Below are positions 1 through 35,116 of a DNA stretch of 35,116 nt, in pieces. Source of the stretch: Candidatus Amesbacteria bacterium (GTDB taxonomy: Bacteria; Patescibacteriota; Microgenomatia; CAZETR01; Amesbacteraceae); the NCBI GenBank assembly GCA_027331445.1, contig DAHWUD010000011.1, forward strand, positions 1 to 35,116, given 5' to 3'. The notes below the pieces were generated by a model, which saw only the letters and a list, made by a program, of their open reading frames with translations, made no database searches and was not told the origin of the DNA. Both the position numbers and the translations under genes were made by a program. The stretch's first letter is position 1; each line of letters begins with the position of its first letter.

Positions 1-601
1 GGGGCAGAAACTCGATATCGACGGTACCGACGGAGTAGCCCATACGGACCGCGGTGTGTAAAAGGGGCATGTCGATAGCCCAGGGATCAACGTCGGCCGG
101 ATCGAGGTAATCCAGAAGATCGCGGCGGAAAACTTTCAACCCCGACTGGACATCCATGGGTAAACCCAGAAGCAGGCGGCCAAAGAACTGCCGGTTTAAT
201 CCGGAAATGGTAGTGCGCAGGGGGGAGGTGTGCCGGATTTTGCGATTGGCCACGACGACGCCGTTTTGGGGAGTCAGGGCCAGCATCCCGGGTAAAGCTT
301 CGGGCGGATATTGCAGATCCCCGTCGATCATGGCGATATACTCTGTCTGAGCCAGTTTGGCTCCCTCCAGAATGGAGAAGGCCTTTCCGGGCCGGCCGGC
401 CTTGGTTTGCATAATTATGGGATAGCGATTGGCCAGCCTTTTAAGCAGGGAAGCCGTGGCATCAGTAGAGTGATCGTCAATAAAAATCAGCCGGTAGGTA
501 ATAGCGGCTGAAGTGAGGGCGGCATCCAGCCGGCGGACCAGCTTTTCGACGTTATCCGCCTCGTTTCTGACCGGGATGACAACATCCAATTGTAATTTCA
601 T
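1..601 (-). CDS. Family 2 glycosyltransferase, C-terminus beyond window
   Basis: The first 200 codons are visible; the gene runs off the left edge. The translation begins MKLQLDVVIPVRNEADNVEK, the usual opening strand of a GT-A fold. It carries FIDDHSTDAT (nucleotide-sugar binding Asp pair, about residues 40-49), the metal-binding DGD in MIDGDLQYPPEAL (about residue 93) and QSGLKVFRRD near residue 160. This is the pattern of dolichol-phosphate-mannose-synthase-like GT2 enzymes, which pass a sugar from a nucleotide donor to a lipid carrier or cell-wall polymer at the inner face of the membrane. Whether C-terminal membrane helices follow cannot be seen. It is separated from the VanZ gene by a terminator-like hairpin, so it probably has its own transcript. 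Family sure; acceptor unknown. Confidence 0.9.
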   Translation of the reverse strand, partial: MKLQLDVVIPVRNEADNVEKLVRRLDAALTSAAITYRLIFIDDHSTDATASLLKRLANRYPIIMQTKAGRPGKAFSILEGAKLAQTEYIAMIDGDLQYPPEALPGMLALTPQNGVVVANRKIRHTSPLRTTISGLNRQFFGRLLLGLPMDVQSGLKVFRRDLLDYLDPADVDPWAIDMPLLHTAVRMGYSVGTVDIEFLP

Positions 602-632
602 AAGATGGAAAGAGGATGGTGGGCCGGAAAAA

Positions 633-656
633 GAAAAAATATCCTTATAGGATATT
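633..656 (-). terminator. Hairpin plus T-run between the VanZ-like gene and the glycosyltransferase
   Basis: On the minus strand AATATCC-TATAA-GGATATT (7 bp stem, 638-656) runs straight into TTTTC. It lies about 40 bases after the VanZ stop and 30 bases before the glycosyltransferase start. The stem is AT-rich, so efficiency is uncertain. A TATAAT at 664-669 sits just upstream, so a transcript from it would begin with this hairpin. Confidence 0.55.
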
Positions 657-663
657 ATCCCAT

Positions 664-669
664 ATTATA
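664..669 (-). promoter_or_regulatory. Candidate -10 box (TATAAT) for the glycosyltransferase
   Basis: Minus-strand TATAAT, with TTTTCA 17 bases upstream as a possible -35 (4 of 6 consensus positions). Predicted start is near 657, immediately before the hairpin at 638-656. Prediction only. Confidence 0.4.
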
Positions 670-696
670 CAGTATCCGACGAAGAATGAAAACAGG

Positions 697-1083
697 TTAA
701 ACGCGGCCCGGAGCGGAGAAGATACGATAAAAAATAAGGCCCATACATCCACCAAAAGTGTCTATGAGTACGTCTGTTACCCGGCCGTCCCGGGTGAGGA
801 TAAATAATTGATGAAACTCGTCCGACGAGGCGTAGATGATAATAAATAGTATTGTGAAAATCAGCTGTTTTGCCCGTGAAAAGTGGGTAGTGTGACGCAG
901 AGAGTAGCCAAACAGGAGAGCCAGGACAAAATATTCGGTGACATGGGCAGTCTTTTTGATCAACAAATCCTGCCAGCCAACAGGGCTGGCATGCAGAGCG
1001 GGCTGGGAAGAAAAAGAGAAGATGAGCGACATCCACAGCAGTGTGGGCAGCCAATAGACAAATTTCTTAAGCAGCGCGGACAT
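697..1083 (-). CDS. VanZ-like membrane protein
   Basis: A 128-residue protein with a hydrophobic N-terminal helix (about residues 10-27), further helices, and the family signature: KKTAHVTEYFVLALL near residue 45 and SSDEFHQLFILTRDGRVTDVLID near residue 86. VanZ-like proteins are small multi-helix membrane proteins; the founding member lowers teicoplanin sensitivity by an unknown mechanism, and most relatives have no known substrate. A role in the cell envelope is an inference from this family and the surrounding hydrolase and surface-protein genes. It starts 8 bases after the Pro-rich protein's stop, yet has an exact TATAAT 7 bases before its ATG, so it may have its own leaderless transcript. 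Confidence 0.88.
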   Translation of the reverse strand: MSALLKKFVYWLPTLLWMSLIFSFSSQPALHASPVGWQDLLIKKTAHVTEYFVLALLFGYSLRHTTHFSRAKQLIFTILFIIIYASSDEFHQLFILTRDGRVTDVLIDTFGGCMGLIFYRIFSAPGRV

Positions 1084-1090
1084 GGGAGAG

Positions 1091-1096
1091 ATTATA
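1091..1096 (-). promoter_or_regulatory. -10 box (TATAAT) 7 bases before the VanZ-like start
   Basis: Minus-strand TATAAT with TTGCCG 18 bases upstream. It overlaps the stop of the preceding gene. The distance to the ATG implies that transcription starts at or next to the start codon. Confidence 0.5.
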
Positions 1097-1856
1097 GCTT
1101 AAAAATGAAGGCGGCGGCAAAAATGAGGCTGCCAACGCCGATGAGAGTATAGGCCGGCCAGGGAGGAGACGGAGGCGGGCTGGCGGCGGTCGGGGAGAGC
1201 GAAACGGGGACGGCCGAAGGCCCGGGAATAAGAGAGGGACCGGGAACGGAACTGGCGGAAGCGGAGAGAACTACCGGAGTCGGGATAAAGGTCGGGGTGA
1301 CGGAAGGCGGAAGACGGGTGGGTGAAGGCAGCGGGGTGGGCTTGAGAGGAGAAGTTGGTTTAGGAGTGGGATCCGGTTTGGAGGTGGGGGCCGGGGTGGG
1401 TGTGGGCGAGGGGCCGGTAATAGCGATGGGAACGGCGGCGGCCCAGGTAGCATTATCACCACCGGAGGTATAGCGGCCGACTTTAAAAAAATAGTTTCCG
1501 GGACCGGTGTAGGCCGATGCTTCAGGATCGGGACGGACGACCAAGCGGCCGCTCCAACTCCCCTGCTCTAAATCCGTTTGGGCCACCAAAAAATATTGGT
1601 CGGCCTGGGAACCGGGAAGATTGACCCAGGCGCCGGAATTGTTTTGGGTAAAACCAAAATAATTAGTTCCGGAAAGGAAAAATACGCCACGTAAATAGGA
1701 ATCGCTTTTGCAACCGGGACAGGACAAAGTGACATCGACAGAAAATTCCTGGTGGGGATCGACGGAAGAAGGCAGGTTGCTGAAATCGAGAGACAGAGCC
1801 GCCACCGGAGTAGCGGCCAAAAGGAAGAGGAGAGGCCAAACCCCCCACCAATGCAT
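1092..1856 (-). CDS. Exported Pro-rich surface protein with C-terminal membrane anchor
   Basis: I do not recognise a named family. Residues 3-22 form a signal peptide (hydrophobic stretch ending near PVAALS). Residues about 23-145 are a globular domain with a close cysteine pair (CPGCKS), which may bind metal or form a disulfide. About residues 145-230 are a Pro/Thr/Ser-rich spacer of PTPTP and PSPT units, and the last 20 residues are a membrane helix. This fits a protein anchored at its C-terminus with the globular part held away from the membrane. I prefer ATG at 1856 to the TTG two codons earlier because a TATATT lies 6 bases upstream of the ATG. It follows the C39 hydrolase by about 15 bases and is probably part of the division/cell-wall gene group. 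Confidence 0.75.
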   Translation of the reverse strand: MHWWGVWPLLFLLAATPVAALSLDFSNLPSSVDPHQEFSVDVTLSCPGCKSDSYLRGVFFLSGTNYFGFTQNNSGAWVNLPGSQADQYFLVAQTDLEQGSWSGRLVVRPDPEASAYTGPGNYFFKVGRYTSGGDNATWAAAVPIAITGPSPTPTPAPTSKPDPTPKPTSPLKPTPLPSPTRLPPSVTPTFIPTPVVLSASASSVPGPSLIPGPSAVPVSLSPTAASPPPSPPWPAYTLIGVGSLIFAAAFIFKL

Positions 1857-1871
1857 ACTCAAAATATACCA

Positions 1872-3032
1872 TTAATTGAACGTCAATATCCCGGTATAAG
1901 TGATGCTGCTTAAGGGATAATGGTCAGTGAAATTGATGTCGTGGCCATTTTCCACGTAGGGATCATCCATCACATAATGGCCGTTGGAACCGCTTTTGAG
2001 AACGACGAAATGGGCGGGTCCGTTATAAACGCCGACGATCACGGGGTTGCCGGCCGCCAGCTGCTGATCAATATTGGCTGAATAGGAACGGCTGATATTG
2101 ACACCGTTGACGGTGATATTGTAGTTGAGGTCGCCGGTATTGAGAAAGAAAGCGCTCGGGGTCAGGGCGATGTCGCTGGGCTTGATGTTTTTATGATTGT
2201 GGCTGGCGATCATGGCCACGGAGGTGACCAGACAACCATAGCGGGAAACAGGGTAAGAAGAGCTGCCCAGAGGCAGGTTACCCCAAAGACTATCCCTTTG
2301 GTTGTAATAACAACCCCAGTCATCGCAAAAGGTCTGATTGGTGAGGATGGAAGCTCCACCCTGAGCCGTGATAAAGGAGTTGATAGCCTCGCGCTGGGCA
2401 ATGGCCTGGGCTAAAAGTTTTTGATAGGTGGCTTCGTCGTTTTTGGTTTGCTGCAGCAGGGTATCCTTGGCAGAGCGGAGAGAGGTGAGGGCGGCTTTTT
2501 GGCTTTCAATTTTGGTCTGGGCATCCTGAACCAATTGTTTCTGCTGGGCATAATCACTTTGGACGACCTGGTTTTGGTAGAGGGACTGGCGATTGAGCTC
2601 CTGAGTCAGCTGGGCATACTTAAACTTAACAATAAACTGGGAAAAGCCGGATGAGGAAAAAAACAACTGCAGGCCGTCGACGGGGCCTTGCTTGTAAGAC
2701 TGGGCGATCTGTTCAGCCAACAGGCGGGAGCGGTCTTTGAGGCTGGTTTCCAGAAGATTTATTTTGGCGGTAATCGAGGCCAGGTTCTCCTCTGATTGAG
2801 TGATTTTTAAGGTGGCCAGGGCAATCTGGTCATCGTAATAAGCAATTTGACCGGCCAGGGTTTTTTGCTGGGTTTGGGAGGCGGCGATTTTGGCGGTTAA
2901 ATCCTGGATCTGTTTGGTGCAGTCGTCCTGGCGGGAGGGATCGGCACAGGGGTTATCGTCGGCAATTGCGAGATGGAAAGAGAAGAAGAGTAAAAGGGCA
3001 GAAGTAAGGAGAAAAAGAAAAGTTTTCTTCAT
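1872..3032 (-). CDS. Exported coiled-coil protein with C39-like cysteine peptidase domain (PcsB/EnvC-like partner of FtsEX)
   Basis: 386 residues. Signal peptide 1-24; a long heptad-rich coiled coil about 38-225 (many Gln, Lys, Leu), as in PcsB, CwlO and EnvC; then a papain-fold C39-like domain about 235-386. Likely catalytic residues are Gln245 (YYNQRD), Cys267 (SRYGCLVTSVAM), His341 (PAHFVVL) and Asp356 or Asp357 (VMDDPY). Cys29/Cys38 and Cys236/Cys241 could form disulfides. The start overlaps the ftsX stop as ATGA, so the two are translationally coupled. In known systems FtsEX, driven by ATP in the cytoplasm, activates a coiled-coil peptidoglycan hydrolase outside. Those carry CHAP, NlpC/P60 or LytM domains; here a C39-type peptidase holds that position. 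Function as the FtsEX-controlled hydrolase is inferred from domain order and position. Confidence 0.85.
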   Translation of the reverse strand: MKKTFLFLLTSALLLFFSFHLAIADDNPCADPSRQDDCTKQIQDLTAKIAASQTQQKTLAGQIAYYDDQIALATLKITQSEENLASITAKINLLETSLKDRSRLLAEQIAQSYKQGPVDGLQLFFSSSGFSQFIVKFKYAQLTQELNRQSLYQNQVVQSDYAQQKQLVQDAQTKIESQKAALTSLRSAKDTLLQQTKNDEATYQKLLAQAIAQREAINSFITAQGGASILTNQTFCDDWGCYYNQRDSLWGNLPLGSSSYPVSRYGCLVTSVAMIASHNHKNIKPSDIALTPSAFFLNTGDLNYNITVNGVNISRSYSANIDQQLAAGNPVIVGVYNGPAHFVVLKSGSNGHYVMDDPYVENGHDINFTDHYPLSSITYTGILTFN

Positions 3033-3907
3033 GTTTTGAGATAACGCTTTGTGGCCATTAAGCCCCCCATGCCACCCACCAGCGCTCCCAAAAGCATTTC
3101 CCCGCCTAAAACTTCCAACATAAACAGGATGGGCGGAGGGAGAATGGGTATGCCGGCCAAAAAAGTGACCAAAAAGGGCATGGAATAAAGCAGGATCAGG
3201 TACATAATGCCCCAGGCGATAAAGCCGCCCAGCAGACCATAAAGAACGCCTTCATATATAAACGGGGCACTGATATAGCTTCTGGTGGCGCCGACGAGCT
3301 GCAGGACAACAATTTCTTCCCGGCGGCCGGCGACTTTGACTCCGATGATAAGCAGGATGATGAGAAAAGTAATAAGAATATTGGTACCGACAAGGGTCAA
3401 GCCGACGACCCTCACAGAATTGGTCCATTTGGTCAGGGCGCCCAAAATATCCTGGGCATACCTGACGTCATCGATATTGGGCTCGGTCTTAAGTTTATCG
3501 GCCAAGACTGACAGGTCATTGGGCTGGTAAGCTGAAACCTCAACCGAGGCCGGCAGCATGCTGGCGGTGACGGCATCCAGAAGCAAAGGGTCGGACTTAT
3601 TCAGGTCTTTGTAAATAGTGAGGGCCTCGTCCTTGGACACAAAATGGAAGGACTTGACCAGGCCGGTGGCGTCCAATTCAGAGTGGATGCGGTCGATTTC
3701 CGACTGGGGGGGCACATAATCGACTTTAAAGAAGGCGTTGATTTGGGGCCGGGTTTCAAAATAATTGAGGACCGCCTGCGAGCCGGCAGAAAGCAGAAAA
3801 AGCGCCCCGGCTAAAAACAGGGTCATAGTCATAATGGAGATAGCGGCAATGGCCTGGTAGGGCGAACGGCGGATGCGGTTTAAGGCGGTCTTAAGATGCT
3901 TGGTCAT
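3029..3907 (-). CDS. ftsX: Cell division protein FtsX
   Basis: A 292-residue permease-like protein. An N-terminal cytoplasmic segment (KTALNRIRRSPYQA) leads into TM1 (about residues 20-45). A large extracellular loop (about 50-165) follows, containing NAFFKVDYVPPQSEIDRI. Three more helices lie between about 170 and 285, with the typical REEIVVLQLVGATRSYI segment between them. FtsX pairs with FtsE and passes ATP-driven movement to a cell-wall hydrolase during division. I chose ATG 3907 because AAAGG lies 5 bases upstream; an ATG at 3928 would add seven residues and lengthen the overlap with ftsE. It overlaps ftsE upstream and the C39 hydrolase gene downstream, so all three are probably translated together. 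Confidence 0.93.
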   Translation of the reverse strand: MTKHLKTALNRIRRSPYQAIAAISIMTMTLFLAGALFLLSAGSQAVLNYFETRPQINAFFKVDYVPPQSEIDRIHSELDATGLVKSFHFVSKDEALTIYKDLNKSDPLLLDAVTASMLPASVEVSAYQPNDLSVLADKLKTEPNIDDVRYAQDILGALTKWTNSVRVVGLTLVGTNILITFLIILLIIGVKVAGRREEIVVLQLVGATRSYISAPFIYEGVLYGLLGGFIAWGIMYLILLYSMPFLVTFLAGIPILPPPILFMLEVLGGEMLLGALVGGMGGLMATKRYLKT

Positions 3908-4577
3908 ACTTGCCTTTGGGCGTGTCATTAATCAACTTACCGGAATCCAGAGTGATAACCCGCAGGGTGAACTGATCGACAATTTCGGCGTTGTGAGTGG
4001 CCATAATGACGGTGGTTTTCAATTCGGAATGGAGGTCTTTTAAAAGTTTGGCGATATCTTTGGCGGTTTTGGGGTCAAGATTGCCGGTCGGCTCATCGGC
4101 CAGGATGAGTTTGGGTTTGCCGACAATGGCCCGGGCGATGGCGACACGCTGCAGTTCCCCCCCCGAGAGCTGGCCGGGAAACATGTCAATTTTTTTGGCC
4201 AGACCGACTAAATCCAAGGCCATACGGACGGCGGAATGGATATCGGCGGGTTTGACGCCGCGGACTTCCAGCGGCAGGGCGACGTTTTCCCAGATATTGC
4301 GGTCCAAAAGAAGTTTGTAGTCCTGAAAAACCGGGCCAATGGCTCGGCGAAAAGCCGGCAGGTCTTTGACTTTGAGCTGGGAGGTGTCTTTGCCGTCGAC
4401 GGTCAGCTTGCCGGTGTCGGGGCGCAGTTCGCGCAAAATCAACCGGAGGAGGGTGGTTTTGCCGGAACCTGAATGGCCGGTCAAGAAGACAAATTCGCCG
4501 GGATCGATAGAAAAAGAGACGCCGTTGACAGCGATAAGGTCACCGAATTTTTTGGTAAGAGTATGGGCAGAAACCAT
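3891..4577 (-). CDS. ftsE: Cell division ATP-binding protein FtsE
   Basis: A 228-residue ABC ATPase from the ATG at 4577. Visible motifs: Walker A GHSGSGKT (34-41), Q-loop Gln85, signature LSGGELQRVAIARA (137-150), Walker B LILADEP (157-163) and switch His195 (MATHN). The sequence is nearest the FtsE/LolD group, and ftsX directly downstream identifies it as FtsE, the cytoplasmic motor of the FtsEX complex at the septum. The reading frame extends 17 codons further upstream, but that part (MAHGCRSGQD...) is not conserved-looking and overlaps the previous gene, so I start at MVSAHTLTKKFG, which begins the first ABC strand. Confidence 0.95.
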   Translation of the reverse strand: MVSAHTLTKKFGDLIAVNGVSFSIDPGEFVFLTGHSGSGKTTLLRLILRELRPDTGKLTVDGKDTSQLKVKDLPAFRRAIGPVFQDYKLLLDRNIWENVALPLEVRGVKPADIHSAVRMALDLVGLAKKIDMFPGQLSGGELQRVAIARAIVGKPKLILADEPTGNLDPKTAKDIAKLLKDLHSELKTTVIMATHNAEIVDQFTLRVITLDSGKLINDTPKGKYDQAS

Positions 4578-4588
4578 GTTTTTTAAAA

Positions 4589-5035
4589 CTACTGCAAGAT
4601 CTTGACCCGACCGACATCCATGAGCCACCCGGCGTAACGGCCTTTGAGCGTTTGACCGTAGACCTGGACCTGTTTGCCCACAAATTGGTCCAGATCCAAA
4701 ACAGAAGAAATTAAATAAACCGTTTGACTATCGCCGCCGGGCCGGACCAGATGGTGGGTGCCCTCGCCTTTGATGCCCCCGGCTTGCAGCTGGCCGGTAG
4801 CGGTATCGGAAAAAGTCTTGGTGTCAGTGGAACCAAATTCGGTGGCGGTTTGAATCATATCGGGCGCCGTGGCCGACGGAGATGAAGATTTGGAAACGGA
4901 TTTGCGGGAGAGAAGAAAACCTGTGGCGATGCCGGCGGCAACAACAATCACGACGACGGCCACCAGGGCGACGGAAAACCGCGGTGCAGATGAAATTTCA
5001 GGATGCACAATGGGCGCAGGAGAGGGGCTATCCAT
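4589..5035 (-). CDS. Small membrane-anchored protein with possible OB-like C-terminal domain
   Basis: 148 residues, no family recognised with certainty. A short Pro/Ser-rich cytoplasmic tail is followed by one membrane helix (about residues 22-43, ALVAVVVIVVAAGIATGFLL). A Ser-rich linker and a small exported domain follow, ending VGKQVQVYGQTLKGRYAGWLMDVGRVKIL. The GKxVxVxG pattern with alternating strands resembles small OB-fold proteins, but I cannot confirm this by eye. It lies between prfB (8 bases) and ftsE (11 bases), which places it in the same transcript as the division genes. A TATACT 10 bases before the ATG could be its own -10 box. Function unknown. Confidence 0.75.
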   Translation of the reverse strand: MDSPSPAPIVHPEISSAPRFSVALVAVVVIVVAAGIATGFLLSRKSVSKSSSPSATAPDMIQTATEFGSTDTKTFSDTATGQLQAGGIKGEGTHHLVRPGGDSQTVYLISSVLDLDQFVGKQVQVYGQTLKGRYAGWLMDVGRVKILQ

Positions 5036-5043
5036 GGCTGACT

Positions 5044-6132
5044 TTAGTATAGCACACGATCCAATCCCCGCACTTCGGCTTCGATGAATTCATCCAAGTT
5101 GCCGTCGAGAACAGAATCGGCCTGACTGGTTTCGACGTCGGTGCGCAGATCTTTAACCAACTTGTAGGGGTGAAGAACATAGGAACGGATCTGATTGCCC
5201 CAGGAAGCGGCTTTGTAGGAGCCTTTAATGGCAGCGGCGGTCTGTGACAACTCGGCCTGCTGCTTTTCCCACAGCTTGGCTTTGAGCAGAGAAAGAGCAA
5301 TCTTACGGTTTTGCTCCTGATAGCGCTGGGTCTGGCAAACGACCTGAATGCCGGTCGGTTTGTGGGTCAGCCGGACGGCGGTCGAGACTTTGTTCACATT
5401 CTGGCCGCCGTGGCCGGTGGCCCGGAAAGCCTCAAACTGAATGTCATCTTCGGGGATAGCGATGGGGGCGGAAGACTCGGGTAGTTCGGGCAAAATTTCG
5501 ACCAGGGCAAAAGAGGTCTGGCGCAGATTGTCCGCGTTGAAGGGAGATTGGCGGACCAGGCGGTGGGTTCCCTTCTCGCCTTTGAGATAACCGTAAGCGT
5601 AAGGGCCGGTGACAGTAAAGGTCACGGTTTTTAAGCCGGCTTCCTCACCCGGAGCTTCGTCGATAATTTCGGTGGCCCAACCACGGTTTTCACAAAAATG
5701 CAGGTACATCCTTAGGAGCATGGAAACCCAATCCATGGCTTCGGTCCCCCCCTGGCCGGCTTTGATGCTGACGATGGCATTGGAGCCATCGTAAGGGACA
5801 TTTAGAAACGTGGCCAACTCTAATTTGGAAATTTTCTTCGTCAGCTGGGCGACTATTTTTTCGATCTGGGGATCGTCGGGCATGATTTCGATTAAACCCA
5901 CGGCGTCGTCAAGATCGTGGGCGAGAGCAGCCAATTCCTGGCTTTCTTCGCGGAGGGCAGACAGGAGTTTGAGTGCAGATTGGGCAGAAGCGGGATCGGA
6001 CCAAAAATCCGGATGCATAGAGGCGGCCTCCAATTCCCGGATTTGGCGGGTCCGATGTTCGGGGTCAAATTTGGTGCGGATGTTTTTCAGGCGGCCTGAA
6101 AGCTCCGCGAGCTGACTTTTGAGATCGACCAT
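5044..6132 (-). CDS. prfB: Peptide chain release factor 2
   Basis: 362 residues, the full length of RF2 (E. coli 365). It has the stop-codon-reading tripeptide SPF (196-198, RQSPFNADN) that marks RF2 rather than RF1, and the GGQ catalytic motif (242-244, [10 protein letters not shown]) that triggers peptide release on the ribosome. RF2 reads UAA and UGA, so UGA is a stop codon here; several neighbouring genes end in TGA. The reading frame is continuous from ATG 6132: the in-frame UGA and slippery site found near codon 25 of many bacterial prfB genes are absent, so frameshift autoregulation is lacking. An exact TATAAT lies 6 bases before the ATG. Confidence 0.97.
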
Positions 6133-6138
6133 GGGCTA

Positions 6139-6144
6139 ATTATA
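6139..6144 (-). promoter_or_regulatory. -10 box (TATAAT) 6 bases before prfB start
   Basis: Minus-strand TATAAT, then TAGCCC, then ATG. At this spacing RNA polymerase would start at the ATG, giving a leaderless prfB mRNA. No convincing -35 and no Shine-Dalgarno sequence is visible. Confidence 0.55.
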
Positions 6145-6158
6145 ACCTGAGCTGCAGA

Positions 6159-6506
6159 CTATTTTTGGGCTGAGGACGTGGCGGGGGAACAAATGGTCTG
6201 TTTAAGTTCGTTTATCTGATCCGGGGGCAGGCGCTGAATCACATCCACGATAGAGTTTAAACTGGTATTGGTCACCTGGAGGCCGAGAACCACGGGAGAG
6301 GTCCGGTTGTGAGTCACTAATCCATCCAGGGCGGAGCTGAGCTGTGATCCCAGACCGGAAAGTTGGGTTTGAGTCAGATGCTGCAGCGCCTGCGGGTCGG
6401 CCAGTTTTTGAACCGATGAAGGCAGACGGATTTTTTTTGAGGAAATCACGAGGAAAACGGCGACGACCAGGGCGGCAAAAAAGACTACCTTGAGCAGGAA
6501 TTTCAT
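6159..6506 (-). CDS. Small single-anchor exported protein, function unknown
   Basis: 115 residues. Lys-flanked membrane helix at residues 3-23 (LLKVVFFAALVVAVFLVISS), then an extracytoplasmic segment rich in Leu, Gln and Ser that probably forms helices (QALQHLTQTQLSGLGSQLSS), ending with a Ser/Ala tail and a single Cys (QTICSPATSS). No enzyme motif is visible. It lies 14 bases after the DHH gene and 26 before prfB; a TATACT 8 bases upstream of the ATG could drive it separately. Codon use and a clean start support a real gene; the overlapping 150-codon frame on the same strand is a shadow. Confidence 0.7.
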   Translation of the reverse strand: MKFLLKVVFFAALVVAVFLVISSKKIRLPSSVQKLADPQALQHLTQTQLSGLGSQLSSALDGLVTHNRTSPVVLGLQVTNTSLNSIVDVIQRLPPDQINELKQTICSPATSSAQK

Positions 6507-6520
6507 CTGTATTGAGTATA

Positions 6521-7543
6521 CTACGGGGGGCCGAGTTCAGGATAGACACGGGCGATGGTGTCCAGAAGAAATTTCTTGGCCTGATCATACGGCAGATTAA
6601 GTGTGCCTCCGGCAGCTGCCGGATGGCCACCACCATATCCGGTAGCAAATGCAATTTTGGCTACGTTGTATTTTTTTTCATCCCGGGTTCTAAGGCTGAG
6701 ATTGACTACTCCGGGTTCGGTCTCGGTAAAACCTATGCCGATGTCCCAGCCCACTACTGACTTAAGGATGTTGGAAATATCCGTCTTTTCCGTGTGGGTT
6801 TTTTTAATTCCCAGTCTTTTCAGCTCAGAGAAGGGCACTGCAGATATAGCGACATGGCCTGAAAAATAATGCTCTATGGATGTGAGGGCGAGACCAAGAT
6901 AGGAAATGTGCTGAGGAGCAAAACTATTTTCGAGTAAGAAGATGTCGGCAGGAAAATTGGGATTTATTTTCGCTAAATCTGCACCAATGAGTAGTGTATC
7001 TGATGTGGTTGGCGGATATTTGAATCCGCCGGTGTCTGTGTAGATACCAATATAAAGGCAGGCGGCTATGGCTTCGGAAATATTGACTCCCCAAATTTTA
7101 AATAAATCATAAAGAATCTGGCAAACGGCTGGATAAGCGGTATCAATTAAATTGATCTGGGCAAATTGGGTGTTGGTGGAGTGATGGTCTATGACTACGG
7201 TCTCTAAAGAGTCGGGAAATTTTATGGGCCTCAGCTTGGAGATTTGGTCCGGTGATCCGCTGTCTTGAATGATAAAAAGGTCATAGTCAGGAATATTTAT
7301 TTCAAAAAAATTATTCAACTTAATCTGATCAAAACCCGGAAGGTGGGAGAGCGTTGTGGGTGGTTCGGAGTCGCCGATGATCACCGTGACTGGTTTTCCG
7401 AGAGACCGCAGTGCATGCATCATGGCCAGAGCGCCACCAATGCTGTCCCCGTCAGGACTGGGGTGGCAATGAAGAAGAATATTATGAGATTTTTGGATTT
7501 GATTCCAAATAAGAGGAGCAAATTGTCTGACCCGGTCTGTCAC
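6521..7543 (-). CDS. DHH/DHHA1 family phosphoesterase (NrnA-like)
   Basis: 340 residues, the length of NrnA-type enzymes. The DHH domain has CHPSPDGDSIGG (Asp31, Asp33), the diagnostic VVIDHHSTN (about 116-124) and DTGGFKYPPTTSDTL near 190. The C-terminal DHHA1 domain ends with GYGGGHPAAAGG near 305. Two metal ions bound by the Asp/His residues hydrolyse phosphodiesters; relatives degrade short RNA (nanoRNA), pAp or cyclic dinucleotides, and the substrate cannot be decided here. The start codon is GTG. A TACAAT lies 6 bases upstream and there is no Shine-Dalgarno sequence, pointing to a leaderless message. Base composition is visibly more AT-rich than the flanking genes. Confidence 0.92.
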   Translation of the reverse strand: MTDRVRQFAPLIWNQIQKSHNILLHCHPSPDGDSIGGALAMMHALRSLGKPVTVIIGDSEPPTTLSHLPGFDQIKLNNFFEINIPDYDLFIIQDSGSPDQISKLRPIKFPDSLETVVIDHHSTNTQFAQINLIDTAYPAVCQILYDLFKIWGVNISEAIAACLYIGIYTDTGGFKYPPTTSDTLLIGADLAKINPNFPADIFLLENSFAPQHISYLGLALTSIEHYFSGHVAISAVPFSELKRLGIKKTHTEKTDISNILKSVVGWDIGIGFTETEPGVVNLSLRTRDEKKYNVAKIAFATGYGGGHPAAAGGTLNLPYDQAKKFLLDTIARVYPELGPP

Positions 7544-7549
7544 AAGTGG

Positions 7550-7555
7550 ATTGTA
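7550..7555 (-). promoter_or_regulatory. -10 box (TACAAT) 6 bases before the GTG of the DHH gene
   Basis: Minus-strand TACAAT, CCACTT, GTG. Same geometry as at prfB and serS but in front of a GTG start, which supports that start choice. Confidence 0.5.
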
Positions 7556-7561
7556 CGGGGG

Positions 7562-8176
7562 TTAGGGACGGTTATCAAGCGAGGCCCAGAGGTACCAACA
7601 GGCAATAGTCCGATACGGCCGCCATTTCTCCCCAATTTTCTGCATTTTTGCCGAAAGAGTTTTGTGGGAGCGGTTCAGGCCGTAATGACGGACAAAAGCG
7701 TTTTGGATGCCGACGTCATCCAGCGGCAGAATATCCGGGCGGCCCAGGGAAAACATCAGGCGCATTTCAGCCGACCAGCGGCCGATACCTTTGACCTGAA
7801 CCAGGTGAGAGATGACTTCCGCGTCGGACATGGCCGACAGACGGTCGAGCTGCAAAGTACCGTCGAGAACTTTGCGGGACAGATCGTGAAGGGAACGGGC
7901 TTTGGCCCAGGAGGTACCGACGGAGCGGATGCGGGCGGGTTCCTGTTTCAGAATCAATTCCGGAGTAAATTTGGCGTCGGGAAAAAGGGCGAGGAAGCGG
8001 TTATAAATAGTCCGTGCAGCCCGGCCGGAGAGCTGCTGTCCAATAATGGAGTAGACGAGGCTGGTGAACAGGTCTTTGTCCGGACGATAATCGAGGACGC
8101 CAAATTGGGAAATCAGCCGGGCCATGACCGGATCGGCGGCCCGGAGATGAGAAATAGCCGGTTTGAGGGAGCGCAT
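7562..8176 (-). CDS. HhH-GPD DNA glycosylase, AlkA/3-methyladenine glycosylase II type
   Basis: 204 residues, the single-domain core of the HhH-GPD superfamily. Visible: LVYSIIGQQLSGRAARTIYNR (helices that open the domain, about 40-60), GTSWAKARSLHDLS, the helix-hairpin-helix VKGIGRWSAEMRLMF (128-142) and the catalytic Asp in LPLDDVGIQ (Asp153/154). There is no FeS-cluster cysteine set, so it is not Nth/MutY-like. It removes alkylated bases such as 3-methyladenine, starting base-excision repair. The ATG overlaps the sigma factor stop as ATGA, so the two are translated together; repair of DNA damage may be part of that sigma factor's output. Confidence 0.92.
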   Translation of the reverse strand: MRSLKPAISHLRAADPVMARLISQFGVLDYRPDKDLFTSLVYSIIGQQLSGRAARTIYNRFLALFPDAKFTPELILKQEPARIRSVGTSWAKARSLHDLSRKVLDGTLQLDRLSAMSDAEVISHLVQVKGIGRWSAEMRLMFSLGRPDILPLDDVGIQNAFVRHYGLNRSHKTLSAKMQKIGEKWRPYRTIACWYLWASLDNRP

Positions 8177-8712
8177 CAGGATTTGAGATGAGGATAAAGG
8201 CGGGAGACGAGCGTGGCTAAGGATTTACGGGCCCGATAGAGCCGGCCTTCCACTTCCCGGGGGCCCAGATGCAGCTGCAGGCTGATTTCCTGAGAGGAGA
8301 GCCGTTCGTAGTATTTAAGCTGCAGCAAACGGCGGTATTCGGAAGGCAGCAAGTCCAGACAACGGGAAAGGGAAGTCCGCAGCTCATCGAGAGCCAATTT
8401 TTCCTCGGGAGCCAAGTCGGGAGAAAAAAGCCTGTCCAGGTTGGCGGCGGCGGGAAGAACCAAACGGGATTTCCGGTTGACTTGGCTTCGATAATAATCG
8501 GCCATCTTATTGAGGGCAATCTTACACAACCAGGTAAAATATGTACTCTTGTTGTGAAAGGTGTGAAAAGAGGTAAAAGCGGCCACAAAGGTGTCCTGGA
8601 GCACGGTTTCGGCGGCTTCCAGGTCGCCCCCGTTGCGTTTAAGGATAAATTTAAGAATGGGTTGGCCGAGGGTCTTATACAGAGAATCCAAGACGTGGGG
8701 TTTTTGGGACAT
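8176..8712 (-). CDS. ECF-type sigma-70 family RNA polymerase sigma factor
   Basis: 178 residues. Region 2 spans about 10-85 (ETVLQDTFVAAFTSFHTFHNKSTYFTWLCKIALNK, the -10 recognition and core-binding helices). Region 4 spans about 112-170 (CLDLLPSEYRRLLQLKYYERLSSQEISLQLHLGPREVEGRLYRARKSL, the helix-turn-helix that reads the -35). Regions 1.1 and 3 are absent, as in ECF sigmas. No anti-sigma factor is visible next to it; the partner gene is the AlkA-like glycosylase, coupled by ATGA overlap. An exact TATAAT lies 9 bases before its ATG, so it looks constitutively promoted by the housekeeping sigma, with leaderless or near-leaderless mRNA. Family certain; stimulus unknown. Confidence 0.93.
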   Translation of the reverse strand: MSQKPHVLDSLYKTLGQPILKFILKRNGGDLEAAETVLQDTFVAAFTSFHTFHNKSTYFTWLCKIALNKMADYYRSQVNRKSRLVLPAAANLDRLFSPDLAPEEKLALDELRTSLSRCLDLLPSEYRRLLQLKYYERLSSQEISLQLHLGPREVEGRLYRARKSLATLVSRLYPHLKS

Positions 8713-8721
8713 ATGCGTCTA

Positions 8722-8727
8722 ATTATA
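8722..8727 (-). promoter_or_regulatory. -10 box (TATAAT) 9 bases before the sigma factor start
   Basis: Minus-strand TATAAT; predicted start 2-3 bases before the ATG. The same AT-rich stretch abuts the start of the divergent small ORF at 8729, so the two could share one control region. Confidence 0.5.
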
Positions 8728-8728
8728 T

Positions 8729-8926
8729 ATGAGAACTGTCAAAATAAATTACTATCCGGAAGGCCTCTCGGTAAGCAAGGAGGTCTCGCAGGCGATTTTG
8801 AATCCGATATACGAGAGCATGGAATCGGGAAAGTCCGAGATCCGGAACCAAGCGGGGACTGCCAAGGAACAGATCAAAAACGGCTTTATGACTATGGTGC
8901 AGGGAATTCTGAGTTTGTGGGCTTAG
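8729..8926 (+). CDS. Small hypothetical protein
   Basis: A 65-codon frame filling most of the 262-base gap between the sigma factor and typA. The product (MRTVKINYYPEGLSVSKEVS...) has no membrane helix; the second half looks like an amphipathic helix (ESMESGKSEIRNQAGTAKEQIKNG) ending in LSLWA. No family recognised. It starts 16 bases from the divergent sigma gene. No Shine-Dalgarno sequence is visible; the AT-rich TAATTATAT directly in front could act as a -10 box. It could be a regulator of the sigma factor, but that rests on position only. It may also not be translated. Confidence 0.45.
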   Translation: MRTVKINYYPEGLSVSKEVSQAILNPIYESMESGKSEIRNQAGTAKEQIKNGFMTMVQGILSLWA

Positions 8927-8938
8927 GCCATCCGGGTG

Positions 8939-8944
8939 TAAAAT
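8939..8944 (+). promoter_or_regulatory. Candidate typA -10 box (TAAAAT)
   Basis: TAAAAT with TTGTGG 18 bases upstream. Predicted start near 8951, at the first bases of the hairpin 8949-8969, so the typA leader would be little more than that hairpin. Confidence 0.4.
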
Positions 8945-8948
8945 AGAC

Positions 8949-8972
8949 AAGCGCTTATAGGAAGCGCTTTTT
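8949..8972 (+). promoter_or_regulatory. Hairpin with T-run directly before the typA start
   Basis: AAGCGCTT (8949-8956), loop ATAGG, AAGCGCTT (8962-8969), then TTT; the ATG of typA is at 8975. The 8 bp stem is perfect. The only Shine-Dalgarno-like bases (AGGA, 8959-8962) lie in the loop and at the stem edge. It could be the terminator of the small ORF upstream, or a leader structure controlling typA translation or read-through. Confidence 0.6.
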
Positions 8973-8974
8973 GT

Positions 8975-10789
8975 ATGAGGCAGGATATTCGAAATATAGC
9001 CATTATTGCCCATGTGGACCATGGAAAAACCACCCTCGTCGACGGGATGCTGAAACAGACCCATACTTTTCGGGCCAACCAGGCAGAGATGAGCCAAACC
9101 ACCATCCTGGACAGTAATGACTTGGAACGGGAACGGGGAATCACTATTTTAGCCAAAAACACCGAGGTGGAATACAAAGGGGTCAAGATAAATATCATAG
9201 ATACGCCGGGGCATGCGGATTTCGGCGGAGAGGTCGAACGGGTACTGAACATGGCTGACGCCGCCTTGCTGGTGGTAGACGCAGCGGAGGGTCCCCTGCC
9301 CCAAACCCGGTTTGTGCTGCAAAAGGCGCTTCAGGCAGGGCTGAAGATAATCGTGGTCATCAACAAAGTGGATAAAAAAGACGCCCGGCCGGCCGAAGTC
9401 CTAAGGGATACGGAAGAGCTGTTTTTGAAGCTGGCCACGGCGGCCAAACACCTGGACTTTCCGGTAATTTACGCCGTGGGCAGAGAGGGTAAGGCGGGGC
9501 TGGCTCCCGACCAACTGGCCGAAGACCTGGCGCCCCTATTCGAGCTGATACTGAAGGAGGTACCAAATGCGGTAGTGAACGTGGACCAACCGGCTCAAAT
9601 GCTGGTGTCGACTCTGGATTTTGACAACCATTTAGGAAAACTGGGCATCGGGCGGGTGAGGCGGGGGGTGATCAAGGTGGGACAAAGGGTGAAACAGGTG
9701 ACGCCGGAGGGGGAAATGGGCTCCTTTACGGTGGGGAAGCTATACACCAGTAAGGGCATCGGGCGGGAAGAAATCGGCGCCGCGGTCAGCGGAGACATTG
9801 TGGCGGTGGCCGGGGTGCCGGACATCGAGATCGGACAAACTTTAACCGACGTGGATACGCCGGAAGCACTGCCGGTAATTAAAGTCGAAGAACCGACGAT
9901 AAAGATCACTATCGGACCAAATACGTCCCCATTTGCCGGGCGGGAGGGCAAATACGTCACCAGCAGACAAATCGGGGAAAGACTGATGCGGGAACGCGAA
10001 GTAAACCTGGGAATGAGGTTTACGGATTTGACCGGGGGAAAATTCGAGGTGGCGGGCCGGGGCGAATTACATCTGGCAGTGTTGATCGAAACCATGCGCC
10101 GGGAAGGCTATGAGCTGGAAGTTTCCCGACCGCAGGTAATTTTCAAGGAGGGAGAAGAACCTTACGACGAAGTGGTGATCGATGTACCCGACCAGTATGT
10201 GGGGATTATTACCACGGAAATGGGCAGCCGGAAGGGTGAAATGCAGAATATGGAGACGGATGACCGGGGGAACACCCGCATGACTTACGTTATTTCCCAG
10301 AGAAATATGATCGGAGCCCGAAACATAATTCTTACGGATACCAGGGGAACCGCAATATTTAATACTCTGTTTGCCGGATATAAACCGGTGGGGGCGGTAA
10401 CGGAAAGAACCAGAAACGGCGTGTTGGTGGCGTTTGAGACGGGAAAAGTGCTGAGCTATTCGCTGGAAAACGCCCAGGCAAGAGGCATTACTTTTGTAGA
10501 TCCGGGAGAAGAGGTGTATGAAGGCATGATTGTAGGGCTAACCACCCGGGAAAAGGATATTGATATCAATGTGACCAAAGGCAAGCACCTGACCAATACC
10601 CGGGCGGCTTCGGCTGATATCAAAACCGTGCTGACTCCGGCGACAAAATTATCACTGGAGCAGGCGCTGGATTTTATTGAAGACGACGAATTACTGGAGG
10701 TCACGCCCACATCTCTGAGGCTGCGGAAAAAATATCTGGGCAAACTGGAGCGGGTGCGGTTTGAGCGAAAAAACCGGAATACAAATTAA
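8975..10789 (+). CDS. typA: GTP-binding elongation-factor-family protein TypA/BipA
   Basis: 604 residues, the normal TypA length. GTPase motifs: G1 AHVDHGKTT (12-20), G2 RERGITI (about 49-55), G3 DTPGHADFGGEV (about 73-84), G4 NKVDK (about 127-131). Domain II and EF-G-like domains III and V follow, then the TypA-specific C-terminal domain, containing NARGITFVDPGEEVYEGMIVG and NVTKGKHLTNTRAA. TypA binds 70S ribosomes and helps ribosome assembly and growth under cold or other stress. It is the only large plus-strand gene in this region and converges on sod. The start is fixed by the conserved N-terminus DIRNIAIIAHVDHG. Confidence 0.97.
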   Translation: MRQDIRNIAIIAHVDHGKTTLVDGMLKQTHTFRANQAEMSQTTILDSNDLERERGITILAKNTEVEYKGVKINIIDTPGHADFGGEVERVLNMADAALLVVDAAEGPLPQTRFVLQKALQAGLKIIVVINKVDKKDARPAEVLRDTEELFLKLATAAKHLDFPVIYAVGREGKAGLAPDQLAEDLAPLFELILKEVPNAVVNVDQPAQMLVSTLDFDNHLGKLGIGRVRRGVIKVGQRVKQVTPEGEMGSFTVGKLYTSKGIGREEIGAAVSGDIVAVAGVPDIEIGQTLTDVDTPEALPVIKVEEPTIKITIGPNTSPFAGREGKYVTSRQIGERLMREREVNLGMRFTDLTGGKFEVAGRGELHLAVLIETMRREGYELEVSRPQVIFKEGEEPYDEVVIDVPDQYVGIITTEMGSRKGEMQNMETDDRGNTRMTYVISQRNMIGARNIILTDTRGTAIFNTLFAGYKPVGAVTERTRNGVLVAFETGKVLSYSLENAQARGITFVDPGEEVYEGMIVGLTTREKDIDINVTKGKHLTNTRAASADIKTVLTPATKLSLEQALDFIEDDELLEVTPTSLRLRKKYLGKLERVRFERKNRNTN

Positions 10790-10837
10790 TTAAAGGCGGG
10801 CGAAAAGTTCGGAAACGGGGGGCCAATTGACGACGTT
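10790..10837 (-). pseudogene. Orphan second copy of superoxide dismutase C-terminal codons
   Basis: Read on the minus strand this gives NVVNWPPVSELFARL and a TAA stop. The intact sod gene upstream ends HVVNWMRVSEIFAGLS. Over the 12 aligned codons VVNW..VSE.FA, 10 residues match but only 23 of 36 bases, with most differences at third codon positions. An in-frame TAA precedes the fragment, so it is not translated. It looks like the 3' end of another sod allele left behind a recombination junction. Confidence 0.7.
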
Positions 10838-10874
10838 TTATCCTTCGGCTCGCAGAGTTCGCTCAGGACAAGCC
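10838..10874. repeat. Short dispersed-repeat-like element at the sod 3' junction
   Basis: The plus strand reads TCCTTCGGCTCGC ... TTCGCTCAGGACAAGCC. This CCTTCG...GCTCAGGACAAG pattern resembles short repeats scattered in many bacterial genomes. It encodes the last residues and the stop codon of sod (GGCTTGTCCTGA on the minus strand) and separates it from the orphan C-terminal fragment. Only one copy is present in the window, so repeat status rests on recall of the motif. Confidence 0.5.
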
Positions 10875-11465
10875 AGCAAAAATCTCCGATACCCGCATCC
10901 AATTAACTACATGCCACCATGCAGTAATGTATTCGGCGCGCCGGTTCTGATATTTGAGATAGTAGGCATGCTCCCAGACGTCGACCGCTAAAAGCGGGGT
11001 TTGATTCTGGGACAGGGGGGAATCCTGATTCCCGGTAGAGGTGATGACCAGCCGGCCATGATCGGCGACCAGCCAAGCCCAACCGCTGCCGAATTGACCG
11101 ACGGCCGCGGCAGTAAACTTTTCCTTAAAAGTGTCCAGAGTGCCAAAGGCTGAATTCAAGGCGGACAAAAGTTTACTGTCCGGGGGCGGGGCCTGCGAAG
11201 CCATGATTTCCCAAAAGAAGCTGTGGTTGACGTAGCCGCCGCCGTTATTTTTGACTTTGGTGCGGATATCTTCAGGAACGGAGACCAAATCGATAAGGAG
11301 GTCTTCAGCGGATTTGGGGGTGAATTCTGGATGAGTAGCCAGGGCGTCGTTTAAATTTTTGGTGTAGGCGGCGTGGTGCTTATCGTGGTGCAGGTGCATC
11401 GTCTCTGCATCGATGTACGGTTCCAGAGCGGCATAGTCATACGGGAGAGCAGGTAAGGTGAACAT
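10863..11465 (-). CDS. sodA: Superoxide dismutase, Mn/Fe family (Mn-type signature)
   Basis: 200 residues, the family's normal length. Metal ligands: His26 (LHHDKHH), His81 (NHSFFW), Asp162 and His166 (DVWEHAYY). The residue pair that separates Mn from Fe enzymes reads Mn-type: Gly in NNGGGYVNHS and Gln147 in STGNQDSP. It dismutates superoxide to hydrogen peroxide and oxygen. There is no signal peptide, so it is cytoplasmic. The natural C-terminus is altered: the final AGLS and the stop come from a repeat-like element, and a diverged copy of the C-terminal codons lies just downstream. A TATAAA 8 bases before the ATG suggests its own leaderless transcript. Metal choice is a prediction. Confidence 0.95.
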   Translation of the reverse strand: MFTLPALPYDYAALEPYIDAETMHLHHDKHHAAYTKNLNDALATHPEFTPKSAEDLLIDLVSVPEDIRTKVKNNGGGYVNHSFFWEIMASQAPPPDSKLLSALNSAFGTLDTFKEKFTAAAVGQFGSGWAWLVADHGRLVITSTGNQDSPLSQNQTPLLAVDVWEHAYYLKYQNRRAEYITAWWHVVNWMRVSEIFAGLS

Positions 11466-11473
11466 GACGTTTG

Positions 11474-11479
11474 TTTATA
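11474..11479 (-). promoter_or_regulatory. -10 box (TATAAA) 8 bases before sod start
   Basis: Minus-strand TATAAA, then CAAACGTC, then ATG, with TTTACC 18 bases upstream as a weak -35. Predicted start is at or next to the start codon. Confidence 0.45.
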
Positions 11480-11525
11480 ACACATTTGTAAAACCGGGTA
11501 AAGCTTTTGATTAGAAAAAGACGAT

Positions 11526-13985
11526 TCAGTGGGATTTGGCGACGGTGAAATCCTCGGGTCCGGAGCCGGGAATAATTTCAATCGTATCCCCCGGTCTGAC
11601 GGTTTCGCCCAGGATAGCCTTGCCCAGGATGTCACCCAGAGTAATGTCAACAATGCGACGCATGGGCCGGGCCCCGAATTCCGGCTGATAGCCGTCGGTG
11701 GCCAGCTTCTGACAGAGGGCGTCGGTAATTCGCAGATGAATATCCTGTTTTTCCAGCTGGACTTGCAAATCGGCGAGCATGAGCGAGGCAATTTTCACCA
11801 GATGGTCATGGGTCAGTGATTCAAAAACGACGACGCCGTCAAAACGGTTGAGAAACTCGGGAGAAAAGATACGCTGCTTTTGGATATGATCGATAACACT
11901 TTTTTGCAGATCGGCACCGGTAACGCCGGCGGCCATCTGTTCGCGGATAAATTCGGCTCCGGCGTTGGAGGTGGCGATGACGAACAGATGGCGGCACATC
12001 ACCTGGCGGTTGAAAACATCGACAATGTAGCCTTCGTCCAGCAAGGTAAGAAAAAGGTTGAAAATTTCCGGAGATGATTTCTCGATTTCATCGAGGAGAA
12101 GAATGCTGGCGGGATGGTTTTTGATTGAGGTGGTCAAGAGACCGGGGCGGTCTAAACGCACGGAGCCGATGAGACGGCTGATACCTTCTTCACCGGAAAA
12201 TTCGGCCATATCAAAGCGGATAATACTTGATTCACTGCCGTAATAGATCTTGCCCAGAGACTTGGCGGTTTGGGTTTTGCCTACACCAGTGGGGCCAAGA
12301 AACAGGAATGAGCCCACGGGGCGTTTTTCGTTTTTAACCCCGACGCTTCTGGCCCGCAGACTTTTGGAAATAAGACTGATCGCTGTATTCTGGTTGATCA
12401 GCCCGGCGTGCAGGGCGCCCTCCAAATTGACCAGGGTTTTTTTGGTCGATTCGGTTAGGCGGTTGATAGGCATACCGGTGCGTTCGGAAACAATAACATC
12501 CACATCAGCCAGAGTGGCCACGGGGTGGTTAACCTTTCCGCTGTAAGTAGACAGGTCATCTAACAGGTCCATGACCTTGCCGGGGAAGGGCACCTCGGTG
12601 ATGTAGCGGTCGCCGGCTTCCAAAAGAGCATTGAGGACCTGAACGGTGAAAATAATATGAGTTTGCCTTTCCAGGGCGTCCGCCTCCTGGGATATAATCT
12701 GGAAGGCGTGTTCGCGGGAAACGGAAGTCACTTCAATGGGGACAAAGAATTTGCGCAGGCGGGAATTGGGGTAAATAAAACGCTCATAGTCGCCCTGAGA
12801 GGAAATGGCAATAATTTTGAGGGATTTTTTCTCCAGCGAATGCTCGAAAACATCGGTAAAATCCACACCCTCAACTGAGCGATTAGTCAGACGCTGAAGA
12901 TCTTTAATGACTAGAATGACATTGCCGGCCTGGCTAGCTTCACTGAAAATCCGGCTTAAATTGGATTTTTTCTGATTAATATCCCCGGATTCCGAGAGGA
13001 GAAAATTGTAGTCAAATTCCAGAACCCGATGATAAATAAGGTGCGGGTCCAGCTCGCCTAGGCTACTTCGCCTGGCAAATTCAAGAACCACGGTTTTTTT
13101 GCCGACATTGGGTTCGCCTTCCAGCATAACGCTTTCGCCGCCCAAAAGAGTGCGTTCGATCCGACTGACCAGTTCTTCCCGGCCGATGAGATGATGAGAA
13201 AAATTTTGGGGAGCGGACAGATCGGTGGAGTACTGGTCCAGGTTGCGGGTATAACCGAAGAGTAGTTCCAAGCCGATGCCGGGGCGGCTGTAATGCAGGG
13301 CAAAGTCTCCCAGGTCGGCCTGGGAGTGACGTTCATCCCACCACTGAGCGGCGGCCCGCAAGTCCAGAAAACCGGCCCCTTTATGGCGCAGAGAGTTTTC
13401 AGGCCAGGTGCCGGAGGAAATAAACTTGTTTAATATGTCGCTGTAGGTAGCTGCGGTAAACCCAACCAGGGAGGGAGAAGAACCGGCTAGGGACTTCAGG
13501 TCTTCGAGGGTGAGGGCGGTGTGGGCGAGAACAAATTTGCCGGCGGGATTGTCAAAAAGAATATCTATTGCCCTGGCGGGTTCGTCAGTCATGTGCTTCA
13601 GTAGATGCAGGAGAAAATGATGGCCCCGGGTCTCCCGCACGTAGTAATCGGGTAGGCCAATTAGGGGAATACAAAGCCAAAAAATCAAGCCGATGAAACC
13701 GATGGCAAAAGTTGGAATGAGGACGACCACCCCGGAAAAAATGAGGAAAAGGCGAGTGAAAGCACCGATGATCCGGGAAACTAGATTAAAGCTGACCTGC
13801 TCGAAGACTTTTCCAAAGTTGAAGCCCGCGGAATCGTCGACTTCCACTAGGCGTTTCCAGGGAGCAAACAGGCTAAACGGGAGCTGGGTCAAGGAAAAAT
13901 AATGGACTACCCAGCCCAGGGCAAACAGCCAACGCTTGAGGTAAAGCTTTAACCCCTGAGAATAATGCCAGGAAAGGAACTCCAT
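11526..13985 (-). CDS. Membrane-anchored Clp/ClpC-like AAA+ ATPase with degenerate first ATPase domain
   Basis: 819 residues. Residues 1-110 are hydrophobic, with a clear double-spanning stretch at about 78-110 (LIFSGVVVLIPTFAIGFIGLIF...), so the protein is membrane-bound. About 120-250 may be a diverged Clp N-domain. D1 (about 265-480) keeps Walker A GEPNVGKKT (290-298), but the Walker B acidic pair is lost (VILVIKDLQ, Lys361-Asp362 instead of Asp-Glu). D2 (about 510-800) looks active: GPTGVGKT (564-571), LLLDEIEK (629-636), sensor 1 Asn674, Arg finger Arg714 (FLNRFD), sensor 2 GARPMRR. The D2 loop that normally carries the ClpP-docking tripeptide reads MAAGVTGADLQ, with no recognisable LGF/IGL. 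It probably unfolds proteins at the membrane; use of ClpP is doubtful. Confidence 0.88.
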   Translation of the reverse strand: MEFLSWHYSQGLKLYLKRWLFALGWVVHYFSLTQLPFSLFAPWKRLVEVDDSAGFNFGKVFEQVSFNLVSRIIGAFTRLFLIFSGVVVLIPTFAIGFIGLIFWLCIPLIGLPDYYVRETRGHHFLLHLLKHMTDEPARAIDILFDNPAGKFVLAHTALTLEDLKSLAGSSPSLVGFTAATYSDILNKFISSGTWPENSLRHKGAGFLDLRAAAQWWDERHSQADLGDFALHYSRPGIGLELLFGYTRNLDQYSTDLSAPQNFSHHLIGREELVSRIERTLLGGESVMLEGEPNVGKKTVVLEFARRSSLGELDPHLIYHRVLEFDYNFLLSESGDINQKKSNLSRIFSEASQAGNVILVIKDLQRLTNRSVEGVDFTDVFEHSLEKKSLKIIAISSQGDYERFIYPNSRLRKFFVPIEVTSVSREHAFQIISQEADALERQTHIIFTVQVLNALLEAGDRYITEVPFPGKVMDLLDDLSTYSGKVNHPVATLADVDVIVSERTGMPINRLTESTKKTLVNLEGALHAGLINQNTAISLISKSLRARSVGVKNEKRPVGSFLFLGPTGVGKTQTAKSLGKIYYGSESSIIRFDMAEFSGEEGISRLIGSVRLDRPGLLTTSIKNHPASILLLDEIEKSSPEIFNLFLTLLDEGYIVDVFNRQVMCRHLFVIATSNAGAEFIREQMAAGVTGADLQKSVIDHIQKQRIFSPEFLNRFDGVVVFESLTHDHLVKIASLMLADLQVQLEKQDIHLRITDALCQKLATDGYQPEFGARPMRRIVDITLGDILGKAILGETVRPGDTIEIIPGSGPEDFTVAKSH

Positions 13986-14016
13986 TTGAGAAAATCATAT
14001 CATAGAGGTTGAGGTT

Positions 14017-14538
14017 TTAAGGACGGGAATAGACGCCGACGAGGTCAGCCTGGCCGATGATGTGGCCGGTCATGGCTCGGTCCAGCTGGGCACGGGAAGA
14101 ACCGGGGGGCAGGTTCAGGCTGCTATCCAGGGCAAACAGGCGAAAGTGATAATGATGCAAACCGCCGTGGGGACAGGGACCAATGTAGGCAGCTTGGCCA
14201 AAATCATTTTGGCCGGTAACGGCACTGTCAGGCAGGGGCAGGGCAAGATGAGAGGTATCGGGGGGAAGATTCCAAACCAGCCAGTGCTGCCAGGTACCGA
14301 AGGGGGAATCCGGGTCGTCAACGATTAAGACTAGGCCGGCGACGGCAGGAGGGACGTCGGAAATGTCCAGGGGCGGAGGAGTGTTTTGGCCATCACAGGT
14401 AAAGGCCGATGGGATCCGGCCGGTAGCTGCAAAAGCGGGGCTGGAAATTTGCATGGCGGGATGATGGGAAACAAGCGGAACTAAGATAATTATAACCAGT
14501 AAGCCCAACAAAAGAAAAAGATGTCTGATCTTGGTCAT
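14017..14538 (-). CDS. Exported YbhB/YbcL-type phosphatidylethanolamine-binding-fold (PEBP) protein
   Basis: 173 residues. An N-terminal membrane helix or signal (about 6-24, LFLLLGLLVIIILVPLVS) is followed by the PEBP domain: ISSPAFAATGRIPSAFTCDG, the anion-site motif VDDPDSPFGTWQHWLVWNLP (about 92-111), and GPCPHGGLHHYHFRLFALD (about 137-155). The bacterial family is called Raf-kinase-inhibitor-like, but its bacterial ligand is unknown. Its ATG overlaps the stop of the upstream His-rich exported protein as ATGA, so the two are translationally coupled and may act together outside the membrane. Confidence 0.92.
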   Translation of the reverse strand: MTKIRHLFLLLGLLVIIILVPLVSHHPAMQISSPAFAATGRIPSAFTCDGQNTPPPLDISDVPPAVAGLVLIVDDPDSPFGTWQHWLVWNLPPDTSHLALPLPDSAVTGQNDFGQAAYIGPCPHGGLHHYHFRLFALDSSLNLPPGSSRAQLDRAMTGHIIGQADLVGVYSRP

Positions 14539-15188
14539 CAGTAGTCCGGAGGAAAGGAATAATCGTTGGGAATGGGCAAAGGCAGCTCTTTGGCAGTGCC
14601 AAAGGAAATGACAATTTCCTGATGCGCTTTAAGCACTAAGTCCCGCGGGTTTTGGGAATAAAACTGGCCATCGACAAAAACCAGTAACGTATTGGCAGAG
14701 TCGGTGCAATAGCCGCCGATGCAAGCGGCGGTGAGTCTCACACCCCAGATATCAAAAAACTGACCCAGAGTATAATCCCGGATGGTGGGAGACTCGACGT
14801 GGATGATACCTGTAGCGTCGTGGGTATGGATGGGAGAGATAAAACCGGCAGTCTTATTAATACCAATGCCGGAGGGAACGGGGGTGTGCTGCCGGTGGAT
14901 GAAGATATCCAGGTGCTCGTGAGTATGGAGAGCGGTACCTTCCTGGCTCAAAGCCGGCAGATGAATAGCCTGCAGGCGATCTTTGAGGTGATCTGTTTCC
15001 GGCGGCCAGGGAGCGGCATTGGTTTGGATTCCCGACAGAGAGTCAGGATTGATATTATCCGCCACCGCGGGAGTCGGAGAGGCAACAGCTATAGCGGAAG
15101 CGACAGAAGCCGGCTTCCGGGTTAAGACCACACCGGTTAAGACAATTAAGACTACAATGGCGGCGATACCAATAAGTTTGGAAGACAC
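14538..15188 (-). CDS. Membrane-anchored exported protein with His clusters, possible metal binder
   Basis: 216 residues. One N-terminal membrane helix (4-22), a Pro/Ala/Ser linker, then an extracytoplasmic domain with HTHEHLDIFIH (His88, 90, 92, 98) and IHTHDATGIIHVES (His121, 123, 130), a CIGGYC pair (Cys156, Cys161) and TLGQFFDIWGV. Similar domains of unknown function occur in Actinobacteria and Chloroflexi as far as I recall. Paired HxH motifs and two cysteines fit binding of copper or another metal, but nothing in the sequence proves it. It starts with GTG (15186-15188), with TAATAT 9 bases upstream and no Shine-Dalgarno sequence. Coupled by ATGA to the PEBP gene. Confidence 0.8.
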   Translation of the reverse strand: MSSKLIGIAAIVVLIVLTGVVLTRKPASVASAIAVASPTPAVADNINPDSLSGIQTNAAPWPPETDHLKDRLQAIHLPALSQEGTALHTHEHLDIFIHRQHTPVPSGIGINKTAGFISPIHTHDATGIIHVESPTIRDYTLGQFFDIWGVRLTAACIGGYCTDSANTLLVFVDGQFYSQNPRDLVLKAHQEIVISFGTAKELPLPIPNDYSFPPDY

Positions 15189-15197
15189 TAACTTTCG

Positions 15198-15203
15198 ATA
15201 TTA
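15198..15203 (-). promoter_or_regulatory. -10 box (TAATAT) 9 bases before the GTG of the His-rich gene
   Basis: Minus-strand TAATAT, CGAAAGTTA, GTG. Likely start of a His-rich/PEBP transcript with almost no leader. Confidence 0.45.
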
Positions 15204-15215
15204 GCAGGAAAAAGC

Positions 15216-16907
15216 CTAAGGGGAAAGCTGAACGGGTTGGCGGGACTGAATTTGCTTTTCCACATACAGGGCGTCAGAGGAAGGCGAGAGGGAATAGGAC
15301 ACGGCAGCGGAAGAGGAGGCGGAAGCCGCATCTCCCAGTGAATAATCCACCAGACTTTTTAAAAGCCAGAGGCGGGCATCGCGCGGGTATTTGGCTACGG
15401 CCGAGGCGGCCACAGAAGCAGACTTTGAATCATTAAAGTGGCCTTTGAGCTGGGCGGTGAGCAAACCGGCATAGGCCATAGGCGGGTCGAGGAGAGTTAA
15501 AAAGTGCGCGTAGTTTCGGGCGGCCGAGCGGTAATCCCCGAGCTGTTCATAGGCATAGCCCAGGTTGTACCAGGAGGGTGTGCCCCAGGGGTTGAGAGCC
15601 AGGGCCTTTTGCCAATGGGGAACGGAGTCTCGATAGCGGCCCGCGGCCATGAGTTCCCCGGCAAGGGAGGCTTCCATATATCCGTTGTCTTCGTAACGCA
15701 GATCATGTGTGAACAAAGTTATACCGTCACGCCAGTCAAAATTTCTGACGATAGTCCGGGTGCCCAAAGCCAAAATCACTATCAGGAAAATGAAATCGTA
15801 TTTGGGCCGCAAATAATGAAAAACCAGGCCCAGCAGGGCCAGCAGGCCAATTTGGGGGAAATAAAACCAGGTGTCCAGAACGGTCCAATCCAGAGGCCAA
15901 AGCTGAAGATGCAAGCCCAGACCGACAAGAAACCAGAGACTAAAAAAAATAAAGGGACGAAAGTCCCGGCGACGGCAGCGATAAATAAACCGGCCGGTGA
16001 AAAATATGACGGCGAGGACACCAAGATCAGCCAGCAGGGGCAGGAAAAACATTGAAAAATCGGCTTTAGGGACCAGCCACCACTGGGCAGCGACCAACCT
16101 GGCGGGGAAGAAAAAAGTGCTCAGGTAATACCAGAAAATTCGGGGCAGAGTTAACAACCGGTGGGTCAGATCGGCTCGCATGATGGGAATGTCGGGAATC
16201 CGGATATAAGTGACCCGGGCCAGGACGAAACGCAGGAAGAAATAGGCCAGCAGAAAATAAGAAAAGACATAACCGGAAATTACCAGGCGGGGCCGCTGCC
16301 AGAGCCAGAGATAAACGGCGCACAGAATGACGAACAGAACTCCGGTCTCTTTGGAGAGCAGGGATAAAAACAGTAAAGCGGAAACCAGGGTGAGCCGGGG
16401 CAGAGTGAGACGGGAAGAAATTAATGCGTAAAAGCCCAGCAGGCCGAAAAAAAGAAACAAAATATCGTTGAGGGAAGAAATATAAATAACCGCCAGTTGG
16501 TTGATGGGATGAACGGCAAAAATCAGAGCCAGCCAGAAGGAAATCCGGGGCTGAAGAAATTTACGGAAAATAAATAAAACCAGAACAGTATTGGTAAAAT
16601 GCAGCAAAACCTGGAAAAAATGAAAGACCCAGGGGGTGGGCCCGCCCAGGGTGTAAATCAGGGCGTAAGCCAGACTGACCAACGGGCGGTAAAACTGGCC
16701 GCCGGAATTCTGATCGGGGTGCAGAGGGTCAAAAAAAGCGCTGCCTAAAAATACGGCGGGAAGATAGGCCAGGGAATGAACCCGGGGGTTGGAGACGACC
16801 AGACTGGCGTCGTCCATGACAAATTTGGCCGAGAGACCGTTGGCAAAAACTATCCAGACGGCCAAAAAAATAAGCATGATCTGGTAGCGCAGGCGGATCA
16901 CGTACAA
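15216..16907 (-). CDS. Multi-spanning GT-C/TMTC-like membrane protein with C-terminal TPR repeats
   Basis: 563 residues. About eleven membrane helices fill residues 8-400, and TPR-like repeats follow (about 410-560, including PWGTPSWYNLGYAYEQLGDYRSAARNYAHF). Features of the lipid-linked-sugar GT-C fold are present: an acidic pair after TM1 (KFVMDDASLV), FYRPLVSLAYAL, HPINQLAVIYISSLNDILF. TMTC and related proteins transfer mannose from a lipid carrier to proteins at the outer membrane face. Sugar and target are unknown. Start is TTG 16907, which keeps the basic residues before TM1; ATG 16877 is the alternative. Only 11 bases separate it from the divergent PMT-like gene, so the two probably share a control region. 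Confidence 0.85.
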   Translation of the reverse strand: MYVIRLRYQIMLIFLAVWIVFANGLSAKFVMDDASLVVSNPRVHSLAYLPAVFLGSAFFDPLHPDQNSGGQFYRPLVSLAYALIYTLGGPTPWVFHFFQVLLHFTNTVLVLFIFRKFLQPRISFWLALIFAVHPINQLAVIYISSLNDILFLFFGLLGFYALISSRLTLPRLTLVSALLFLSLLSKETGVLFVILCAVYLWLWQRPRLVISGYVFSYFLLAYFFLRFVLARVTYIRIPDIPIMRADLTHRLLTLPRIFWYYLSTFFFPARLVAAQWWLVPKADFSMFFLPLLADLGVLAVIFFTGRFIYRCRRRDFRPFIFFSLWFLVGLGLHLQLWPLDWTVLDTWFYFPQIGLLALLGLVFHYLRPKYDFIFLIVILALGTRTIVRNFDWRDGITLFTHDLRYEDNGYMEASLAGELMAAGRYRDSVPHWQKALALNPWGTPSWYNLGYAYEQLGDYRSAARNYAHFLTLLDPPMAYAGLLTAQLKGHFNDSKSASVAASAVAKYPRDARLWLLKSLVDYSLGDAASASSSAAVSYSLSPSSDALYVEKQIQSRQPVQLSP

Positions 16908-16917
16908 TACTATTATA
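16903..16917. promoter_or_regulatory. Overlapping divergent -10 boxes between two GT-C genes
   Basis: The plus strand has TACAAT (16903-16908) and TACTAT (16908-16913), 10 and 5 bases before the ATG at 16919. The minus strand has TATAAT (16912-16917), 4 bases before the TTG at 16907. Two genes that start 11 bases apart must share this DNA, so polymerase binding on one side should exclude the other. Confidence 0.45.
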
Positions 16918-16918
16918 T

Positions 16919-18412
16919 ATGCGGTTTTTGAAATATCTGTTGTGGGGGTTGGCGGGAATATTTCTGGTGACCCGGTTGGTAAATTTAACAGGGCTGCCGA
17001 TTTTTACGGACGAAGCAAACTATTTGAATTGGGGATGGTTTGAGCTGCACGGACACCCATGGTATTCCCTTTTTGACGCCAAACAACCGGGGCTGATGTG
17101 GATATTGGCAGCAGCGGAAATGGCAGGCAGGGACCCGTTGTGGGCCGGGAGGGCGGTGTCCATACTGACGGGTTTACTTAATCTATGGGGAATATGGCTG
17201 GTCGGGAAAAAGCTGGGGGGAGAAAAAGTCGCCGCGGCGGCCGATGTAGTTTACATCATAACTCCCCTATTTCTGTTTTATGACCGGCAGGCACTGATGG
17301 AGAGTGCGTTAATTTCGGTGTCGGTATTCAGTTTTTATTTTCTACTGCAGACATACGAAAAACCGACTTTAAAATCGGCTGCGGCAACGGGGGCGATTTT
17401 GGGGATCGGGCTGTGGATCAAATCTTCGGCGCTAGTATTTTTGGCGGCCGCAGTGACCAGCTTTGGGTTGATGGCCGTAAGCCGGCGGGGGCAGGTATTT
17501 AAATATTTGACGGCAATGGTATATATGCTGGCGGCTTTCCTGGCGGTAGCGGGATTACTCATTCTGCAGCCGCAATTTACAGCCACATGGTCCAGGAATT
17601 CCGACTACACAATGACGCTCTCCCAGATGGCCCGGTGGCCCTGGCCGACCTGGAAGGCCGACTGGATACTCAACGGCCAGTTGTGGCTGATACTTTTAAC
17701 ACCGGTGGTAACGGCCGGCTGGGCAGCTGGGATGGTAATTATGGGCAGAAAAAACTGGCTGACAGCGGCCTGGATTTGGCTGCCGCTGGGAATATATTTA
17801 ACCTTTGCAAAATTTTCCGGGGCATTATTCCAAAGATATGCGACACCATATCTGGCCTTAATTGTTATTCCCGCCGGATTTACGCTGGCAAGGATAAAGC
17901 CGGGGTTTTGGAGCCTGCTGATCCTGCCAATAGCAGTGTCTTTACTGCAAATTTTTAACCCGGCGGGGTACTTTAATTTGGTAAACAAATTCACCAGATA
18001 TTCCTACCTCCAGGGGTACATAACAGGAAGTGATTCGGGATACCAGGTGCAGGCGATATTGAAGTATTTACGGCGGCAGGCTAAAAGCGGGCCGATTGTT
18101 ACCGGATTGCAATTGGCAAATTTCAATCCCACGGCGGGAGTGATGGTGTATGCCAGACGGGAGCCGGGGCTGAACCCGTATTACATAGATACAAGGGTGC
18201 CGGATGCTGACAAATATGCCTGCCTATCAAGTCCCAGGCCCGTATATCTGGTAAGCGTCGGGGATTTGGGCGATTTGGAAAAATTTATGCAACCGGTAAA
18301 AGTGATCGGCAATAACTACGGCCGAGAGAAAAATGTGATTTATACGCTGAAGACGGGCTGCGCGCCGGCGACGACCGCACCCCTGGAATTAATATCCATG
18401 GATGCCCAGTAA
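16919..18412 (+). CDS. PMT/ArnT-like GT-C glycosyltransferase
   Basis: 497 residues. N-terminal helix, then the extracytoplasmic catalytic loop FTDEANYLNWGWF (acidic residues near position 31) and DAKQPGLMWIL, as in the PMT_2 family. Nine to ten further helices run to about residue 360, and a soluble C-terminal domain (370-497) includes FNPTAGVMVYARREPGLNP. These enzymes use polyprenyl-phosphate sugars to modify lipids, glycans or proteins outside the membrane; the acceptor is unknown. ATG 16919 follows the AT-rich divergent region directly, with no Shine-Dalgarno sequence. The 3' end overlaps the convergent PLP-fold gene by 73 bases. Confidence 0.9.
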   Translation: MRFLKYLLWGLAGIFLVTRLVNLTGLPIFTDEANYLNWGWFELHGHPWYSLFDAKQPGLMWILAAAEMAGRDPLWAGRAVSILTGLLNLWGIWLVGKKLGGEKVAAAADVVYIITPLFLFYDRQALMESALISVSVFSFYFLLQTYEKPTLKSAAATGAILGIGLWIKSSALVFLAAAVTSFGLMAVSRRGQVFKYLTAMVYMLAAFLAVAGLLILQPQFTATWSRNSDYTMTLSQMARWPWPTWKADWILNGQLWLILLTPVVTAGWAAGMVIMGRKNWLTAAWIWLPLGIYLTFAKFSGALFQRYATPYLALIVIPAGFTLARIKPGFWSLLILPIAVSLLQIFNPAGYFNLVNKFTRYSYLQGYITGSDSGYQVQAILKYLRRQAKSGPIVTGLQLANFNPTAGVMVYARREPGLNPYYIDTRVPDADKYACLSSPRPVYLVSVGDLGDLEKFMQPVKVIGNNYGREKNVIYTLKTGCAPATTAPLELISMDAQ

Positions 18413-19470
18413 GAAAAAGCGGTGGCCTGACGGCGGATATCGGAGGCGGAGACGTGAAATCCCAAAGGTAAAAACAGTACGCCGCGGGATTGGCTCCAGG
18501 GAGTATCAAGAAACTTAAACCAGACGGGGAGATGTTTGAGCCTGAGAAACCGGGCCAGGTCTGATGAAGGCGGACGGGTGAAACCTAAAGGAAAAATGTG
18601 CAGATGCGGGTAATCCGAAACGGGAATGTCCGGCTGATAAAACCAGGGAGAAGAAAATATTGACCTGAAATACCGGCGATAAAGGGTTACCTGCCTTTTT
18701 TTCAGGCGGTTTAATTTGGCATAATTCAGGCGGTGAATGAGGGGGAGAAACACGGGCAGGCCGGGCTGGGGGGTAAAACTGTCGCCAATGAGATCATCGT
18801 GAGTTTTGAGCAGCTGCTGATGAGCCAGGGAAACCAGGGCGGCAGAATTGATGACAAAACCTAGTGCGAGGACAAAGCGGAAAAGCAGATAATAAAATGA
18901 AGAGAGCATAAAATAACGGTTGAAATACGAAGTGTGAGAAGTGAAAGACGAGAGGGCGGCGGGAGAACCAAACAGACGGCTGCCGGGAAGAGGAGAGACT
19001 TTTCTTAAGCTATCGATGACGAAATGACGATCGGATAACAATTTGATTTTCCGGGGATCGAGCAGCCGGTGGACAGAATCTTCGATAATCAGGGAGTGAG
19101 GCGGCAGATCCGCCAGCCAGGAGGTATCATCAAACAGTCGGGAGGTAATACCGCAGGCGTGAAAGATGATGACAACGTCGGGCCGGTTGAGCCATAAGTA
19201 TTTTTTAAACTGCGAAACAGAAATCTGAAAATTCCGATCCAGAGGATAATAAATATAGCGGTGACCCCGATTTTTGAGGTTATCCAAAACGTCGGAACAG
19301 TAAAAATCCGGGACCAAAAATTTTAGCCGGCGACCGGGGAACCGGTGCTGCAATAAATCCCAGAGGCCGTCTTCGAATGAGTGATAATACAGGCAGATCA
19401 ATCCGGCCGGGATGTCATCCGGTTTAAGTTTCAGAAACGGCAATAAAAAAGGCTGGTAATAGTTGATCAA
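18340..19470 (-). CDS. PLP-dependent aminotransferase-fold protein (DegT/DnrJ/EryC1-like, divergent)
   Basis: 376 residues. The pattern is that of fold-type I PLP enzymes: VLDNLKNRGHRYIYYPLD (small-domain start), DVVIIFHACG (about 98-107), the pyridine-binding Asp in LIIEDSVHRLL (Asp131) and a likely Schiff-base Lys in DSLRKVSPLPGSRLFG (Lys157). DegT-family members attach amino groups to nucleotide sugars for surface glycans, which fits the adjacent glycosyltransferase. The active-site surroundings are unusual, so the reaction is uncertain. Starts with TTG (19468-19470), with TAAAAT 7 bases upstream. A GAGGA directly abuts the TTG, too near to act as a Shine-Dalgarno sequence. The C-terminal 24 codons overlap the convergent gene. 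Confidence 0.7.
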   Translation of the reverse strand: MINYYQPFLLPFLKLKPDDIPAGLICLYYHSFEDGLWDLLQHRFPGRRLKFLVPDFYCSDVLDNLKNRGHRYIYYPLDRNFQISVSQFKKYLWLNRPDVVIIFHACGITSRLFDDTSWLADLPPHSLIIEDSVHRLLDPRKIKLLSDRHFVIDSLRKVSPLPGSRLFGSPAALSSFTSHTSYFNRYFMLSSFYYLLFRFVLALGFVINSAALVSLAHQQLLKTHDDLIGDSFTPQPGLPVFLPLIHRLNYAKLNRLKKRQVTLYRRYFRSIFSSPWFYQPDIPVSDYPHLHIFPLGFTRPPSSDLARFLRLKHLPVWFKFLDTPWSQSRGVLFLPLGFHVSASDIRRQATAFSYWASMDINSRGAVVAGAQPVFSV

Positions 19471-19477
19471 TCCTCAT

Positions 19478-19483
19478 ATTTTA
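19478..19483 (-). promoter_or_regulatory. -10 box (TAAAAT) 7 bases before the TTG of the PLP-fold gene
   Basis: Minus-strand TAAAAT, ATGAGGA, TTG. Supports the TTG start and a leaderless transcript. Confidence 0.4.
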
Positions 19484-19493
19484 ACAAAGGGGC

Positions 19494-20831
19494 TTAGCCC
19501 GAGGTAAGATCGCAGACTTGGAAGGCGACGGGGAGGATAACGTCGGAAATACCCAACTCCGATTTAATTTTTTGGGCCAAGGCTTCCCGCTGGTGGGTAT
19601 CACCGTGGGTAAGAAATACTTGTTTGACGCCGTGGATGTGCCGCAGCCAATTGAGCAGCCGGGGCTGATCTGCGTGAGAACTCAGTGATTCCAGCTTGGT
19701 GATAGTCGCCCGGACGGGGATGGTGGTACCCAAAATCGAGACGTCCCGGGCTCCCGATTCTATTTCCCGCCCCAACGTCCCCTCGGCCTGATAACCGACG
19801 ATCAATAATCGGGTTTGGCCATGAGACAGATAATTTTTCAGGTGGTGGATAATGCGGCCGCCGCTCATCATGCCGCTGCCGGCAATGATGACTTTGGCAC
19901 CGGGGGTATCCCGAATAGCCTGACTTTCGGCCACGGTGCGGGTGAGAACCAGGTGCGGAAAGTCAAAAGGATGGGGATCGCTTTTCAGCTCTGAGTTATA
20001 TAAATTGGGATATTGTTTAAAAATCTCCATGACTTCGATAGCCATGGGGCTGTCCAGATAGACCGGAGTATTCACATCGACGGCCTGGTGTTGTTTCAGA
20101 TGGCCGATGAGATGGATGATTTCCTGGGTGCGTTCGATGGAAAAAGCGGGAATCAGCAATACCGCTCCTGATTTTTCGACGGTGTTAATTTCCCGCTGCA
20201 AAATGGTGGGGACGTCCTCTGATGGGTGGGCAGAATCACCATAGGTTGATTCCATCACTACCGCAGCGGCAGAGGTAATGTATTCGGTGGGGGCAATCAA
20301 GTCTTCGGGGGTGTTACCCAAGTCGCCGCTAAAAACTACGGTCGGCTGGGCAGAAATCTCGATGCTGGCCGAACCCAGGATGTGGCCGGCGTTGCGAAAG
20401 GTGAGATTAAAATTTCCGGCAGAAAACGGCTGGTCATAGGAAACAACCTGAGTGAGGCGAAAGACGGCATCCACGTCTTCCCGGGTGAAGAGGACGGGGT
20501 TTTGGTTTTCTTCCTGCGCCAGGGCGGCGGAATCCAATAATGAGACGCGGGCGATGTCGAGAGTCGGCTGCGTGGCGTAGATGCGGCCGGAAAAGCCGGC
20601 TTTGACCAACAAGGGTAAGCGGCCACAATGATCCAGGTGCGCGTGAGTGAGGACGGCGGCGGTCAGCGTCCGGGCGTCAAAGGCCAGAGGCTGGAAATTG
20701 AGACGGACGGAATCCGGGGGGCCCTGAAAAATACCCAAGTCTATCAAGAGACTGCTGCCGTTGGCGGCGGTGAATAAGTAGCTGGAACCAGTGACACCGC
20801 CCGCCGCTCCGAGAAATTTGATGGTTTGCAT
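19494..20831 (-). CDS. Metallo-beta-lactamase/beta-CASP RNA-processing exonuclease family protein
   Basis: 445 residues, normal length. MBL motif 2 LTHAHLDHCGRLP (His63, His65, Asp67, His68) binds two zinc ions; further ligands are in NAGHILGSASIE and VVFSGDLGN. The beta-CASP insert includes MESTYGDSAHP, GSGMMSGGRIIHHLKNYL and TKLESLSSHADQ; the C-terminal His is in FLTHGD. This is the YSH1/CPSF-type bacterial branch, which cuts RNA as endo- or 5'-exonuclease. It probably takes part in mRNA decay in the cytoplasm. TAGAAT lies 9 bases before the ATG at 20831, so it likely has its own transcript and may continue into the PLP-fold gene 23 bases downstream. Confidence 0.95.
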   Translation of the reverse strand: MQTIKFLGAAGGVTGSSYLFTAANGSSLLIDLGIFQGPPDSVRLNFQPLAFDARTLTAAVLTHAHLDHCGRLPLLVKAGFSGRIYATQPTLDIARVSLLDSAALAQEENQNPVLFTREDVDAVFRLTQVVSYDQPFSAGNFNLTFRNAGHILGSASIEISAQPTVVFSGDLGNTPEDLIAPTEYITSAAAVVMESTYGDSAHPSEDVPTILQREINTVEKSGAVLLIPAFSIERTQEIIHLIGHLKQHQAVDVNTPVYLDSPMAIEVMEIFKQYPNLYNSELKSDPHPFDFPHLVLTRTVAESQAIRDTPGAKVIIAGSGMMSGGRIIHHLKNYLSHGQTRLLIVGYQAEGTLGREIESGARDVSILGTTIPVRATITKLESLSSHADQPRLLNWLRHIHGVKQVFLTHGDTHQREALAQKIKSELGISDVILPVAFQVCDLTSG

Positions 20832-20840
20832 GACTACCTA

Positions 20841-20846
20841 ATTCTA
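20841..20846 (-). promoter_or_regulatory. -10 box (TAGAAT) 9 bases before the beta-CASP gene
   Basis: Minus-strand TAGAAT, TAGGTAGTC, ATG. Near-leaderless geometry. Confidence 0.45.
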
Positions 20847-20862
20847 TACTAATCAGGAAAAA

Positions 20863-21379
20863 TTAGTCACCCGACCATAAGTTGGGGAGCTGATGGAAAT
20901 AAAGAGCGGTGCCGAACCAAGCCCAGTTCTGGATATAATAGTTGCTGGCGTCTTCCCAGAAACTATATTTTTCCTCCACGTTGTCGTAGAGTTTGGGTAA
21001 AATTTTCTGTTGGTAAATGTCGGCTGCGGATTGGGGGGAAATAAAAGAAATGCTTTGCAAATCCAGGACGTAGGCTAGGACAGATTCGTACTGGTAGAGG
21101 GGTTGGCCGTCATAGGTATAACCGACAGCCAGGCGATGATTTGACTGCCATTGACTGGTGAGAAAGCGACCGCTCTGGAGCAGTAGACGAGCGGCCCGGA
21201 GATCACCATACCACTCATAGTCCAAGGCCACGCGCTGTAACGGCTGTGGATCCGCAGGTACCGTTAGCATTAACTTGCGCGCAAATATATGTACCATAAC
21301 AACCGGAGGCCCTGACTCCGGGGACCAGAAATAAACTGAACAGACAGAAGGCCGCTATACGGATCCCCAATTGCTTCAT
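20863..21379 (-). pseudogene. Broken glycoside hydrolase family 8 gene: signal peptide and C-terminal part in different frames
   Basis: Two pieces are visible. From ATG 21379 a 54-codon frame encodes a signal peptide (MKQLGIRIAAFCLFSLFLVP..., cleavage likely after VRA) and a short Cys-rich stretch, stopping at 21215. In another frame, 20863-21297 encodes about 140 residues that match the end of GH8 endoglucanases: ALDYEWYGDLRAA, YQYESVLAYVLDL and NYYIQNWAWFGTALY. GH8 enzymes are usually 350-400 residues, so the N-terminal half with the catalytic acid is missing. The simplest reading is a deletion plus frameshift. It cannot be excluded that the C-terminal frame is translated from ATG 21297, but it would lack a signal and active site. 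Confidence 0.7.
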
Positions 21380-21423
21380 ACCAAATTTGTATTAAGAGTT
21401 ATTTAGCCAAATAACAACTTAAC

Positions 21424-23022
21424 TTACTGAGGTTTATTCGCTACCACAAGTTGATCTTGTGTGGCAAAATTTCCATAAAATGACTGTTGCTCTGGAATTG
21501 GAGGTATTAAACCAAAAATTGTCAAAATCGTATTTGGATGTCTTGCATATGAGTAATTTGAAACATTCTCCCTTTTCAAATTAGCTAAAACATAAACCCA
21601 GTTGGCGAAACCTTGATTAATTGCCAATACATTTTGGGTGATGGGGTCAAAGCTACCTAGACGGGAATCTCTGTCAATTGTCAGCCTGTAAGTATCCATA
21701 TCGTTAAGTGTATTTGAGGCTACGGCCAAAGTCATCTCAGGATATTTTTTACCGGAAATTTCAACCACATTAAAGTATGCATTAATTGGAGCGAAGTCGG
21801 TTATGGCTAAGTGTTGCTGATCTTCAGCAGAAATATAAAAATCAGTCTCGTTTCGATGCAGAGCTCTAAAAGCAACACTGTCCAGGTAAAGCGGGTCTTT
21901 TACCTGTTCTACAACCATGAAATACCGTGTTTGTAACTGAGGAGATAAATCCGGATTACCCAGTCCGTTTTTGGTAGGCAGCCATAAGCCCGCAATCGGT
22001 TTCCCGGACCGAGCATAGTTAATAAAATCATCGACGCTGTGGATTTTGTAGTTTTGGACCAAAGGAGTCAGGTGGTTGGTAATTTTGTGGAGGTTATATA
22101 TGCCCGCCAGCCAGTCTTCATATCTTTTTTCAGTTATTTGCGCATCGGGGTTGAGCGTCAGATCCCCCTCTAAGGTTTGGGCCGGGTTGATAATCCATCT
22201 GTCGTTTGCAGTCCACTGATTTTTTGCCCAAGAACCATAGACATTGATAACTTCAAATGGCTGCTTTGTTGCCGTATCTACGTTTACCCAGCGGTCATTT
22301 AACCACCCCAAAGTGAACGGATGGCCGTCTTTGACTCCCGACTCTACCAAAAACAACGGCCCTTCACCGGTATACGGCGTTTTTTGTCCGGTCTGGGTAT
22401 CAACATTATATGTTGAGGGCGGAGCCGCCTTCTGACCCTGAGGCCCGCCCCAGGGAATGGCGTACAAATTTTTCCGGGCATCCGGATTATTCGGGTCCGG
22501 CAGTTCATAGGCTACCCCCAGACTGTCGGAATTTGCCGGATTGAGATCGGTTTTGACATGAGCGACTAACCGGCCGTACGAGTCGGGATTGACCACCCGG
22601 GGGTTGGCATTGGCCCAATAGTCCCAGTATGACTTGAAGATGGCCTGAATCCTGTCAAACTCCTGCTTCTGTCCCGGGGTAAACTCGCCGCCGGATTCCA
22701 GCTGAACTGCCGGCGTGCCGGTGGCTTTCAGTGTGGCGGTAGCTTCTACTTTCGTCATGGTGGGCACAGGAGTATTAGTATTCTCTACCTGTGCGGGCCT
22801 AGCGGTTGCCGCGGCTGCTGGTGTCGCAGTCACCGGTTCCGCCGAGGAAGACTGATTCGCTTCCGAGCAGGCGTCCACCAAAGCCGCCGCCCCGGTTAAT
22901 GCCAGCCCGTACCCTAATACCTCCCCAAGAGCCTGTCTCCTGCCGGGGTCAAAACCATGCCCCCCGGAGAGATCACGCCGGGTAATTTGAACTATTTTTT
23001 CCCACTCGCTTTTAAACGACAT
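21424..23022 (-). CDS. Large secreted lipoprotein, function unknown
   Basis: 532 residues, no family recognised. The N-terminus has a twin-arginine-like GRRQALGEVLGYG, a hydrophobic stretch (35-49) and a lipobox-like LVDAC (Cys52), so it is probably exported, perhaps by Tat, and lipid-anchored. A Ser/Thr/Pro/Ala linker (53-105) leads to a globular domain of over 400 residues rich in Trp, Tyr, Asn and Asp (WDYWANANPRVVNPDSYGRL, AIPWGGPQGQ, LTLNPDAQITEKRYEDWLAG). This composition is typical of extracellular binding or carbohydrate-active proteins, but no catalytic motif is clear. The 3' two-thirds are clearly more AT-rich than the 5' third. A strong terminator lies 5 bases before the ATG, so expression must depend on read-through or an unusual promoter. 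The GH8 remnant follows downstream. Confidence 0.8.
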   Translation of the reverse strand: MSFKSEWEKIVQITRRDLSGGHGFDPGRRQALGEVLGYGLALTGAAALVDACSEANQSSSAEPVTATPAAAATARPAQVENTNTPVPTMTKVEATATLKATGTPAVQLESGGEFTPGQKQEFDRIQAIFKSYWDYWANANPRVVNPDSYGRLVAHVKTDLNPANSDSLGVAYELPDPNNPDARKNLYAIPWGGPQGQKAAPPSTYNVDTQTGQKTPYTGEGPLFLVESGVKDGHPFTLGWLNDRWVNVDTATKQPFEVINVYGSWAKNQWTANDRWIINPAQTLEGDLTLNPDAQITEKRYEDWLAGIYNLHKITNHLTPLVQNYKIHSVDDFINYARSGKPIAGLWLPTKNGLGNPDLSPQLQTRYFMVVEQVKDPLYLDSVAFRALHRNETDFYISAEDQQHLAITDFAPINAYFNVVEISGKKYPEMTLAVASNTLNDMDTYRLTIDRDSRLGSFDPITQNVLAINQGFANWVYVLANLKRENVSNYSYARHPNTILTIFGLIPPIPEQQSFYGNFATQDQLVVANKPQ

Positions 23023-23027
23023 AGGCC

Positions 23028-23055
23028 AAAAAAAATCCCGCCACTAGGCGGGATT
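23028..23055 (-). terminator. Strong Rho-independent terminator, directly before the lipoprotein start
   Basis: On the minus strand AATCCCGCC-TAGT-GGCGGGATT (perfect 9 bp stem, 23034-23055) followed by a run of eight T (23035-23028). It lies 31 bases after the restored stop of the upstream gene (23087) and ends 5 bases before the lipoprotein ATG (23022). A smaller GC hairpin (CGGGC-GGC-GCCCG) precedes it. Confidence 0.9.
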
Positions 23056-23086
23056 GGTTAAACCGGGCGCCGCCCGCAAATAGACA

Positions 23087-23766
23087 TTAAGAGCCTTCCT
23101 TCCACGGCTGGGATTTTAACACATTCCTCTCCTCACGCCTAGCCAACACGGCGATTGTAGCCGAAATGGTCTGGTTTTTGACGGCCAGAAGCTCCTCCGG
23201 GGTCACGTCAGTCCGGATCCGATAGTTTTCGGAAGTGAGAATAATATTGGTTAACAACCCGCAGACAAAGCGGCTGTCCCAAAATTGTAAGCGGGATTTA
23301 CTGCGGGCGGCGACGGGGCAGAGACCGAGACGCAGATCCAGTTCTCTTTTCCGATCGGCGAGAAAACACTAAACTGTTTGGGGTCTTTTGGCTCGGCGTT
23401 GGGAGTGATCAAGTGTTTGACGACGGTGTCGGGAGTAAAACGATACTGGTAGACTTTTAACCACAAGTCAGCGTTGAAAAAAAGTGATTGGACGGTTTCG
23501 GGGAACTCAACCTGAGGCCCTGGTTTTTGGTCGGATTTAGCGGCGGCTCCCACCCGCACTATTTGTTCCCGAATCAACTCCCGAATTTTTTCTTCCGGTG
23601 ATTTGGGTTCTTTGATCCTGACCGCAGCTTTATCCCGGTCGGCGGCCTCGGCCGGAGTAATAGACGGGACGCCATAACGTCTAAGCAGGGAGAGAACAAA
23701 CAATTTTTGCGGATTGTCCTCAAAGTCCCCGGCCACATAAAAAAATTCGCGACTGCTTTTGGACAT
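23087..23766 (-). pseudogene. Frameshifted gene for an unknown soluble protein (226 residues if restored)
   Basis: The frame from ATG 23766 stops at 23251 (171 codons), but its last 30 or so codons look non-coding. In the -1 frame a coherent sequence continues to a TAA at 23087: FLADRKRELDLRLGLCPVAA, then FWDSRFVCGLLTNIILTSEN, and ending LKSQPWKEGS. Adding one T to the TTTT at 23363-23366 joins the two frames exactly (KQFSVFLADRKREL...). The restored protein is charged, has no membrane helix and no motif I recognise (opening MSKSSREFFYVAGDFEDNPQ). The break may be a mutation, an assembly error or slippage at the T-run. A terminator follows the restored stop, which supports the longer reading. 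Confidence 0.75.
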
Positions 23767-23814
23767 ACCTGGGCTGCTTATAAATCAGCGGGGAAAATAA
23801 ATCAAGCAACTTGG

Positions 23815-23829
23815 TACAATAGAGAGGAG
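23815..23829 (+). promoter_or_regulatory. -10 box and Shine-Dalgarno for the P-type ATPase gene
   Basis: TACAAT (23815-23820) is followed by AGAGAGGAG (23821-23829) and ATG at 23832. The purine run is unusually near both the -10 box and the ATG; a start 7 bases after the -10 would remove part of it. No good -35 is seen. Confidence 0.45.
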
Positions 23830-23831
23830 TC

Positions 23832-26237
23832 ATGGCCAAATCAGCTGCCACCACCAATGAGCTTGCTGTCAGGCGTATCACCGCCTGGGCGGTTTTGTCC
23901 AGGCAATTTAAGAATCCCCTGCTGTTTATCCTGGTACTGACCACCGTTATCTCATTTATTTTCGGCTCCCATTTTGACGCGGCAGTGGTGGCCGGAATGA
24001 TTCTGCTGTCTATAGCTTTGGGATTTTGGAATGAGTTTCGGGCGGAAAAAACCATGGAGGACCTGCTGAAAAAGATTTCTTACATGGCCACAGTCGTTCG
24101 GGACGGGGTGAAGCAAAGCCTGCCGGTCAAAGACATCCGGGTTGGGGACCACATTTTGCTCTACCCGGGGGCGGTGGTCCCGGCGGATTTGAAGCTGGTA
24201 ACGGAGAAGAATCTGGAGATAAATGAATCGGTCCTGTCCGGAGAGTCCATGCCGGTGCACAAAAGCCGGGAGAACAAGCTGTGTTTTATGGGGACGAACG
24301 TCACTTCGGGGTCGGGTGAGGGCGAGGTGGCGGCGATCGGGACGGATACGAAGTTCGGGCAGATATCGCTGACTGTGGGGGGAATCCGGCCGGAGACAGA
24401 ATTCCAAAAAGGCCTGAGATCATTTGGAGTGCTATTAGTGCGGGTGATCAGTATCATGACCGTGTTTATTTTTATGATCAACGGCCTATTAGGCCGGTCC
24501 TGGCTGGAAGCGGCTTTATTCGCTTTGAGTGTGGCTATCGGATTAACCCCGGAGCTGCTTCCTGTTGTGGTGACGGTATCGCTGTCGCACGGGGCCCGCA
24601 GGCTGGCTAAAAAGGATATCATCGTCAAGCAGCTGGTGGCGATTGAAGATTTGGGAAATATGGAGGTGCTGTGCTGTGATAAAACCGGGACACTGACCGA
24701 GGGCAAACTGCAGCTGGTCTCGCACCAAAATCCCCAAGGCCGGGAGGATCTGCGGGTGCTGGATGCGGCACTTTTGTGCAATTCCGCTGTCGTTCACCAT
24801 AAGGTCTTCGGGGACGCCATTGACACGGCGATTTGGGAGCACGCGCTGCACCAAAGAATCAGGCTACCGGCACGGTTTACCAAAATCCTGGATGTGCCGT
24901 TTGACTATGAACACCGGGGGATGTTTTCCGTGGTGGAACACGGCGGAAAACGCACCTATATATATAAAGGAGCTCCGGATGTGGTTCTGGCGGCAGCTAC
25001 CGGGGATAAGCAATTTTTAAAACAGCAGCAGGAGAAAGTGGACAAGTGGTACGCGGACGGGTTCCGGGTGATCGCTCTGGGCAGCAAAGAGGTCAGCACC
25101 GGCGAACGGTATACTTTCGGCGACGCACACCACTTAAAACTGGAGGGGTTTATTCTTTTTTCCGACCCGCCTAAACCTGGGGCCAAGGCGGCCCTGGACC
25201 ACTTTGCCAAACTGGGGGTGCAGCTGAAAATTATCACGGGGGACAACGAACTGGTGACCGGCAGAGTGTGCCGGGAGATCGGGATGAAATGCGAAAAGAT
25301 CATCACGGGCCCGCAGCTGTCCCAAATGTCCGAGACCCAGCTCATTGAGACCGCCTGGTCGGTGGACGTGTTTGCCCGGATGACACCGGATAAAAAACTG
25401 CGGGTTATCCGCGCCCTGCGGCATGGCGGACATACGGTGGGGTATATCGGGGACGGCATTAACGACGCCCCGGCGCTGCACGAGGCAGATGCCGGAATTA
25501 CGGTAAATAATGCCGTCGATGTGGCCAAAGATACGGCGTCCATAGTGATTTTGAAAAAAAGTCTGGCGGTGATTGTGGAGGGAGTAAGTGAGGGAAGGCG
25601 AACCTTCGTCAATACGCTTAAATATATTCTCATGGGCACCAGTTCGAACTTCGGAAATATGTTTTCCATGGCCGGGGCGTCATTTCTGCTGCCGTTTTTG
25701 CCGATGATCCCCGCCCAGATTCTGCTGACCAATTCCCTATATGACCTGTCCCAGCTGAGCCTGCCTACTGACAACGTGGATGAAGAGGAACTGATCCGGC
25801 CGCAGAAATGGGATCTGGGAATTATCAAAAAATATATGCTGTTTTTCGGGCCTTTAAGTTCCGTCTATGATTTTCTGACTTTCGCCATGATGTACTTTGT
25901 CTTCCGGGCCCGGGGAAGCCTATTCCAGACCGGCTGGTTCGTGGAATCACTGGTAACGGAAATTTTGGTGGTATTCATGATCCGCACCCGGCGGATACCT
26001 TTTTTCAAAAGCCGGCCCAGCTTGATGGTGACGGCGTCCTGTCTGGGAATTGTGCTGTTTGGTTTATTGATACCTGTCAGCCCACTGTCGCCGTTTTTCG
26101 GCTTTTCTCCCCTCCCCCGGCTGTACTTCTGGTTATTAATGGGACTGACCGTCACCTACCTAGTATTGGTGGAAGCCGGTAAAAAATTCCTGCTGGGCCG
26201 CAGTTTCCGGCCTTCGCCGGCGGTTAATCAGAGTTAA
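23832..26237 (+). CDS. mgtA: MgtA-type (P3B) magnesium-translocating P-type ATPase
   Basis: 801 residues. P-type motifs: SGESMPVHK (actuator, 136-144), TM4 AIGLTPELLP (235-244), phosphorylation site DKTGTLTE with Asp283, nucleotide-site KGAPD, ITGDNELV, and GDGINDAPAL. The stretches AKKDIIVKQLVAIEDLGNME, SSNFGNMFSMAGASF and LLTNSLYDLSQLSLPTDNVD are specific to the MgtA/MgtB branch, which imports Mg2+ at the expense of ATP. It is about 100 residues shorter than E. coli MgtA, chiefly at the N-terminus, where TM1 begins near residue 28. The upstream gap is only 65 bases, too short for the Mg-sensing riboswitches known before such genes. It converges on secA with 6 bases between. Confidence 0.93.
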   Translation: MAKSAATTNELAVRRITAWAVLSRQFKNPLLFILVLTTVISFIFGSHFDAAVVAGMILLSIALGFWNEFRAEKTMEDLLKKISYMATVVRDGVKQSLPVKDIRVGDHILLYPGAVVPADLKLVTEKNLEINESVLSGESMPVHKSRENKLCFMGTNVTSGSGEGEVAAIGTDTKFGQISLTVGGIRPETEFQKGLRSFGVLLVRVISIMTVFIFMINGLLGRSWLEAALFALSVAIGLTPELLPVVVTVSLSHGARRLAKKDIIVKQLVAIEDLGNMEVLCCDKTGTLTEGKLQLVSHQNPQGREDLRVLDAALLCNSAVVHHKVFGDAIDTAIWEHALHQRIRLPARFTKILDVPFDYEHRGMFSVVEHGGKRTYIYKGAPDVVLAAATGDKQFLKQQQEKVDKWYADGFRVIALGSKEVSTGERYTFGDAHHLKLEGFILFSDPPKPGAKAALDHFAKLGVQLKIITGDNELVTGRVCREIGMKCEKIITGPQLSQMSETQLIETAWSVDVFARMTPDKKLRVIRALRHGGHTVGYIGDGINDAPALHEADAGITVNNAVDVAKDTASIVILKKSLAVIVEGVSEGRRTFVNTLKYILMGTSSNFGNMFSMAGASFLLPFLPMIPAQILLTNSLYDLSQLSLPTDNVDEEELIRPQKWDLGIIKKYMLFFGPLSSVYDFLTFAMMYFVFRARGSLFQTGWFVESLVTEILVVFMIRTRRIPFFKSRPSLMVTASCLGIVLFGLLIPVSPLSPFFGFSPLPRLYFWLLMGLTVTYLVLVEAGKKFLLGRSFRPSPAVNQS

Positions 26238-26243
26238 GGGAAA

Positions 26244-28994
26244 TTAATTGGGATAGTGGCAACGTTTGTATTTTTTGCCCGAGCCGCACCAGCAGGGGTC
26301 GTTGCGGCCGAGATGCTTGTGAGTATTTTCCACTCCGGCTTTCTGCAGACCGGCGAAGGCGGTCATAAAATCACCGCCGGCATTTGCAGCCACGGGTGCG
26401 GCCGGGGCCGGAGAGCTTTGGGGAAGCTGAACTTCTGGTCTGACTTCTGTAATTTGGGGTGGCGGAGCGGCCATTTGGGGGCTCTGATTGACCTGAATCC
26501 TAAAAAGGCGTTTGATAAATTCCGAATCAATCTGGGACATGAGCCGCTCGAACATGTTGTAGGCCTCGGATTTGTACTCTACCAGCGGGTCCCGCTGACC
26601 GTAACCGCGCAGGCCGATACCAGAGCGCAGATCATCAATGGCGTCCAGATGATCAATCCATAAATTGTCGATGGATGAGAGATAGGCAAATTTAATAATA
26701 TCAGTCCAGATCCGATCGCCGACTTGCTTGTGCCGCTGTTTGGCTGTATCGGAAATAATTTGATCAATTAAAGTGTCGATTTCGTCGGCGGTGCCTATTT
26801 TTTGGAATTGAAGAGAAAGGGACTTTTGGGATTTGTCATCAAAGGGGATGATCTCTGCAAGAGCGGTGGTGATGGGCAAAACTTCCGATTCCACAATGCC
26901 GTGCGGGGCATACATAGCCACCAGGTTGTGAAGATTTTGGGAAACTTTGGCCAGGGCTTCCGCTTCGGTGACTTCGCTCGTCAGCACCCGCTTACGCAGG
27001 CCATAAACAATTTCACGCTGTTTGTTCATGACGTCGTCGTACTCGACCACATTTTTCCGGGCATCAAAGTTGAAACCTTCGACTTTGACCTGAGCCTGCT
27101 CGATGGCTTTGCTGACCATGTTGTGCTCGATGGGTTCATTCTCGGGAATTTTCAAAAATGACATGAGTTTGGCCACCTGGTCGCCGCCGAAAATGCGCAT
27201 AATGTCATCGTCTAAAGCCAGGAAAAACCGGGTGGAGCCAGGATCTCCCTGGCGGCCGGAACGGCCCCGAAGCTGGTTATCGATACGGCGGGACTCATGA
27301 CGCTCGGTGCCAATAACATACAGGCCGCCCAGACTTACTACTTCGTCGTGAACCTTTTGCCAGGCGGCCAGCTGTTTGGTGTATTGGGCGGCGGTAAGTT
27401 TATCCTCCCCCAGGACAAATTTGGGGTTGGGAGGCGGAGTTCCGCCGAGAATAATATCCACACCGCGGCCGGCAATATTTGTTGCTATGGTAACGGCGCC
27501 CCGGCGACCGGCTTCGGAAATGATGGTGGCCTCTTTTTCGTGGTTTTTGGCATTGAGCATCTGATGCGGAACGCCTTGAGAACGAAGAATTTCTCCCAGA
27601 ACTTCGTTTTTTTCAATTGAGGTGGTCCCGACAAGAACCGGCTGGCCGGCTGCGTGGATACGGGCGATCTCGTCAGCCAGGGCTGTATATTTGGCCCGGG
27701 TGGTTTTGTAAACAATATCCGGGTGGTCGATTCTGACATTAGGACGATTAGTGGGAATGACCACCACTTCCAGCTTGTAAATTTTCTGCAGCTCCTCGGC
27801 TTCGGTAGCGGCGGTACCGGTCATACCGGCCAGCCGGGTATAAAGCCGGAAGTAATTTTGGAAAGAAATAGTGGCTAGAGTCTTACTTTCCTGCTGAATG
27901 GGGACATTTTCTTTGGCTTCGACAGCCTGGTGGATGCCTTCGGACCAGCGGCGGCCGGGCATGAGCCGACCAGTAAATTCATCGACGATGATGACCTGGT
28001 TGTCCCGGATAATGTAATCTTTATTGAGGATAAACAAGGTCCGGGCTTTGAGAGCATTTTCCAGGTGGTGGATGGTGTCAAAATCCTTTTCGTAAAGATT
28101 GTCCACACCCAAAAGTTTCTCGACCTTTTGGATTCCGGCCTCGGTGAGATTGGCGGTCCTGTGCTTTTCATCAATCGCATAGTCAGTGTCGGCAGACAGC
28201 CGGTCAATAAGTTTGGCGAAGTCGTAATATTTTTGGGTAGGTTCGGTGTCGGGAGCGGAAATAATGAGCGGGGTGCGGGCCTCATCTATGAGAATGGAAT
28301 CCACCTCGTCGACGATGGCAAAGTGGTGGCCTCGCTGGACCATGTCGGAAAGGGAGCCGACCATGTTGTCCCGCAGGTAATCAAAACCATATTCATTGTT
28401 GGTACCGTAGGTGACATCAGCGGCATAAGCATCCTTCCGTGAACAGGGGCGCAAATGAGCCAGCCGGTCATCGCCGTGGGCGGGATCAAAATACTCCGGG
28501 TCGTAGAGGAATGACTGCTCGTGGGCAATTACTCCGACGGTCAGGCCCAAAAGATGGAAAGTCGGACCGTTCCAGCCGGCGTCACGCCGGGCCAGGTAGT
28601 CGTTTACAGTAACCAGATGGGTACCTTCACCGGTGAGCGCATTAAGGTAGAGGGCGGGAATAGCGGACAGAGTCTTGCCTTCACCAGTTTTCTGCTCGGC
28701 CACCTTGCCTTCATGAAAGGCCACGGCGGCCATGAGCTGGACATCGTAAGGACGCAGGCCGATGGCCCGGGAGGAAGCTTCCCGCACCAGGGCAAAGGCC
28801 TCGGGAAGCAGCTGGTCCAAGGATTCGCCTTCGGCCAGGCGGTGTTTGAAATCGGCGGTAGCAGCGGCAAAATCGGCGGGTTTTTTAAGACCGGAAAACT
28901 TATCCGAAAGGGCATTGATGGCATCCACCCGCAGCTGTAGGCGGTTGATTTCCTTCTGATTAAAATCTAAAAATTTACTGAAAATTTTGAGCAT
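26244..28994 (-). CDS. secA: Preprotein translocase ATPase SecA
   Basis: 916 residues, full length. Nucleotide-binding domain 1 has KTGEGKTLSAIPALYLNAL (Walker A, about 102-110) and DEVDSILIDEARTPLIIS (DEAD-type Walker B, about 228). The preprotein cross-linking domain and second helicase domain follow (GTTSIEKNEVL, IATNIAGRGVDIILGG, GTERHESRRIDNQLRGRSGRQGD). The scaffold and C-terminal linker end in the zinc-binding SEC-C motif RNDPCWCGSGKKYKRCH. SecA drives export through SecYEG, which is needed for the many exported proteins in this window. Unlike its neighbours it has a good Shine-Dalgarno sequence (AAGGTGAT directly before the ATG) and a TATAAT 29 bases upstream, so it has a normal leader. 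Confidence 0.98.
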   Translation of the reverse strand: MLKIFSKFLDFNQKEINRLQLRVDAINALSDKFSGLKKPADFAAATADFKHRLAEGESLDQLLPEAFALVREASSRAIGLRPYDVQLMAAVAFHEGKVAEQKTGEGKTLSAIPALYLNALTGEGTHLVTVNDYLARRDAGWNGPTFHLLGLTVGVIAHEQSFLYDPEYFDPAHGDDRLAHLRPCSRKDAYAADVTYGTNNEYGFDYLRDNMVGSLSDMVQRGHHFAIVDEVDSILIDEARTPLIISAPDTEPTQKYYDFAKLIDRLSADTDYAIDEKHRTANLTEAGIQKVEKLLGVDNLYEKDFDTIHHLENALKARTLFILNKDYIIRDNQVIIVDEFTGRLMPGRRWSEGIHQAVEAKENVPIQQESKTLATISFQNYFRLYTRLAGMTGTAATEAEELQKIYKLEVVVIPTNRPNVRIDHPDIVYKTTRAKYTALADEIARIHAAGQPVLVGTTSIEKNEVLGEILRSQGVPHQMLNAKNHEKEATIISEAGRRGAVTIATNIAGRGVDIILGGTPPPNPKFVLGEDKLTAAQYTKQLAAWQKVHDEVVSLGGLYVIGTERHESRRIDNQLRGRSGRQGDPGSTRFFLALDDDIMRIFGGDQVAKLMSFLKIPENEPIEHNMVSKAIEQAQVKVEGFNFDARKNVVEYDDVMNKQREIVYGLRKRVLTSEVTEAEALAKVSQNLHNLVAMYAPHGIVESEVLPITTALAEIIPFDDKSQKSLSLQFQKIGTADEIDTLIDQIISDTAKQRHKQVGDRIWTDIIKFAYLSSIDNLWIDHLDAIDDLRSGIGLRGYGQRDPLVEYKSEAYNMFERLMSQIDSEFIKRLFRIQVNQSPQMAAPPPQITEVRPEVQLPQSSPAPAAPVAANAGGDFMTAFAGLQKAGVENTHKHLGRNDPCWCGSGKKYKRCHYPN

Positions 28995-29023
28995 ATCACC
29001 TTAAGCGGCCGTCCGAAGCTTAA

Positions 29024-29029
29024 TTATAG
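29024..29029 (-). promoter_or_regulatory. secA -10 box (TATAAT)
   Basis: Minus-strand TATAAT, 29 bases before the secA ATG, overlapping the tail of the preceding gene. It gives a leader of about 22 bases that includes the AAGGTGAT ribosome site, a contrast to the leaderless pattern elsewhere in the window. Confidence 0.5.
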
Positions 29030-29036
29030 CCGGTTA

Positions 29037-29654
29037 TTAGCAAATTATCACGGCGTTTGCCAAAACCCGTTGTAACTTATTGGGATAACCCAGGTCGGAA
29101 ATGAGGGTGGATAAATGCAGGGCGGACTGAATGTGATCCGGGGTATCGTAGAGGTGGTTGATGAAGACCTGGCCGCCTAATCTTTTGAGGTTTCTGATAA
29201 ACTCCGGCGAATAGACGAACCGGGGAGGGTCGGCATTACAAAACAGATCGGCTAAGACGTAGTCAAAATGACTGAGATCTTTTTTGGCCACATATTTTTG
29301 GGCGTCGGCAATGACCAGTTCCAAATGAGGAATTTTGTCCAAACCGAAGTAATTACGGCCGATGTCCACGATCAGGGGATCAATATCCACGCCGACGATC
29401 CGGGTCGGGGCAAACCGCTGGAAAATGAGATGAAGAACCGAACCGCCGGCGACGCCCAAGACCAGCCAGGAGGAGTGCTTTTGGACTTTGTGATTTAAAG
29501 CCTTGGTCCAAATTTCCCTGACGATGCCGCCGCTTTGCTGAATAGTGTCCGTGGAGAGATGACGGATACCCCAGCCCTGAACCACGCGCAGAGTCCCGGA
29601 GTAAGGTGATTGGAATCTGGCGATAACCTTGGGGCGGAGTTGCGGGAGGTGCAT
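29037..29654 (-). CDS. Spermidine-synthase-like SAM-binding protein, copy 1
   Basis: 205 residues with the Rossmann core of the class I methyltransferase/spermidine synthase fold: motif I WLVLGVAGGSVLHLI (about 83-97), acidic loop VGVDIDPLIVDIG (about 109-121), IADAQKYV and FDYVLADLF. The N-terminal strand region (YSGTLRVVQGWGIRHL) and QSGGIVREIW match spermidine synthase, but the protein is short. No polyamine pathway gene is nearby, so polyamine synthesis should not be assumed. It has a paralogue at 30539-31147, on the other side of the FemX-like gene. TAAAAT lies 6 bases before the ATG. Confidence 0.8.
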   Translation of the reverse strand: MHLPQLRPKVIARFQSPYSGTLRVVQGWGIRHLSTDTIQQSGGIVREIWTKALNHKVQKHSSWLVLGVAGGSVLHLIFQRFAPTRIVGVDIDPLIVDIGRNYFGLDKIPHLELVIADAQKYVAKKDLSHFDYVLADLFCNADPPRFVYSPEFIRNLKRLGGQVFINHLYDTPDHIQSALHLSTLISDLGYPNKLQRVLANAVIIC

Positions 29655-29660
29655 GCGATC

Positions 29661-29666
29661 ATTTTA
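29661..29666 (-). promoter_or_regulatory. -10 box (TAAAAT) 6 bases before SAM-binding copy 1
   Basis: Minus-strand TAAAAT, GATCGC, ATG. Leaderless geometry; lies 24 bases from the opposing FemX -10 box. Confidence 0.45.
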
Positions 29667-29689
29667 GCAGGAGAAAACCAATAAAATGC

Positions 29690-29695
29690 TAATAT
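29690..29695 (+). promoter_or_regulatory. -10 box (TAATAT) 6 bases before the FemX-like gene
   Basis: TAATAT, TTACCT, ATG (29702). Predicted leaderless start. Confidence 0.45.
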
Positions 29696-29701
29696 TTACC
29701 T

Positions 29702-30559
29702 ATGACAGACGTAGTATCCCTGAGGCTGGGTCGAGATTTGCGGCAAAGCCCGGAATATGGAAAGTTCATGGAGACGATAGGATGGAAAGTTATCAAATTT
29801 CAAAGTTCAAAGTTCAAAGTTCAATTATTTACTAAGAAAGTCGGACCGTTAAAATTGGCGAAAATGCGGCGGCCCGGGCCGCAGACTGATTGGAGTCAGG
29901 TACTGCAACTGGCGGCACGGGAGAGAGCGCTGGTACTGCAAATTGATCCGGAAGTTGACGATCCGGAAAAGTTTAAAAGGCTGGGTTGGGTCAAAAACAA
30001 AAGCCAGATACTGGGTACGAAAACCCTGCTGGTCGATCTGAGGCCAAGCCCGGAGGAAATTTTGGCCGGATTTAAACAGGAAACAAGATATAAACTACGC
30101 AAATTCAAAGATACAAATATCAAATTACAAATAAATAACTTTGAAAATTTTTATGAAATATTAAAGGAAGGATATAAAGACCTGGACGTATGGTGCCCGC
30201 CGCGGGAGCAATATAATAATTTATATAAAAGTTTCGGTGAAAAATGTATTTGTCTGACCATAAACGATTTAAGCGGGTGTCTGGTGATCATGAATCAGGG
30301 GGTAGCAGAATATTATTACGCAGCGTCAAAAAAAGCCGGAAAAGAAAACAATCTACCCTATTTAGTGGTGTGGGAAGCGATGAAGGAAGCCAAAAAAAGA
30401 GGGGTCAAAGTCTGGGATTTTAACGGTCTGTACGATGAAAGATACCCGGACAAAAGATGGAAGGGATTTTCTTTTTTCAAATCCAGATTCGGAGGAGTCG
30501 AACTGCAGTTTGCGGGAACTTATACCAAGTGGGGATGGTCAGTGCGAACAAATAATTAA
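29702..30559 (+). CDS. FemX/FemAB-like aminoacyltransferase (GNAT fold)
   Basis: 285 residues. The second half carries the FemAB-type GNAT features: LLVDLRPSPEEILAGFKQET, RYKLRKFK, the acyl-donor loop around AEYYYAASKKAGKENNLPYL, and the C-terminal KRGVKVWDFNGLYDERYPDKRWKGFSFFKSRFGG. Family members use aminoacyl-tRNA to add residues to the peptide side chain of lipid II, building the peptidoglycan cross-bridge; CPR versions have not been tested as far as I know. It is rather short (Fem proteins are often 330-420), lacking part of the first GNAT domain and the coiled-coil arm. Two AT-rich repeat-like stretches (29801-29826 and 30102-30140) are embedded in frame. It lies in opposite orientation between two paralogous SAM-binding genes. 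Confidence 0.82.
   Translation: MTDVVSLRLGRDLRQSPEYGKFMETIGWKVIKFQSSKFKVQLFTKKVGPLKLAKMRRPGPQTDWSQVLQLAARERALVLQIDPEVDDPEKFKRLGWVKNKSQILGTKTLLVDLRPSPEEILAGFKQETRYKLRKFKDTNIKLQINNFENFYEILKEGYKDLDVWCPPREQYNNLYKSFGEKCICLTINDLSGCLVIMNQGVAEYYYAASKKAGKENNLPYLVVWEAMKEAKKRGVKVWDFNGLYDERYPDKRWKGFSFFKSRFGGVELQFAGTYTKWGWSVRTNN
29801..29826 (+). repeat. CAAAGTT tandem repeat inside the FemX-like gene
   Basis: Three consecutive copies of the 7-base unit CAAAGTT followed by CAA, in frame, encoding QSSKFKVQ. Three units make 21 bases, so a gain or loss of three units keeps the frame but of one shifts it. A related AT-rich stretch of CAAAGA/CAAAT/CAAAT units lies at about 30102-30140. Confidence 0.8.
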
Positions 30560-31147
30560 TAGGTTGGTGAGTTTGTGCATCAGGTCAACCCGGGGAAAAA
30601 CGGATTTGAGGGAGGCGACCAGTTTCTGTGCCAGGAATCTTTTACCCTGATCATAAAATAAATGGTTGAAAATCACGAATTGACCTAATTGACCTAATTT
30701 TTTAATAAAACCGGACGCATAGACAAATTCAGGAATTTGGTCGCCCAGATACATGTCTACCAGGATGTAATCAAATTTTTCTTCGGAGTCGGCAATGTAG
30801 GCCCGAGCGTCGGAAATAATTATGTCTAAATTTTTGATCTTTGATAAATTTAAATATTTTTGGCCCAGTTCAATCATCAGCGGATCGATTTCCACGCCCA
30901 CCAGACGGGCGGGGTGATATTTTTTGGCGATAATTAAGGCGGCGGTGCCGCCGGAGAGACCCAGGATCAGCCAGGATTTATTTTTGCGGGCGAATTTTTT
31001 GAGGACCGGGTCCCAAACGTCTTTGACCAGGCCCCCACTTTGAGTTAAGGCTCCGGTGGAAATGTACTTATAACCGAAATCGGAATAAACATTTAGCCGG
31101 CCGCTATATTTAGACCGGCCGGTGAAGATAAGCTTGTGACCAAACAT
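30539..31147 (-). CDS. Spermidine-synthase-like SAM-binding protein, copy 2
   Basis: 202 residues from ATG 31147. Same layout as copy 1: YSGRLNVYSDFGYKYIST, QSGGLVKDVWDPVLKK, motif I WLILGLSGGTAALI, VGVEIDPLMIELG, ISDARAYI, FDYILVDMYLGDQIPEFVYA. The two proteins share most of these blocks and are clear paralogues; neither has known substrate. The ATG at 31147 is 1 base after the serS stop, which I prefer to a TTG at 31168 inside serS. The 3' end overlaps the convergent FemX-like gene by 21 bases. The gene is more AT-rich than serS. Confidence 0.8.
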   Translation of the reverse strand: MFGHKLIFTGRSKYSGRLNVYSDFGYKYISTGALTQSGGLVKDVWDPVLKKFARKNKSWLILGLSGGTAALIIAKKYHPARLVGVEIDPLMIELGQKYLNLSKIKNLDIIISDARAYIADSEEKFDYILVDMYLGDQIPEFVYASGFIKKLGQLGQFVIFNHLFYDQGKRFLAQKLVASLKSVFPRVDLMHKLTNLLIICSH

Positions 31148-31148
31148 C

Positions 31149-32378
31149 TTAGCGGGTAATACGATCAAATCCCGTGTAGGGACGCAGAACTTCCGGGATG
31201 GTAACGGAACCGTCGGCCTGCTGATAGTTTTCCAGAATGGCCAGGGGGATCCGGGACATGACGACGGCGGTGCCGTTTAACATGTGGACAAAACCCGATC
31301 CAGATTTTGATTTGTAGCGGATATTTAAATTGCGAGCCTGGTAGTCGGTGCAATTGCTGGTAGAGGTCACTTCGCCGTAATCGCCCCGGCCGGGCATCCA
31401 GACCTCGACATCGTATTTTTTGGCGGCCATAGCTCCCAGATCTCCGCTGCACATCTGTAAGACGCGGTAGGGCAAACCCAGCTCCTGACAAATAGTTTCT
31501 TCCAAGCCGAGAATTTCCTGATGAAATTTTTCCGAATCCCCAGGCAGACAATAGATAAACATCTCGACTTTGGCAAATTGATGCACTCGGTAGAGGCCTC
31601 TGGAATATTTGCCGTAGGTGCCGGCTTCCTGGCGGAAACAATGAGAATAACCTGCGTATTTAAGCGGCAGCTGATCCCCGGGGATGACTTCATCAGCATG
31701 TTTGCCGGCCAAAGTCACCTCAGCGGTGGCGATCAGACCCAGGTCCTGGCCTTCAATGGTGTAGGTCTGGGCCTCGTCCCCTTTCGGAGCGTAACCCGTC
31801 CCGAGGTAAAAACGGGATTTAGCGAGGTCGGGAGTGATAACGGGGGTGAAACCTTTTTTTTTAAGAAAACTTAAAGCGTATTGCGTCAAAGCCAGTTCCA
31901 GTAAAGCCCCCCCGTCATACAAAAAATAAAACTGGGAGCCGGTGACCTTGGCACCGGTATCAAAATCCAAAATACCCAGGTCACGGCCTAATTGCAGATG
32001 GTCCTTGGCGGGAAAATCAAACTGGCGGGGAGTCCCCCATTTTTTGATTTCCCGGTTTTCGGCTTCAGACTTGCCGACGGGTGTGTCGGCTGAGGGGAGA
32101 TTGGGCAGGAGAGAGAATTTGGCGTCAAACTCCGCGGTGATTTTTTCCAGATCGGCTTCCAGGGACTTCAACTCCACTTTTAATTTTTTGCCTTCCTCAA
32201 TCTGATCCTTTGTCAGAAGATTGCGACGGCCCCTAAGTTGTTCGACCTGACCTAAGATTTGGCGGCGCCGGGAGTCGAGATCTTTTATCTCATCGACCAA
32301 TTCGGGTCTAAAGCCTTTGGCCATGACACCGGATTTGACTAAATCCGGTTGGTCACGAAGAAGTTTAATATCCAACAT
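31149..32378 (-). CDS. serS: Seryl-tRNA synthetase
   Basis: 409 residues. The N-terminal two-helix coiled-coil arm (about 25-105, RRRQILGQVEQLRGRRNLLT ...) grips tRNA-Ser. The class II catalytic core includes TAEVTL, motif 2 CFRQEAGTYGKYSRGLYRVHQF (about 260) and motif 3 ending with LAILENYQQADGSVTIPEVL. It charges tRNA-Ser in the cytoplasm. An exact TATAAT lies 6 bases before the ATG, overlapping the end of the HD gene, so serS may have its own leaderless transcript in addition to being in the lysS-HD-serS run. Confidence 0.98.
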   Translation of the reverse strand: MLDIKLLRDQPDLVKSGVMAKGFRPELVDEIKDLDSRRRQILGQVEQLRGRRNLLTKDQIEEGKKLKVELKSLEADLEKITAEFDAKFSLLPNLPSADTPVGKSEAENREIKKWGTPRQFDFPAKDHLQLGRDLGILDFDTGAKVTGSQFYFLYDGGALLELALTQYALSFLKKKGFTPVITPDLAKSRFYLGTGYAPKGDEAQTYTIEGQDLGLIATAEVTLAGKHADEVIPGDQLPLKYAGYSHCFRQEAGTYGKYSRGLYRVHQFAKVEMFIYCLPGDSEKFHQEILGLEETICQELGLPYRVLQMCSGDLGAMAAKKYDVEVWMPGRGDYGEVTSTSNCTDYQARNLNIRYKSKSGSGFVHMLNGTAVVMSRIPLAILENYQQADGSVTIPEVLRPYTGFDRITR

Positions 32379-32384
32379 GACTTG

Positions 32385-32390
32385 ATTATA
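32385..32390 (-). promoter_or_regulatory. -10 box (TATAAT) 6 bases before serS
   Basis: Minus-strand TATAAT, CAAGTC, ATG. It contains the stop codon of the upstream HD gene. Confidence 0.5.
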
Positions 32391-32952
32391 AACCTATTTG
32401 CGGGGCGATTTGCTGCATGGCGGATAGAGCCAAAGAGATAAAATCCTCTAATTTAAGGCCCAACTTTTCTTCACACTGAGCGATTTGACTGCGATCGACA
32501 CCGGCGGCAAAAGATTTTTGGGGCCACTTCTTCATAATATTCTCCAATGTCACGTCAGCAAGTTTTTTGGTGGGCTGGACTAAAGTCACGGCGACGATAA
32601 GACCGGTTAACTCATCGCAACAATAAAGTGACCACTCAAGGTGATTATGGGGTGGATTTTTACCCGTATGTGAAAAGTTGTGTGAAATAATTGCGGACAA
32701 AATGTCTGCATCGGTTTCGCCCATATCTGTTAACCATTGATGCATTAAAATTGTGTGCTGCTTTGGGTCATCTTTGGAAATTTCGTAATCACCGTCATGT
32801 AGTAAGCCCACAATCCCCCACTTTTCCGGATCGGCTTCAAAATTAACGGCCAGAGCACGCATAACGGCTTCGACGGACAGACAATGACGGCGCAAATTCT
32901 GATTTTGCAGTTTTTCGGTAAGAAGGTGTAAAGACTGATCGCGGGTAAGCAT
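32386..32952 (-). CDS. HD-domain protein (putative phosphohydrolase)
   Basis: 188 residues from ATG 32952. HD metal-site residues: His23 (LRRHCLSVEAVM), the His52-Asp53 pair (GLLHDGDYE) and Asp113 (YCCDELTGLI), with ISHNFSHTG between. HD proteins hydrolyse phosphate esters, often of nucleotides or RNA; this small version is frequent next to aminoacyl-tRNA synthetase genes in CPR genomes as far as I recall, but has no assigned substrate. I start at MLTRDQSLHLL because it lies 1 base after the lysS stop; the frame extends 15 codons further into lysS without plausible sequence. Confidence 0.85.
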   Translation of the reverse strand: MLTRDQSLHLLTEKLQNQNLRRHCLSVEAVMRALAVNFEADPEKWGIVGLLHDGDYEISKDDPKQHTILMHQWLTDMGETDADILSAIISHNFSHTGKNPPHNHLEWSLYCCDELTGLIVAVTLVQPTKKLADVTLENIMKKWPQKSFAAGVDRSQIAQCEEKLGLKLEDFISLALSAMQQIAPQIGL

Positions 32953-32953
32953 G

Positions 32954-34402
32954 TTATTTGGATTCCGGGCGAAGAAGGGGAAATAGAACACATTCACGGA
33001 TCGATTTGTCGGCTAAAAAGGAGAAAAGGCGCTCGGAGACGCCAAAGCCGGTAACCGGGGGCATGCCATATTCCAGGGCGGTGACAAAATCGGAATCATT
33101 CATCTGGGCTTCAGTGTCGCCGGATTCACGCAATTGCTGCTGGACGGCAAAGCGCTCGGCCTGATCGACCGGATCGTTTAGCTCGGAATACCCGTTACCC
33201 ATTTCGGTACCGGCCAAAATGACCTGATAGCGCTGGACGAAGCCATTATTTCCGGGTTGGCGCTTGGCCAGGGGAGAGACCTCAACCGGGTGATTGACCA
33301 AAAAAGCCGGGCCGGAGATATCTTTTCTGATCGATTTAAAGATATGGTCAATCAATTTACCCCGGCCATCCTGCGGTGAAAATGAGACGGCTTGAGATTT
33401 TAAATATGCCCGGAGGTCATCGTCATGGGCAGTCCGGATATCCAGGCCGGTTTTTTGTAAAACAGTCTGGGTGTAATCCAGGCGGGGCCAGGGACGGCCC
33501 AGATTTATCTGATGCCCGGCAATAGTGAAATCCAGGGTGTCAAAGACCGTCCGGGCCAGATGTTTGTATAGCTGCTCTACCAAGGCCATGGAGTCCTCAA
33601 AGTTGGCGTAGGACCAGTAGAATTCCATTTGGGTATAGTCCTGGAGGTGTTCCCGGCTGACGCCCTCGTTTCTAAATTGGCGGCCGATTTCAAAAGTCTT
33701 GGAAAATCCGGCAACCATGAGACGTTTCTGCCACAGCTCACCGGTGGAGATGCGTAGATACAAGTCGACGTCCAGGGCGTTGTGGTGGGTAATAAAGGGG
33801 TTGGCATCGGCGCCTCCGGGGGTACTTTCCAAGACCGGGGTTTCGACTTCTAGAAAGCCCTGGTCGAGCAAATATTGGCGCATAGTCTGCCAGAAAAGGG
33901 CTTTTTTGTGAAACAGGTCGACTAATTTGGGATCTAAAAGCAGATCCAGATAGCGTTGGCGGTAGCGAGCCTCTTCGTCTTTGAGACCGGACCACTCGTC
34001 AGGCAGGGGGCGGAGGGATTTGGATAACAACTCGAAATGAGCGACTTCGACGGTGACTTCACCGGACTGGGTAGTAATGATGCGGCCGGTAACACCCAGA
34101 AAGTCCCCGGCGTCAAAAAGCTTAAGCAGGGGGAATTTTTCCGCCAGGGTTTTTTCCTGAAACAATAACTGGATCTGCCCCGTACTGTCCTTGAGATCGG
34201 CAAAAACGACCTGGCCGTGTTCCCGAAGACGCATGAGACGGCCGGAGAGAGAGATGACTTCCCCGGATTGGGTACGGGCCTGGGAAATGTCTGTCAGGGG
34301 GAGGGAGTATTTGGGGGGATAGGGATCGATCCCTAATTGCCGAAGTTGGGCGAGTTTCTGGAGGCGAACCTGACGAATTTCTGCAAGACGGGAGTTGCTC
34401 AT
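32954..34402 (-). CDS. lysS: Lysyl-tRNA synthetase, class II
   Basis: 482 residues. An N-terminal OB-fold anticodon-binding domain (about 45-150, ISLSGRLMRLREHGQVVFADLKDSTGQIQLL) is followed by the class II core: VLESTPGGADANPF, motif 2 FEIGRQFRNEGVSREHLQDYTQMEFYW (about 250-275), the lysine-site GTEMGNGYSELNDPVDQAERF and motif 3 GFGVSERLFSFL. The C-terminus IRECVLFPLLRPE matches LysRS (IRDVILFPAMRP type). It charges tRNA-Lys. It follows greA by 11 bases; TAAGAT lies 8 bases before the ATG. Confidence 0.97.
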   Translation of the reverse strand: MSNSRLAEIRQVRLQKLAQLRQLGIDPYPPKYSLPLTDISQARTQSGEVISLSGRLMRLREHGQVVFADLKDSTGQIQLLFQEKTLAEKFPLLKLFDAGDFLGVTGRIITTQSGEVTVEVAHFELLSKSLRPLPDEWSGLKDEEARYRQRYLDLLLDPKLVDLFHKKALFWQTMRQYLLDQGFLEVETPVLESTPGGADANPFITHHNALDVDLYLRISTGELWQKRLMVAGFSKTFEIGRQFRNEGVSREHLQDYTQMEFYWSYANFEDSMALVEQLYKHLARTVFDTLDFTIAGHQINLGRPWPRLDYTQTVLQKTGLDIRTAHDDDLRAYLKSQAVSFSPQDGRGKLIDHIFKSIRKDISGPAFLVNHPVEVSPLAKRQPGNNGFVQRYQVILAGTEMGNGYSELNDPVDQAERFAVQQQLRESGDTEAQMNDSDFVTALEYGMPPVTGFGVSERLFSFLADKSIRECVLFPLLRPESK

Positions 34403-34413
34403 TATCCCCTATC

Positions 34414-34878
34414 TTATTGGATGGAGACGATCGTGTAAACTACCTTGCCGGCGGGAGCGGAAATTTCGACCCGATCCCCGACCTTTTTACCCATCAGGGC
34501 CTGACCCAGAGGGGAGGAATAAGAGATCCTTTTTTGCTGGGGATCGGCTTCCCATCGACCGACGATCTGGAAAGCGGCCGGTGAAGGGTTGGAGTTAACC
34601 CTGACGGTGACGGTGTGACCGAAGCCGACGGAGTCGCTTTGGGTAGGAGCAGTAACTTTGACGCTTTGAATAATATCCTCCAGCTCGGCGATACGGCCGT
34701 CGATAAAGGACAACTCTTCCCGGGCGCTGATATAGTCGCTGTTTTCCGACAAATCGCCCATGCTCCTCGCTATAGACAGGCGATTGACCACCGCCGGGCG
34801 CTGTGTGTCCATTAGGGTAACCAGCTCGGTTTTGAGCTTATCCAGGCCGGATTGGGTGACTGGCATTTGGTTTGTCAT
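34414..34878 (-). CDS. greA: Transcription elongation factor GreA
   Basis: 154 residues, normal length. The N-terminal coiled coil (about 8-78) carries the acidic tip GDLSENSDY (about 46-54) that enters the polymerase secondary channel and promotes cleavage of backtracked RNA. The C-terminal FKBP-like domain ends with SYSSPLGQALMGKKVGDRVE. It heads the minus-strand run greA-lysS-HD-serS. Its upstream DNA holds a near-consensus promoter whose -35 lies in an insertion-sequence end, and a terminator-like hairpin between that promoter and the start codon, so expression is probably set by read-through. Confidence 0.97.
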   Translation of the reverse strand: MTNQMPVTQSGLDKLKTELVTLMDTQRPAVVNRLSIARSMGDLSENSDYISAREELSFIDGRIAELEDIIQSVKVTAPTQSDSVGFGHTVTVRVNSNPSPAAFQIVGRWEADPQQKRISYSSPLGQALMGKKVGDRVEISAPAGKVVYTIVSIQ

Positions 34879-34891
34879 GGTTGAGGCGGGG

Positions 34892-34917
34892 AAAAAATAG
34901 ACTCCGCAACGGGAGTC
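34892..34917 (-). terminator. Terminator-like hairpin in the greA leader
   Basis: On the minus strand GACTCC-CGTTGC-GGAGTC (34917-34900) followed by TATTTTTT (to 34892), 13 bases before the greA ATG. From the predicted start at about 34934 it would release an RNA of about 43 bases. Confidence 0.7.
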
Positions 34918-34929
34918 GTCAAAAGGGCT

Positions 34930-34943
34930 AATACTCGGGTATT
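34930..34943. promoter_or_regulatory. Palindrome over the greA transcription start region
   Basis: AATAC-TCGG-GTATT, a 5 bp inverted repeat that overlaps the downstream edge of the -10 box and the predicted start. Could be an operator or a short leader hairpin; no binding protein can be named. Confidence 0.35.
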
Positions 34944-34969
34944 CTACAGATATGTCGAGGGTTTGTCAA
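34941..34969 (-). promoter_or_regulatory. greA promoter with -35 box inside an insertion-sequence end
   Basis: Minus-strand TTGACA (34969-34964), a spacer of exactly 17 bases, and TAGAAT (34946-34941): consensus -35, optimal spacing and 5 of 6 at -10. It is the best promoter in the window. The TTGACA is the complement of the terminal TGTCAA of the insertion sequence. Confidence 0.75.
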
Positions 34970-35116
34970 TCGAGTGTGCTGGCCACCTAGATAGAGAACG
35001 GTTGACCTCCTTTCTGTAAATAGGTTTTAACATACATCCGTGGTGTTTGATAATTTAAAGCCCGGTGATACCTCTGTTGATTGTATTTTGTATTAAATTT
35101 TTCACACATTTCTCTC
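34964..35116 (-). mobile_element. Insertion sequence end, rest beyond window
   Basis: The element's likely terminus is TGTCAATCGAGTGTGCTGG starting at 34964: it begins with TGT, and lies 23 bases from the transposase stop codon. The other end, the full inverted repeat and target duplication are outside the window. Confidence 0.65.
34987..35116 (-). CDS. Transposase/integrase-core C-terminus (IS481/IS3-like), partial
   Basis: Only the last 42 codons are in the window, too short for an intact-gene call but clear in sequence: EKFNTKYNQQRYHRALNYQ followed by TPRMYVKTYL and a stop. The YNxxRYHRALNYQTP motif is the C-terminal end of DDE (rve-type) transposases, where it follows the catalytic Glu. 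This part of the protein binds DNA and completes the RNase-H-like fold. The element sits upstream of greA in the same orientation. Confidence 0.85.
   Translation of the reverse strand, partial: REMCEKFNTKYNQQRYHRALNYQTPRMYVKTYLQKGGQPFSI

What the first reader, a model, noticed from the sequence alone, without database searches (positions are those of the whole stretch)
1..35116. A -10 box lies 5-10 bases before many start codons: probable widespread leaderless mRNAs
TATAAT or a near match lies 6-9 bases upstream of the starts of prfB (6), serS (6), the VanZ-like gene (7), the sigma factor (9), sod (8), the beta-CASP gene (9), SAM-binding copy 1 (6) and the FemX-like gene (6). The same holds before non-ATG starts: GTG of the DHH gene (TACAAT, 6), GTG of the His-rich gene (TAATAT, 9) and TTG of the PLP-fold gene (TAAAAT, 7). 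These genes lack Shine-Dalgarno sequences, whereas secA has both a Shine-Dalgarno and a more distant TATAAT. At this spacing transcription begins at the start codon. Some of these genes are internal to co-directional runs (VanZ, serS), so the runs may be series of single-gene transcripts. Leaderless genes with this layout are known in Deinococcus and Actinobacteria; assignment here is inference. AT bias near starts is an alternative.
Basis: partly seen in the sequence, partly recalled or inferred. Interest (0 to 1): 0.7.

Follow-up and report, generated by a model that had tools for sequence, protein, structure and literature searches.

The report
Widespread leaderless promoters in a Patescibacterium
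In this small bacterial genome many genes have the transcription signal so close to the start codon that the messenger RNA should begin at the start codon itself, and the usual ribosome-binding sequence is not enriched; this way of expressing genes is known elsewhere but was not expected from the textbook picture for this group, which is known mostly from genome sequence.

Summary
In 379 kb (41%) of the same 925-kb genome, TANNNT peaks with exactly 6 bases before the start: 13.0% of 276 coding-score starts, against 0.3% of 1199 internal in-frame ATGs. A box matrix hits 38 of 310 starts at gap 6; 200 dinucleotide shuffles averaged 5.0, maximum 10. De novo discovery returns an extended -10 element, TGnTAWAAT. 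The same motif precedes 6 of 11 tRNA genes, so it is a transcription signal. It lies at gap 6-7 before prfB in 11 of 14 family genomes (this one included) while flanks diverge. Shine-Dalgarno 4-mers are at background (13.4%; shuffled 14.0%), though the 16S rRNA keeps CACCTCC. About 15-19% of genes carry a leaderless-positioned box above decoys. The genome is Patescibacteria, Microgenomatia-like. The kind is known (Deinococcus-Thermus, Actinobacteria); my searches of an open-licence library found no report for this lineage. RNA 5' ends were not available.

The parts
6139..6144 (-). -10 box TATAAT, 6 bases before prfB ATG
   Evidence: gap 6-7 in 11 of 14 family genomes
5044..6132 (-). prfB (peptide chain release factor 2), predicted leaderless
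   Evidence: PCRF, RF-1
32385..32390 (-). -10 box TATAAT, 6 bases before serS ATG
   Evidence: relative in G008 has TACAAT at gap 6
31149..32378 (-). serS, predicted leaderless, internal to a co-directional run
1091..1096 (-). -10 box TATAAT, 7 bases before VanZ-like gene ATG
697..1083 (-). VanZ-like gene
8722..8727 (-). -10 box TATAAT, 9 bases before the ECF-like sigma factor gene
8176..8712 (-). ECF-like sigma factor gene
11474..11479 (-). -10-like box TATAAA, 8 bases before sod
10863..11465 (-). Fe/Mn superoxide dismutase gene
20841..20846 (-). -10 box TAGAAT, 9 bases before the beta-CASP gene
19494..20831 (-). metallo-beta-lactamase/beta-CASP gene
29661..29666 (-). -10 box TAAAAT, 6 bases before SAM-binding copy 1
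29037..29654 (-). spermine-synthase/methyltransferase-fold gene (SAM-binding copy 1)
29690..29695 (+). -10 box TAATAT, 6 bases before FemX-like ATG (divergent from the previous gene; the 47 bases between the two ATGs hold both boxes)
   Evidence: my gene caller preferred a later start for this gene (29864)
29702..30559 (+). FemAB-family gene
7550..7555 (-). -10 box TACAAT, 6 bases before the GTG of the DHH gene
6521..7543 (-). DHH/DHHA1 gene
15198..15203 (-). -10 box TAATAT, 9 bases before the GTG of the His-rich gene
13994..13999 (-). -10 box TATGAT, 8 bases before a ClpC-like AAA gene 11526-13985
6515..6520 (-). -10 box TATACT, 8 bases before 6159-6506
5046..5051 (-). -10 box TATACT, 10 bases before 4589-5035
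26244..28994 (-). secA: weak SD (AAGG/AGGT), no box at gap 6-10; TATAAT ends 28 bases upstream; the led counter-example

Best explanation
The genome is a Patescibacteria (CPR) genome, Microgenomatia-like. A sizeable share of its genes is driven by sigma70-type extended -10 promoters (TGnTAWAAT) whose hexamer ends 6 (to about 9) bases before the start codon, so RNA polymerase starts on, or up to 3 bases before, the A of AUG and makes leaderless mRNAs. Shown by sequence statistics: the motif, its position, its conservation, its presence before tRNA genes, and the lack of Shine-Dalgarno enrichment in this genome. Inferred: transcription start at the AUG, and translation of the 5'-terminal AUG by a 70S ribosome as in known leaderless systems. 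Genes that overlap their upstream neighbour (commonest case: the 4-base overlap) carry neither signal and are most likely translated by coupling (inference). The SD route is little used here although the 16S 3' end still has CACCTCC.
For: Gap-6 peak of a consensus fixed in advance (TANNNT 13.0% of 276 starts; 0.3% of 1199 internal ATGs). De novo extended -10 with the same peak. 38 of 310 starts at gap 6 against 5.0 +/- 2.2, maximum 10, in 200 dinucleotide shuffles; excess over decoy gaps 14.8-19.3% of 306 genes by threshold. Whole genome: 112 TANAAT-N6-ATG against 23.5 per gap at 14-17. Same motif before tRNAs: 6 of 11 own tRNAs reach 6 bits and 5 reach 8 bits, shuffled 11% and 1%; 7 of 7 reach 6 bits in family genomes (shuffled 24%), 22 of 34 in the class sample (shuffled 21%). 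prfB: TANAAT at gap 6 in 10 and gap 7 in 1 of 14 family genomes, this one included; columns -12 to -7 average 0.77 for the commonest base, -45 to -16 0.42. Orthologues: when the own gene has TANNNT at 6-8, 23 of 39 relatives have it at 6-10, against 22 of 88 when it has not (Fisher p = 0.0005; relative gaps 16-20 and 22-26 show nothing). C at -1 in 17 of 36 boxed ATG starts, 29 of 117 unboxed (p = 0.013). SD 4-mers at background while the same method finds SD in Geobacter (54% against 20% internal).
Against: No RNA 5' ends. Most genes have no strong box: 93 of 306 have one at gap 6-8 at some candidate start, and decoy gaps give 26-41. Starts come from my own simple gene caller; two relatives (G003, G010) show only a weak or broad peak. 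With gap 6 demanded in both genomes, orthologue concordance was not significant (5 of 25 against 16 of 147, p = 0.20); the wider test treats pairs as independent although some genes count for several relatives. 5'-most ATGs have SD 4-mers in 17.6% against 14.8% shuffled; unboxed genes 0-29 bases behind a neighbour in 11 of 47. In the relatives, anti-SD pairing at starts is slightly better than in shuffles (for example -2.31 against -1.89 in G003), though weaker than at internal ATGs. Pyrimidine at -1 was not significantly enriched (30 of 36 against 81 of 117, p = 0.13). The matrix was trained on the starts it then scored (the fixed-consensus tests were not), and motif discovery on 276 internal ATGs gave a similar likelihood gain for an unrelated GC motif without a single-gap peak, so the gain itself proves nothing. 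16S has no box above 5.5 bits within 400 bases.
Confidence: 0.86

Rival explanations
1. AT bias or chance: upstream regions are AT-rich, so TANNNT is common there and no promoter function is needed.
For: TANNNT is raised at most upstream gaps over internal ATGs.
Against: The peak stands at one gap (coding-score starts: 13.0% at 6, 2.2% at 5, 4.0% at 7); 38 observed against at most 10 in 200 dinucleotide shuffles; TG at the right place upstream; conserved while flanks diverge.
Confidence: 0.02
2. The AT-rich motif is a ribosome-side signal (a non-canonical RBS as in the Bacteroidetes group, or an S1 site), not a promoter, and mRNAs have ordinary leaders.
For: The genome has a bS1-like protein (369-aa frame, model positions 15-342 of 516, below the curated cut-off), lacks SD enrichment, and unboxed starts are mildly A-rich at -7 to -4.
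Against: The same extended -10 motif precedes untranslated tRNA genes (6 of 11); it is nearly absent (3 of 73) before overlapping genes, which would need an RBS as much as others, though coding overlap constrains them; it matches the form of TGnTATAAT.
Confidence: 0.06
3. The boxes are real promoters but secondary: most translated mRNA for these genes comes from upstream promoters by read-through, so leaderless mRNAs contribute little.
For: Many boxed genes sit inside co-directional runs (26 of 73 at 0-29 bases); terminator-like hairpins are few (10 found after 298 stops).
Against: For first genes, strong boxes number 9 of 64 at gap 6 alone but only 0.2-0.4 per gap from 13 to 140 (8 in gaps 13-30, 22 in 31-140), and genes reached by read-through have little SD to be translated with.
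Confidence: 0.12

Closest known systems
Leaderless 'TA-led' genes of bacteria (Zheng et al. 2011, PMC3160421; passages read)
   Same: TANNNT about 12 bases upstream counted from its first T (gap 6); substantial share of genes (paper: Deinococcus-Thermus 39.4%, Actinobacteria 19.2% on average; here 15-19% excess).
   Different: That survey used RefSeq genomes of 2010; the table rows shown to me (cut off after beta-Proteobacteria) list no CPR group. It states that distal operon genes usually need SD; here distal genes have boxes or nothing detectable, and SD is at background.
-10 motif adjacent to ORFs in Deinococcus-Thermus (Zhong et al. 2025, PMC12340547; abstract and passages read)
   Same: -10 hexamer a few bases before the ORF drives leaderless mRNA, shown there by reporters and transcriptomes; about 30% of ORFs.
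   Different: There an RBS motif coexists with the -10 motif; here no SD enrichment. Its Fig S7 surveys species across bacterial phyla, which I could not see; the word Patescibacteria does not occur in the text.
Leaderless transcriptomes of Mycobacterium (PMC3898074, PMC4633059; search listing only)
   Same: Large share of leaderless transcripts, by title and listing.
   Different: Mapped experimentally there; SD also used (recalled).
GeneMarkS-2 genome classes, as described in StartLink (PMC9581028; passages read)
   Same: 21.6% of bacterial species predicted there to use leaderless transcription in up to 40% of transcripts.
   Different: The word Patescibacteria does not occur in that text; a class with non-canonical AT-rich RBSs (FCB group) is set apart there.

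Membership tests
Leaderless (TA-led) bacterial gene expression | -10 hexamer positioned so that transcription starts at the start codon (gap about 6) | tested here: met
Leaderless (TA-led) bacterial gene expression | motif is a promoter element, not a translation signal | tested here: met
   tRNA control; extended -10 form, (sequence evidence only)
Leaderless (TA-led) bacterial gene expression | box conserved across relatives at about the same place | tested here: met
   the strict gap-6 test was not significant
Leaderless (TA-led) bacterial gene expression | mRNA 5' end on the start codon and translation of that mRNA | not testable with these tools
   needs RNA 5'-end data
Leaderless genes limited to single or first genes, distal genes SD-led (pattern described in PMC3160421) | distal genes carry SD instead of the box | tested here: not met
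   26 of 73 genes at 0-29 bases are boxed (gap 6-10); SD 4-mers in 8 of 70 unboxed overlapping genes and 11 of 47 unboxed genes at 0-29 bases
Deinococcus-Thermus style (box plus RBS motif in the same genome) | a second, SD-like motif in other genes | tested here: not met
   own genome: SD 13.4% against 13.1% internal and 14.0% shuffled, anti-SD energy -2.38 against -2.40 shuffled; 5'-most ATG set 17.6% against 14.8%. Family f38 of the phylum does meet it
Non-canonical AT-rich RBS (Bacteroidetes/FCB type) | AT-rich signal acts in translation and is not expected before untranslated genes | tested here: not met
   same motif before tRNAs
Promoters needing a -35 element | TTGACA-like hexamer 15-19 bases upstream of the -10 | tested here: inconclusive
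   22 of 82 boxes have 4 or more matches, about 16 expected by shuffling; 34 of 82 have TG

The most novel reading that the evidence does not exclude
This Microgenomatia family, and probably much of its class, has all but abandoned Shine-Dalgarno initiation while keeping the anti-SD. Leaderless promoters, repeated inside co-directional runs, plus translational coupling at 4-base overlaps would then be its main ways to start proteins, so that many 'operons' are stacks of single-gene leaderless units.
Probability: 0.36. Interest if true: 0.72.

Novelty: new member of a known kind. Interest (0 to 1): 0.52.

Why it matters
Patescibacteria are known mostly from genomes, and gene finders tuned to SD sites may misplace many of their starts. 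A lineage with an intact anti-SD but no SD enrichment is a natural test of what the anti-SD and bS1 are kept for, and of whether leaderless initiation can carry a large part of a bacterial proteome. It also gives a way to recognise promoters in organisms that can hardly be grown.

Tried and rejected
AT bias as the explanation: rejected by the gap-specific peak and shuffles. A change of the anti-SD as cause of SD absence: rejected, 16S ends GGATCACCTCCTTTCT. Loss of IF3 or bS1: not seen; IF3 matched in 20 of 20 genomes, 19 over the cut-off; a short S1-like protein (E 1.7e-66, below the curated cut-off, as in all 20 genomes searched) in G000. Strict gap-6 concordance between orthologues: not significant; the wider tolerance in the relatives (6-10) was chosen after looking at those rows, then run with two control gap ranges. 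SD as whole-genome pattern GGAG-N(5-9)-ATG (own 714 against 455 backwards): too noisy to use alone. Rfam gave no match over the gathering score in the window; ARAGORN no tRNA in the window.

Left out of counts: locus L042 is not held and was not searched; 182 orthologue pairs fell to 172 (start within 45 bases) and 127 (within 6 bases); the rank of this genome among the 286 was not computed. Searches used 279 called genes, slightly different settings (287 starts), wider ones (310 starts).
Full report
WHERE IT IS. secA from the window has its best relatives (56-61% identity) in Gottesmanbacteria, 'Microgenomatus', Microgenomates and Collierbacteria contigs, so the genome is Patescibacteria (CPR), Microgenomatia-like. 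It has 925,058 bases in 59 contigs; the window is contig C2. Genes were called by a coding score that uses no upstream information (279 genes; wider settings later, 318 genes).

OBSERVATION. Beyond the window, TANNNT with exactly 6 bases to the start codon occurs at 13.0% of 276 coding-score starts and 14.6% of 267 5'-most ATGs, against 0.3% of 1199 internal in-frame ATGs and 1.0% of 1590 out-of-frame ATGs; TANAAT at gap 6 is 8.3-8.6%, at other gaps 1.9% or less. Motif discovery on 30 upstream bases, with no consensus given, returns a TGnTAWAAT-like matrix with its peak at gap 6; the same procedure on 276 internal ATGs gives a GC motif (ACCGGC) without a single-gap peak but with a similar likelihood gain, so the evidence is in the form and position of the motif, not in the gain. 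With that matrix 38 of 310 starts score at gap 6; 200 dinucleotide-preserving shuffles give 5.0 +/- 2.2, never above 10. For 64 first genes strong boxes number 9 at gap 6 and 8 at gaps 7-12, but 8 over gaps 13-30 and 22 over gaps 31-140 (no shuffle was run for this profile). Allowing any start near the called one, the excess over decoy gaps is 14.8-19.3% of 306 genes, depending on the threshold.

PROMOTER, NOT RBS. The key control is tRNA genes, which are not translated. The matrix learned upstream of protein genes finds boxes of 6 bits or more within 60 bases of 6 of 11 own tRNA genes (5 at 8 bits or more; shuffled 11% and 1%), 7 of 7 in family genomes (4 at 8 bits; shuffled 24% and 2%) and 22 of 34 in the class sample (12 at 8 bits; shuffled 21% and 4%). 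There the distance varies (8-22 bases for the six own boxes), while before protein genes it is sharp. The 16S gene showed no box above 5.5 bits within 400 bases. In boxed ATG starts -1 is C in 17 of 36, against 29 of 117 unboxed (p = 0.013); pyrimidine at -1 is 30 of 36 against 81 of 117 (p = 0.13) and at both -2 and -1 22 of 36 against 51 of 117 (p = 0.09), not significant. A -35 is at most weak.

LITTLE SHINE-DALGARNO. SD 4-mers at -18 to -4: 13.4% of coding-score starts, 13.1% of internal ATGs, 14.0% of shuffled; for 5'-most ATGs 17.6%, shuffled 14.8%. Mean anti-SD pairing energy in the own genome -2.38 at starts, -2.40 shuffled, -2.99 at internal ATGs; in the family relatives starts are slightly better than shuffled (-2.31 against -1.89, -2.15 against -1.69, -2.00 against -1.67) but weaker than internal ATGs. 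The method works: Geobacter 54% against 20% internal, and Patescibacteria family f38 44% against 10% and 38% against 13%. Yet the 16S 3' end reads GGATCACCTCCTTTCT; a short bS1-like protein and IF3 are present.

GENE CONTEXT. Boxes at gap 6-10: 24 of 64 genes behind an oppositely oriented neighbour, 26 of 73 genes 0-29 bases behind a co-directional one, 12 of 38 at 30-79, 13 of 46 at 80 or more, 4 of 16 at stretch edges, but 3 of 73 genes overlapping their upstream neighbour, whose commonest overlap is 4 bases (40 genes). SD 4-mers among unboxed genes: 8 of 40, 11 of 47, 3 of 26, 5 of 33, 0 of 12 and 8 of 70 in the same order. So promoters are repeated inside runs, but overlapping genes do without. 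In the window prfB and serS have boxes within runs. That runs are made of single-gene transcripts is not shown.

CONSERVATION. In prfB of 14 genomes of family f1 (this one included), TANAAT lies at gap 6 in 10, 7 in 1, 11 in 1 and is absent in 2; columns -12 to -7 average 0.77 for the commonest base, columns -45 to -16 0.42; -14 is G in 10 of 14 and -1 is C in 11 of 14. Over other genes, a TANNNT at 6-8 in the own gene goes with one at 6-10 in the relative: 23 of 39 against 22 of 88 (p = 0.0005), with no such effect for relative gaps 16-20 (6 of 39, 14 of 88) or 22-26 (3 of 39, 5 of 88); pairs are not fully independent. Demanding gap 6 in both gave 5 of 25 against 16 of 147, not significant: spacing seems to drift among 6-10 between genera.

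BREADTH. TANAAT at gap 6 against mean per gap 13-30 (every group of the call): own 24 against 1.06 (310 starts); four pooled family genomes 11 against 0.44; G003 1 against 0.50 and G010 2 against 0.33, weak; 15 other genomes of the class together 19 against 3.1 (610 starts; my sum over the rows, five of the 15 with none); Microgenomatus 5 against 0.44; f38 7 and 10 against 0.50 each; Saccharibacteria 2 against 0.06; Nomurabacteria 3 against 0.33; Falkowbacteria 3 against 0.33; Uhrbacteria 0 against 0.22; Geobacter 0 against 0. SD 4-mers are near the internal level in most of the class genomes, raised in G033 (39% against 15%) and G019 (28% against 15%); prfB of G026 and G017 shows a clear SD. 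Whole-genome contrast of gap 6 to the mean of gaps 14-17, 15 of the 34 genomes that have both: own 112 to 23.5; family G010 91 to 25.5; f38 G144 173 to 41.8, G274 166 to 41, G282 99 to 24.3; Gottesmanbacteria 82 to 44; Microgenomatus 96 to 50.5; Collierbacteria 112 to 61.8; Nomurabacteria G332 135 to 56.5; Saccharibacteria 36 to 16.3; Falkowbacteria G321 90 to 86.8; Uhrbacteria 31 to 40; Geobacter 33 to 48.5; but a Rokubacteria genome reaches 19 to 5.5 and a Solibacteraceae genome 71 to 35.3, so this crude ratio is not limited to CPR.

COMPARISON WITH WHAT IS KNOWN. Leaderless genes with TANNNT about 12 bases upstream are described for Actinobacteria, Deinococcus-Thermus and others (PMC3160421, passages), and experimentally for Deinococcus-Thermus (PMC12340547, abstract and passages; its survey figure across phyla was not visible to me). 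The mechanism is the same kind. Searches for leaderless with Patescibacteria, Candidate Phyla Radiation plus Shine-Dalgarno, CPR bacteria, Saccharibacteria, and candidate phyla plus ribosome binding site, and for Patescibacteria with Shine-Dalgarno, listed no paper whose title or abstract start concerns leaderless genes of this group. I opened two of the papers listed (PMC12641178 and PMC6851277, passages), where 'leaderless' referred to YchF and to reference titles; the other listed ones I did not open. The library holds only open-licence PMC papers and no preprints, so an earlier report elsewhere is possible.

VERDICT. Observation confirmed, interpretation supported short of RNA data. The unusual side is the combination: SD at background with the anti-SD intact, and leaderless boxes before non-overlapping genes inside runs about as often (26 of 73) as at their heads (24 of 64).

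Noticed in passing
window 34894-34969 (-): greA has TTGACA-17-TAGAAT and then a terminator-like hairpin (34917-34900, followed by TATTTTTTCC) 21 bases before the ATG: looks like a leader with an attenuator. E. coli greA also has a leader terminator (recalled).
   Followed up: partly
window 23034-23055 (-): A 9-bp GC-rich hairpin with a T-tract ends 11 bases before the ATG of 21424-23022, a 532-aa protein with no Pfam match; no -10 box fits between hairpin and ATG. Such hairpins are rare before starts in the sample.
   Followed up: partly
window 8949-8969 (+): An 8-bp hairpin (AAGCGCTT arms) with a T-tract sits directly before the ATG of typA/bipA (8975), between divergently oriented genes.
   Followed up: no
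window 16903-16917: Two divergent genes (TTG at 16907 on -, ATG at 16919 on +) have starts 11 bases apart in an AT-rich stretch with -10-like hexamers on both strands: a possible two-way promoter, or a wrong start for the minus-strand gene.
   Followed up: no
G000:C22:19069-20064: The bS1-like protein is short (369-aa frame, rpsA model positions 15-342 of 516); similar strong matches (E below 1e-50) in 16 of the 20 genomes searched, this one included, none over the curated cut-off.
   Followed up: partly
L158-L167 (genomes G144, G274, family f38): A Patescibacteria family with both strong SD use (38-44% of starts) and a sharp TANAAT peak at gap 6 (7 of 56, 10 of 84).
   Followed up: partly
L168-L172 (Uhrbacteria, G330): Neither SD enrichment nor a gap-6 box peak in 84 starts: its way of starting translation is unexplained, or my start calls are poor there.
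   Followed up: no
own sample, 298 stops: Terminator-like hairpins with T-tracts are few after stop codons (10 found within 100 bases under my criteria).
   Followed up: no
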